NCBI GenBank assembly: GCA_903813345.2
Contig: CAIIXF020000012.1
Location: 19,909,520-19,973,519, forward strand
Direction of reading: 5' to 3'
Length of the DNA stretch: 64,000 nucleotides
Source: Owenia fusiformis
Taxonomy: Eukaryota > Annelida > Polychaeta > Sabellida > Oweniidae
Shown here: positions 1 through 64,000 of the stretch, piece by piece
Layout of the letters: each line of letters begins with the position of its first letter
How positions within the stretch are numbered: the stretch's first letter is position 1
Position numbers and translations under genes: made by a program
The notes under the pieces: generated by a model
Told to the model about the DNA's origin: nothing
Database searches by the model: none
What the model saw: the letters and a program-made list of their open reading frames with translations, nothing else

Positions 1-63
1 CTCACTTTATTAACCACTATCTCATGCCATCTAGAAAGATTGAGTTGGCTTGTGGTCAAAATT

Positions 64-459
64 TTAGAGGGGTTTTGGAGGAAAAGCCGTTGGTGTTTTT
101 TGAAAATTATGAAGAGTTTTCTTAGTTTTAATAAAAGGGGGGAGCTCTAGCCATTTTGAGATTGCAGAAGGTAATGCTGAGGATGAAAATCTAGCAGAGC
201 ATCTTATGGGCATTTTGAATGGATCAATGTATCTCAAGTTTCTATTCCTAACATTACTATACTTATCAAAAATGTCTGTGATATATGAGGGACTTGTACC
301 ATTGGCAACTTTGAACATAAAATTATTTGATTGTATTCTACGTCTGGATTCAAGTGTTGGCCAGTTTAGGAGACTTAGAACCTTTTCTGTACTGCTCCCT
401 TGGATGCAGCCAGAACGATAGAGCGCCGCTGTGTAATATAGACTATCGAGTCTTCGCAA
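64..459 (-). pseudogene. C-terminal fragment of a LINE reverse transcriptase ORF
   Basis: An open frame of 131 codons matches the pattern of the C-terminal tail of L2/CR1/Jockey-type ORF2 proteins. About residue 28 it reads LSLLNWPTLESRR, then FMFKVANGTSPSYI, and about residue 93 SSSALPSAISKWLELP. In these families this tail follows the polymerase thumb and usually runs L.WLPLE.RR...L.FK..NG..P.YL followed by SF..SAI..WN.LP. The catalytic YADD region is missing, so the copy is 5'-truncated and non-functional. The 3' end lies toward base 1. Family assignment is by pattern recognition only; the exact clade is not resolved. Confidence 0.8.
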
Positions 460-662
460 AAGATATTTAGAAGCTGTGCCATATAAAATGGCACCATGAA
501 TAATGTAATATAATGTAATGTATAATGTATAGGTTCCCCTTCTGCGACTGTGAAACTTTCAATACACGTAGTGACATCTATTGATGATACAAGATTATTT
601 CTGAGATTCCATAAACTTTTTCTATCCACGTGCATATTTTTTTGAAGTATAATTAAAAAATA
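460..662. other. Spacer with short TAATG-type microsatellite
   Basis: Apart from a short imperfect run of TAATG/TATAATG around 500-530, nothing is recognisable here. It lies between the LINE fragment and a small inverted-repeat element. The open frame on the minus strand across it has no recognisable motif. Confidence 0.5.
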
Positions 663-822
663 TAGACCTAAGAGGAGGGTTTATATTGTCGAATACACCC
701 CGCAGGGCTAGGCACAAAGGTTTCCTGTACCCCGAATGACCGAATGGAGTGAGGGGTTCGAAAGCTTTTGTGCCTAGCCCTAAGGGATGTATTCGACGAT
801 ATTACACCTGCTCTGAGGTCTA
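663..822. mobile_element. 160-bp palindromic MITE with TA-type ends
   Basis: The first 56 bases, starting TAGACCTAAGAGGAGG, are an imperfect reverse complement of the last 58 bases, ending CTGAGGTCTA. Both arms share TCGAATACA and AGGGCTAGGCACAAA. The flanks read ATA on the left and TAT on the right, compatible with insertion at TA as in Tc1/mariner-type MITEs. The loop holds a CCCCGAATGACCGAATGG segment. No coding capacity. Confidence 0.75.
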
Positions 823-1199
823 TATTACGATTCGAAAATGAAAACTCAGCAAAATGTTTAGAATATTCATTATGGTCCGCCATTACTACGGTCCGCCGTT
901 ATGACGTCACACATTACACGTATTACGAGGGGTATTGTTCGCGAATATACCCCGGGTGAAATGTTGACTTTGTTGACAGTTTATAGAAGGCGTGAATACA
1001 GTCATGTTCGAATTTATGATATTTCATTCTGAGACTGATAACTTGCCATAGTTTAATTTGAACACTTTGAATAAGATTTCAATTTATGAATTGCTTTCTA
1101 TAATGTCCACATTCTTCTATCAACTCCCCAAATGACAATATTTGGGCAGATTTTGCTTCAAAATCTTTGCACCAGAAATAAACAAAAACTGCTCATTCT
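823..1199. other. Spacer with a CRE octamer and a short palindrome
   Basis: No gene is visible. TGACGTCA, a perfect CRE octamer, lies at 902-909, and 929-953 form a small palindrome with GGGGTAT and ATACCCC arms. If the ZCCHC8 gene ends in this direction its next exon could lie here, but I found no segment resembling the part of ZCCHC8 that follows the PSP domain. Confidence 0.4.
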
Positions 1200-1680
1200 G
1201 GAATTCAGTCGCCTTGCCCAAGTCGGTCTCTTTTACTTATATTGAATTCTATTATGACCGCCTTGTACCCAAGAGAAAGCCACGTGCTTTACCGACCCAA
1301 TGTTTATGTCGGTAAAATTTGACCAATCAACGACAGCCCTGACGCGTTAGCCCATTATTATGCACGGTCAAAAACAAATACACTTTTCACGAACAAATCT
1401 TGCACAAATTCATCATGAAAAAAACAAATATTTTATCAGATAAATATCAATCAGAGTTTAGTGGATGCCGGAGCATCAATCGAATACCCGGAGGTGAGAA
1501 GATTTCAACAAGAAACGTTGAAACGATCGCTAAAACCAAATGATCGAACATCTAGGGTGAGATTCAATCACTGAATCAGATCGATTAGGACTCAATTCAA
1601 TTCAATGATCTGATCGAGTGTTTCTTTAGAGTTACAATATATTATGTAACTAGAAAAACAGCAACTCCACGGAGTAGCAA

Positions 1681-2783
1681 ATCCCACCGAACAAAACATG
1701 TTTTAATAAAAAAAATTGAGCCAAATTCATCCACTGGTATTTAAATTATCAAAGATTATGTCTATATGAAACATGGTTGCCATTTTGAAATTCAGCTGTC
1801 ATCTTTAGATTTCTTCTTTAGCAGAGAATTTTCGTCCAATGGTATCTGGGTTATCAAAGATTACTTTTTTAATGAAAAATGGCAGCCATTTTGAAATTCA
1901 GCTATCGCCTTTGAAATTTCTTATGAAGCAGATCTCCCTAAACATGAAAAATGGCAGCCATTTTGAAATTCAGTGGCCATCTTGATCATTTATTTTTGAG
2001 CAGAACTTCTTTGTCTCTAGGCATCAGCATATAGAATTTGAACCAAATCCGTCAACTGGTATTTGAGTTATCAATGGTTACGTTCTTTTATGAAAAATGG
2101 CGGCCATTTTGAAATTTAGCTACCACCTTGAAAATCCCTTCTCGAGCAGAGCTCTTATGTCCCTAGGCATCATCATGTAAAATTTGAACCAAATCCATAC
2201 AATGGTAATTGAGTTATCAAAGATAATGTTTTTTTATGAAAAATGGCCGCCATTTTGAAATTTAGCTGCCATCTTGAAAATCTTTTCTTGAGCAGAGCTC
2301 CTATGTCCCTAGGAATCAGCATCTAAAATTTGAACCAAATCCATTCAATGGTCTTAGTTATCAAAGATAACGTTTTTTTTTACAAAAAATGGCTGCCATT
2401 TTGAAATTTGGTGGCCATCTTGAAAATGTCTTCTTCAGCAAGGCTCCTTTGTACCAAGGCAATAGCATATAAAATTTGAACCAAATCCATCCGCTAGTAT
2501 TTGAGTTATTAAAGATTATATTTTTTCCGAAAAATGGCCGCCATTTTTGAATTAAGTGGCCAAATTGAAAATTCCTTCTCGAGCAGAGGTCCTACACCCA
2601 TAAGGCATAAGACTATAAAATTTGAATGAAATCTGTCAACCGGTATTTGAGTTATTGCCCTGACACACGAACGGACGGATGAACGGACGAACGGACGGAT
2701 GGACGGACGGACGGACGAACGGACGGACGGACGAACAGACGGACGGCTTTTCTACATCCCCCTCGAACTTTGTTCGGTGGGAT
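1681..2783. mobile_element. Nested tandem-repeat element with ATCCCAYCGAAC ends
   Basis: The segment opens ATCCCACCGAACAAA and closes TTTGTTCGGTGGGAT, a perfect 15-bp inverted pair. Between them are about six degenerate copies of a unit of roughly 145 bp. Each copy contains a palindrome of the type AATGGCGGCCATTTTGAAA, then GAGCAGAGCTCCTATGTCCC, then AATTTGAACCAAATCC and TATTTGAGTTATCAAAG. The last copy runs into an ACGG microsatellite. A second family member lies at 14415-15617. Flanking TAGCRA on the left and AATTAAAT on the right are also shared by the two copies, so the true borders may be slightly wider. Confidence 0.75.
2667..2747. repeat. ACGG tetranucleotide microsatellite
   Basis: An uninterrupted series of ACGG and GACG units with GATG/AACG variants, directly before the conserved closing hairpin of the surrounding element. 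The Ser/Val/Arg/Pro-rich frame seen on the minus strand here is only a translation of the microsatellite. Confidence 0.9.
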
Positions 2784-3192
2784 AATTAAATGTAAATTGG
2801 AATGTAAGCAGTCATCAATATAAATTAAATCATGCAATTCAATGTGGATTCAAAACTGAATTTGCGATGAAAATGCACGAAGACCTAGTCTCAGGCAATG
2901 TAGTTTGCTTTGTTTATGCAGGTCAACCTGATAACGTTTTGATTGGTCAATCAGCCTGAAGTCACACGTCGTGTCCATGCGATCTTGTCAATCAATAAGG
3001 TTTCACGATACACCGTGACAGCGTAGGTATTATGGGAAGCTCGAAACCGCTGAATAACTTAGCATAATATCAGCGATGATGCATTGGATTGTACATGGCG
3101 GTAATAATTCAAGATCAGATAAGTAATAAAATACCGACTTGGGCAAGGCTAGGAATTCAGTGACATTCTAAGAAATCTCCACCCACCTTTAC

Positions 3193-3335
3193 CATGCTTG
3201 TCAAACATTGATATCCCTGAAGTTTGACATTCTGCCTCTTTGAGCCAACCTGGGGGGTAACCCATCATCCTCATCTGGTAGATCCAGGGCGGTACTTCGA
3301 TGTCCCTCAAGCCCAGAGCGCCACGTAAGTTCTCA
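3193..3335 (-). CDS. ZCCHC8: ZCCHC8 exon 8, PSP domain
   Basis: Acceptor GTTAATTCAG|TGAGAA and donor AAGCATG|GTAAAG. Codes ENLRGALGLRDIEV, PPWIYQMRMMGYPPGWL and KEAECQTSGISMFDKH. YPPGWL is the signature of PSP (proline-rich in spliceosome-associated) domains. The next exon must lie left of the MULE-like insertion or outside the window. Confidence 0.93.
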
Positions 3336-6300
3336 CTGAATTAACAGAGTTAATCCTATAACAAGGTTTCACTCCTACAACTTCTACTTAGGGAGTTACA
3401 TGTGCATGGGTGTATCTTAGCTATGAGGCAAAATTATGTTTTTCTTTTATTTATTTATTTTTTCATTTAGTATTGAATTCGAGTCTTTTTTCCAAGGCTC
3501 TGATGACTGTAGAATTGTGTTGTATATTTTTTTTTGCAATAAAACCATCTGGTGTTGAAGTCATACCTGATTTCTCCTGGTTTGAAGCTGGCAAACCGTG
3601 GATCTGTCTCAAAATTACCTTTCCTGGAAAAAAAGCAATTCAGCAAAATAGCAAATGTGATATCATTATGTCAGTATCACTCTAGAATTATTTGATATTT
3701 TTATCACTGAGTTGATATCAAATATCAACACGAGTGAGCGATATCTACGAGGCGATAAAATGATATCACGAGAAATTATATGATATTGGGTTTATCTCAT
3801 GATTACAATCACCAGGTGTGATGTTCTGATCCAATTTCCAGGACATAAACTAGAAATTAGAATATCAGTTGACCGTAATTCAATACACCAATGAAACTTA
3901 AAGAGAATAAATTAACGGACCTATTTTCTCAGAAGAGAATAAATTATCTGACCTAATTTCCAACAATATTGTGGCGCGAAATGCAAATGTGATATCACAC
4001 GGATATGCGTGAGATAAACGATATCACACGCATATGAGTTTGATAAACAATTTTCTGGAAAATATCACACGGATATCAATAATATCAGAAATATCAATAG
4101 CTGTTATTGTACAGATGACACATTAATCGTGGGAAAATTAGAAATATCAAATCAGTTATACAACAAATAAAAAATGAGTCCCCTTAAATCATTTGAAATC
4201 CCACGTTTTTCCTGTTCTTTAAATGTATCAAATTCCTTATACCTCTTAATCTTCTGATCATATTTTCAAAATGTTGCACGTTGTCACCTTTGGTTAACAT
4301 AGCACACAATGAATGATATTCTACTAAAAGTGGTAGATTAAAATCCCTAGGATGCCCAAAAACTTAAAGAGGCATTGTCTGATAGGAGCACAATTAGAGT
4401 AGACTTGATATTTTTGTATCACAGGTTCATCGATCTACTTGCAGACTGTCAGATACTGACTCCTGTGAGTACAGTGTCAATTTCATGATTGCACACAGAA
4501 TTATTGAAGTTTGAAAAGAAATTCAAAAATTCGCTCCGAATCTGATTGGCTGCCTGGGTTCAAGTCACTTGTTGACAATCATATCACATGAAATTAACTA
4601 CGACTTACGAGTTTTTGCCAGTCAAACTCTGCACTGGTCCACCTTGGTTTGCCATAAATATGGCACGTCTACGGCTGATTTCCTTTTGATTCCTTGGTTC
4701 TTGGCAATCAGTTAGCATATGGTCTCCCCCACAGTTCCAACATTCATTTTTGGGACGACTGAAAGAAGATAATACTATAATGCAATTGACATATTGTATT
4801 TTGTTTCAAAACATAATGAGTAATGCCAAATGTCAACATAGCTCAGCAATATTTACAGAATAGTTAGTGGAATGCTTATTTAGTGATATACAATATAAAA
4901 TGAAACATTTACAGTAAAATTATTATATTGAAGATAAGACAAGGTAAAAAAACAATTGATATTTTTGTAATGGGTATGTTGTTAAATGTTGGGAAAATGT
5001 CATCTTCTGGTAGACTTACTTTTCTTTCTTTTTTACTTTCAAAGCCTCTTCTTCAGGGTCAAGAGGTAATGCCTCTAGGAAGATCTGTACATATCTACTC
5101 TGTCAGGAATATCAACTATTATAAAACCATGTTAATCCGAATGCCACTGGGACTGGCCAAAAGTGTTCAGATTAGCCGGTGTTCATAAAACTAGGCTTTT
5201 AACATGGAAGTCTATAGCAGATTTAAAAATGGTACCAAAGAGAACAGTATAGAGGGCAGTGTTCCGACATACAAAAGCACATTCAAAAAGTATTCTTGAA
5301 ACTTTTAAATTAAAGAACACATATGTGAGGATACAAAACATAGTTTTGCTGTAAAATACAAAACCTTTAAGTGAGAGCCGACTGTTTAAAAATGTTCAAA
5401 GTTTTTAAAATGGCCAAATATTACTCCTAAATATTCCACTTTCATGAAAAAGTTTATCTATTAATCTAAAATAACAATTCTGATGAGTGACACTTAGACA
5501 CTCCACCTAAATGTCCATATAAGGATACGCAGGTGTTTCCCAGCCATCAGTCATCTGACAATTGTCTCCTCCTACCAGGGGCGTCCCCATTGGGTCCAGG
5601 ATAAACTTGTAGTAATACTGACAATTACCAATCACCTGAATGGAACAAAATCAAGTAATGTGAGAAATAATGTGAATCATGACCAATAATACATTCAAAC
5701 AATGGGTAAAAGTTGTAATACTTGAACTGAAAATCTACTTACAGCCCTTATATAACTCACCATGTGTTTTCTCCTAACTTGTTGCTTGTTTCCATGAATC
5801 AACTTGCCCTCCACCTTGTCATGAATACACACAGACGACAGCTGTAAATCATCATGTAGTCTCATTTAGTGTATCATCAGAATTTCTTTCAACAGGTTAG
5901 GTTATTTGAAATAATATACAAAATGTAATTTTAACATGAAAGCAATTGTAACTTCTTCCAAAAATTAGGTGGTAAAAGCAAAAGGGAAAAATAATATAGT
6001 AAGGCCAGCTAAAAAACAATCTAGAAATAAGGAGAGATTGTGGGTGTGTTTCATTAGAATCTAGGTAAATCACCTGTTCTTGTTCATTTTAATATTTTCA
6101 ATTCATGCTCATATTTTTACTCATTTGATATATGTATATTCAAACCTCTTTAATCTACACTGTCCATTGAGAATAGTCAAAAATGTTTGGATTAGCAAAT
6201 AAGCCACTATAAAATGATTAGTGTTTATTTTGTATTCTAATATGATATGTGACGTCACAATAGCTAGAACAATTGATTTACTGATCTATATAGGAGTATG

Positions 6301-9300
6301 TATGACCACTAAAATTCACAAATCACTCCGGAATAGCCCGACAACGGTAAAGTCGGCAGACATAACCGTCGCTTCAATTAGATTTTCATGAACTGTATGT
6401 TTAATAGAGCACCTAGACTAAACTCTTCTGGAACAACAATCAATCAAACTGTCTTAATACTCATTGTACAGTTAATAATGTTCTACTATCGAAATAAAAT
6501 CTTTAATTTAACCGATCAAAATGAGATAACGGGATAACGTTCACTGTAATTACTTTCTAAATTACTCAAATTCAGATTCCGTTGTCATTGACGATATCGA
6601 AGATGCTATATTGTGGTGATTCACAACCCAATTTGATCCAAAATGGGATTCCATATGATACATTATCACAAGACCTGAATGCATGCACAGAATAAGCGAC
6701 AAAAAATCCCATGAAATGAGGACCAAGTGATTAAACAGTTGAAGCGACGGTTATGTCCGTCATTTGTGACAACGGTATCTGACTTTAACTGTAGTCAGGC
6801 TATTCCAGTGTGCAAATGCAAATAGTTGTGTTTCTTGTCTGTTTATCATATTAGAACAAAGACCTCAATTTTATGATTAATGTCAAATGTCGAACCTCAA
6901 ATTTTAATGTGACCATTGTCAAAGACCTCAATCGCTACGCGATTCCAGTCTTTTAACAATGAACAGAATTTCTGGTCATATATCACGCCATAAATCATAA
7001 AATCTTGGTCTTTGTTCCAAGTATGAGTTCTCTGGTACATTAATTTCAAAAATAGTTGTCATTTTCTGTTGGTGTTTCTGTAGATAATGTGTTAAAGTTC
7101 CTTTACTTACTGGAGGTGTTATCATTTCCATGTTGTCACCGTTGTCATTAGCAACAAGGTCATGAATGTAGTTCTCAATCTGGACCTTGTATTTCCTGAA
7201 ATAAAAATGAACTCACATTTGGAAAGTTTTGCTTCATTTCTAAAATAACAAACACAAGAAATAAGACATCTAATTTGTTCAACAAAATTAACAGAACACA
7301 GAACAAATTAACAAAAAGTGAAAATTGTCAATGGATTACATGCAGAATGAATTAAGTTGCTAAATAAACAAATATTCAAGCTGTTTGCAAATCACACATC
7401 TTGATTATGCTATATCAAAAGTCAATATGAATATTTGGGTCTTCACAATATATACTGCAAATTCACAAGAAAACAACTGTGTACATATTTATTATGTTTG
7501 AAAAACACTTTTTGTTCAAACACAGAGTTCAGATATAAGCAATTACTGATCTTCTTCAATTTGCAGGCAATTGCAGGCCCGTAGCCAGAGGGGGAGCTGG
7601 GAGAGCCCCCCTGGCCAGAAATTCTTTTAAAATCATGCAGTTTTTCACTATTCTGACAATTTTGGCATGATTTTTAGCCAAAAAAAGCTCCCCCTCCCTG
7701 GTAAAAGCTGGTTACGGGCAAGAATTGGATCAATGGAATGAAGAACTAGTTTCATACCTGGCAGGAGGACAGTCCATGAGTTGAGTTAAAAGACTGGGTC
7801 CTTACCTGACAATTGGATTGTTTTGACAAAGGACTAGGTTATACCTGGCAATGATCTGGGATAAAGGACAAGGTTATACCTGGCAATGATCTGGGATAAA
7901 GGACTAGGTTCATTCCTGGCAATATAATCTGGGATAAAGGACTAGGTTTAGCTGGCAATAGGATTGTTGAGACAAAGGACTAGGTTATACCTGGCAATAT
8001 GATCTGGGATAAAGAACTAGGTTCATACCTGACAATTGGATTGTTGAGACAAAGGACTAGGTTATACCTGGCAATATGATCTGGGATAAAGAACTAGGTT
8101 CATACCTGACAATTGGATTGTTGAGACAAAGGACTAGGTTATACCTGGCAATATGATCTGGGATAAAGGACTAGGTTATATCTGGCAATATGATCAGGGA
8201 TAAAGAACCAGGTTCATACCTAGCTATAAGATTGTTGAGACAAAGGACTAGGTTATACCTGGCAATGATCTGGGATAAAAAACTAGGTTCATACCTGACA
8301 ATTGGATTGTTGAGACAAAGGACTAGGTTATACCTGGCAATATGATCTGGGATAAAGGACTAGGTTATACCACCTGGCAATGATCTGGGATAAAGAACTA
8401 GGTTCATACCTGGCAATAGGATTGTTTAGATAAAGGACCTGGACTAGTGGACTAGTATCATCATCTGCCCCCCATCTGAAACAAAAGTCAGTTGTCCATA
8501 AAAATCAATTATGAATAACACCTAACTATCATCAGATTATGTCACACTCTTTACTGGACACTCAAAGCATAATTTCACCAAGATTCGTTAAAAATATGTT
8601 GCTGTTTTTATAAATGGGAATTAAGACATGCAATTTGCCACTTGACTTTTTGATATTCCACCTGTCATATGAGTTTCCCAGTGTGAGAATTGCAGTAGTT
8701 ACTGAGACCACAAACTAATTTATTTTACTTTTCATTATTGAAGTTATTAATTTGCGATTTTCACACTGGAAAATATAAAATATGACATAAATGTAATGCT
8801 AATTAAGGAGAAATGGATTTGTTTCTTAAACAAATATAGCAACAATATGATCTAACATAGATCTTATTAAGCAGTAATTAAAATTGTTCTGGAAGTGAGT
8901 TCATGCAATTTTCTTCTGAATCATTATCTTTTGCAGGAATGAAGTCATCAACAGAAACATTTTTTCATCAACTTCTGGCTCAATTTTCCCCAATCATGCC
9001 TACTCCAGCTTTCTCATTTACTTGCACTACTAAATTCTAGTAATTATTGTGAGTTGAAAATGACTAATTATAAACATGCTTACCTTGTAGCATTCAGAAG
9101 TCTTTTATATTTGGATAGTTCTTGGTCTAAGACAATTAAGGATAATAAGTATTTATTCATTAAATTCAATGCAGTTATTTAATAAATAAGGCTTAATGTA
9201 CTGAGAAGTTTTGATGGGGTTTTACTAACTTATCTCCCTAATACTCTACTGGACATACAAGGACAAGGAATCTTGTACAATAAATTGTACACATATTTTG

Positions 9301-12300
9301 TCCACATATATGGTGATTCAGTATTATCATACTTCTTGGTCTTAATCAAACCCCTTTTTAGCAACATAGATGCTTTTTGTGTCTGTCACGCTTATCTGTG
9401 GTAAATTTTCCCCAAACTAATATGAAGGTACACCAAAATAAATCAAGACATCTTGCCTAGGTGCAATTTTATAACAATGTCATACAAGCCAATGTCTCAA
9501 ATTGATGTCTTTGAAAAATTAGCCTTAACAAAAGCTGAATTTGCAATTATAAGATTTAACATTGAAATTAGATTCAGACTCCTGCTTCATATAATATTTT
9601 AGTGAATAAGAAATTTTTTGAGGTTATTTATAAAATAATATGTATGTATGTATTGATGATAAATTCTAGACTGACATCTTTCCTTGCTAATGTCTCACTA
9701 AGTCACTTCTTATCTCTGAAAATATGATTGTAAAATGCAATAATATCAAGGATATAAAAATAAGTGTTTCTTTTAGTCCATATTTCTGAGACCTTGCCTA
9801 CCACTATCAAACTCAGGAATCTCCACACATTGAAATAGGTGCTGCACTTCGATAACACAAAAATACCTCCAACAATTTTTCACGCGAAAGAATAAATGCA
9901 ATTGAGTTTACATGTAAATTACTATCAATTTTCCCAATTTAAATGGATAAGTTATCAAAAAATTATTGATAATTTTTATCAAACATCAAGTAGACATATA
10001 TTTCCGCCTTCTAAGCAATACACTTATTACATTTCCGTTCATGATGAGAAGAATATCAAAGAGGCTCACTGCGACTGATTGAGAATGGCAGACATTAGCA
10101 TTAGTTAGCCATTAATAATTATTAAAAGTCAAATTACTGCATCCATAGGTTATTTACTCAAACCAAACAAGTAGAAATAGAAAGATGTGAATCTCAGCTA
10201 TAAATTAAGTGCAAAATCTGTCACAGGGAAGCAGGTACCATTTTGTATAAGGGCTTGAGCAAGCTATTGGTAGCACTTTCATATTGGCACCCAGAAAAAA
10301 TGCAAGGCTTAAGATACAGATGGGAAATCAGTCTTATTAATTAGGTATACCCACTATATGTCTGAGGAAGATATCATTTTTTTGAAAGATGAATGATATT
10401 TTTTTATAAATTTTCATGTATCAAAATATGCCTTATTCTCTATGTAACAAATTCCCAAGAAAAAATCCACCTTTACATATATACTTCAAACATGTACTTG
10501 AATAGAGTAAGTTAAAGTAATTTGGCTTCATTGGAAAGATTAAGGAATTTGCTTTAAAATGATATGCAACAAGTGTGTCCATAATAGTGTATAGAGTTTT
10601 TATAACCGCTTGTAGCACACAACCGTTGGTGTAACATTTCATTATAAATTTTATGTTAAAAAAGACTGAATTTTTCAACATATTTTCCAATCTTTGCTTA
10701 CAGTTTTTTTAAGATGATATCAAAAGTACGGAATGTTAAAATTCTGTCACTAAAAAAATTATAGAAAAGGCTGTAGTGGTTCCTGAGATATTGGCTCTCA
10801 AAATAACTAACTGATTTTCCGACACGCAAATGTCTTTTCCGAAGAGCATGTGTATTTTAAGACTGAAGTAATATGATACCCTAAAAACTATTTTAAAACA
10901 AAATGCATTTAGTTTCTTGAATATTCAAAACAAATAAATAGCTTTGAACTGTCATATATACCTGTAAAATCAATTTTAAAATTCCGACACAAGAAAAAAG
11001 TCCTTTCCGAAGAGCTCTTCGGAAAAGACAAACTCAAAACAGTGCATTAACCAACAATATTGAAGAGAAACACACTGGAATATATTTTCTGATGAACTTT
11101 TATACATAAAATATGTTTACTGAAGTAACTAAGACTTAAACAGGAACTACAAAAGTAAATGTGTCCTTTCCGAAGAGCAATTCAGTCTCTGATTAGGAAT
11201 GCTGTATTGGATGTCTATATAACTAACTTTTCTACTGATGTATAAAGGCATTAGCACAATGTTTACAAATATAACATTGAATCTTGATTTGAACAGTACT
11301 GTAAAACCCTTTAAAACACTCAAGTGTAAAATTGCAAATGAAGAATGCCGCAAATATAAAATTGTATCTTCATCACTATTTTTCCTGTGATAATAGGTTC
11401 AATTCACTGACAATTACCACCAACAATTGAGTCGTTTCTAGGCCTACATGTCCCCAGCCCAGCAACTAAATGAAGGACCCACGGTCCTATGCAGTTTGGA
11501 ACCTTCAGAGGAATTTATATCCTGACTTTCAAACAAAAATATTGATTTGGATTTGTAGTCTCGAACTTTGAGAAACTTAGATAGCATAGTTATGTGACCT
11601 AGTTTGATGACCTTTGACCTTGAAAATTTTACTTATTCAGAGCTCAGTAAGGTCTTTTGTGATTAAGCTGACCAAAATTTACATCCAAAAATCAATTTGA
11701 AAAACAACTTTTTTTGACCTTTCGAAGGTCACTGAAGGTCAAGTAAAGGTCAAATCCTAAAACTAATGTCAGATTTGAACTCCTGGCAATTTGTAGATGA
11801 TTTTCAAAAAAAATTTGGTCAAATTGAAGCAAGTTGAAAAATAACTTATTTTTACTGTTTTTTGACGTCAAATATTTCAAAAACGGTAAAAATTTGATGC
11901 TGACATATATTGAGAAATATGTAGGGAATGCTTAAATCTATTAATGATGTAATTTATTGCAGGAAATGATCAAGTATAAGGCAAACTTTAAGAATCTTGT
12001 CAATCACAAAACCTGCCATTGACTTTATACATGAGAAAGTTTCCTGAAAATGACTAAGTCCTACTTTTTTTCAAATTTTATAGAGTAAACACCAAAAACC
12101 GTAATTCCAAGAGCTTAGAAATCTTCAGAGGACATAAGTTGCATATACACCAACTACTAAAAGTTATTTGAAAGTTCTACTTCACCAAAGTGTCTAGTAT
12201 TTACAGAAAAGTTGACTTTTTGACGTCAAAATCCGCAATTTCTCGGAAACCGGGCGAACTTGGGAAATGGCGATGATAGGTCAAATAGGCATTATGGATA

Positions 12301-15300
12301 TGCATAAAATGAATGTGGATATGACTCAATCCGAATAGCAGTTTTAATTTGTGCAGCCAATGTTGGCGGACGGACGGACGGACAGACGGACGGACGGACC
12401 AACGGACGGACGGACGCCTGGTCAATCCCATAGGCTCACTGTGTGAGCCAAAAACTACAAGTACATTCATGATAGCCTTAAAGTGTGGACTTTAATGATG
12501 TTTTGCCCTATTATCGCCCATATTTGAAAAATCACAGTTAATGATGTAATCAGTGGTAAATCTCGAAAACATGAATAGAAACAAATGTACAATCTCCGAA
12601 AATTGCTCCCTCAAATTCAATCTGTTAAACAGTATTTAGCAATACACTAAAAAATGTCTTTTCCGAAGAGCTTTGGACAAGGGTAGTTTCGTCATATGGT
12701 ACACATATATACTATCATGATTGTCTCATATATAATCAAACATTATTAAGGACTTTGTAATGATTCAGACAGAAGGAAAAATCAACAGGATATTCAACAT
12801 TATTAAGTTTTATCGTAATTGGAAAAATGATTGAACTTTTTTGCCGAAATCACGGGCCAAGTGACGAGATTGGTCTTCCTAATTATTTTAGACATATATC
12901 CCGACCGCAGCCAGATTGAGCCCGTTTTACGACATTTTGGTAGGACTGGCAAGAACGGGTAAGAACTAGTTTGGTGTGATAGGGGGTAAGGTAGCAAAAA
13001 CGTTTTGAAAAGAATTGAATTTTTTTTTCGATGTCAATCTTTTCTAAAAATGCTAGACTTTCATAAAAACCAATATTGATTGTCTAACCAGGTTAAAAGG
13101 AAGAATAAATCATGTTTTAGATATCATTGTACCATTGGTTTCTATGAGAACTAAAATTTTGAAATGCATTTTTCTCAGTACCATTTTCATGAACTGGTAA
13201 GTTCATTTCTCGCTTATTTATGAACCGATTTTCTTAATTTTTTCGGCAAAAAACATGGGAGGATGAATTATTGCTTTGAATTGTGGCTTATTAGAAGATA
13301 TGAGCGACCTCTAAAAGTTGGTTTTAAATAAATTCACAAATTTTGGAACAAAAAGTCTGTCAAAAACCACTTTTTGAAATTAAAAAAAAAAGTTTCACAT
13401 ATCACACTTTGATAAGATTGGGTAAGACTACAATATAAGCCAAAGTGGTTTAAACTTTATATGGGGCCTTTAAATCATCAATAAAAAGTGCAAAATAAGA
13501 TTTTCTTGGAACGTGTACATTCTCCAATTTTGAAAACCAAGGCAATGCTTATGTATGAAATATGGGAAGTTGCCTAAAGTGGGGAACAAAAATAAACCTC
13601 AACCATCAAAAGTTGTCACAATGAGCTAAATTCAAAGTTTTGTGTCTCAAACTCTCCCAAGCAGTAGAATTAATAATTCCCGTTCACTTTAACTCATTTG
13701 CGCGGTCAGAGTTTTGTCGCCAATACGCTATATGGCGTACATATGGCGTACGTCGACTCCAGGTCGACAAGCTATAGGAAAGTTTTAGCAGACTTAAAAA
13801 GATGTCACCCTTGTATTGCAGTGCCAATGTTTGGTACTCACATTGACAGGGAGTGATTTAAAATTAATTTGGCGAAGCAAAGTTTCTAAAAAATAATATT
13901 TTGGTCACTTATTGATTTATTTTGTAACAAATACGAATCTTGAAGTGATCAGACATTGTGGTATTTAAAAAGGGCTAGATTTAGACGGGTAATGATGATC
14001 AAATCGCTGCTATATTCAATGATTCTGGTAGTGAAGCCTAATATTTGAAGCCTCAGAAAATGTAACTTAAGAACGATGATGGGCCTGACAACTCTGTACC
14101 CGGGGGACAGGCCAGAGAAGCTGCTGGAGTACACCAAAGTAATATTTAGTAGGGGTCTTATGTTTTTTGCAATATATGGTGTTTAGGATTGTTTATCATC
14201 AGTGCCTCTAATTGTGATGAGTTCATACGTTAACAAATGATTAATACATATGTTTCTAATTATGAGTAAAAATCTGGTGGTGTCATCTATGTTGGTTTAG
14301 ATTTTATGTCACTTTCAAATTGGCAGGCATGAAAATCCTAATTTTTAGTAAATTAATTACCGCTCAGTAGCTTTTAAAAATAACCAGAACTACGGCAACG
14401 CCAAAGCGTAGCGAATCCCATCGAACAGAAATGGATGGCATTTTTACATTTGAAATATATAGCAAATATCATAAAATAACACCCATACGAAAGGCCATCA
14501 TTTTCAGAATGCTTGAACCCTAGCCAAGTTGTCATCAGAAGTAGTAATATGCTTTTAAGTAGCCACATATAAAATTCTTTAAAAAAATGGCAATGCTGGC
14601 CATTTTTTAAAATGGCCGCTTACTACCCAAAATTTCATAAGACAGTATGCAATCCTTATGAGTATTCACATATCAAATATGAACAAAATCACTCTATTAC
14701 TTTTTGAGTTATAATAAAAAAAAAGTAAAATAACACACATAAAAATGGTGGCCATTTTTCAAAATGGCCGACTACTCCCAAAAGTCTTATTAGACAATGT
14801 GGCATGCTTAAAGTATTCACATATCGAATATGAACAAAATCGCTCCAATACTTTTCAAGTTATCGTAAAAAATGTAAAAATGACAGCCATTTTTTAAAAT
14901 GCCGCCTACTATGCGAAGTGTCATCAGACAGTGTGCAAGGCTCCTGAGTATTCACATATCAAATATGAACAAAATCGCTCCACTACTTTACAAGTTATAG
15001 TAAAAAACGTAAAAATGGTGGCCATTTTTCAAAATGGCCGCCTTATACCCAAAGTGTCATTAGACATTGTGCCATGCTTAAAGTATTCACATACCAAATA
15101 TGAACAAAATTGCTCCACTACTTTTTGACTTACAGTAAAAAATGTTAAATAACACACGTAAAAATGGCGGCCTTTTACCCAAAATGTCATTAGACATTGT
15201 GCCATGCTTAAAGTATTCACATACCAAATATGAACAAAATCGCTCTACTACTTTTCAAGTTACAGCAAAAATTGTAAAATGACGTGCAAAGGCAGCCATT

Positions 15301-18300
15301 TTTCAAGATGGCTGCCATGTATTTCTTCTATATTTACATTTCTAGCTTAATCAATGTTTTATATAACTTTTTTACATATCAAACATATTGCTATTACAGT
15401 TTTATATGCAGTACCTAAATTACTGTAAAATCGGCACTAAAATGACAGCCATTTTTTTCTGAGCGGCCATTTTGAAAATCAGTTTTCGAGCAGAACTTCT
15501 ACCCCCATTGGGTATATGTGTACAAAATATGAACAAAATCGGGCCAGCGGTATTTGAGTTATTGCCCGGACGGACGGAGGCGTTCCCTATATCCCTCCGA
15601 ACTTCGTTCGATGGGATAATTAAATACCGCGCGAAAGAGTTAAGTACCACAATAAATGAATCCAAAGCTTCATGCCTGCAAATGATGGATAAATCGGATC
15701 CCTACCAAATCGAACCAATGTTTTCATGAATCGCCATGTTTGTGATCCAAGGAGGATTGACTTCCAGAATGCAACATCAGCCATGATACTTTACAGGAAA
15801 TAACAGGAAGTGACAAAAAAGTTTGCATTTTTAGACATATTTTGAACAAAGATAACATAGTTCTGTTTCGACCTCCAGTCAATTCAACTAGTTCCACATA
15901 CCATTTACTGGTCCAGGATCACAATGTTCATGGTCAGAATGACCCTAAACATGATGAAATTACCTTTTCAGCCCTCTGAAAATTTGACTGACAAATAGCT
16001 AAAAGTAAGAGGTAGGAAAGGTCACTGAACAGAATCTTTTGAATCTTTCAGAAAATGTGAATATATTACTCTAAATGATACAATCTTTGAAAAAAAATGA
16101 TTTGAAAAGCGATCTATTTTCTTTTTTTATGACCGCCATTTTTGTTTCAGACAATTTTCTAGAATTTCAAAGATTGTATCAGTTAGAGCATTATATTGGG
16201 CACATTTTCTGCAAAATTCTGTTCAGTGACCTTCCCTAGCTCCTACTTTTAGTTATTTTTATTTTTCATCATGTTTAGGGCCATTCTGACCATGAACATT
16301 GTGATCCTGGACCTGTAAATGGTGGTATGGAACTAGTTGAATTGACTGGAGGTCAAAACAGAACTCTGTTATCTTTGTTCAAAAAATGTCTAAAAATCCA
16401 AAATTTTTGTCACTTCCTGTTTCGTCATTTCCTGTTAAGTATCATGGCACCTTAACCTTATTTACTCGTGACAGGTTTCAAAATGGCGGAACAGCATTTT
16501 GAAAGCTGGCACATGTCATGTTGCATTCTGGGAGCCAATCCTCCTTGCGGCGTAATCGGGCTCAAAAATCACCTCAACATTTGAAAAGTAGGCATAACAT
16601 GTGAATATCTACTTCAAATGTTCTTATTTGTCATAAGATCTACTGACACAAATTCCACTATATCTGGACTTACTAGGACGGAGGAAATAGAGCACTGAAT
16701 ACACATTTATTACATGTGCGACAGCATGTAATTTTCATAGTAATTCTTTATGTTCCCCACTGTACCCTTCTAGTCGAAAGCCCATGGCCAAATATACGGG
16801 GTCCGCGCATTGTACCAAAACCCATTATACCGACATGCACTATACCGACGCGCATTGTACCGAAACACAATATACCAACGTGCATTGTACCGAAATGTGT
16901 TGTACCGACGTGCATTATACCAAACAGCATTCCAACGAACAAGAATTAGATCGAAAGTTGTTTAGACACTGGAAACATGTTTGTACATCGATAATACATT
17001 CATACATTTGTTCAATTTTCCTCAGTATGGTTTCCCATTCGTTCAGTATGTTTGTCCGTACATACCGTACGCACCGTTCGTAAGGTCATTTTGACGTTAC
17101 TACGTCAGTACCTTAATAAACCCCTTAGTTATTCCTTTCGTCTGTAGCCTATGTCGTACTGTCATACGTTACACATATTTGTTCAGTCAACTCCTGTCGG
17201 TTACTGTGAATTCCGGAGCGTGCAAAGATGATGTAAACAAGTAAAGACTGAAATTTCTCAGATGACAAACCAAGATACACCCATCTTTACCCCATGCAAG
17301 ACATTGGCATCGGAAGGTTGGCCGTTCGGGGGGGTTCACTCCAAATAATTTGGGTAGGTATGTGCAGCACGGTATATTTTGGCTTTGAGCATAAAACATG
17401 GAAATTTGCCAATCTGAGAGGAAAAAACATGGAAAATCGTCTAAGAAAGTACCTTTTTTCAGTCAAAATTCAGTTTTTCTTCAGAAAATTGTGTAAAATT
17501 TGTTAAATCAGTTGCTGAGGCCTAAATCACTAGAAAAGTTGATTTTTTAGTCATTTATTAGTCTCAGAGGAATTGTAAATGAAAACCTTCTATCGTGATA
17601 GGAAATTAACATGGAAAAAATGCTCAAAAAGGGGGTCTTTGAGGCAGCACATAGTTATTAAGAAGTATATTGGAGTGAAACCCCCGGGGCGAACGCCCCC
17701 CCCCCCCTTTCCCGGATTTTTTTAGATATCAAACCGAGCCTAGAATTGAAAGCTCTAGAGCTAATTAAAGTCAACGTGTCAATTGTCTACATCAAGCAGA
17801 TTTCTCAGAAAATTTCTCAGGAACCCATACAGTATGTAAATACTTTGAAGAATAATAATGCAAACTGTGTATTTTACTAAAAGTCTACGTTTTTTAGTCA
17901 AAGTCAAGTTTTCTAAAAACACGTTTTTTCTTGGAATATTGTGCTGAGATATGTTCAGAATGAACCAGAGAGGGTCTAATTTTGAAAGTTTTCTGGGGCA
18001 TGCCCTCCGACCCACTAGACTGCACTTCGTGTGTGGTGCACTTCAAGCATGACCCATCCATCCCAAAAGTCGCCCCCTCCCTTGGCAAATCCTTCGACCC
18101 TGCAAGATATTGCCATCTTTCATTCTAAAAAGTCATAAATGCAAGTTGAGATTTACTTGTGACATCACTGCTTTATGAACATCAACAAAATAGCAACAGA
18201 TACATTTTGCGGCGAGCATCCATGAGCATTGTAAGAGGGGGAAAGTCCCAGAGTCCAAAGTCCCAGTCACCCGCTCACTTAAGATATCAATTATATTCCT

Positions 18301-18876
18301 GCTTGTTATTTACCTATAACATTGACAGTTCGGTGTCAACGCACATCGTATATTATTTTTTGGTACAATGCGCTTCGGTACAATGCGTGTCGGTATAATG
18401 CGCGTTGGTGTTATGCACGTTGGTATAATGGGTTTCCATACAATGCGCATTGGTATAATGGGCAACGGTATATTGTGTTTCGGTATAATGCGCTTTGGTA
18501 TAATGAGGTGATCCCAAATATACGACTTGTCAATTATTTTCGTTTGCACTTTTGAGTCTTTTACATTTTTATCACTTTATCAAAGGATACTTTCTTGTCT
18601 CAACTTGAGTACATTTTGTAAATTATTCGAAGTTGAATTGTCGGAATTGTAAGTAGATCTAGATCCCCTACTTTCGTTTTCTCTTTCTCCAATTTTCAGC
18701 TTCCGGTTTGTGTTTAAAGTTGAATCATGCTGTTCTTGAGAAGAATTCGTCCCATTTTCTGGGGTTTGTAGGTTTCTTCTCGGAATACTACTCGGGCAAA
18801 TATCCAAATGCGTGCTTCCTTTTTCTCGATCAGCTTCAAATTCATCAAAAAGAGAAGAATCGCCAAAGACATCCAT
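3193..18876 (-). CDS. ZCCHC8: ZCCHC8 homologue, NEXT-complex scaffold (8 of its exons; 3' end outside window)
   Basis: Eight exons on the minus strand join with agreeing phases: 18876-18591, 9126-9084, 7195-7111, 5841-5761, 5635-5529, 4758-4609, 3623-3567, 3335-3193. They give 317 residues and no stop. Order: acidic, serine-rich N-terminus beginning MDVFGDSSLFDEFE; coiled-coil region near 85-125 (LRQENQELSKYKRLL); a conserved stretch near 166-200 (YYYKFILDPMGTPL, then DGWETP); a CCHC zinc knuckle at C207, C210, H214, C219; a FKPGEISENL lead-in; and the PSP domain at about 271-317 with PPWIYQMRMMGYPPGWL at 285-301. This domain order is diagnostic of ZCCHC8. In other animals ZCCHC8 bridges the helicase MTR4 and RBM7 in the nuclear NEXT complex, which feeds promoter-upstream and other short-lived RNAs to the exosome. 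The C-terminal MTR4-activating part is not in the window. The C-to-H spacing in the knuckle is one residue shorter than CX2CX4HX4C. Confidence 0.93.
3567..3623 (-). CDS. ZCCHC8: ZCCHC8 exon 7
   Basis: A 57-nt exon with acceptor CTTTTTTTCCAG|GAAAGG and donor AATCAG|GTATGA. Codes DPRFASFKPGEIS, the FKPG lead-in to the PSP domain. Its phases fit both neighbours. Confidence 0.88.
3690..4110. repeat. GATATC-rich inverted-repeat sequence in ZCCHC8 intron
   Basis: Both ends are dense in ATATCA/TGATAT words (for example GATATCACACGGATATG and its relatives near 3991-4075), arranged as imperfect inverted repeats. A similar short patch occurs at 22200-22330. Probably a degenerate MITE; borders and TSD are not clear. 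Confidence 0.4.
4609..4758 (-). CDS. ZCCHC8: ZCCHC8 exon 6, CCHC zinc knuckle
   Basis: Acceptor TTCTTTCAG|TCGTCCC and donor AACTC|GTAAGTC. Codes RPKNECWNCGGDHMLTDC followed by QEPRNQKEISRRRAIF. The cysteines and histidine form CX2CX3HX4C, a compact version of the CCHC knuckle, and the following basic helix (EPRNQKEISRRR) matches the ZCCHC8 context. Confidence 0.92.
4759..5528. other. ZCCHC8 intron, nothing further seen
   Basis: AT-rich intronic sequence between exons 5 and 6. I see no coding segment, RNA gene or clear repeat. Confidence 0.5.
5529..5635 (-). CDS. ZCCHC8: ZCCHC8 exon 5
   Basis: Acceptor CCATTCAG|GTGATT. Codes YYYKFILDPMGTPLVGG and then MTDGWETPA, the conserved core preceding the zinc knuckle. 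The chosen donor is CCTGC|GTATCC because it leaves two bases that pair in phase with exon 6; reading on would meet TAG about 30 bases later, at TTTAG|GTGGAG. Confidence 0.85.
5761..5841 (-). CDS. ZCCHC8: ZCCHC8 exon 4
   Basis: Exactly 27 codons between acceptor GATTTACAG|CTGTCG and donor CACATG|GTGAGT, phase 0 at both ends. A basic stretch (KQQVRRKHM) precedes the conserved core; the segment is not itself strongly recognisable and is placed by phase and order. Confidence 0.8.
5842..6318. other. ZCCHC8 intron, nothing further seen
   Basis: AT-rich sequence upstream of exon 4 without recognisable features, ending at a MITE. Confidence 0.5.
6324..6812. mobile_element. 489-bp MITE with about 55-bp TIRs
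   Basis: The left end CACTCCGGAATAGCCCGAC and following AAAGTCGGC...GACATAACCGTCGCTTCAA are mirrored at the right end (TTGAAGCGACGGTTATGTC...GGCTATTCCAGTGTG). CAAAT at 6319-6323 and 6813-6817 is a possible 5-bp TSD. The centre is AT-rich and non-coding. Confidence 0.75.
6853..7018. mobile_element. Small MITE, about 166 bp
   Basis: GAACAAAGACC followed by ATTTTATGATT is the reverse complement, with few mismatches, of AATCATAAAAT followed by GGTCTTTGTTC about 125 bp further on. It lies 40 bp from the previous MITE. No obvious TSD. Confidence 0.65.
7111..7195 (-). CDS. ZCCHC8: ZCCHC8 exon 3
   Basis: Acceptor TTATTTCAG|GAAATAC and donor CCTCCA|GTAAGT. Codes KYKVQIENYIHDLV then an Asn/Asp-rich loop; this matches the helical segment before the conserved core of ZCCHC8 proteins. 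Ends in phase 0. Confidence 0.88.
7196..7574. other. ZCCHC8 intron, nothing further seen
   Basis: AT-rich intron sequence upstream of exon 3; no feature recognised. Confidence 0.45.
7575..7722. mobile_element. 148-bp MITE, AGGCCCGTAGCCAG family
   Basis: Starts AGGCCCGTAGCCAG and ends CTGGTTACGGGCAAG, an imperfect TIR, with subterminal GGGGGAGCT / AGCTCCCCCTCC also inverted. Flanks AATTGC and AATTGG suggest a 6-bp TSD with one mismatch. The same ends and the same interior (AAATCATGCAGTTTTTCAC) bound the much longer element at 24129-27004. Confidence 0.8.
7740..8440. repeat. Compound minisatellite in ZCCHC8 intron
   Basis: Repeats of roughly 38-40 bp built from GACAAAGGACTAGGTTATACC, TGGCAATATGATCTGGGAT and TGACAATTGGATTGTTGAG modules, combined into longer units of about 80 bp. 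Copies vary by module deletion. Non-coding. Confidence 0.85.
8441..9083. other. ZCCHC8 intron 2 remainder, nothing seen
   Basis: AT-rich intron sequence with no coding segment or clear repeat. Confidence 0.45.
9084..9126 (-). CDS. ZCCHC8: ZCCHC8 exon 2 (43-nt microexon)
   Basis: Acceptor TTGTCTTAG|ACCAAG and donor ACAAG|GTAAGC. It codes QELSKYKRLLNAT between two split codons and continues the coiled coil. Confidence 0.85.
9127..10830. other. Start of 9.5-kb ZCCHC8 intron 1, no gene seen
   Basis: AT-rich sequence. Short open frames here (for example at 9896-10078 and 10433-10690) have no recognisable motifs and low-complexity composition. Confidence 0.45.
10834..11178. repeat. Dispersed CTTTTCCGAAGAGC motif, one copy palindromic
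   Basis: The 14-mer CTTTTCCGAAGAGC, or its CCTTTCC variant, occurs at 10834-10847, 11002-11015, 11165-11178 and again at 12658-12671. The second copy is part of a 26-bp near-perfect palindrome (11002-11027). The intervening DNA is not repeated. I do not recognise the element. Confidence 0.55.
11440..12460. repeat. Dispersed repeat ending in ACGG tract and hairpin
   Basis: The stretch contains clustered AGGTCA/TGACCT words near 11595-11752, ends in an ACGG microsatellite at 12366-12417 and closes with a perfect hairpin GGCTCAC-TGT-GTGAGCC at 12433-12449. The layout (body, ACGG tract, terminal hairpin) parallels the elements at 1681-2783 and 14415-15617, but the ends differ. The left border is not certain. 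Confidence 0.5.
11595..11752. promoter_or_regulatory. Cluster of nuclear-receptor half-sites (sequence match only)
   Basis: Minus-strand DR1 (TGACCTTTGACCT) at 11608-11620 with a further TGACCT at 11595-11600. Plus-strand AGGTCA at 11726-11731, 11736-11741 and 11747-11752 gives DR4 and DR5, and TGACCT at 11715-11720 makes an everted ER5 with the first. Lies in a repeat in intron 1, so function is only a possibility. Confidence 0.35.
12461..14380. other. Intron 1 sequence, no gene recognised
   Basis: Apart from one further CCGAAGAGC motif at 12658 and a short GGCGTAC repeat near 13734-13752, I see no coding segment, RNA gene or clear element. Confidence 0.4.
14415..15617. mobile_element. Second ATCCCAYCGAAC tandem-repeat element
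   Basis: Opens ATCCCATCGAACAG and closes GTTCGATGGGAT, followed by AATTAAAT as in the copy at 1681-2783. The body is about six degenerate units of roughly 135-150 bp, each with AATGGTGGCCATTTTTCAAA or a variant, CCCAAAGTGTCATTAGACA, and ATATGAACAAAATCGCTCC. The last 140 bp (GAGCAGAACTTCTACCCCC, then TATTTGAGTTATTGCCCGG ACGG) are close to the end of the first copy. The hairpin near the end has CCGAAC/GTTCG arms. Confidence 0.78.
15749..16546. mobile_element. 0.8-kb foldback element with 340-380-bp arms
   Basis: The left arm 15749-16090 (AAGGAGGATTGACTTCCAG onward) is the inverted counterpart of 16167-16546 (ending AGCCAATCCTCCTT), with about a 76-bp spacer. Matching landmarks include CAGGATCACAATGTTCATGG versus CCATGAACATTGTGATCCTG and TCACTTCCTGTT versus AACAGGAAGTGA. 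The right arm has an extra 40-50 bp. The transcript would fold into a long imperfect hairpin. A related fragment lies at 33885-33950. Confidence 0.85.
16799..18513. mobile_element. 1.7-kb element whose TIRs are inverted 17-mer arrays
   Basis: CCAAATATACG is a direct repeat at 16788-16798 and 18514-18524 (11-bp TSD). The left end is an array of 16-17-bp units of the kind GCATTGTACCGACGT, GCATTATACCGAAAC (to about 16930). The right end (from about 18350) is the same array in inverted orientation, CGGTATAATGCGCTT. The interior holds homopolymer-rich, non-coding sequence with a further inverted pair (17322-17350 and 17668-17698, sharing TTCACTCCAA). The right border is 77 bp from the exon 1 donor of ZCCHC8. 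The short open frames over the arrays are translations of the repeat. Confidence 0.82.
18591..18876 (-). CDS. ZCCHC8: ZCCHC8 coding exon 1
   Basis: Starts at ATG in a good context (AACATGG) and codes for 95 residues plus one base. It is rich in Ser, Asn, Asp and Glu and becomes helix-forming at the end (LQNVLKLRQE). The donor is GAAA|GTATCC. The leftover A joins AC of exon 2 to code Asn, giving RQENQELSK, a typical coiled coil. This fit is why I prefer a direct join to exon 2. Confidence 0.88.
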
Positions 18877-19000
18877 GTTACTCCACTAGGGGCAATCCGC
18901 GTGAAGTTCTATTTTTTGGTTCGGTTTTTGGCGCATGCGTATTAAATTCAGAAATTCAATTGGTTCAATGTATCATGACGCATGCGCAATTTATTATTAC
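18877..19000 (-). promoter_or_regulatory. Putative ZCCHC8 promoter with two NRF1-like sites
   Basis: GCGCATGCGT at 18931-18940 and GACGCATGCGCAA at 18978-18990 match the NRF1 palindrome YGCGCATGCGCR closely. They lie 55-115 bp upstream of the start codon, a normal place for TATA-less housekeeping promoters. No TATA box is seen. The transcription start is not known. Confidence 0.6.
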
Positions 19001-19039
19001 TGCAATCTGCTGGATTGTTGCAATGAAATCCAACGGTTT

Positions 19040-19190
19040 ATACATGTACTTAGCAATGTTGCAATCTAAAGATTGTTGCTCTGTGCAATCTGGATTGTTA
19101 CAATCTGACAATTTGAAATACCCTGACATTGCTGCAATCTGCAATCTGGATTGTTCCAATCTGTTTTAAACATCTCCTCTCAGAATGGCC
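19040..19190. repeat. TGCAATCTG-rich tandem repeat, block 1
   Basis: Words TTGCAATCTG, GCAATCTGGATTGT and AATCTGTTTT recur and end with CTCTCAGAATGGCCA. The same family continues at 19742-19890, 20932-21140 and, inverted, 21270-21510. The block is split from the next by an inserted element. Confidence 0.7.
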
Positions 19191-19193
19191 ACA

Positions 19194-19741
19194 TGGCGTA
19201 GAATAATGGAAATAGCGTCGTGAATCCCGGGACAATGAATCTTGGATCCAAGTACGTCATTAATGGTCGAAAATCAAAATATTGACAAATTTATAACCTA
19301 AAAGGCCGAACGATTATGCGGCAAAAATTAAAACGTGGGTTGTCAACATATTGTATTAGCTTTGATCTCTTAGAATCCGTTGAATCCTAAGCGATTGGAG
19401 TTGTTTAGATCACTTAACGAATGATATGAAATGATGAGGATTTGGGTTTTTTCAAAGTCTATAATGGCGGCCAATGGGGGATTCGTTTAGCAAAATATCC
19501 CGAAAATTAAATCATTAAAAGGCCGAAAGATCTGTGGATGGATTTTGCTGTTTTATATATCAAAATGAACACTTCGTTGGGTCTAACAAGGATCCGTTGA
19601 ATCCTAAGAAAATAAATTATTCGCTAAAAAGTTATTAAGATTTTAAATTTTGATGAAGACTGCTCTACATTGAAATCTTTGGGCCATGAAATGTCGATTT
19701 ACGCGCATGCGTTGTGACGTTATTTCCATTATTCTATGCCA
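19194..19741. mobile_element. 548-bp inverted-repeat element
   Basis: TGGCGTAGAATAATGGAAAT at the left end is mirrored by ATTTCCATTATTCTATGCCA at the right end (one mismatch). The interior contains two diverged copies of a segment with AAAAGGCCGAA and ATCCGTTGAATCCTAAG. The right subterminal part carries ACGCGCATGCGTTGTGACGT, an NRF1-like site next to a CRE-like half. Inserted into the TGCAATCTG array; TSD not clear. Confidence 0.75.
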
Positions 19742-19890
19742 CGAAGAACCTTAGCAATGTTGCAATGTGCAGATTGTTGCAATGTGTGCAATCTGCAATC
19801 TGGATTGTACAATCTGTTTTCTTCTTCTCTCAGAATAGCCAATGATAGCAATGTTGCAATGTGCAGATTGTTGCAATGTGTGCAATCTGC
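19742..19890. repeat. TGCAATCTG-rich tandem repeat, block 2
   Basis: About one and a half units of roughly 105 bp (TTAGCAATGTTGCAATGTG, CAGATTGTTGCAATGTG, TGCAATCTGGATTGTACAA, TTCTCTCAGAATAGCC). Interrupted by the next element at 19891. Confidence 0.75.
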
Positions 19891-20931
19891 GGGTTTGTAG
19901 AAAAAACCGGGTACCGGGTACCGGGTAGTAAATTCTCCATGCTGGGTTCAAACTTGGTACCCGGTACCCGGTCGAAAAAACCGGGTACCCAAAAAACGAA
20001 AAATACGATTATATAACATATTTAGATCATTAGAAAACGTGTAAGATTTGTTTTGAATATACAAAAATGTATGTAACTTCCTTCAAAATTGAGCTAGAAG
20101 CTTCAAATAAAAAGCATTTTAAGGTTCGTTCCTCCATCATCATGGTCATATTTTCATAGGTTATGGGGTGGGGTGCGATCGCCTATGACATTGTAAGACG
20201 TAACAATTTACACTTCAGTGGACGTTTCGTCGAAAATTGGGATAACTTAAATTATGATTAATAATCAAAATCTTACACGTTGCATCATGTAAATTAACAC
20301 ACGTCACCTCTCTGCTAAAGTAACGATAGCTATTTACAGATTTAAATCATAATCAAAACTGTTCACGTACCAACATAGGCTACGAACTATTGAAATTAGA
20401 GGTGACGAAATTTTCGAACGGAATGCGTGACATATACGTGATTCGCGTGAAAAGTCCGAACGGATTGCGTACGTTTTTTTGGTGTTCGTATTTTTGCTGT
20501 ATCGGCGAACTGTTTTAGAATTTTTTCTACAGAAATATTTTTGCTTGACAATACCAGGTAAAATGCGTATTTGCGTGACATTTTCTGGCGTGACTTCAAA
20601 TTCTTCAGCAAATGCGTGACAAATACGCAAATTGCGGGACAGTTGACAGGCCTAATAACCGATGAAAATATGACCATGATGGAAGAAAAGAGCCTTAAAA
20701 TGCTTTTTATTTGAAGCTTCTGGCTCAATTTTGAGGGAAGTTGCATACATTTTTGTATATTCAAAACAAATCTTACACGTTTTCTAATGATCTAATTATG
20801 TTGTATATTAGTATTTTTCGTTTTTTGGGTACCCGGTTTTTGACCGGGTACCGGGTACCAAGTATGAACCCAGCATGGAGGATTTACTACCCGGTACCCG
20901 GTACCCGGTACCCGGTTTTTTCTACAAACCC
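19891..20931. mobile_element. 1.04-kb element with about 270-bp GGTACC-rich TIRs and 10-bp TSD
   Basis: TGCAATCTGC flanks both ends (19881-19890 and 20932-20941). The left TIR (19891-20162) starts GGGTTTGTAGAAAAAACC and carries several CCGGGTACC units; the right TIR (20651-20931) is its inverted copy at roughly nine in ten identity and ends with GGTTTTTTCTACAAACCC. The interior 20163-20650 is single-copy, rich in GCGTGACA words, with minus-strand open frames that I cannot assign. A MULE-like or hAT-like non-autonomous element is possible; since the target is a repeat of similar words, the TSD length could be slightly over-read. Confidence 0.85.
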
Positions 20932-21140
20932 TGCAATCTGCACTATGATTTTGGATTGTATAATCTGTTCTATGCTACTCCTCTCAGAATGGCCAACAAT
21001 CCCCACAATCTTAGCAATGTTGCAATCGGCATATTGCTGCAATCTGCAATCTGAATTGTTACAATCTGGTTTACACTTCTCACAGAATCTCAAACAATCT
21101 GAACAATGTTGCAATATGAAGATTGTTGCAATGTGGATTG
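20932..21140. repeat. TGCAATCTG-rich tandem repeat, block 3
   Basis: Continues block 2 after the inserted element, in the same orientation, with CTCTCAGAATGGCCAA and TCTTAGCAATGTTGCAATC landmarks. Confidence 0.7.
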
Positions 21141-21269
21141 TGCAATTTATTATTGTTGGGGGCCCATTGTTACGATATATGCAATCACATTTGAAACTAT
21201 TTAAATGGTTCATCCGCAATAGCAATACATGTATGCAATATACCTTGTACACTACAGTGAGCAATATAT

Positions 21270-21510
21270 GTACATTTAAAGATTGTTGGCCACTCTGCCG
21301 AGAGGAGAAGTATAAAACAGATTGTACAATCCAGATTGCAGATTGCACACATTGCAACAATCTGCACATTGCAACATTGCTAACATTGTTAAGATCATGT
21401 TGGTCATTCTGAGAGAAGAAGTATAAAACCGATTGTACAATCCAGATTGCAGATTGCACACATTGCAACAATCTGCACATTGCAACATTGCTAACATTGT
21501 TAAGATTTTC
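21270..21510. repeat. TGCAATCTG-rich repeat, block 4, inverted
   Basis: Two near-identical units of 111 bp in opposite orientation to blocks 1-3: GAAGTATAAAAC, GATTGTACAATCCAGATTG, CACATTGCAACAATCTGC, TTGCTAACATTGTTAAGA. Each unit contains TATAAAA. Together the blocks form a large inverted arrangement upstream of ZCCHC8. Confidence 0.8.
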
Positions 21511-21651
21511 ATTTATGGAACTTCTAAAAATACAATATCTTTGATTACGCCTTAGTCAATAACAAGGAAATCATGTTATACAATTTTCTTTTCAAATGTA
21601 GTCTGATAATCTTCTTGTTTGATACAGATTCCTTCGTAGTTGTATACATAA

Positions 21652-21986
21652 CAGGGGCGGATCTGGGAACCAACAAGGGGGGGGCCAAAATTCTGTTGGG
21701 AGAAAAAAACGTCCGCGCTTGCGCGGAAAAAATTTTTGGGCCCCTAAAACCAAAATGTGGGCCCAAATTCTGAAATTTTGAGGCCCATTTTCTTCAAAAT
21801 TTGGCCTAAAATTAAAAAATAAGGCCTTAGAAGGCCCATTTATGACCAAAAAGGCCTACTTTTTGGGGCAACAAGGCCTTTTTTGGCTTAAAAATTTTTT
21901 TGGGCCCAATTTTTTTTTCTGGGCCCACCCGAGGGGGGGGGGGGCCCGGGCCCCTGGGCCCCCCCCCCCCCCCAGATCCGCCAGTG
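21652..21986. mobile_element. hAT-like MITE with CAGGGGCGGATCTGG end
   Basis: Starts CAGGGGCGGATCTGG and ends CCAGATCCGCCAGTG, the kind of TIR seen in widespread hAT-type MITEs of animals. The interior is rich in GGCCC and homopolymer G/C runs. CATAA occurs on both sides, but a full 8-bp TSD is not preserved. Confidence 0.7.
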
Positions 21987-22439
21987 CATAATCACGGTAA
22001 AGTCACAACTGTCCCCGAAATCAAATACTGAATAATAACGTACAAAACTATGATTTCCGACAATGGTGGTTTATGATACAAAAAAATGAATTAACACGAT
22101 CGGACAGGTACAAACTCATTCAATAACGCACTGACCTATAATACAGACAGCAATTTTCATAAACTTTTGGAAGTTCTAAGAACTTAGATTGTAACGTAAA
22201 AGTATAACGTACATAACTTTAATATCACATCAGTTTAAGTGATCTCATTTTATTAACTAGTTGATATGATCATCACTCAATCGCTTTTCTCACTTGTGTT
22301 AATATTAACTCGTTGACTAAATGATATCACTCAGAATGTTGTGCTGCACTTCCAGCATTGACATTGTCAAACAAGAACTAGTCATGTTAATTCGTATTTT
22401 TATTCGTACTCATCATGTGTACGATACATATCGCCAGCC
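21987..22439. other. Spacer, no gene seen
   Basis: Includes a GATATCA-type patch (22200-22330) like that at 3690-4110; otherwise nothing recognised. Confidence 0.4.
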
Positions 22440-22448
22440 GTTATTTTC

Positions 22449-22525
22449 TACCCTGCGCGCAGAGTCTAGTTAAACTAAGACGAAGCTCTCTTTTAAGAAG
22501 TGAAGTCAAACGAATGCAAAGGGTA
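22449..22525 (+). mobile_element. TACCCT MITE, copy 1 (77 bp), perfect 9-bp TSD
   Basis: Starts TACCCTGCGCGCAGAGTC and ends GAATGCAAAGGGTA. Both sides carry GTTATTTTC (22440-22448 and 22526-22534). Shares nearly its whole sequence with the copies at 25367 and 27933. The 9-bp TSD points to a Mutator-like transposase acting in trans. Confidence 0.9.
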
Positions 22526-22741
22526 GTTATTTTCAACATCCGACCAAATTTGCCTCCAGCCCATTGCTCATTTATTTCACAAAACACTGGGGTTTTGACC
22601 ACCAATCTCTTCTTGATCTGGCCATTGGAAAAACTGTTAATTCTCTCCGTTATCAACTTAACTTTCTCGTCTTCAACATCATGATCAGTTTCATCATAGT
22701 TCATTTTATTGAATGATATACCGGTTTCATCATATATATAT

Positions 22742-24128
22742 ATTTTTTTTATTATTATTATTATGAGCTTTATTATACTTGTATCCCACATTTGGGCAAA
22801 GTGTACAGCTTTAAACAGAAAAAATGAAAAAGCTTAACTAATTATCTATAAAGTATATTAACTAATCAAAGGGTGCTTGATCATTGCAAGATTTTATTGG
22901 ATGCATTTCGTGTTTTTTTCTCTCTCGATAAAAATATTAGATATATATTTTGCTAGTATATTTAATATTATTCCCTCTGAATTAAATAGAAACATTAATT
23001 TATGTTCCACGTTATTCATGTTTTCTAAATTTTGACAGTGTTTTTTTTTTTATCCATGTAACTTGACCGAACATCTTTTAACTTATTGCATTCTAATAGG
23101 AAATGGCATTCTGAACCGGTTTTCTTGTTACACATTAAACATTTTCTTTCTTCAATAGGGGTAATTGGTTTTGTGTAACGACCTGTTTCGATTTCTAATT
23201 TATGTGCGCTAATTCTTAGCTTTGTCAAGTTATTTCTGTCTATTTCATTTTTGATTAAATCCAAGTAGGGTTCCTTGTTCCATTTTGCTTTTATTATCTT
23301 ATAAAACCTCAATTTACCATTATTTATTTTATTTTAGTTTCCCAAAATTGTATGTATCTATTTTCCAGTAATTTCTCAATTTCTCTTGGTTTTAAGTTTA
23401 AATAGTTTGGTGAAGTACCATTGTAAATATATTTAAGTACATCATTGATGTGCGTGAGCCATGATTGTTTATTCATATCTGTCAGTTGTTTATTTACCTC
23501 AAGGGCTTCACGTAGAAGCGAGTCGGTTCCTTTATTGTTAATATGATTAAGATATTTCATTTGTTGATAAAACAAAGAAATAAATAGTGGAAACCTACCT
23601 AAATCGCCTCGTGTAGCGTCATTACTGGCCTTTCTGTTAACACCGAGTATCGATTTCATAAATGATATATGAAGAGATTCAAATGTTATTCCATCATATC
23701 CCTTTTCTAATGCCCATTGTGGGTCTTTTTTAATTTTACTCGAGTTTAAGATACCCGTACCCCATATATCAGATCCATAGAGGCATATGGGCTTTATGAG
23801 TTGATCAAATAGTTTTAAGCATAATGATGGTTTCATATTACCATTAGAAATTAGACTTAATAATTTAAATTTTGCCTTTTCAGCTTTGTCTTTGACATGC
23901 TGGGCTGCAGGTCTCATTGACCCACTTATGCTTAATTCCATTCCCAGGTAAATGTATCGTGAAACAGATTCTATTTTGTAATTTCCTATATTTCGGTAAC
24001 GAAATCATCAAATTAGCAATCTGCATCTGTTTCAGCAGATGAATGACATCAACGATGTCAGTTATATTATTGGAGGCCCTTAGTTTTGTTATCGTCAATT
24101 TGTCATTGATATCACCCTGTTTGCATAC
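22742..24128 (-). pseudogene. Decayed LINE, reverse-transcriptase 3' half
   Basis: Read on the minus strand from 24128. A motif-B-like CKQGDI is followed by decayed sequence, then in frame YKIESVSRYIYLG, and a 205-codon frame (23324-23941) with LCLKLFDQLIKPICLYGSDIWG, FESLHISFMKSILGV and GRFPLFISLFYQQMKYL. A second frame (23025-23312) has KLRISAHKLEIETGRY and CLMCNKKTGSECHFLLEC, a C-terminal Cys/His motif found in several LINE ORF2 proteins. Frame changes and stops separate the parts. The 3' end shows AATAAA, TAA repeats and an A/TA run at about 22740-22775. The 5' part is broken by the element beginning at 24129. Confidence 0.85.
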
Positions 24129-24339
24129 AGGCCCGCAGCCAGAGGGGAACCTGGGGGAGCGGAAGCTCCCCCTGGCCAAAAATTCTTTCAAAATCATGCA
24201 GTTTTTCACCATTCTGAGAATTTTTCGCATGATTTTTAGCCAAAATTGTGAAAAATTAGTACCGTGGGTACTGGGCTCACATGGTGACAGAAAAAACGGA
24301 TATAATTTTTTGCTGATTTTTTGTTAGAAAATTATTTCA

Positions 24340-26878
24340 AGCCATCTGTCTCTCAGTCAATTAAAATGGCTGAAAAAAAGGATATATTATTTTTGCCAAT
24401 AATTTGTAACAAAATTATTTCATACAACTACTCTTTACAGTGACATGGCTTTTTACAATGCAAGACACCTGAAATTATTTGTAAAGCTAGGAAATGGGCC
24501 AAAATTGAATTTCGCGAGACAAAAATGGCGACCATTTTGAAATCAGGCAAGCTTTTGAACCAGGAGTCATAGGGGAGTTTTTTGTATTGATGTTGAACAA
24601 AAATAACTTGAAACTGGAATCCTATCAACAGAGGTTTTAAGCAAATGGTACAAAAGAAGATTTCGCGAGACAGATGGACAAATCAATGTTAACTAAAATG
24701 GCTGAAAATAAAAAAACGGATATAATATTTTGCCGATTTTTTGTAACAAAATTATTTCATACAACTACCTTTTACAGTGACATGGCTTTTTACAATGCAG
24801 GACAGCTGAAATTATTTGTAAAGCTAGGAAATGGGCAAAAAGTGAATTTCGCGAAACAAGAATGGCAACCATTTTGAAAATAGGCGAGCTTTTGAACCAA
24901 GAGTCATAGGAGAGTTTTTTGTATTGATGTTGAACAAAATGAACTTAAAATGGGAATCCTATCGACAGAGGGTTTAAGGTAAATGGTCCAAAAGTGGATT
25001 TTGCGAGATAGATGGACAAATCAATGTTAACTAAAATGGCTGAAAATAAATAAATGGATATAATTTTTCGATGATTTTTCGTAACAAAATTATTTCATAC
25101 ATCTACTCTTTACACAGTTACATTGACATGGATTTTTACAATGTAGGACACTTGAAATTATTTGTAAAGCTAGGAAATGGGTCAAAAGTGAATTTCGCGA
25201 GACAAAAATGGCGGCCATTTTGAAAATAGGCGAGCTTTTGAACCAGGAGTCATAGGGGAGTTTTCTGAATTGATGTTGAACAGAAATAACTTAAAACAGG
25301 AATCCTATCGACAGAGGTTTTAAAACGTGCCACAGAAAGTGGATTTCGCGTCAGATAGACAAATCATACCCTGCGTGCAGAGTCTAGTTAAACTACACTC
25401 TGCCTAGTAGAGACCATATTACAGTTTAGTAGCCCCGCCCCCACGACGGTACCGGTGACAGTTTGGGTAAATCACTTTTGACCGACGCGCCACAATCAGC
25501 GAGCTTGGAGAAACATACGCCAAATGCGTTCTAATTAAATATGCGCATGCCATTGGTCTATTCCGGGCTCAACGATGACGTTAGAAGGAATGACCATATA
25601 AAGAACGTCGGTCAAATTTGGCCGACGAACACTGATTGGCGCGGTGAGTTCACAGGTTTATTTTAGATTGAAAGAGTGAAGACGAAGCTCTCTTTTAAGA
25701 AGTGAAGTCAAACGAATGCAAATGGTAGACAAATCAATGTTAACTAAAATGGCTGAAAAAAAGATGGATACAATTTTTCGCTGATTTTTTGTAACAAATT
25801 TATTTCATATATCTACCCTTTACATTGACATGGATTTTTACAATGTAGGACACCTGAAATTATTTGTAAAGCTAGGAAATGGGTCAAAAGTGAATTTCGC
25901 GAGACAAAAGTGACGGCCATTTTGAAAATAGCCGAGCTTTTGAACTAAGAGTCATAGGAGAGTTTTTTGTATTGATGTTGAACAAAAATAACTTAAAATG
26001 GGAATCCTATCGACAGAGGGTTTAAGGTAAATGGTCCAAAAGTGAATTTTGCCAGACAGATGGACAAATTAATGTTAAGTAAAATGGCTGAAAATAAATA
26101 AAAGGATATAATTTTTCGCTGATTTTTCGTAACAAAATTATTTCATACATCTACTCTTTACTTTGCAATGGATTTCTACAATGTAGGACACTTGAAATTA
26201 TTTGTAAAGCTAGGAAATGCATCAAAAGTGAATTTCGCGAGACAAAAATGGCGGCCATTTTGAAAATAGGCGAGCTTTTGAACCAGGAGTCATAGGGGAG
26301 TTTTCTGAATTCATGTTGATCAGAAATAACTTAAAACAGGAATCCTATCGACAGAGGTTTTAAAACGTGCCACTGTTATTGACAGAAAGTGGATTTCGCG
26401 AGTCAGATAGACAAATCAATGTTAACTAAAATGGCTGAAAATAAAAAATGGATACAATTTTTCGCTGATTTTTTGTAACAAAATTATTTCATATATCTAA
26501 TCTTTACATTGACATGGATTTTTACAATGTAGGACACCTGAAATTATTTGTAAAGCTAGGAAATGGGCCAAAAGTGAATTTCGCGAGACAAAAGTGACGG
26601 CCATTTTGAAAATAGGCGAGCTTTTGAACCAGGAGTCATAGGGGGGTTTTCTGTATTGATGTTGAACAGAAATAACTTAAAACAGGAATCCTATCGACAG
26701 AGGTTAGCTAGGAAATGGGCTAAAAGTGAATTTCGCGAGACAAAAGTGACGGCCATTTTGAAAATAGGCGAGCTTTTGAACCAGGAGTCATAGGGGGGCT
26801 TTCTGTATTGATGTTGAACAGAAATAACTTAAAACAGGAATCCTATCGACAGAGGTTTTAAAACGTGCCACTATTGTT
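24340..26878. repeat. 338-bp tandem repeats, about six copies plus partials
   Basis: Each unit has AATGTTAACTAAAATGGCTG, TTTTTGTAACAAAATTATTTC, GCTAGGAAATGGG, TTCGCGAGACAAAAATGGC with GGCCATTTTGAAAATAGGCG, and AATCCTATCGACAGAGG. Unit starts lie near 24362, 24685, 25022, 25735, 26072 and 26420; the long third interval is explained by the insertion at 25367. A partial duplication ends the array at 26706-26878. Confidence 0.88.
25367..25727 (+). mobile_element. TACCCT MITE, copy 2 (361 bp), with extra promoter-like cargo
   Basis: Ends match copies 1 and 3, and GACAAATCA is duplicated on both sides (25358-25366 and 25728-25736). The insertion splits one 338-bp repeat unit cleanly, so it is younger than the array. 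About 280 bp of additional interior is present: GCCCCGCCCCC at 25432-25442, TGACGTT at 25576-25582, CCATATAAAG with TATAAAG at 25597-25603, and ATTGGCGCGG downstream. These resemble GC box, CRE, TATA and CCAAT motifs. Confidence 0.9.
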
Positions 26879-26930
26879 GACGGACGGACAGACAGACGGA
26901 CAGACAAACGGACGGACAGATAGACGGACA
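26879..26930. repeat. ACGG/ACAG microsatellite
   Basis: GACGGACGGACAGACAGACG-type repeat closing the tandem array of the surrounding element. Confidence 0.85.
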
Positions 26931-27010
26931 AGTGAGTGATTGCAAAAGCTCCCCTCCCCCTTGAAAAAAGCTCCCCCTCCTGGTAAAAGCTGGCTACGGG
27001 CAAGGCATAC

Positions 27011-27923
27011 GTCACAACATGTGATATTACTTACTGCAGAAAATTAATTTTAATAATGTTTGGATATTTGAATTTGGTTATTAGAGTGTCAATAAAACGA
27101 AACACAGTAGATGTGGACTTCTTCGGAAGAGAAACTAGTATCTCAAAACGTTTGTGCTTCGTTCTGAGTCTTCTTTCTAATATACAACAGTTAAAAGAGA
27201 GTCAATCCGGGCAGATGGTTCCAGCTCGCATACTGTACTTCTGTAGATTTGTGAGAGTTTTCATCATTACGAACATTTTGTGTTCTTTCAAAATTGTCTT
27301 CATGTGCTTTAACTCACTTTAATACTGATGCCTTATTCTTTCCACGTGTCAAATTCAACTCAAGTGTTGGAAAATTCAAGAGAACAAATTTCGCTTGTAC
27401 AACTTCCACAATTTGCAACGTTACCTTCTTTCTCCTGTACCTTTATTTGTTTCCATTGTCCAAATTTGAACGAACGCTGTATCTTATCTTAAATTGTTGG
27501 TCCAAGTTCATTTTTGACAAATGTTTCTAGATTTACAGGTACATCAATGTTGGTCTTGGAGAGGCTGATTATCCATCTATTTTCAAGGTATTCATGCTTA
27601 ATACCAATTTTAAATTTACATAATTTACTGGCTGGCATTTTGGCGAATTCAAATAACCCGCGTGTACAACTTTGAATGGAGCTAGCCCTGAATTCTGGGG
27701 TTAGATTCTTAAAATCTAGTACATAACAATGCCGTACATAACGATACCGTACATAACAATATTGCTTCTTAATCCGTGTATGCTAAAAACAACGAATTTC
27801 AGAATCGATTCAAAATGTGCTATACGATGCTTAGTGTGTGTTAACATATCGGCGTAACAAAAAATGCCAACAGTTCCAGTACTTTTTTCTAATACCAATA
27901 ACGTACGTAACCTTAACCATACG
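27011..27923. other. Unassigned segment with an unexplained open frame
   Basis: On the minus strand 27489-27638 reads as a 49-codon frame (MPASKLCKFKIGIKHEYL, then TNIDVPVNLETFVKNEL) with balanced composition, followed after the stop by further short open pieces toward 27030. It may be the 5' continuation of the LINE split by the 24129-27004 element, or another dead gene; I do not recognise it. CGTACATAAC words repeat near 27719-27757. Confidence 0.3.
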
Positions 27924-27932
27924 ATTGATAAA

Positions 27933-28006
27933 TACCCTTTGCATTCGTTTGACTTCACTTCTTAAAAGAGAGCTTCGTAGTTTAACTAGACTCTGCACGC
28001 AGGGTA
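27933..28006 (-). mobile_element. TACCCT MITE, copy 3 (74 bp), perfect 9-bp TSD
   Basis: Inverted relative to copies 1 and 2: starts TACCCTTTGCATTCG and ends GCACGCAGGGTA. ATTGATAAA flanks both sides (27924-27932 and 28007-28015). Confidence 0.9.
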
Positions 28007-28015
28007 ATTGATAAA

Positions 28016-28968
28016 TTGATCCTTACTTGATTATATTTTGAAAATCTAAATATATTCTCTTAAACAACTTATTTATGTTGTTTGGCATAACAAATGTAAG
28101 TATTATGTTATGCAAATTCACAAGATAATTGGTCATTTTAGGATAGCAATTAATTTATTGCATCATAGGGGTACTTATTCTAAAAAGTTGGCGACACTAC
28201 TTTAAAGGTCTCCAGAAATTGTACGAAACATTCAAATTCGATGAAATTTTGACAAAACCTTTATTTTATGCAATTTTCAATCAAAATATATGAACGATGC
28301 TCTTATCATTGATAACTTGGCAGAATTATAAATGGAAACATGAGATTCATGATCTGGCGACAATAACGTACACAACGTTTTGGCATATATTTGGGATTTT
28401 AAAAGATATGTAATACATATTCCTGAATATCAAGTGTGGTTAAGGTAGACAACAACCCAAACTTCAAAAATAACAAATGAATATTATTTCTGGACCCGCT
28501 GTTAAGGAGAGTATAGCCGGCGACTCAATTGCATGCTTATATCTGGAATGAGCGAATTGAATAAGTATTTTCCAAGATATAGTGATTTTCCATTCGCATT
28601 TTTCGTATTTTGCTAGTTCAACTGTCTTTTGAGCAAGTGTCCAACATCTTTCCAAGACATCATGTTTTACAACTAACAACAGGCGCTATACATACACAGT
28701 CTCATCTTTCTTTCCTGAAAATATGAACATAATTGGATGAGTATTTTCCAAGATATAGCGATTTCCTTGGGTTGCGTTTTTTGAACACCCTGTAGATGAA
28801 CACTTCTCTGATGTAAACTACATCATTAATTGGCCAAGGGGGGTTCATCCGGGTCATGGAAAAATACCTCTTCTTTGTCTTAGCATGAGAAAATCTGATC
28901 TGACCTATTCCCTGGACATCGTGTGGGAAAATAATGCCTACCAGCACTGCCAAGGAGTTTGCTTATTC
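28016..28968. other. Spacer with a degenerate duplicated motif, no gene seen
   Basis: GTATTTTCCAAGATATAG followed by GATTTCC/GATTTTCC occurs at about 28564 and 28740, suggesting an old repeat. Nothing else recognised. Confidence 0.4.
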
Positions 28969-29021
28969 TAGACCTTTTTTACTTCCACCGACTTCGACAA
29001 CAGAGTCCCGATACCGACTTG

Positions 29022-29633
29022 TGTTACGCGGTAAACACGATACAAAAATATGTCATATAAACGAATATGGCATATTCACTTGCGGTGTATGACAGATTCA
29101 CCTGCGGTATATGGCATACACACTAACCAATGAGAACGTGATACGGAAGTACGCAATTGTCAATTGCATCGATTGAACAAACAAGTAAAACTTAACAAAT
29201 TATTATAATGATTACTGAATAAACAGTTCTGTGTATCGAATATATTAACTTAGCAGAAGTATCAGTCACCAATCTCACGTAATAAACTTAATCAATCCAG
29301 GATTCATATTAGTACTCGACGCACAAACTATCTAGCGTAGTTTTACATTTAGAGTCGATTCTCGCAACCAATCAAATCAAAGCTTTCTGTATCACGTTTT
29401 CACCTGCGGTATATGTCATATTTACCTGTGGTATATGGCATATTCCGCAAATTAGTATGACATATTCCGCAGGTGAGTATCGGGTATTCACTGAAATCAA
29501 TGTATCGCATATTCACTGCGGAATATCGCATATTCACCTGCGAAATATGCCATATACCGCACGTGAGTATGGCATATTCACCCGTATCACAAATACTGCG
29601 CAACCATGAATGTATGCCATATACCGCGTAACA
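29022..29633. mobile_element. Element with TGTTACGCGGTA ends and repeated CATATTCACCTGCGG
   Basis: A perfect 12-bp TIR (29022-29033 and 29622-29633). Near both ends, in both orientations, the words GCGGTATATGGCATATTC and CATATTCACCTGCGG recur eight or more times, like subterminal binding repeats. The centre is AT-rich and non-coding. Confidence 0.65.
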
Positions 29634-29757
29634 TTCTGTTCGAGTAATTTTGTATTGTAACGAGACGAAGTCAAGTGCCAATACAGAATATCGAGACAGA
29701 ATATATCCTGAATTGCACTTCAAATCATTCAATAACGTTTTTATCGTGTGATTCTCT

Positions 29758-29850
29758 GTATTGCTACTGAGATTGTCCCCTCCGTACCAATATTTTCTGT
29801 ATTGCGAGTTGCGACGGAGATGATCAACGGGGACAACCTCGGTAGCAATA
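29758..29850. repeat. Hairpin with 23-bp arms
   Basis: GTATTGCTACTGAGATTGT and following CCCC (29758-29780) pair with 29828-29850 with two mismatches around a 47-bp loop. Part of a small palindromic element. Confidence 0.7.
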
Positions 29851-29919
29851 CAGATTGGTACAGCACAAGAACTGACCAATCAGAGGGCTTCATTTTACAG
29901 ATCATACGATAATTAGAGG

Positions 29920-30032
29920 TTATGTCACTATCGTGGCATATATGCCCGAGGTCTCAGTGATATATGGCCCGACCTTGGGAGGGACATTGATCTCTGAGAA
30001 CCGAGGGCATATGTGCCACGATAGTGACATAA
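29920..30032. repeat. Hairpin with 27-bp arms
   Basis: TTATGTCACTATCGTGGCAT followed by ATATGCCC pairs with GGGCATATGTGCCACGATAG followed by TGACATAA (30005-30032). Directly abuts the MITE at 30038. Confidence 0.75.
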
Positions 30033-30037
30033 ACGAT

Positions 30038-30289
30038 TTATAACATACCTATGATGATGTAGACTGGTCAGAGAGTACCGTTTTCTTATAGAATTGACAA
30101 ACAAATGGTTTGAAAATGATTGAAATGAGTTTAGAAAAATTGCCCATGCAGTTTTATTTTCGATTGATTGGTTATGACGTCAGCGCCTTGACCAATCAGA
30201 AAGTTAGCGGGCGCGGGCTTTTCAAAAGTTATATTGGCCCGCTGTCTTTTGTATACTTTGCACTGTACATCATCATAGGTATGTTATAA
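30038..30289. mobile_element. 252-bp MITE carrying CRE between opposed CCAAT boxes
   Basis: Starts TTATAACATACCTATGATGA and ends TCATCATAGGTATGTTATAA, perfect over at least 20 bp; flanks allow a TA or TTA duplication. Inside, TGACGTCA (30175-30182) lies between ATTGG (30167-30171) and CCAAT (30192-30196), followed by a GC-rich GCGGGCGCGGGC stretch. Confidence 0.85.
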
Positions 30290-30326
30290 TATAAGTTATT
30301 TCATTGCAGGTTAAGTAAATAAAAAT

Positions 30327-30527
30327 TCAAGCGTAAAGAGGCTTTAACACGTAGTTCAATGGGGGAGCTAAGGTTGCCAAACTTATGGAGGGGAGTGTAC
30401 CATCTATTGCCCCAACTGCAAATTCAAGTTCTTCCCAGGTGCCCCTCAAATCATTCCATTCGTTTAATGTTGGCAGCTGATTACTATAACAATGGTTCCA
30501 GAGAGCAACTACAAACTCGCCTATCAA
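30327..30527 (-). pseudogene. PIF/Harbinger transposase fragment (DDE nuclease start)
   Basis: A 66-codon frame with FVVALWNHCYSNQLP, then LRGTWEELEFAVGAIDGT. The W..L.F..GAIDGT pattern, with the first catalytic Asp of the DDE triad, is typical of HARBI1-like nucleases. An in-frame TAG lies just upstream, and after IDGT the sequence switches to ACTCCCCTCC..AAGTTTGG, the unit of the minisatellite at 32270-32770, so the gene is broken. The remaining catalytic residues are absent. Confidence 0.7.
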
Positions 30528-30529
30528 CT

Positions 30530-30822
30530 AAACTCGGAAAATTGATGTCTGGAAAAGAGGTCAAACAAGACAAAGATATTCTTGACGAACTTGAAGCTAT
30601 TAAATGAATGGAGATGCCCAAAATATTAAAATACATTGGATCTGATTCACAATAATTACAATAATCAAAAAGAGTTTATTCAAATAGTTTAATGAATTTT
30701 CAATGAATATGGATTACAAATAAACCATTCATAAACGTCTGTATATTTCGTAACGTGTGAAATAAAAACAAGATAAATGACGGGTTTACAGTCATTTTGA
30801 TATAGTAAACTATATCGTAATC
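30530..30822. other. Spacer inside composite element, no gene seen
   Basis: AT-rich. The plus-strand frame at 30359-30607 ending in a lysine- and aspartate-rich stretch overlaps the transposase relic and has no recognised motif. Confidence 0.35.
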
Positions 30823-30827
30823 ATATC

Positions 30828-32082
30828 CACGATGCCCATGTCAAGCAGCGTGCCTACTAGGCACGCAGTTTGAAACTCTGACAAACTGCGCGCATATTTC
30901 AAAATGGAAAACAGGGAGGACACGACTCCCAAAAAGAGCCAAAATACGAAAAATACAAGGTTAGTCTCGTTCTAAAGATAGTACCATTCTGTGAAGATGA
31001 ACTTAATTTACTCATAGTACTCAATGTTGTTCCCGATGTAAACCTAGTTATCTCAATATAAGGGTTTTAAGTAACTTCTGTGTTCAAAATTTACAGTGTA
31101 AAGTTATATCTATGTCTTTTTATCGTCATTTGCCGTTTATTCAGCCATTGTGTCTGTGTATGCTAGAATATATAGGATCACTCCATCTGATTAAAACAGC
31201 AAAGTTTGTGTTCAAAACGATAATACGCCATAAACGTGATTTAAACATTTTCTTGTCAAACTGCGCGCCCATATTCACATGTATGTCCCAAACTGCGTGC
31301 CTAATACTCAAAACTGCTTGCCTATCCAAGCTTGTTTTGTATTATTAGAAAACATAAGCGCCATACAAGGCACATATGTGTCTAATAGTAGAACCCCATA
31401 ATTGAAACACTATGAGAGTCCATCCACCAAGATGGTGATCTGAAAATAAATGTGTTTTTTCGTTCCCAACTTAATTGTCACTTCTATTATACATTTTGAC
31501 TTTCAATATGAAAATCTCATAAAATCTGACGATAAAGCAAAATTTCCAAAGCTACATCGAAAACACCTACACGTACCTCTGTAGAAATTCCAATGATAAT
31601 ATGTAGTTTTAATAGTGTATGCGCACAGATTGTAATTTCTGGCTAAAATAGGCGCGCAGTTTGTGGTTTATTTCTTTTTAATCTCCTGATTATCTGTTTT
31701 ATTTCGAAATATTTTGAATTAAACATGATAAATGTGTAAGGAATTAAATATAAAACGAGTCTAAAGTATTTGTCATTTATGTTTAAAGTGCTAGATCGAT
31801 TTACGTATAAATTCCCATTAAATCAGTGACGAAAATGCCATTAATCTGCTTATGTTTTAAAACTAAGATTCATTTGCACAGTTTTTGCTAGTATTTGCAA
31901 GATTCGTATATTCGCCACAGAATAAACGCATTTAACAAGAAAACAATGCAGGATAAATGTCTTTAAATAACGTTTCAAAATACAGACTCCAACTTAAATG
32001 ATCCAATGTTCTTAGGCACGCAGTTTGTGATCGAAACAAACTGCGCGCCTAAGTAGGCGCGCAGCTTGACATGGGCACCGTG
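30828..32082. mobile_element. 1.26-kb element with repeated AAACTGCGCGCCTA subterminal motifs
   Basis: Starts CACGATGCCCATGTCAAGC and ends GCTTGACATGGGCACCGTG, with inverted similarity over about 70 bp. ATATC on both sides (30823-30827 and 32083-32087) is a possible 5-bp TSD. The word AAACTGCGCGCCTA or a one-base variant occurs about eight times, in both orientations, near both ends and at 31260, 31290, 31310 and 31650, as expected of transposase-binding repeats. No open frame of note. Confidence 0.8.
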
Positions 32083-32269
32083 ATATCTCTCTTTCGGTGA
32101 AAGTATTGAGTCCATGCTCAAAAATAAATTTTGAAAATATGCAATTACTGTATCGATTTACAGTAATCAAGTCGGTATCGGGACTCTGTTGTCGAAGTCG
32201 GTGAAAGTAAAAAAGGTCTAGTACGAGACCTGTTAATCGATATAGATAATTCCTTTAAAAAATCTATGC

Positions 32270-32770
32270 GGGTGTACAGCTGAACTGTAAACTCCCCTCT
32301 AAAAGTTTGGAAACAATATAAAGGTACACTCCCCTTAAAATTTTGGTCACGGGGTTTCACTAGAATTTCTCACAACCGTGACAGGCTAAATAAATGAAAA
32401 CAACGTGCAAAATCAATGGAAATTATTAATTTAACATGGAAAAGTTGAAACGTCCTCAAAAAACAACAGTCGATTTTGTGAAAACAACATGAAAATCGCC
32501 TGTTGCCTGCTGCTACTAGATAATCGTTATTTGTGACTCCCCTCAAAAAGTTTGGAAACGATTTTAATAGGTAAATTCCCCTCGCAAAAGTTTGGATACA
32601 ATTGTAGTAGGTATACTACCCTCAAAAGGTATGGAAACAATTAAAAAGTTTGGAATGAAATGTAGTAGGTACACTCCTGTCCAAAAGTTTGGAAACAATT
32701 ATATAGGTACACTCCCCTCCAAAATTTTTAAACAATTGCAATAGGAACAGTCTCCTCCAACAGAATACAA
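32270..32770. repeat. Minisatellite, about 37-bp unit
   Basis: Degenerate repeats of GTAGGTACACTCCCCTCC, AAAAGTTTGGAAACAATT. About eight recognisable copies, the first separated by single-copy sequence. One unit-like piece is also fused to the Harbinger relic at about 30400. Confidence 0.75.
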
Positions 32771-33997
32771 TGTATAACTACTATGCTACCTAGGTAGTTA
32801 TTTGCTTCAATATAAAAGGGTAACATTTTTATGTAGGCATTTTCAAAACATGTTACTTTGCTTTAAAAACGTAACTTTATTGGACTTTCACATTATCCAC
32901 AAAGAATGGATGAGTTTTTATGTAAGCATTTTCAAGTTTAATGTTCATGTTATTTTAATGTTTATGTAATTGAAACGTAGTATAAATAGAACGCAACATT
33001 CACACTAGCATGCATTTAATGTCTAGCGTCGTGAAATTCGAACGTGATTAGGGACCATTTGGGAAATATGATATATTTGGAACTGATACCAGACGCTTAA
33101 AACTGATGCGTACTAGCATTCGATTACAACAATTTCTCGGCGGTGTTCATTGGTCAATCTCAACAGACCACCTTACGTCTGATCACGTGGTTAGATCCTA
33201 TGAGTATTTATTATACAAATAAGAACAAAGGAATTTTCGAAGTTGAAAAATGTCGATACGTAAAAACGAAAATAACACAGTATATCATAAATATTGCTAT
33301 TATTTGCCGTTGTTGTAGACAAAATGAATGAGAAGAGCCCGGATTATTATGCCAGCATGGATAATGTGGAGCTAATGTGACCAGGGCATAACAAGTCTCT
33401 AAAAGCATGCAGTGGCTCCAGATGAGGAAAACTAAAGAATAGGTAAAAATACAAAATACAAAAAGTACGAATGGTGGTGCCATGCAGCACACGACAATGT
33501 CGTTTTAGTAAACCTGATAGCAGGTAATTGGCAACTTCATGAAAAGCTGAAATCTAAGAAAAATCAATCAAAATGGCCACCTTTTAAATTTTTCCAAATT
33601 TTTCAATAACACTGGATTTCCATTGACCACTTACTAGGTTTACTTAGAAGACAATGTAATGATACTTTCCTGAAATAAGCAAGAAAATACACACATGTCT
33701 TCATACTTTATTTTGTTCCAGAGAATAGCATGGGCAAAAATGGAAAAATAACCTTATTTGTATGGGTATCAGAAAGTCTTTTATGGTCTCTGGGAAGAAA
33801 ATTACCCCCAACAGGAAATAAAAAAACATGTGGATTTTAAAAGTTTTTGAGAAAACAAGAGTTCTGCTTTGAACTTCAGTCCCATATAACATTTACCAAT
33901 GTCAGGATCACAATGGTCATGGTCAAAATGACCCTTACCATGCTGAAATATCTCGAAAAAGGTTAAAAGTTTTAATAGGTTAAAAAGTTTTAAACTC
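32771..33997. other. Spacer left of the tandem array
   Basis: No gene is seen. 33885-33950 (CAGGATCACAATGGTCATGG, AATGACCCTTACCATG) is a fragment related to the foldback element at 15749-16546. The open frame at 33211-33492 (minus strand) is hydrophobic but has no recognisable motif. Confidence 0.45.
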
Positions 33998-34013
33998 CGT
34001 TCTTCCTACAGTC

Positions 34014-37000
34014 AGAGTTACATCTGCCCAAGCAGTTAGAAAAAACAAAAATCGAGTTGACTTGATGATATAAATCTTGAACCGGGAGGGGTACAAGGCT
34101 AGTATGTATCCAACAGACTGACTAGAAGTCAGTCTGTTATGATGTACTACTTTCCTATGGAAATTGCAGTGAATTTTTTTGCACAAAATTATCAATTGGA
34201 GGAACAATTTCTTCAATAAAATAAATATTACAAAATTTCAATTAAATAGCAAGGTACAATTAAATGCAATAAAAAGTAACACAACATATTGTCAAGTGGA
34301 AATAAAGCTATAGTTGAAGTAACAAATGTGAAAATTAATTTTACCCAATCGGCCATTTTGAATAGCACTTCCTATGTAAACAAATATTAAGAATTATCAA
34401 ACTTTAACATAGGTGCCTTATTGTCTGAATATAATTCAGACTAAATAGGATATAGTCTAGAGTCCATTTCACTGCTTCATTTCGTCAGTAGAACGGCAAA
34501 AATAAGAAATTGGGAGACCATTGTGCAATAATATATGGAAAAGTATATTCATAATGTACATGAATGACATTTGTATATCTTGGATTGCTTCTAGTTTGGC
34601 TTATAAAGTGCGTGGCCTCTTATATTTGGATGTTTCTCTGCCATGTTATTTTCAATAAGATTAACATGGCTGAAATTCTTCAAATTACAAGACGGCACAG
34701 GCTTATTGCACAAAAAACTAAAAAATCTGAAATATACAAATGTCATTCATGTACATTATGAATATACTTTTCCATATATTATTGCACAATGGTCTCCCAA
34801 TTTCTTATTTTTGCCGTTCTACTGACGAAATGAAGCAGTGAAATGGACTCTAGGTACAAGGCTATGTCAGATTTACTAGAGTCAATGAAAGGAATGTCTT
34901 GGCATTCCCTCCCCCGCTTGTATTGGAAGTGACTCGACCAAGTTGCATCCTTGTATTTTTCATTTTCTTATCTTGTATTTTTCAGGTACAACTATGAGAG
35001 AGATGCAGCAAACACACCAACTTAGGGCGACAGCTGGTTCAGTCTTTCGACAACTTTGAGCCATCAGGTCCAGTCCACGTAAACAGTATCATGGGCGAGA
35101 GGTGTTCGTGTTCCTGTCACCAAAGCACCAAAGTAAGTACATTTTTTTTATTCAATTATTACATCAGTTTAGTTCCTCTGTTTTCAGGTTCCCTTTCAGC
35201 TTGGAGATGAGGAGCCCGATGACCAACGACACAACCGAGACAACAGCTGCGTTCCTGCGTTCCTGCTACCTAAGTTAAGTATTCCTTCCTGGTTTTGCAT
35301 AGGGATGGGGGGCGCCTCCCAGTTTGATATTTACTTGTGGACTTTTGTTGGCCGACCCATATTTTTGGTGGAGAAACTTGGACTCTAAGGTAAAGTGGGA
35401 GGGGGGTGGTTGGGTTTCCGGGGGGATAGAGTTCATGTTTCAAAATCAAAAATATGGAAGTCTACTGGTTTATATCAAATTGGGAGAAATAAATTTTATC
35501 TTTTGTAATATTCTGTAAATTTTTAGTAGTGTAGTGTAAAGTATAGTGTAAAGTTTTATTTAAAGTTTTTATGTAAAGTTTTATGTAAGATAACAACTAC
35601 TCCTACAACATGTTTTATCTATTTGTAGCACAGATGGTGAAGTCCCTGCGAAAAGACGGTCCTGTTGGAATCACATTTTTTCCACGATGGGACTAGGTCA
35701 AGTTTCCAGGACTTACAGTAGATGTCGCATTTTCACCAGTTTTATCTCTTGCAATCAGTTGCATCCCATTAGAAGGGGGGGGGGGAACTCCCAGTACTAT
35801 TCCAGTTTTCCTGCGGAATGACAGTCCTGTTGAAATCACATTTGTCTCCATTAGGGGACTAGGTTGAGTTTCAAGGGATTACCGTACATGTCGCTCTGAC
35901 CAGTTTTTATCTCTTGCAATCAATTGCATCCCATTAGCAGGGGGGGGGGGACTCCCAGTTCTCTTCCAGTTTTCCTGCGGAAAGACAGTCCTGTTGAAAT
36001 CACATTTGTCTCCATTAGGGGACTAGGTTGAGTTTCAAGGACTTACCGTAGATGTCGCTTTTGACCAGTTTTCATCTCTTGCAATCAGTTGCATCCCATT
36101 AGCAGGGGGGGGGGGAACTCCCAGTACTATTCCAGTTTTCGTGCGGAAGGACGGTCCTGTTGAAATCACATTTGTCTCCATTAGGGGACTAGGTTGAGTT
36201 TCAAGGACCTACCGTACATGTCGCTCTGACCAGTTTTTATCTCTTGCAATCAATTGCATCCCATTAGCAGGGGGGGGGACTCCCAGTACTCTTCCAGTTT
36301 TCCTGCGGAAAGACAGTCCTGTTGAAATCACATTTGTCTCCATTAGGGGACTAGGTTGAGTTTCAAGGACTTACAGTATATGTCGCATTTTGACCAGTAT
36401 TATCTCTTGCAATCAGTTGCATCCCATTAGCAGGGGGGGGGGGAACTCCCAGTAGTTTTTCAGTTTTCCTGCAGAAAGACAGTCCTGTTGAAATCACATT
36501 TGTCTCCATTAGGAGACTAGGTTGAGTTTCAAGGACTTACTGTAGATGTCGCTTTTGACCAGTTTTTATCTCTTGCAATCAGTTGCATCCCATTAGCAGG
36601 GGGCTGCTCCCAGTACTATTCTAGTTTTTCTTGGGGAGAAGTCAAACAACAAGACAACCAACCAGACAACCAACCAACCAACTTACCGAACATCCAACCG
36701 ACCAACCAATGACCCAATAGGCTTAATCTATTAACTAACTTACTTACTAACCAACCAACTAACCAACCAGACAACCACCAGACCACCCAATAGGTTAAAA
36801 CTAACCAACCAACTAACTAATTAATCAACAAACTAATCAACACTCCATCCAACGAACCAAACAACCAACGAACCAGACAAGCAACGAACCAGACAAGCAA
36901 CGAACCAGATGACCAAGATCATGGATCTAGTGCTTAGTATTGTATTGTATTGTATTGTATTGTATTGTATTGTATAGTTTTGTATTGTTTTGTTTTGTAT

Positions 37001-37740
37001 TGTATTGTATTTCGTTGACCAGTACTTACTCAGTAATGATTCAATTTTAAAGTTGACTTCAAGTACTACTCCAGATCTAAATTTTGAAGGTCTGAAGTCT
37101 TGTGTTCATTTTAGCTACAGTTGTAGATTGAAGGGTCTTTTCTTTTGGGTTTTCATGTTAAAATTGTGGGCTTAGTTTCGGGGTTTCTTTCTTTTTAATT
37201 GAACCATCGCTGATCTTTTCCTTAAATGTACTTTCAGGTGCAGTCCTCTTGCCTTGGAGAGAACAGAAAGAACCGCAAAGGGAAAACCACAAAGGGAAAA
37301 CCACAGAGAATCTACAATTTGTGCTACCTACCTGCAGCATTTGTGATCTACATACCTCTTGCCTTGGAGAGAACAAAAAGAAACACAAAAGGAAAACCAC
37401 AGAGAATCTGCAATTTGTGCTACCTATCTGCAGCATTTATATCTACATACCATCTTGTTAAAGGTACTGTAACACATAATCAGTTCTATCATTTGATGAT
37501 TTTGCTCTCTGGTTCAGTACAGTTATTCCACAACGACACATTTTTCAATTGTTGGGATTCTAATCCGATTGTTGGCACATGTATGTTTGGCAAACATTTT
37601 TTCAAAGAAATACACTAAAAGAGGACTGCCTTGATTTCACTTAATGTACAGATGTACCATGAAGCCATGTTTCATTATTTTCACATGTGGTCTGTGTTCT
37701 TAAAGAATATACATATGCTCAACTATTCCATTCTTCCTAC
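34014..37740 (+). repeat. Array unit 1 (6 monomers, with insertion)
   Basis: Diverged edge copy. E1 carries small extra insertions and a 751-bp element (34102-34852). E2 has CCATCAGGTCCAGTCC, without the ATG found in units 2-8, like unit 9. Six monomers lie between 35640 and 36640. Confidence 0.92.
34102..34852. mobile_element. 751-bp insertion with 12-bp TSD and perfect 122-bp inverted repeat
   Basis: GGTACAAGGCTA is duplicated at 34090-34101 and 34853-34864, and the other array units show the uninterrupted site. 34457-34578 and 34732-34853 are exact reverse complements over 122 bp around a 153-bp loop, so a transcript would form a perfect long hairpin. A second, smaller hairpin near the left end has AACAGACTGAC arms (about 34111-34137). 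No coding capacity. A TSD this long without matching TIRs at both ends is unusual for DNA transposons. Confidence 0.92.
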
Positions 37741-37742
37741 AG

Positions 37743-40700
37743 AGTTACATCTGCCCAAGCAGTTAGTTGACTTGATGATATAAATCTTGAGCCAGGAGGG
37801 GTATAAGGCTATGACAGATTTACTAGAGTCAATGAAAGGAATGTCTTTGCATTCCCTCCTCCGCTTGTATTGGAAGTGACTCGACCAAGTTGCATCCTTG
37901 TATTTTTCATTTTCTTATCTTGTATCTTTCAGGTACAACTATGAGAGAGATGCAGCAAACACACCAAGTTAGGGCGATAGCTGGATCAGTCTTTCGACAA
38001 CTTTGAGCCATCATGTCCGGTCCACGTAAACAGTATCATGGGCGAGAGGTGTTCGTGTTCCTGTCACCAAAGCACCAAAGTAAGTACATTTTTTTTCTAT
38101 TCAATTATTACAACAGGTTAGTTCCTCTGTTTTCAGGTTCCCTTTCAGCTTGGAGATGAGGAGCCCGATGACCAACGACACAACCGAGACAACAGCTGCG
38201 TTCCTGCGTTCCTGCTACCTAAGTTAAGTATTCCTTCCTGGTTTTGCATAGGGATGGGGGGCGCCTCCCAGTTTGATATTTACTTGTGGACTTTTGTTGG
38301 CCGACCCATATTTTTGGTGGAGAAACTTGGACTCTAAGGTTAAGTGGGAGGGGGGTGGTTGGGTTTCCGGGGGGATAGAGTTCATGTTTCAAAATCAAAA
38401 ATATGGAAGTCTACTGGTTTATATCAAATTGGGAGAAATAAATTTTATCTTTTGTAATATTCTGTAAATTTTTAGTAGTGTAGTGTAAAGTATAGTGTAA
38501 AGTTTTATTTAAAGTTTTTATGTAAAGTTTTATGTAAGATAACAACTACTCCTACAACATGTTTTATCTATTTGTAGCACAGATGGTGAAGTCCCTGCGA
38601 AAAGACGGTCCTGTTGGAATCACATTTTTTCCACGATGGGACTAGGTCAAGTTTCCAGGACTTACAGTAGATGTCGCATTTTCACCAGTTTTATCTTTTG
38701 CAATCAGTTGCATCCCATTAGAAGGGGGGGGGGAACTCCCAGTACTATTCCAGTCTTCCTTCGGAATGACAGTCCTGTTGAAATCACATTTGTCTCCATT
38801 AGGGGACTAGGTTGAGTTTCAAGGACCTACCGTACATGTCGCTCTGACCAGTTTTTATCTCTTGCAATCAATTGCATCCCATTAGCAGGGGGGGGAACTC
38901 CCAGTACTCTACCAGTTTTCCTGCAGAAAGACAGTCCTGTTGAAATCACATTTGTCTCCATTAGGGGACTAGGTTGAGTTTCAAGGACTTACCGTAGATG
39001 TCGCTTTTGACCAGTTTTCATCTCTTGCAATCAGTTGCATCCCATTAGCAGGGGGGGACTCCCAGTACTATTCCAGTTTTCGTGCGGAAGGACGGTCCTG
39101 TTGAAATCACATTTGTCTCCATTAGGGGACTAGGTTGAGTTTCAAGGACCTACCGTACATGTCGCTCTGACCAGTTTTTATCTCTTGCAATCAATTGCAT
39201 CCCATTAGCAGGGGGGGGGACTCCCAGTACTCTTCCAGTTTTCCTGCGGAAAGACAGTCCTGTTGAAATCACATTTGTCTCCATTAGGGGACTAGGTTGA
39301 GTTTCAAGGACTTACTGTAGATGTCGCTTTTGACCAGTTTTCATCTCTTGCAATCAGTTGCATCCCATTAGCAGGGGGGGGGGACTCCCAGTACTATTCC
39401 AGTTTTCGTGCGGAAGGACGGTCCTGTTGAAATCACATTTGTCTCCATTAGGGGATTAGGTTGAGTTTCAAGGACCTACCGTACATGTCGCTCTGACCAG
39501 TTTTTATCTCTTGCAATCAATTGCATCCCATTAGCAGGGGGGGGGGGACTCCCAGTACTCTTCCAGTTTTCCTGCGGAAAGACAGTCCTGTTGAAATCAC
39601 ATTTGTCTCCATTAGGGGACTAGGTTGAGTTTCAAGGACTTACCATAGATGTCGCTTTTGACCAGTTTTCATCTCTTGCAATCAGTTGCATCCCATTAGC
39701 AGGGGGGGGACTCCCAGTACTATTCCAGTTTTCGTGCGGAAGGACGGTCCTGTTGAAATCACATTTGTCTCCATTAGGGGACTAGGTTGAGTTTCAAGGA
39801 CCTACCGTACATGTCGCTCTGACCAGTTTTTATCTCTTGCAATCAATTGCATCCCATTAGCAGGGGGGGGGGACTCCCAGTACTCTTCCAGTTTTCCTGC
39901 GGAAAGACAGTCCTGGTGAAATCACATTTGGTTCCATTAGGGGACTAGGTTGAGTTTCAAGGACTTACCGTAGATGTCGCTTTTGACCAGTTTTCATCTC
40001 TTGCAATCAGTTGCATCCCATTAGCAGGGGGGGGGGAACTCCCAGTACTATTCCAGTTTTCGTGCGGAAGGACGGTCCTGTTGAAATCACATTTGTCTCC
40101 ATTAGGGGACTAGGTTGAGTTTCAAGGACCTACCGTACATGTCGCTCTGACCAGTTTTTATCTCTTGCAATCAATTGCATCCCATTAGCAGGGGGGGGGG
40201 ACTCCCAGTACTCTTCCAGTTTTCCTGCGGAAAGACAGTCCTGTTGAAATCACATTTGTCTCCATTAGGGGACTAGGTTGAGTTTCAAGGACTTACAGTA
40301 TATGTCGCATTTTGACCAGTATTATCTCTTGCAATCAGTTGCATCCCATTAGCAGGGGGGGGGGGAACTCCCAGTAGTTTTTCAGTTTTCCTGCAGAAAG
40401 ACAGTCCTGTTTAAATCACATTTGTCTCCATTAGGAGACTAGGTTGAGTTTCAAGGACTTACTATAGATGTCGCTTTTGACCAGTTTTTATCTCTTGCAA
40501 TCAGTTGCATCCCATTAGCAGGGGGCTGCTCCCAGTACTATTCTAGTTTTTCTTGGGGGGAAGTCAAACAACCAGACAACCAACCAGACAACCAACCAAC
40601 CAACTTACCGAACATCCAACCGACCAACCAATGACCTAATAGGCTTAATCTATTAACTAACTTACTTACTAACCAACCAACTAACCAACCAGACAACCAC

Positions 40701-41370
40701 CAGACCACCCAATAGGTTAAAACTAACCAACCAACTAACTAATTAATCAACAAACTAATCAACACTCCATCCAACGAACCAAACAACCAACGAACCAGAC
40801 AAGCAACGAACCAGACAAGCAACGAACCAGATGACCAAGATCATGGATCTAGTGCTTAGTATTGTATTGTATTGTATTGTATTGTATTGTATTGTATAGT
40901 TTTGTATTGTTTTGTTTTGTATTGTATTGTATTTCGTTGACCAGTACTTACTCAGTAATGATTCAATTTTAAAGTTGACTTCAAGTACTACTCCAGATCT
41001 AAATTTTGAAGGTCTGAAGTCTTGTGTTCATTTTAGCTACAGTTGTAGATTGAAGGGTCTTTTCTTTTGGGTTTTCATGTTAAAATTGTGGGCTTAGTTT
41101 CGGGGTTTCTTTCTTTTTAATTGAACCATCGCTGATCTTTTCCTTAAATGTACTTTCAGGTGCAGTCCTCTTGCCTTGGAGAGAACAGAAAGAACCACAA
41201 AGGGAAAACCACAGAGAATCTACAATTTGTGCTACCTACCTGCAGCATTTGTGATCTACATACCTCTTGCCTTGGAGAGAACAAAAAGAAACACAAAAGG
41301 AAAACCACAGAGAATCTGCAATTTGTGCTACCTATCTGCAGCATTTATATCTACATACCATCTTGTTAAG
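37743..41370 (+). other. Exon-like blocks E1-E5 of unit 2, possible spliced non-coding transcript
   Basis: Acceptor CTTCCTACAG| opens E1 at 37743. TTGTATCTTTCAG| opens E2 (37933-38089), which closes at CCAAA|GTAAGT. TCTGTTTTCAG| opens E3 at 38137, with a possible donor at CTAA|GTTAAG (38222). CTATTTGTAG| opens E4 at 38578. TGTACTTTCAG| opens E5 (41160-41370), which closes at TTAAG|GTACTG. Joining E2 to E3 gives only a short peptide before a stop, and E5 contains a 95-bp internal duplication that shifts frame. I therefore favour a non-coding or decayed gene. No transcript evidence is available here. Confidence 0.45.
40556..40940 (+). repeat. CCAA-rich tract and TATTG pentamer of unit 2 (one in each unit)
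   Basis: AACCAACCAGACAACC-type low-complexity DNA of about 250 bp is followed by ATGGATCTAGTGCTTAG and then a TATTG pentanucleotide run, whose length differs between units. Equivalent tracts are at 36650, 43500, 46770, 49925, 53190, 56775, 59130 and 61580. Confidence 0.9.
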
Positions 41371-41647
41371 GTACTGTAACACATAATCAGTTCTATCATT
41401 TGATGATTTTGGTCTCTGGTTCAGTACAGTTATTCCACAACGACACATTTTTCAATTGTTGGGATTCTAATCCGATTGTTGGCACATGTATGTTTGGCAA
41501 ACATTTTTTCTAAGAAATACACTAAAAGAGGACTGCCTTGATTTCACTTAATGTACAGATGTACCATGAAGCCATGTTTCATTATTTTCACATGTGGTCT
41601 GTGTTCTTAAAGAATATACATATGCTCAACTATTCCATTCTTCCTAC

Positions 41648-44591
41648 AGAGTTACATCTGCCCAAGCAGTTAGTTGACTTGATGATATAAATCTTGAGCC
41701 AGGAGGGGTATAAGGCTATGACAGATTTACTAGAGTCAATGAAAGGAATGTCTTTGCATTCCCTCCTCCGCATGTATTGGAAGTGACTCGACCAAGTTGC
41801 ATCCTTGTATTTTTCATTTTCTTATCTTGTATCTTTCAGGTACAACTATGAGAGAGATGCAGCAAACACACCAAGTTAGGGCGATAGCTGGATCAGTCTT
41901 TCGACAACTTTGAGCCATCATGTCCGGTCCACGTAAACAGTATCATGGGCGAGAGGTGTTCGTGTTCCTGTCACCAAAGCACCAAAGTAAGTACATTTTT
42001 TTTTCTATTCAATTATTACAACAGGTTAGTTCCTCTGTTTTCAGGTTCCCTTTCAGCTTGGAGATGAGGAGCCCGATGACCAACGACACAACCGAGACAA
42101 CAGCTGCGTTCCTGTGTTCCTGCTACCTAAGTTAAGTATTCCTTCCTGGTTTTGCATAGGGATGGGGGGCGCCTCCCAGTTTGATATTTACTTGTGGACT
42201 TTTGTTGGCCGACCCATATTTTTGGTGGAGAAACTTGAACTCTAAGGTAAAGTGGGAGGGGGGTGGTTGGGTTTCCGGGGGGATAGAGTTCATGTTTCAA
42301 AATCAAAAATATGGAAGTCTACTGGTTTATATCAAATTGGGAGAAATAAATTTTATCTTTCGTAATATTCTGTAAATTTTTAGTAGTGTAGTGTAAAGTA
42401 TAGTGTAAAGTTTTATTTAAAGTTTTTATGTAAAGTTTTATGTAAGATAACAACTACTCCTACAACATGTTTTATCTATTTGTAGCTCAGATGGTGAAGT
42501 CCCTGCGAAAAGACGGTCCTGTTGGAATCACATTTTTTCCACGAGGGGACTAGGTCAAGTTTCCAGGACTTACAGTAGATGTCGCATTTTCACCAGTTTT
42601 ATCTCTTGCAATCAGTTGCATCCCATTAGAAGGGGGGGGGGGGAACTCCCAGTACTATTCCAGTTTTCCTGCGGAATGACAGTCCTGTTGAAATCACATT
42701 TGTCTCCATTAGGGGACTAGGTTGAGTTTCAAGGACCTACCGTACATGTCGCTCTGACCAGTTTTTATCTCTTGCAATCAATTGCATCCCATTAGCAGGG
42801 GGGGACTCCCAGTACTCTACCAGTTTTCCTGCAGAAAGACAGTCCTGTTGAAATCACATTTGTCTCCATTAGGGGACTAGGTTGAGTTTCAAGGACTTAC
42901 CGTAGATGTCGCTTTTGACCAGTTTTCATCTCTTGCAATCAGTTGCATCCCATTAGCAGGGGGGGGGGACTCCCAGTACTATTCCAGTTTTGGTGCGGAA
43001 GGACGGTCCTGTTAAAATCACATTTGTCTCCATTAGGGGACTAGGTTGAGTTTCAAGGACCTACCGTACATGTCGCTCTGACCAGTTTTTATCTCTTGCA
43101 ATCAATTGCATCCCATTAGCAGGGGGGGACTCCCAGTACTCTTCCAGTTTTCCTGCGGAAAGACAGTCCTGTTGAAATCACATTTGTCTCCATTAGGGGA
43201 CTAGGTTGAGTTTCAAGGACTTACAGTATATGTCGCATTTTGACCAGTATTATCTCTTGCAATCAGTTGCATCCCATTAGCAGGGGGGGGGGGGAACTCC
43301 CAGTAGTTTTTCAGTTTTCCTGCAGAAAGACAGTCCTGTTGAAATCACATTTGTCTCCATTAGGAGACTAGGTTGAGTTTCAAGGACTTACTGTAGATGT
43401 CGCTTTTGACCAGTTTTTATCTCTTGCAATCAGTTGCATCCCATTAGCAGGGGGCTGCTCCCAGTACTATTCTAGTTTTTCTTGGGGGGAAGTCAAACAA
43501 CCAGACAACCAACCAGACAACCAACCAACCAACTTACCGAACATCCAACCGACCAACCAATGACCCAATAGGCTTAATCTATTAACTAACTTACTTACTA
43601 ACCAACCAACTAACCAACCAGACAACCACCAGACCACCCAATAGGTTAAAACTAACCAACCAACTAACTAATTAATCAACAAACTAATCAACACTCCATC
43701 CAACGAACCAAACAACCAACGAACCAGACAAGCAACGAACCAGACAAGCAACGAACCAGATGACCAAGATCATGGATCTAGTGCTTAGTATTGTATTGTA
43801 TTGTATTGTATTGTATTGTATTGTATAGTTTTGTATTGTTTTGTTTTGTATTGTATTGTATTTCGTTGACCAGTACTTACTCAGTAATGATTCAATTTTA
43901 AAGTTGACTTCAAGTACTACTCCAGATCTAAATTTTGAAGGTCTGAAGTCTTGTGTTCATTTTAGCTACAGTTGTAGATTGAAGGGTCTTTTCTTTTGGG
44001 TTTTCATGTTAAAATTGTGGGCTTATTTTCGGGGTTTCTTTCTTTTTAATTGAACCATCGCTGATCTTTTCCTTAAATGTACTTTCAGGTGCAGTCCTCT
44101 TGCCTTGGAGAGAACAGAAAGAACCACAAAGGGAAAACCACAAAGGGAAAACCACAGAGAATCTACAATTTGTGCTACCTACCTGCAGCATTTGTGATCT
44201 ACATACCTCTTGCCTTGGAGAGAACAAAAAGAAACACAAAAGGAAAACCACAGAGAATCTGCAATTTGTGCTACCTATCTGCAGCATTTATATCTACATA
44301 CCATCTTGTTAAAGGTACTGTAACACATAATCAGTTCTATCATTTGATGATTTTGCTCTCTGGTTCAGTACAGTTATTCCACAACGACACATTTTTCAAT
44401 TGTTGGGATTCTAATCCGATTGTTGGCACATGTATGTTTGGCAAACATTTTTTCTAAGAAATACACTAAAAGAGGACTGCCTTGATTTCACTTAATGTAC
44501 AGATGTACCATGAAGCCATGTTTCATTATTTTCACATGTGGTCTGTGTTCTTAAAGAATATACATATGCTCAACTATTCCATTCTTCCTAC
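41648..44591 (+). repeat. Array unit 3 (6 monomers)
   Basis: Six monomers at 42500-43480. E5 carries the 14-bp duplication. Confidence 0.94.
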
Positions 44592-47500
44592 AGAGTTACA
44601 TCTGCCCAAGCAGTTAGTTGACTTGATGATATAAATCTTGAGCCAGGAGGGGTATAAGGCTATGACAGATTTACTAGAGTCAATGAAAGGAATGTCTTTG
44701 CATTCCCTCCTCCGCTTGTATTGGAAGTGACTCGACCAAGTTGCATCCTTGTATTTTTCATTTTCTTATCTTGTATATTTCAGGTACAACTATGAGAGAG
44801 ATGCAGCAAACACACCAAGTTAGGGCGATAGCTGGATCAGTCTTTCGACAACTTTGAGCCATCATGTCCGGTCCACGTAAACAGTATCATGGGCGAGAGG
44901 TGTTCGTGTTCCTGTCACCAAAGCACCAAAGTAAGTACATTTTTTTTCTATTCAATTATTACAACAGGTTAGTTCCTCTGTTTTCAGGTTCCCTTTCAGC
45001 TTGGAGATGAGGAGCCCGATGACCAACGACACAACCGAGACAACAGCTGCGTTCCTGCGTTCCTGCTACCTAAGTTAAGTATTCCTTCCTGGTTTTGCAT
45101 AGGGATGGGGGGCGCCTCCCAGTTTGATATTTACTTGTGGACTTTTGTTGGCCGACCCATATTTTTGGTGGAGAAACTTGGACTCTAAGGTAAAGTGGGA
45201 GGGGGGTGGTTGGGTTTCCGGGGGGATAGAGTTCATGTTTCAAAATCAAAAATATGGAAGTCTACTGGTTTATATCAAATTGGGAGAAATAAATTTTATC
45301 TTTTGTAATATTCTGTAAATTTTTAGTAGTGTAGTGTAAAGTATAGTGTAAAGTTTTATTTAAAGTTTTTATGTAAAGTTTTATGTAAGATAACAACTAC
45401 TCCTACAACATGTTTTATCTATTTGTAGCACAGATGGTGAAGTCCCTGCGAAAAGACGGTCCTGTTGGAATCACATTTTTTCCACGAGGGGACTAGGTCA
45501 AGTTTCCAGGACTTACAGTAGATGTCGCATTTTCACCAGTTTTATCTCTTGCAATCAGTTGCATCCCATTAGAAGGGGGGGGAACTCCCAGTACTATTCC
45601 AGTTTTCCTGCGGAATGACAGTCCTGTTGAAATCACATTCGTCTCCATTAGGGGACTAGGTTGAGTTTCAAGGACCTACCGTACATGTCGCTCTGACCAG
45701 TTTTTATCTTTTGCAATCAATTGCATCCCATTAGCAGGGGGGGGACTCCCAGTACTCTACCAGTTTTCCTGCAGAAAGACAGTCCTGTTGAAATCACATT
45801 TGTCTCCATTAGGGGACTAGGTTGAGTTTCAAGGACTTACCGTAGATGTCGCTTTTGACCAGTTTTCATCTCTTGCAATCAGTTGCATCCCATTAGCAGG
45901 GGGGGGGACTCCCAGTACTATTCCAGTTTTCGTGCGGAAGGACGGTCCTGTTGAAATCACATTTGTCTCCATTAGGGGACTAGGTTGAGTTTCAAGGACC
46001 TACCGTACATGTCGCTCTGACCAGTTTTTATCTCTTGCAATCAATTGCATCCCATTAGCAGGGGGGGGGGACTCCCAGTACTCTTCCAGTTTTCCTGCGG
46101 AAAGACAGTCCTGTTGAAATCACATTTGTCTCCATTAGGGGACTAGGTTGAGTTTCAAGGAATTACCGTAGATGTCGCTTTTGACCAGTTTTCATCTCTT
46201 GCAATCAGTTGCATCCCATTAGCAGGGGGGGGGGAACTCCCAGTAGTATACCAGTTTTCGTGCGGAAGGACGGTCCTGTTGAAATCACATTTGTCTCCAT
46301 TAGGGGACTAGGTTGAGTTTCAAGGACCTCCCGTACATGTCGCTCTGACCAGTTTTTATCTCTTGCAATCAATTGCATCCCATTAGCAGGGGGGGGGGGA
46401 CTCCCAGTACTCTTCCAGTTTTCCTGCGGAAAGACAGTCCTGTTGAAATCACATTTGTCTCCATTAGGGGACTAGGTTGAGTTTCAAGGACTTACAGTAT
46501 ATGTCGCATTTTGACCAGTATTATCTCTTGCAATCAGTTGCATCCCATTAGCAGGGGGGGGGGGGACTCCCAGTAGTTTTTCAGTTTTCCTGCAGAAAGA
46601 CAGTCCTGTTGAAATCACATTTGTCTCCATTAGGAGACTAGGTTGAGTTTCAAGGACTTACTGTAGATGTCGCTTTTGACCAGTTTTTATCTCTTGCAAT
46701 CAGTTGCATCCCATGAGCAGGGGGCTGCTCCCAGTACTATTCTAGTTTTTCTTGGGGGGAAGTCAAACAACCAGACAACCAACCAGACAACCAACCAACC
46801 AACTTACCGAACATCCAACCGACCAACCAATGACCCAATAGGCTTAATCTATTAACTAACTTACTTACTAACCAACCAACTAACCAACCAGACAACCACC
46901 AGACCACCCAATAGGTTAAAACTAACCAACCAACTAACTAATTAATCAACAAACTAATCAACACTCCATCCAACGAACCAAACAACCAACGAACCAGACA
47001 AGCAACGAACCAGACAAGCAACGAACCAGATGACCAAGATCATGGATCTAGTGCTTAGTATTGTATTGTATTGTATTGTATTGTATAGTTTTGTATTGTT
47101 TTGTTTTGTATTGTATTGTATTTCGTTGACCAGTACTTACTCAGTAATGATTCAATTTTAAAGTTGACTTCAAGTACTACTCCAGATCTAAATTTTGAAG
47201 GTCTGAAGTCTTGTGTTCATTTTAGCTACAGTTGTAGATTGAAGGGTCTTTTCTTTTGGGTTTTCATGTTAAAATTGTGGGCTTAGTTTCGGGGTTTCTT
47301 TCTTTTTAATTGAACCATCGCTGATCTTTTCCTTAAATGTACTTTCAGGTGCAGTCCTCTTGCCTTGGAGAGAACAGAAAGAACCACAAAGGGAAAACCA
47401 CAGAGAATCTACAATTTGTGCTACCTACCTGCAGCATTTGTGATCTACATACCTCTTGCCTTGGAGAGAACAAAAAGAAACACAAAAGGAAAACCACAGA

Positions 47501-47836
47501 GAATCTGCAATTTGTGCTACCTATCTGCAGCATTTATATCTACATACCATCTTGTTAAGGTACTGTAACACATAATCAGTTCTATCATTTGATGATTTTG
47601 CTCTCTGGTTCAGTACAGTTATTCCACAACGACACATTTTTCAATTGTTGGGATTCTAATCCGATTGTTGGCACATGTATGTTTGGCAAACATTTTTTCT
47701 AAGAAATACACTAAAAGAGGACTGCCTTGATTTCACTTAATGTACAGATGTACCATGAAGCCATGTTTCATTATTTCCACATGTGGTCTGTGTTCTTAAA
47801 GAATATACATATGCTCCACTATTCCATTCTTCCTAC
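44592..47836 (+). repeat. Array unit 4 (8 monomers)
   Basis: Eight monomers at 45440-46730. E5 lacks the 14-bp duplication, as in unit 2. Confidence 0.94.
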
Positions 47837-50800
47837 AGAGTTACATCTGCCCAAGCAGTTAGTTGACTTGATGATATAAATCTTGAGCCAGGAGGGGTAT
47901 AAGGCTATGACAGATTTACTAGAGTCAATGAAAGGAATGTCTTTGCATTCCCTCCTCCGCTTGTATTGGAAGTGACTCGACCAAGTTGCATCCTTGTATT
48001 TTTCATTTTCTCATCTTGTATCTTTCAGGTACAACTATGAGAGAGATGCAGCAAACACACCAAGTTAGGGCGATAGCTGGATCAGTCTTTCGACAACTTT
48101 GAGCCATCATGTCCGGTCCACGTAAACAGTATCATGGGCGAGAGGTGTTCGTGTTCCTGTCACCAAAGCACCAAAGTAAGTACATTTTTTTTCTATTCAA
48201 TTATTACAACAGGTTAGTTCCTCTGTTTTCAGGTTCCCTTTCAGCTTGGAGATGAGGAGCCCGATGACCAACGACACAACCGAGACAACAGCTGCGTTCC
48301 TGCGTTCCTGCTACCTAAGTTAAGTATTCCTTCCTGGTTTTGCATAGGGATGGGGGGCGCCTCCCAGTTTGATATTTACTTGTGGACTTTTGTTGGCCGA
48401 CCCATATTTTTGGTGGAGAAACTTGGACTCTAAGGTAAAGTGGGAGGGGGGTGGTTGGGTTTCCGGGGGGATAGAGTTCATGTTTCAAAATCAAAAATAT
48501 GGAAGTCTACTGGTTTATATCAAATTGGGAGAAATAAATTTTATCTTTTGTAATATTCTGTAAATTTTTAGTAGTGTAGTGTAAAGTATAGTGTAAAGTT
48601 TTATTTAAAGTTTTTATGTAAAGTTTTATGTAAGATAACAACTACTCCTACAACATGTTTTATCTATTTGTAGCACAGATGGTGAAGTCCCTGCGAAAAG
48701 ACGGTCCTGTTGGAATCACATTTTTTCCACGAGGGGACTAGGTCAAGTTTCCAGGACTTACAGTAGATGTCGCATTTTCACCAGTTTTATCTCTTGCAAT
48801 CAGTTGCATCCCATTAGAAGGGGGGGGACTCCCAGTACTATTCCAGTTTTCCTGCGGAATGACAGTCCTGTTGAAATCACATTTGTCTCCATTAGGGGAC
48901 TAGGTTGAGTTTCAAGGACCTACCATACATGTCGCTCTGACCAGTTTTTATCTCTTGCAATCAATTGCATCCCATTAGCAGGGGGGGGGACTCCCAGTAC
49001 TCTACCAGTTTTCCTGCAGAAAGACAGTCCTGTTGAAATCACATTTGTCTCCATTAGGGGACTAGGTTGAGTTTCAAGGACTTACCGTAGATGTCGCTTT
49101 TGACCAGTTTTCATCTCTTGCAATCAGTTGCATCCCATTAGCAGGGGGGGGGGACTCCCAGTACTATTCCAGTTTTCGTGCGGAAGGACGGTCCTGTTGA
49201 AATCACATTTGTCTCCATTAGGGGACTAGGTTGAGTTTCAAGGACCTACCGTACATGTCGCTCTGACCAGTTTTTATCTCTTGCAATCAATTGCATCCCA
49301 TTAGCAGGGGGGGGGACTCCCAGTACTCTTCCAGTTTTCCTGCGGAAAGACAGTCCTGGTGAAATCACATTTGGTTCCATTAGGGGACTAGGTTGAGTTT
49401 CAAGGACTTACCGTAGATGTCGCTTTTGACCAGTTTTCATCTCTTGCAATCAGTTGCATCCCATTAGCAGGGGGGGGGGGGGAACTCCCAGTACTATTCC
49501 GTTTTCGTGCGGAAGGACGGTCCTGTTGAAATCACATTTGTCTCCATTAGGGGACTAGGTTGAGTTTCAAGGACCTACCGTACATGTCGCTCTGACCAGT
49601 TTTTATCTCTTGCAATCAATTGCATCCCATTAGCAGGGGGGGGGACTCCCAGTACTCCTCCAGTTTTCCTGCGGAAAGACAGTCCTGTTGAAATCACATT
49701 TGTCTCCATTAGGGGACTAGGTTGAGTTTCAAGGACTTACAGTATATGTCGCATTTTGACCAGTATTATCTCTTGCAATCAGTTGCATCCCATTAGCAGG
49801 GGGGGGGAACTCCCAGTAGTTTTTCAGTTTTCCTGCAGAAAGACAGTCCTGTTGAAATCAGTTGCATCCCATTAGCAGGGGGCTGCTCCCAGTACTATTC
49901 TAGTTTTTCTTGGGGGGAAGTCAAACAACCAGACAACCAACCAGACAACCAACCAACCAACTTACCGAACATCCAACCGACCAACCAATGACCTAATAGG
50001 CTTAATCTATTAACTAACTTACTTACTAACCAACCAACTAACCAACCAGACAACCACCCGACCACCCAATAGGTTAAAACTAACCAACCAACTAACTAAT
50101 TAATCAACAAACTAATCAACACTCCATCCAACGAACCAAACAACCAACGAACCAGACAAGCAACGAACCAGACAAGCAACGAACCAGATGACCAAGATCA
50201 TGGATCTAGTGCTTAGTATTGTATTGTATTGTATTGTATTGTATTGTATTGTATTGTATAGTTTTGTATTGTTTTGTTTTGTATTGTATTGTATTTCGTT
50301 GACCAGTACTTACTCAGTAATGATTCAATTTTAAAGTTGACTTCAAGTACTACTCCAGATCTAAATTTTGAAGGTCTGAAGTCTTGTGTTCATTTTAGCT
50401 ACAGTTGTAGATTGAAGGGTCTTTTCTTTTGGGTTTTCATGTTAAAATTGTGGGCTTAGTTTCGGGGTTTCTTTCTTTTTAATTGAACCATCGCTGATCT
50501 TTTCCTTAAATGTACTTTCAGGTGCAGTCCTCTTGCCTTGGAGAGAACAGAAAGAACCACAAAGGGAAAACCACAAAGGGAAAACCACAGAGAATCTACA
50601 ATTTGTGCTACCTACCTGCAGCATTTGTGATCTACATACCTCTTGCCTTGGAGAGAACAAAAAGAAACACAAAAGGAAAACCACAGAGAATCTGCAATTT
50701 GTGCTACCTATCTGCAGCATTTATATCTACATACCATCTTGTTAAAGGTACTGTAACACATAATCAGTTCTATCATTTGATGATTTTGCTCTCTGGTTCA

Positions 50801-51024
50801 GTACAGTTATTCCACAACGACACATTTTTCAATTGTTGGGATTCTAATCCGATTGTTGGCACATGTATGTTTGGCAAACATTTTTTCTAAGAAATACACT
50901 AAAAGAGGACTGCCTTGATTTCACTTAATGTACAGATGTACCATGAAGCCATGTTTCATTATTTTCACATGTGGTCTGTGTTCTTAAAGAATATACATAT
51001 GCTCAACTATTCCATTCTTCCTAC
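47837..51024 (+). repeat. Array unit 5 (8 monomers, last one deleted internally)
   Basis: Eight monomers at 48690-49890; the eighth has lost about 95 bp between GTTGAAATCA and GTTGCATCCC, probably through the shared ATCA/GTTG words. Confidence 0.94.
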
Positions 51025-54000
51025 AGAGTTACATCTGCCCAAGCAGTTAGTTGACTTGATGATATAAATCTTGAGCCAGGAGGGGTATAAGGCTATGACA
51101 GATTTACTAGAGTCAATGAAAGGAATGTCTTTGCATTCCCTCCTCCGCTTGTATTGGAAGTGACTCGACCAAGTTGCATCCTTGTATTTTTCATTTTCTT
51201 ATCTTGTATCTTTCAGGTACAACTATGAGTGAGATGCAGCAAACACACCAAGTTAGGGCGATAGCTGGATCAGTCTTTCGACAACTTTGAGCCATCATGT
51301 CCGGTCCACGTAAACAGTATCATGGGCGAGAGGTGTTCGTGTTCCTGTCACCAAAGCACCAAAGTAAGTACATTTTTTTTTCTATTCAATTATTACAACA
51401 GGTTAGTTCCTCTGTTTTCAGGTTCCCTTTCAGCTTGGAGATGAGGAGCCCGATGACCAACGACACAACAGCTGCGTTCCTGCGTTCCTGCTACCTAAGT
51501 TAAGTATTCCTTATTGGTTTTGCATAGGGATGGGGGGCGCCTCCCAGTTTGATATTTACTTGTGGACTTTTGTTGGCCGACCCATATTTTTGGTGGAGAA
51601 ACTTGGACTCTAAGGTAAAGTGGGAGGGGGGTGGTTGGGTTTCCGGGGGGATAGAGTTCATGTTTCAAAATCAAAAATATGGAAGTCTACTGGTTTATAT
51701 CAAATTGGGAGAAATAAATTTTATCTTTTGTAATATTCTGTAAATTTTTAGTAGTGTAGTGTAAAGTATAGTGTAAAGTTTTATTTAAAGTTTTTATGTA
51801 AAGTTTTATGTAAGATAACAACTACTCCTACAACATGTTTTATCTATTTGTAGCACAGATGGTGAAGTCCCTGCGAAAAGACGGTCCTGTTGGAATCACA
51901 TTTTTTCCACGATGGGACTAGGTCAAGTTTCCAGGACTTACAGTAGATGTCGCATTTTCACCAGTTTTATCTCTTGCAATCAGTTGCATCCCATTAGAAG
52001 GGGGGGGGAACTCCCAGTACTATTCCAGTTTTCCTGCGGAATGACAGTCCTGTTGAAATCACATTTGTCTCCATTAGGGGACTAGGTTGAGTTTAAAGGA
52101 CCTACCGTACATGTCGCTCTGACCAGTTTTTATCTCTTGCAATCAATTGCATCCCATTAGCAGGGGGGGGACTCCCAGTACTCTACCAGTTTTCCTGCAG
52201 AAAGACAGTCCTGTTGAAATCACATTTGTCTCCATTAGGGGACTAGGTTGAGTTTCAAGGACTTACCGTAGATGTCGCTTTTGACCAGTTTTCATCTCTT
52301 GCAATCAGTTGCATCCCATTAGCAGGGGGGACTCCCAGTACTATTCCAGTTTTCGTGCGGAAGGACGGTCCTGTTGAAATCACATTTGTCTCCATTAGGG
52401 GACTAGGTTGAGTTTCAAGGACCTACCGTACATGTCGCTCTGACCAGTTTTTATCTCTTGCAATCAATTGCATCCCATTAGCAGGGGGGGGGGGACTCCC
52501 AGTACTCTTCCAGTTTTCCTGCGGAAAGACAGTCCTGTTGAAATCACATTTGTCTCCATTAGGGGACTAGGTTGAGTTTCAAGGACTTACCGTAGATGTC
52601 GCTTTTGACCAGTTTTCATCTCTTGCAATCAGTTGCATCCCATTAGCAGGGGGGGGGGAACTCCCAGTACTATTCCAGTTTTCGTGCGGAAGGACGGTCC
52701 TGTTGAAATCACATTTGTCTCCATTAGGGGACTAGGTTGAGTTTCAAGGACCTACCGTACATGTCGCTCTGACCAGTTTTTATCTCTTGCAATCAATTGC
52801 ATCCCATTAGCAGGGGGGGGGGGGACTCCCAGTACTCTTCCAGTTTTCCTGCGGAAAGACAGTCCTGTTGAAATCACATTTGTCTCCATTAGGGGACTAG
52901 GTTGAGTTTCAAGGACTTACAGTATATGTCGCATTTTGACCAGTATTATCTCTTGCAATCAGTTGCATCCCATTAGCAGGGGGGGGGGAACTCCCAGTAG
53001 TTTTTCAGTTTTCCTGCAGAAAGGCAGTCCTGTTGAAATCACATTTGTCTCCATTAGGAGACCAGGTTGAGTTTCAAGGACTTACTGTAGATGTCGCTTT
53101 TGACCAGTTTTTATCTCTTGCAATCAGTTGCATCCCATTAGCAGGGGGCTGCTCCCAGTACTATTCTAGTTTTTCTTGGGGGGCAGTCAAACAACCAGAC
53201 AACCAACCAGACAACCAACCAACCAACTTACCGAACATCCAACCGACCAACCAATGACCCAATAGGCTTAATCTATTAACTAACTTACTTACTAACCAAC
53301 CAACTAACCAACCAGACAACCACCAGACCACCCAATAGGTTAAAACTAACCAACCAACTAACTAATTAATCAACAAACTAATCAACACTCCATCCAACGA
53401 ACCAAACAACCAACGAACCAGACAAGCAACGAACCAGACAAGCAACGAACCAGATGACCAAGATCATGGATCTAGTGCTTAGTATTGTATTGTATTGTAT
53501 TGTATTGTATTGTATTGTATAGTTTTGTATTATTTTGTTTTGTATTGTATTGTATTTCGTTGACCAGTACTTACTCAGTAATGATTCAATTTTAAAGTTG
53601 ACTTCAAGTACTACTCCAGATCTAAATTTTGAAGGTCTGAAGTCTTGTGTTCATTTTAGCTACAGTTGTAGATTGAAGGGTCTTTTCTTTTGGGTTTTCA
53701 TGTTAAAATTGTGGGCTTAGTTTCGGGGTTTCTTTCTTTTTAATTGAACCATCGCTGATCTTTTCCTTAAATGTACTTTCAGGTGCAGTCCTCTTGCCTT
53801 GGAGAGAACAGAAAGAACCACAAAGGGAAAACCACAAAGGGAAAACCACAGAGAATCTACAATTTGTGCTACCTACCTGCAGCATTTGTGATCTACATAC
53901 CTCTTGCCTTGGAGAGAACAAAAAGAAACACAAAAGGAAAACCACAGAGAATCTGCAATTTGTGCTACCTATCTGCAGCATTTATATCTACATACCATCT

Positions 54001-54284
54001 TGTTAAGGTACTGTAACACATAATCAGTTCTATCATTTGATGATTTTGCTCTCTGGTTCAGTACAGTTATTCCACAACGACACATTTTTCAATTGTTGGG
54101 ATTCTAATCCGATTGTTGGCACATGTATGTTTGGCAAACATTTTTTCTAAGAAATACACTAAAAGAGGACTGCCTTGATTTCACTTAATGTACAGATGTA
54201 CCATGAAGCCATGTTTCATTATTTTCACATGTGGTCTGTGTTCTTAAAGAATATACATATGCTCAACTATTCCATTCTTCCTAC
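51025..54284 (+). repeat. Array unit 6 (8 monomers)
   Basis: Eight monomers at 51870-53150. E3 lacks the ACCGAGACA segment present in most other units. Confidence 0.94.
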
Positions 54285-57200
54285 AGAGTTACATCTGCCC
54301 AAGCAGTTAGTTGACTTGATGATATAAATCTTGAGCCAGGAGGGGTATAAGGCTATGACAGATTTACTAGAGTCAATGAAAGGAATGTCTTTGCATTCCC
54401 TCCTCCGCTTGTATTGGAAGTGACTCGACCAAGTTGCATCCTTGTATTTTTCATTTTCTTATCTTGTATCTTTCAGGTACAACTATGAGAGAGATGCAGC
54501 AAACACACCAAGTTAGGGCGATAGCTGGATCAGTCTTTCGACAACTTTGAGCCATCATGTCCGGTCCACGTAAACAGTATCATGGGCGAGAGGTGTTCGT
54601 GTTCCTGTCACCAAAGCACCAAAGTAAGTACATTTTTTTTTCTATTCAATTATTACAACAGGTTAGTTCCTCTGTTTTCAGGTTCCCTTTCAGCTTGGAG
54701 AAGAGGAGCCCGATGACCAACGACACAACCGAGACAACAGCTGTCTTGCGTTCCTGCTACCTAAGTTAAGTATTCCTTCCATGTTTTGCATAGGGATGGG
54801 GGGCGCCTCCCAGTTTGATATTTACTTGTGGACTTTTGTTGGCCGACCCATATTTTTGGTGGAGAAACTTGGACTCTAAGGTAAAGTGGGAGGGGGGTGG
54901 TTGGGTTTCCGGGGGGATAGAGTTCATGTTTCAAAATCAAAAATATGGAAGTCTACTGGTTTATATCAAATTGGGAGAAATAAATTTTATCTTTTGTAAT
55001 ATTCTGTAAATTTTTAGTAGTGTAGTGTAAAGTATAGTGTAAAGTTTTATTTAAAGTTTTTATGTAAAGTTTTATGTAAGATAACAACTACTCCTACAAC
55101 ATGTTTTATCTATTTGTAGCTCAGATGGTGAAGTCCCTGCGAAAAGACGGTCCTGTTGGAATCACATTTTTTCCACGAGGGGACTAGGTCAAGTTTCCAG
55201 GACTTACAGTAGATGTCGCATTTTCACCAGTTTTATCTCTTGCAATCAGTTGCATCCCATTAGAAGGGGGGGGGGAACTCCCAGTACTATTCCAGTTTTC
55301 CTGCGGAATGACAGTCCTGTTGAAATCACATTTGTCTCCATTAGGGGACTAGGTTGAGTTTCAAGGACCTACCGTACATGTCGCTCTGACCAGTTTTTAT
55401 CTCTTGCAATCAATTGCATCCCATTAGCAGGGGGGGGGACTCCCAGTACTCTACCAGTTTTCCTGCAGAAAGACAGTCCTGTTGAAATCACATTTGTCTC
55501 CATTAGGGGACTAGGTTGAGTTTCAAGGACTTACCGTAGATGTCGCTTTTGACCAGTTTTCATCTCTTGCAATCAGTTGCATCCCATTAGCAGGGGGGGA
55601 CTCCCAGTACTATTCCAGTTTTCGTGCGGAAGGACGGTCCTGTTGAAATCACATTTGTCTCCATTAGGGGACTAGGTTGAGTTTCAAGGACCTACCGTAC
55701 ATGTCGCTCTGACCAGTTTTTATCTCTTGCAATCAATTGCATCCCATTAGCAGGGGGGGACTCCCAGTACTCTACCAGTTTTCCTGCAGAAAGACAGTCC
55801 TGTTGAAATCACATTTGTCTCCATTAGGGGACTAGGTTGAGTTTCAAGGACTTACCGTAGATGTCGCTTTTGACCAGTTTTCATCTCTTGCAATCAGTTG
55901 CATCCCATTAGCAGGGGGGGGGACTCCCAGTACTATTCCAGTTTACGTGCGGAAGGACGGTCCTGTTGAAATCACATTTGTCTCCATAGGGGACTAGGTT
56001 GAGTTTCAAGGACCTACCGTACATGTCGCTCTGACCAGTTTTTATCTCTTGCAATCAATTGCATCCCATTAGCAGGGGGGGGGACTCCCAGTACTCTTCC
56101 AGTTTTCCTGCGGAAAGACAGTCCTGTTGAAATCACATTTGTCTCCATTAGGGGACTAGGTTGAGTTTCAAGGACTTACCGTAGATGTCGCTTTTGACCA
56201 GTTTTCATCTCTTGCAATCAGTTGCATCCCATTAGCAGGGGGGGGGGAACTCCCAGTACTATTCCAGTTTTCGTGCGGAAGGACGGTCCTGTTGAAATCA
56301 CATTTGTCTCCATTAGGGGACTAGGTTGAGTTTCAAGGACCTACCGTACATGTCGCTCTGACCAGTTTTTATCTCTTGCAATCAATTGCATCCCATTAGC
56401 AGGGGGGGGGGACTCCCAGTACTCTTCCAGTTTTCCTGCGGAAAGACAGTCCTGTTGAAATCACATTTGTCTCCATTAGGGGACTAGGTTGAGTTTCAAG
56501 GACTTACAGTATATGTCGCATTTTGACCAGTATTATCTCTTGCAATCAGTTGAATCCCATTAGCAGGGGGGGGGACTCCCAGTAGTTTTTCAGTTTTCCT
56601 GCAGAAAGACAGTCCTGTTGAAATCACATTTGTCTCCATTAGGAGACTAGGTTGAGTTTCAAGGACTTACTGTAGATGTCGCTTTTGACCAGTTTTTATC
56701 TCTTGCAATCAGTTGCATCCCATTAGCAGGGGGCTGCTCCCAGTACTATTCTAGTTTTTCTTGGGGGGAAGTCAAACAACCAGACAACCAACCAGACAAC
56801 CAACCAACCAACTTACCGAACATCCAACCGACCAACCAATGACCCAATAGGCTTAATCTATTAACTAACTTACTTACTAACCAACCAACTAACCAACCAG
56901 ACAACCACCAGACCACCCAATAGGTTAAAACTAACCAACCAACTAACTAATTAATCAACAAACTAATCAACACTCCATCCAACGAACCAAACAACCAACG
57001 AACCAGACAAGCAACGAACCAGACAAGCAACGAACCAGATGACCAAGATCATGGATCTAGTGCTTAGTATTGTATTGTATTGTATTGTATTGTTTTGTAT
57101 TGTATTGTATTTCGTTGACCAGTACTTACTCAGTAATGATTCAATTTTAAAGTTGACTTCAAGTACTACTCCAGATCTAAATTTTGAAGGTCTGAAGTCT

Positions 57201-57840
57201 TGTGTTCATTTTAGCTACAGTTGTAGATTGAAGGGTCTTTTCTTTTGGGTTTTCATGTTAAAATTGTGGGCTTAGTTTCGGGGTTTCTTTCTTTTTAATT
57301 GAACCATCGCTGATCTTTTCCTTAAATGTACTTTCAGGTGCAGTCCTCTTGCCTTGGAGAGAACAGAAAGAACCACAAAGGGAAAACCACAAAGGGAAAA
57401 CCACAGAGAATCTACAATTTGTGCTACCTACCTGCAGCATTTGTGATCTACATACCTCTTGCCTTGGAGAGAACAAAAAGAAACACAAAAGGAAAACCAC
57501 AGAGAATCTGCAATTTGTGCTACCTATCTGCAGCATTTATATCTACATACCATCTTGTTAAAGGTACTGTAACACATAATCAGTTCTATCATTTGATGAT
57601 TTTGCTCTCTGGTTCAGTACAGTTATTCCACAACGACACATTTTTCAATTGTTGGGATTCTAATCCGATTGTTGGCACATGTATGTTTGGCAAACATTTT
57701 TTCTAAGAAATACACTAAAAGAGGACTGCCTTGATTTCACTTAATGTACAGATGTACCATGAAGCCATGTTTCATTATTTTCACATGTGGTCTGTGTTCT
57801 TAAAGAATATACATATGCTCAACTATTCCATTCTTCCTAC
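54285..57840 (+). repeat. Array unit 7 (10 monomers)
   Basis: Ten monomers at 55130-56750. E3 reads GAGAAGAGGAG instead of GAGATGAGGAG and has a small deletion near its end. Confidence 0.94.
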
Positions 57841-60251
57841 AGAGTTACATCTGCCCAAGCCGTTAGTTGACTTGATGATATAAATCTTGAGCCAGGAGTG
57901 GTATAAGGCTATGACAGATTTACTAGAGTCAATGAAAGGAATGTCTTTGCATTCCCTCCTCCGCTTGTATTGGAAGTGACTCGACCAAGTTGCATCCTTG
58001 TATTTTTCATTTTCTTATCTTGTATCTTTCAGGTACAACTATGAGAGAGATGCAGCAAACACACCAAGTTAGGGCGATAGCTGGATCAGTCTTTCGACAA
58101 CTTTGAGCCATCATGTCCGGTCCACGTAAACAGTATCATGGGCGAGAGGTGTTCGTGTTCCTGTCACCAAAGCACCAAAGTAAGTACATTTTTTTTCTAT
58201 TCAATTATTACAACAGGTTAGTTCCTCTGTTTTCAGGTTCCCTTTCAGCTTGGAGATGAGGAGCCCGATGACCAACGACACAACCGAGACAACAGCTGCG
58301 TTCCTGCGTTCCTGCTACCTAAGTTAAGTATTCCTTCCTGGTTTTGCATAGGGATGGGGGGCGCCTCCCAGTTTGATATTTACTTGTGGACTTTTGTTGG
58401 CCGACCCATATTTTTGGTGGAGAAACTTGGACTCTAAGGTAAAGTGGGAGGGGGGTGGTTGGGTTTCCGGGGGGATAGAGTTCATGTTTCAAAATCAAAA
58501 ATATGGAAGTCTACTGGTTTATATCAAATTTAACTTTTGTAATATTCTGTAAATTTTTAGTGTAGTGTAAAGTATACTGTAAAGTTTTATTTAAAGTTTT
58601 TATGTAAAGTTTTATGTAAAATAACAACTACTACAACATGTTTTTATCTATTTGTAGCACAGATGGTGAATCCCTGCGAAAAGACGGTCCTGTTGAAATC
58701 ACATTTTTCTCCACGAGGGTCGAGTTTCCAGGACTTACCGTAGATGTTGCATTTTGACCAGTTTTATCTCTTGCAATCAGTTGCATCCCATTAGCAGGGG
58801 GCTACTCCCAGTACTATTTCAGTTCTACTTTTAATGGGGGAGGCCTCAAGTCACTTCACTTTTTTAGTTTGAGCTGTGGTCTTATAGATTTTAGCTTGGG
58901 TTGCTTAATTCAAGTTTTTTGGGAAGGTATTCACTCCATAGTCTGTGTGTGGTGGGGGGCTACTTCCAGTACCGTTCCAGTTTAATTTCATGGGGGGTCT
59001 CAAGTCACCTTTTTATTGAGTTGGATTTGATGGAGCGATGTGGGTCTTTTGATTGTGGACGTGGTTATAATTGAAGTTTTTGGGAAGTCATCACTCCAGT
59101 TAATTTTTCTTGGGGGGGGGGTGTCAAACAACCACACAACCAACCAACCTACCTGACATCCAACCGACCAACCAATGACCCAATAGGCTTAATCTAATCA
59201 ACCAACTTACTTACTAACCAACCAACTAACCAACCAGACAACCACCAGACCACCCAATAGGTTAAAACTAACCAACCAATTAACTAATTAATCAACCAAC
59301 TAACCAACACTCCACCCAACAAACCAAACAACCAACGACCCAGACAACCAACGAACCAGATGACCAAGATCATGGATCTAGTGCTTAGTATTGTATTGTA
59401 TTGAATTGTATTGTATAGTTTTGTATTGTATTGTTTTGTATTGTATTTCATTGACCAATACTTACTCAGTAATGATTCAATTTTAAAGTTCACTTCAAGT
59501 ACTACTCCAGATCTAAATTTTGAAGGTCTGAAGTCTTGTGTTCATTTTAGCTACAGTTGTAGATTGAAGAGTCTTTTCTTTTGGGTTTTCATGCTAAAAT
59601 TGTGGGCTTAGTTTCGGGGTTTTCTTTCTTTTTAATTGAACCATCGCTGATCTTTTCCTTAAATGTACTTTCAGGTGCAGTCTTTTTGCCTTGGAGAGAA
59701 CAAAAAGAACCACAAATGGAAAACCACAGAGAATCTACAATTGGTGGTACCTACATGTATCTGCAGCATTTGTATCTACATACCTCTTTCCTTGGAGAGA
59801 ACAAAAAGAAACACGAAAGGAAAACCACAGAGAATCTACAATTTGTGCTACCTATCTGCAGCATTTATATCTACATACCATCTTGTTAAAGGTACTGTAC
59901 ACATAATCAGTTCTATCATTTGATGATTTTGCTCTCTGGTTCAGTACAGTTATTCAACAACGACACATTTTTCACTTGTTGGGATTCTAATCCCTTTGCT
60001 GGCACATGTATGTTTGGCAAACATTTTTTCTAAGAAATACACCAAATGATGACTGCCTTGATTTCACTTAATGTACAAATGTACCATGAAGCCATGTTTC
60101 ATTATTTTCACATGTGGTCTGTGATAGTTGCCTGAATCATTCCTACCTCACATTGGGCCAAATCAAGATGGCAACTGCTTTGAAAAACGAAACACCACAT
60201 TTCAATTTTCTTAAAGAATATACATATACTCCACTATTCCATTCTTCCTAC
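57841..60251 (+). repeat. Array unit 8 (1 monomer, unexpanded middle)
   Basis: E2 is like units 2-7, including the ATG, but E4 is followed by one monomer only and then by single-copy sequence (CTACTCCCAGTACTATTTC, then GTATTCACTCCATAGTC, GTGTGTGGTGGGGGGC) shared with unit 9. It also has an insertion of about 85 bp before the next unit (near 60125-60210). Confidence 0.93.
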
Positions 60252-62640
60252 AGAGTTACATCTGCCCAAGCAGTTAGTTGACTTGATGATGTAAATCGTG
60301 AGCCGGGGGGCGGGGGGTACAAGGCTATGACAGATTTACTAGAGTCAATGAGAGGAATGTCTTGGTATTCCCTCCTCCACTTGTATTGTAAGTGACTCGA
60401 CCAAGTTGCATCCTTGTATTTTTCATTTTCTTATCTTGTATCTTTCAGGTACAACTATGAGAGAGATGCAGCGGACACACCAAGTTAGGGCGACAGCTGG
60501 ATCAGTCTTTCGACAACTTTGAGCCATCAGGTCCAGTCCACATAAACAGTATCATGGGCGAGAGGTGTTCGTGTTCCTGTCACCAAAGCACCAAAGTAAG
60601 TACATTTTTTTTATTCAATTATTACATCAGTTTAGTTCCTCTGTCTTCAGGTTCACTTTCAGCTTGGAGATGAGGAGCCCGATGACCAAGACACAACGGA
60701 GACAACAGCTGCGTGCCAACTAGGACTACAACCGACGTTCCTGCTACCTAAGTTAAGTATTCCTTCCTGGTTTTGCATAGGGATAGGGGGGCGCCTCCCA
60801 GTTTGATATTTACTCGTGGACTTTTGTTGGCCGACCCATATTTCTGGTGGAGAAACTTGGACTCTAAGGTAAAGTGGGAGGGTGGGTGGTTGGGTTTCCG
60901 GGGGGGATAGAGTTCATGTTTCAAAATCAGAAATATGGAAGTCTACTGGTTTATATCAAATTGGGAGAAATAAATTTTAACTTTTGTAATATTCGGTAAA
61001 TTTTTAGTGTAGTGTAAAGTATAATGTAAAGTTTTATTTAAAGTTTTTATGTAAGGTTTTATGTAAAATAACAACTACTACAACATGTTTTTATCTATTT
61101 GTAGCACAGATGGTGAATCCCTGCGAAAAGACGGTCCTGTTGAAATCACATTTTTCTCCACGAGGGTCGAGTTTCCAGGACTTACCGTAGATGTTGCATT
61201 TTGACCAGTTTTATCTCTTGCAATCAGTTGCATCCCATTAGCAGGGGGCTACTCCCAGTACTATTTCAGTTCTACTTTTAATGGGGGAGGCCTCAAGTCA
61301 CTTCACTTTTTTAGTTTGAGCTGTGGTCTTATAGATTTTAGCTTGGGTTGCTTAATTCAAGTTTTTGGGAAGGTATTCACTCCATAGTCTGTGTGTGGTG
61401 GGGGGCTACTTCCAGTACCGTTCCAGTTTAATTTCATGGGGGGGGGTCTCAAGTCACCTTTTTATTGAGTTGGATTTGATGGAGCGATGTGGGTCTTTTG
61501 ATTGTGGACGTGGTTGTTTAATTGAAGTTTTTGGGAAGTCATCACTCCAGTTAATTTTTCTTGGGGGGGGGGGTGTCAAACAACAAGACAGCCAACCAAC
61601 CTACCTGACATCCAACCGACCAACCAATGACCCAATAGGCTTAATCTAATCAACCAACTTACTTACTAACCGACCAACTAACCAACCAGACAACCACCAG
61701 ACCACCCAATAGGTTAAAACTAACCAACCAATTAACTAAATAATCAACCAACTAACCAACACTCCACCCAACGAACCAAACAACCAACGAACCAGACAAC
61801 CAACGAACCAGATGACCAAGATCATGGATCTAGTGCTTAGTATTGTATTGTATTGAATTGTATTGTATTGTATAGTTTTGTATTGTTTTGTATTGTATTG
61901 TATTTCGTTGACCAATACTTACTCAGTAATGATTCAATTTTAAAGTTGACTTCAAGTACTACTCCAGATCTAAATTGTGAAGGTCTGAAGTCTTGTGTTC
62001 ATTTTAGCTACAGTTGTAGATTGAAGGGTCTTTTCTTTTGGGTTTTCATGTTAAAATTGTGGGCTTAGGTTCGGGGTTTTCTTTCTTTTTAATTGAACCA
62101 TCGCTGATCCTTTCCTTAAATGTACTTTCAGGTGCAGTCTTTTTGCCTTGGAGAGAACAAAAATAACCACAAATGGAAAACCACAGAGAATCTACAATTG
62201 GTGCTACCTACATGTATCTGCAGCATTTGTATCTACATACCTCTTGCCTTGGAGAGAACAAAAAGAAACACAAAAGGAAAACCACAGAGAATCTACAATT
62301 TGTGCTACCTATCTGCCCGCCTATCTGCAGCATTTATATCTACATACCATCTTGTTAAAGGTACTGTAACACATAATCAGTTCTATCATTTGAAGATTTT
62401 GGTCTCTGGTTCAGTACGATTATTACACAATGACACGTTTTTCAATTGTTGAGATTCTAATTCCATTGTTGGCACATGTATGTTTGGCAAACATTTTTTC
62501 TAAGAAATACACTAATAAATGATGACTGCCTTGATTTCACTTAATGTTCAAATGTACCATGAAGCCATGTTTCATTTCTTCACATGTGGTCTGTCATGCT
62601 TGGTTGAATCATTCCTACTGCACACTTGGCACTAGGATTC
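60252..62640 (+). repeat. Array unit 9 (1 monomer, diverged edge copy)
   Basis: E2 has CCATCAGGTCCAGTCC as in unit 1, and the E2-E3 intron has the unit 1 form (TTACATCAGTTTAG). The middle is unexpanded as in unit 8. The unit decays into unrelated sequence after about 62640. Confidence 0.92.
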
Positions 62641-62735
62641 AGTTTCAAAACTAGCAAATAGAACTCGAAGTGTAAACCTCTCCTAATAGTACTCGCCAAT
62701 AATTCCAAATAGGACTTACATAAGCTTTAATATCT

Positions 62736-62915
62736 TGTTTAAGAACCCCTATTCCAATTATTGAAAATGGATCATCCCCATGTTAGGTCAATGGTACCCT
62801 TGCTGAAATTCTCATTTTCCCAGACGAACTTAAGTTGATCGAGTCTAAACAAGTAGATTCATGTGGGAGAGAATTGCTTGAATCCATTTTCAATAGTAAT
62901 AGCGGTTCTTAAACA
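62736..62915. repeat. Hairpin with about 33-bp arms
   Basis: TGTTTAAGAACCCCTATT followed by ...TTGAAAATGGA at 62736-62771 pairs with 62883-62915 (TCCATTTTCAATAG onward). Probably the core of a small MITE; no TSD was established. Confidence 0.65.
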
Positions 62916-63440
62916 GGACATTTGGCTTGCTTTTTAAGTTATGTTGGTGTTATAGGATAAATAAACCCTATAATACATGTTATAATCGCAAAACCATGAT
63001 CTATCGTGAAAAGAAATAATTTCTAACATCCCCTTCTCCCTCACCCCTTCAATCTGGAACAAACATCATAATCCAGTACCAAAACACTAAGGGGCATTTC
63101 ATGTTCATTTATACAAAAGTCATTTTACATATTGATGAACGAATTGAAAATATCTCATTAGATCAAAAACAGTTGTAGATACTAGTTCTCATAAAAAATG
63201 GAGCATTCAAAAATTAAATCATTGCTGATTGTTTTCCTTTTTATTTTCAGGCTCACTCCTCTTACCATGGACTTGAGAAATTTTGTGCTACATGTCTGCA
63301 GCATCTTTATAATTATATACTATCTTGCCATGCACTGCTTCAATTGACAAAAAGATGATCGTGTGTATGCAGACTAATTAAGTAGTCTATAGAATTTAAT
63401 TTGTATCCATATTCGACATGCTAAATCCAATCAATATATC
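62916..63440. other. Spacer with diverged E5 exon relic
   Basis: TTTTTATTTTCAG| at 63238-63250 is followed by GCTCACTCCTCTTACC, TTTTGTGCTACATGTCTGCA and GCATCTTTATAATTATATAC to about 63330. This matches E5 of the array (GTGCAGTCCTCTTGCC, TTTGTGCTACCTACCTGCAG) and may be a tenth, very old copy or the terminal exon of the same transcription unit. Confidence 0.6.
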
Positions 63441-64000
63441 TTACTCACGTCGAGAGCTACCATGTTAGATTTTGAAAGTATAGCTCTCCATCGTGAGGAT
63501 CTCCCAGCTGAAGAATTGTGACATCTAAATTTGATCAGCGCCAGTCAGCGGCTTGCTGTTTGTCTCAAACTGTAGCCTACATATGGGCTCATATGTGTCT
63601 ACTTTCCCCGTGCATGTTGGATCGCGGATGTGCTTCTATGGCGATCAGGAGTTCTAATCGTTTTTTGTTCGATACCCATTTCCAATATGGCGGTTAAACG
63701 GAAATACTATCGACGCATGCGCAACTTGGGAAACGTCAAGCCGCCATATTGAATATACCTGGCCAAAACTTTTGACACGACCAATAAATGAAGTCCTGAT
63801 CGATACATAGGGCAGTGAGACGTTCTATAGTTAAGCTAAATGAAAGATGGCGATGTAGGATACATTTTCAGGTATATAATGTGCAACATGAGTCAGCTGA
63901 ATTCCCTGAAATTTTCTTTGAAGTCAGGATTCTTAAGCTGTTGATTCTAGCGATAGAGAGCTATACTTTCAAAATCTAAGTAGCTCTCGACGGGAGTAAA
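63441..64000. mobile_element. Inverted-repeat element of about 560 bp at the window edge
   Basis: TTACTCACGTCGAGAGCTAC followed by TTAGATTTTGAAAGTATAG at the left end is mirrored at 63947-64000 (CTATACTTTCAAAATCTAAG to GTAGCTCTCGACGGGAGTAA). The interior has a smaller palindrome with CAATATGGCGG and CCGCCATATTG arms around an NRF1-like GACGCATGCGCAA (about 63712-63725). The TSD cannot be checked because the element meets the window end. Confidence 0.8.

Follow-up and report, generated by a model that had tools for sequence, protein, structure and literature searches.

Megasatellites and tandem arrays of multicopy genes under concerted evolution are homogeneous and variable in copy number, the SNORD115/116 host RNA (SNHG14) arrays consist of tandem exon plus intron units within one long transcript, and RNAs of the hsr-omega and satellite III type are long, repeat-rich and non-coding with a simple unspliced tail. 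The array analysed here, found in a stretch of 64,000 nucleotides from the annelid Owenia fusiformis (contig CAIIXF020000012.1; hereafter the window), resembles the first group in being tandem, homogeneous and variable in copy number, with the last copies being the most diverged, but differs from it in that promoter-like and terminal blocks bracket the Owenia arrays. With SNHG14 it shares tandem exon plus intron units in what is here one predicted long transcript, whereas the Owenia module yielded no Rfam snoRNA and occurs at many loci instead of one. As in hsr-omega and satellite III, the product would be a repeat-rich, putative long non-coding RNA, but the Owenia repeat is a multi-exon module. 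The Firre lncRNA locus is described as holding many copies of local repeats, defined as repeats within one locus and absent elsewhere, of which R0 lies in introns and RRD serves as a nuclear retention signal in the RNA (PMC4820808). The Owenia array would likewise be a putative lncRNA locus with many repeat copies; in contrast to that one-locus definition, its module recurs at some forty loci, which are spread over two or more chromosomes, and the genome holds 341 copies of the E3 core. Among the titles and abstract beginnings covered by a limited literature search, we found no exact precedent.

The modules, their borders and their uniformity

The sequence-only reading had described a nine-copy tandem array with splice-like borders in every unit, and both observations were borne out: nine modules occupy 34012-62360 of the window with a spacing of 2.4-3.9 kb (Table 1), and the acceptors of E2, E3, E4 and E5 as well as the donors of E2 and E5 each occur nine times in constant order, a count that tolerates one variable base in some strings. 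Exact border strings in the window number nine for CTTCCTACAG, CTATTTGTAG, TGTACTTTCAG and CCAAAGTAAGT, eight for TCTGTTTTCAG, seven for TTGTATCTTTCAG and three for TTAAGGTACTG, the E5 donors outside these three copies reading TTAAAG/GTACTG. Module length follows the expansion of a 163-bp minisatellite that lies behind E4; modules 1-7 contain 5.8, 12, 6, 8, 7.2, 8 and 10 copies of it, and modules 8 and 9 about one each. In the non-minisatellite part, the copy at 43700 is 96.6-99.7% identical to six other copies, 98.3% identical to the portion of copy 1 behind its insertion, and 89.6-92.5% identical to the last, most diverged copies. Modules of the A and B types differ by about a tenth, so homogenisation is incomplete.

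Table 1 Features of the array and its surroundings. Positions are those of the window; the first position of each module is the start of its E1.
Feature	Position	Strand	Basis or details
~90-bp repeat upstream of promoter block	32825..32935	+	matches 79-86%; several copies before promoters in L028, L029, L030
Predicted promoter and first part of predicted first exon (E0)	32955..33358	+	genome matches
Putative TATA box TATAAATA	32981..32988	+	upstream of array
E0, second conserved part	33388..33497	+	predicted exon end
Module 1 (E1-E5)	34012..37463	+	border strings and copy comparison
Insertion in E1 of module 1, large internal inverted repeat, not belonging to the gene	34102..34853		
Module 2	37743..41371	+	border strings
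Module 3	41650..44314	+	border strings
Module 4	44594..47560	+	E2 44784-44930, E3 from 44988, E4 from 45429, minisatellite 45445-46749, E5 47349-47560
Module 5	47839..50747	+	border strings
Module 6	51027..54008	+	border strings
Module 7	54287..57563	+	border strings
Module 8, without minisatellite expansion	57843..59891	+	border strings
Module 9, B type	60254..62360	+	E2 60449-60595, E3 60651-60751, E4 from 61105, E5 62132-62360
Predicted terminal exon (E5ter), E5-related, donor lost	63252..64000	+	homology runs past window end

The intron-like part of the module is 97.9-100% identical in 36 pairs formed by two window copies and seven C2 copies, also between chromosomes; the corresponding values are 90.5-93.7% for promoter/E0 in 15 pairs from six loci and 85.8-97.0% for the terminal block in 6 pairs, gaps not being counted in any of these comparisons. 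The claim that the kept borders reflect function did not withstand this result, because homogenised modules would make any border look kept. As the modules are homogeneous, block-wise conservation inside the array was also dropped as a test. Splice sites at 43880-45470 were ranked using a frequency-based weight matrix: the claimed acceptors took ranks 1, 2, 3, 5 and 6 among 101 AGs, and the E2 and E5 donors ranks 1 and 8 among 103 GTs, while the top splice sites of the opposite strand were equal or stronger. Above the set thresholds, the plus strand had 0 donors and 0 acceptors (0.21 and 0.33 in shuffles) and the minus strand 1 and 1. Splice strength alone, being not beyond chance in this region, was discarded as evidence. 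For E3, to which the sequence-only reading had assigned no donor, the candidate CTACCTAA/GTTAAG takes only rank 53 of 103 and is thus weak; its sole counterpart lies in L048, one of three distant relatives considered below.

Promoter-like and terminal blocks around the arrays

The feature exceeds the proposed extent of 34014-62640 and reaches from the promoter-like block at about 32955 to about L001 1500, past the window end. In 22 of 25 aligned promoter blocks (all except L031, L063 and L064), TATAAATA stands ahead of a conserved ATTCACAC, which is consistent with the core promoter of an lncRNA gene. This alignment left out L026, whose promoter is diverged and shows no TATA, and the relatives L043, L044 and L048. 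Behind the second part of E0, a donor-like ACAACG/GTAAGC is found in L043 and L048 and looks degenerate at the window locus. At the other end, E5ter of the window is broken by an insertion at ~63438-63999 and by a second one beyond the window, and beyond the window, where the E5ter homology ends, AATAAA lies at L001 1382, 1426 and 1445. L001 also carries a LINE-like ORF. An uninterrupted ~775-960 bp of the terminal block is common to five of nine loci (L021, L024, L033, L034 and L035), and insertions interrupt the blocks of L022, L025 and the window. AATAAA occurs near 514-526 and near 569-581 of the terminal block in L021, L024, L034 and L035 and at least once in the blocks of L023 and L033; it was not found in the first 1000 bases of those of L022 and L025.

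The genome was searched with shorter blocks of the module, the E2 query being offset by one base. Copies of the E3 core are placed mostly on two chromosomes, among the 100 places listed of the 341. For the promoter, 40 of 71 candidates were scored and gave 44 matches, which correspond to 39 loci after merging of pieces less than 6 kb apart; the terminal loci number 37 after the same step, by which C12:19669808 and C12:19673963 became one locus, as did two terminals at C2:12.88 Mb. A terminal block lies within 60 kb (≤60 kb) of 30 of the 39 promoter loci, in 30 of 30 cases downstream and on the same strand, whereas a plain satellite would have no such gene-like brackets. The two blocks are 7.8-33.4 kb apart in these 30 loci, with 1 to 9 E3 cores between them in the eight paired loci counted. 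Unpaired within 60 kb are 7 of the 37 terminal loci and 9 of the 39 promoter loci, the latter including the relatives L043 and L044 as well as L045, where no module was found in 7 kb; L040 has a terminal block and no module in the preceding 6.5 kb. At six loci, the stretches of a few kb that precede the promoter have little in common with the window or with one another except short pieces, so that the loci do not resemble copies of one long segment. Two alternatives had been proposed for the array, and because promoter-like and terminal blocks bracket the arrays in constant order and strand, one very long multi-exon RNA is favoured over a gene amplified by unequal crossing-over.

Distant relatives and reading frames

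L043, L044 and L048 are without array, yet promoter and E2 are kept. These relatives match at 71-78% in the E0 block and in E2 at 71-73% counting gaps or 88-89% without gaps. The E2 donor ACCAAA/GTAAGT is present in all three and the E2 acceptor TTGTATCTTTCAG in two, being lost in L048, where the E5 acceptor TGTACTTTCAG is present; the E3 acceptor is altered in L043, and L044 has lost it. Of the conserved 60-bp windows, 10 of 14 for L048, 7 of 9 for L043 and 7 of 12 for L044 lie in predicted exons, which is above expectation from a background of 23 exon windows in 80 (Fisher p 0.0003, 0.002 and 0.02, respectively, in tests that are not independent because the relatives are akin). E1 had no match at the complete C5 locus or in the relatives, E4 gave only windows below the control maximum, and one piece conserved in L048 (60770-60889) lies within the supposed intron after E3. 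Among the five exons originally proposed, these sequence comparisons thus support E2 (three relatives), E3 in part and E5 (one relative), and leave E1 and E4 without independent support. Gaps in E2 are multiples of three in only 1 of 12, 1 of 10 and 3 of 12 cases in the relatives, all nine E2 frames of which contain stops, and 28 of 114 indels in E0 are multiples of three. By these indels and stops a kept reading frame is absent, as expected of a non-coding and not of a coding array.

A putative family of lncRNA genes with repeated modules

We consider, with a probability of roughly 0.6, that the arrays are TATA-driven, spliced lncRNA genes whose internal module was amplified and largely homogenised across loci. 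Each array would be transcribed as a single unit, one member of a family with many loci, and would consist of a TATA promoter with E0, n spliced copies of the module, and an E5-derived terminal exon without donor, behind which poly(A) signals lie in several loci. Its product would most likely be an lncRNA of n repeated modules. Unequal exchange may cause the modules to multiply and shrink, and gene conversion or unit transfer may keep them largely uniform between loci and chromosomes. By analogy with the RRD of Firre, such an RNA could act in a multivalent manner, its repeated exons binding one partner many times as a nuclear scaffold or retention RNA.

The degenerate E0 donor and the insertion in E1 of module 1 at the window locus speak against this reading, and so do the unpaired promoter and terminal loci, the lack of a module before the terminal block of L040, the missing E1 matches, the E4 windows below the control maximum, the conserved piece in the supposed intron after E3, the acceptors changed or lost in the relatives, the A/B difference between modules and the open joined frame of the B type discussed below. 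Together with the insertion in the terminal block, the hundreds of homogeneous copies, the minisatellite and simple repeats within the module, and the loci that consist of a promoter or terminal block alone, the E0 donor and the E1 insertion would fit a silent megasatellite, in which an old spliced gene was caught in a selfish tandem array and promoter, exons and terminal block are co-copied fossils. We regard this as unlikely, given that TATAAATA is so widely kept among the aligned promoter blocks, that order and strand are constant in all paired loci, and that relatives at only ~71-78% still keep the promoter and the E2 borders. A reading of the modules as separate genes, each of which starts and ends by itself, would agree with the modules being complete repeats with acceptors and donors, but is very improbable, as promoter and terminal blocks occur per array and not per module, and internal E5 copies keep a donor that E5ter does not have.

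The remaining alternatives concern the product. A source of small RNAs such as piRNAs, in which precursors from a single strand are started at a promoter, spliced and then cut, would suit the large number of long loci that keep to one strand, carry promoter-like blocks and are concentrated in two chromosome regions, and is compatible with their non-coding, fast-changing content; we nevertheless hold it to be distinctly unlikely. An Rfam search of the whole window gave no match at gathering score, and thus no sign of a snoRNA or miRNA host (six matches in 32500-37300, four in the insertion and two between E0 and E1, were far below gathering), and a scan of 43700-46000, which covered windows below -18 kcal/mol, gave no strong local hairpin (best z -3.0), results from one module in the latter case and uninformative on piRNAs. 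The reading as a gene with repeated exons that codes for protein, or did so until recently, draws on the joined frame E2-E3-E4 of the B type, which is open for 111 codons; when the two types are aligned, the length changes in E3 (-1, +16) restore this frame. The A type, however, has a TAG in E2, as read from the A/B alignment in the frame of the B-type join, and a one-base shift in E4. No PDB entry matched the joined frame, and among the Pfam models searched none passed its cut-off, the two sub-threshold matches being DUF1652 (E 0.12) and, for another frame, the PT repeat (E 0.011). The coding reading was rejected on the frame-breaking indels in E0 and E2, and we give it hardly any weight.

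Under the favoured reading of the arrays as spliced lncRNA genes, one could go further and regard the approximately forty non-coding genes, driven by promoters and for the most part located on two chromosomes, as a single system that evolves together. Each RNA would contain between about 1 and 15 near-identical exon modules, a number that would determine the valency of an RNA scaffold for a chromosome region, and conversion between loci and chromosomes would maintain uniformity; as a whole, we consider this proposal unlikely. If transcribed, the loci would represent a natural series of RNA genes with common promoter and exons and differing module number, which would allow a direct test of whether valency, given by how many copies of an RNA module are present, matters to lncRNA action, and they could show how dispersed loci stay internally uniform while their promoters drift.

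Bracketed arrays across the genome

Bracketed arrays with variable module number, homogeneous modules and no kept reading frame can be read directly from the sequence. The nine-copy tandem array described in the sequence-only reading was recovered, with its modules, i.e. repeat units with predicted exons E1 to E5, lying head to tail at a spacing of 2.4-3.9 kb. Throughout the genome (498 Mb, 525 contigs; window at C12:19909520-19973519), the E3 core has 341 matches with at most one mismatch (164 forward, 177 reverse), compared to none for a reversed-pattern control. Among the 100 places listed of these 341, 15 clusters of 1-15 cores lie at 11.5-15.0 Mb of C2, the core count of the last one being a lower bound.

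The promoter block upstream of the array has at least 44 matches at no fewer than 39 merged loci, a lower bound based on 40 of 71 scored candidates, and TATAAATA is present in 22 of 25 aligned copies. The terminal block (E5ter) downstream, an E5 relative without donor, has 39 matches at 37 merged loci. For 30 of the 39 promoter loci, a terminal block was found within 60 kb, in all 30 cases downstream and on the same strand at a distance of 7.8-33.4 kb; seven terminal loci are left unpaired, as are nine promoter loci, among them the distant relatives L043 and L044. The loci are mainly located at C2 11.5-18.2 Mb and C12 15.5-25.9 Mb; the remainder fall on C5, C11 and small contigs. One small C5 locus is complete and comprises the promoter-adjacent predicted exon E0, E2-E3-E4-E5 twice and E5ter within about 8.3 kb, with no match for E1. 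Another C5 locus (L045) has the promoter with no module within 7 kb, C457 (L040) carries a terminal block with no module before it, and a more diverged further promoter precedes the C2:11.51 Mb array (L026). Similarity among the window and six loci is limited to scattered short pieces in the few kb that precede the approximately 90-bp repeats ahead of the TATA box (e.g. a 98-bp inverted match between window and L026, and further pieces shared by L026 with L031 or by L027 with L029).

An uninterrupted shared stretch of about 775-960 bp was found in five of nine terminal blocks, and those of L022, L025 and the window are broken by insertions. AATAAA occurs near 514-526 and 569-581 of the block in L021, L024, L034 and L035 and at least once in L023 and L033, and is absent from the first 1000 bases of L022 and L025; the 3' end of the window locus lies beyond the window. 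The insertion in the window's terminal block has terminal inverted repeats (TTACTC(A/C)CGTCGAGAGCTAC... TTAGATTTTGAAAGTATAGCTC) and is a MITE-like element.

Features of the window and of other stretches of the genome (L001 continues the window past its end)
Feature	Locus	Position	Strand
Minisatellite, 146-bp units	window	1944-2655	
Minisatellite, 77/114-bp units	window	7803-8438	
Minisatellite, 135-bp units	window	14751-15283	
LINE reverse transcriptase-like remnants/long ORFs (by eye)	window	22441-24323	-
LINE reverse transcriptase-like remnants/long ORFs (by eye)	L001	about 5451-7899	-
Minisatellite, 346-bp units	window	24403-26742	
Promoter block	window	32955-33358	
TATAAATA	window	32981	
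Nine-module array	window	34012 to 62360	
Insertion with long internal inverted repeat, inside E1 of module 1	window	34102-34853	
Donor-like AAG/GTAAAG, module 4 (third of 103 GTs)	window	45190	
163-bp minisatellite (example)	window	45445-46749	
Extra conserved piece behind E3 (vs L048)	window	60770-60889	
Terminal block, E5 relative	window	63225-63345	
Insertion in terminal block	window	63438-63999	
Same element	L043	about 2040-2610	
AATAAA	L001	1382, 1426, 1445	
Exon-like ORFs	L003	about 6538-6801, 8616-8876	-
Own repeats, place of E3	L048/L049	~4867-5491	
Own repeats, behind E5	L048/L049	~8687-9605	

The exon-like ORFs of L003 resemble a malate dehydrogenase, judged by eye from a motif. No Pfam match was obtained for 23327-24004 within the LINE-like region; ARAGORN found no tRNA in the window, and Rfam gave no match there at gathering score. 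Rfam miRNA matches in the insertion of module 1 (MIR2646, mir-35, others) score far below gathering and seem to be chance matches.

Module homogeneity and splice-like signals

Outside the minisatellite, identity of the copy at 43700 is 96.6-99.7% with six other copies, 98.3% with the portion of copy 1 that follows its insertion and 89.6-92.5% with the final copies of the array. Most-diverged edge copies are a usual sign of unequal exchange. Module lengths differ largely because of a minisatellite with 163-bp units that follows the E4 acceptor; modules 1-7 have 5.8, 12, 6, 8, 7.2, 8 and 10 copies of it, respectively, and modules 8 and 9 about one each. On the minus strand, opposite to the array, a donor-like ACGGTAAGTCC is present in its consensus unit.

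Modules resemble each other across loci and chromosomes more than their flanking blocks do. Nine copies (two in the window and seven from six C2 loci) were paired over a 348-bp intron-like stretch that precedes the E4 acceptor; with gaps uncounted, every one of the 36 pairs shows 97.9-100% identity, compared to 90.5-93.7% for the promoter/E0 block (six loci, 15 pairs) and 85.8-97.0% for the terminal block (four loci, six pairs). C12 copies at 20.43 Mb are 97.8-98.3% identical over 1746 bp. The homogeneity is incomplete, as the B type (window module 9, L042, L046) differs by about a tenth from the A type. Since this homogeneity makes everything within modules look conserved, the kept borders that had been put forward as a sign of function do not prove it. 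The splice-like signals quoted in the same reading are present and rank among the best of their own strand in the tested stretch, but the opposite strand has equally strong sites and thus splice strength alone proves nothing.

Distant relatives and coding potential

Three C12 loci, L043 (25.85 Mb), L044 (15.47 Mb) and L048 joined with L049 (15.92 Mb), share the promoter, with no array in the stretch examined. In these, E0 is 71-78% identical and E2 71-73% with gaps counted or 88-89% without; E3 is found in part in L043 and L044 (88-91% over about 50-57 bp), and L048 has an E5-like exon whose acceptor TGTACTTTCAG is identical. The promoter and E2 borders are kept in most comparisons: the E2 donor in all three relatives and the E2 acceptor in two, L048 having lost it. 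Of the E3 borders, the acceptor has changed in L043 and disappeared from L044, and only L048 has a counterpart of the donor; L048 also shows, by eye and at a score below the control maximum, an E3-like exon that spans about 625 bp, contains internal repeats and is bounded by the acceptor TTTCTTTCAG and the donor CACCCAA/GTTAAGT. Conserved 60-bp windows, for which order of matches was not required, fall on predicted exons in 10 of 14 (L048), 7 of 9 (L043) and 7 of 12 (L044) cases, compared to 23 exon windows among 80 overall, and, since the relatives are akin, these are not independent tests. For E1, no window exceeded the control except one (L044) almost wholly in the E1-E2 intron, and all E4 windows were below the control maximum. 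The extra conserved piece behind E3 ends near the donor-like AAG/GTAAAG, and E3 may be longer than supposed. Among the repeats of L048/L049 are 105-bp units containing CCTTGGAGAGAACAA, a string also in E5; it seems that L048/L049 and the array loci have expanded different repeats at corresponding positions.

Joined E2, E3 and E4 of the B type are open for 111 codons. In the same frame, the A type is interrupted by a TAG in E2 and shifted by one base in E4. Multiples of three account for 1 of 12, 1 of 10 and 3 of 12 E2 gaps towards the three relatives and for 28 of 114 E0 indels, and E2 of the relatives has at least one stop in all nine frames. Searches for a PDB sequence match and for a Pfam model above cut-off gave none. 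On these grounds we reject a protein-coding reading and conclude, from sequence, that the module family is non-coding.

Proposed mechanism and alternatives

Among the cases compared, the closest is Firre, which has local repeats within one lncRNA locus, one being a nuclear retention signal (PMC4820808). The array does not fit this family, as its module occurs at many loci. A limited literature search, which is no proof of absence, met no description of a many-locus spliced non-coding gene family with tandem modules.

Two rival readings stand against a transcribed and spliced array: a megasatellite that is silent, or a precursor of small RNAs. For the transcribed array, we propose that Pol II transcription would start from the TATA box, splicing would run through successive modules and polyadenylation would follow E5ter, which has lost the donor. 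Module number and homogeneity would have been shaped by unequal exchange and conversion. The product would be a non-coding multivalent RNA and, given that RNA is made, there is about one chance in four that it functions as a scaffold or retention RNA whose binding exons are repeated, the least certain step.
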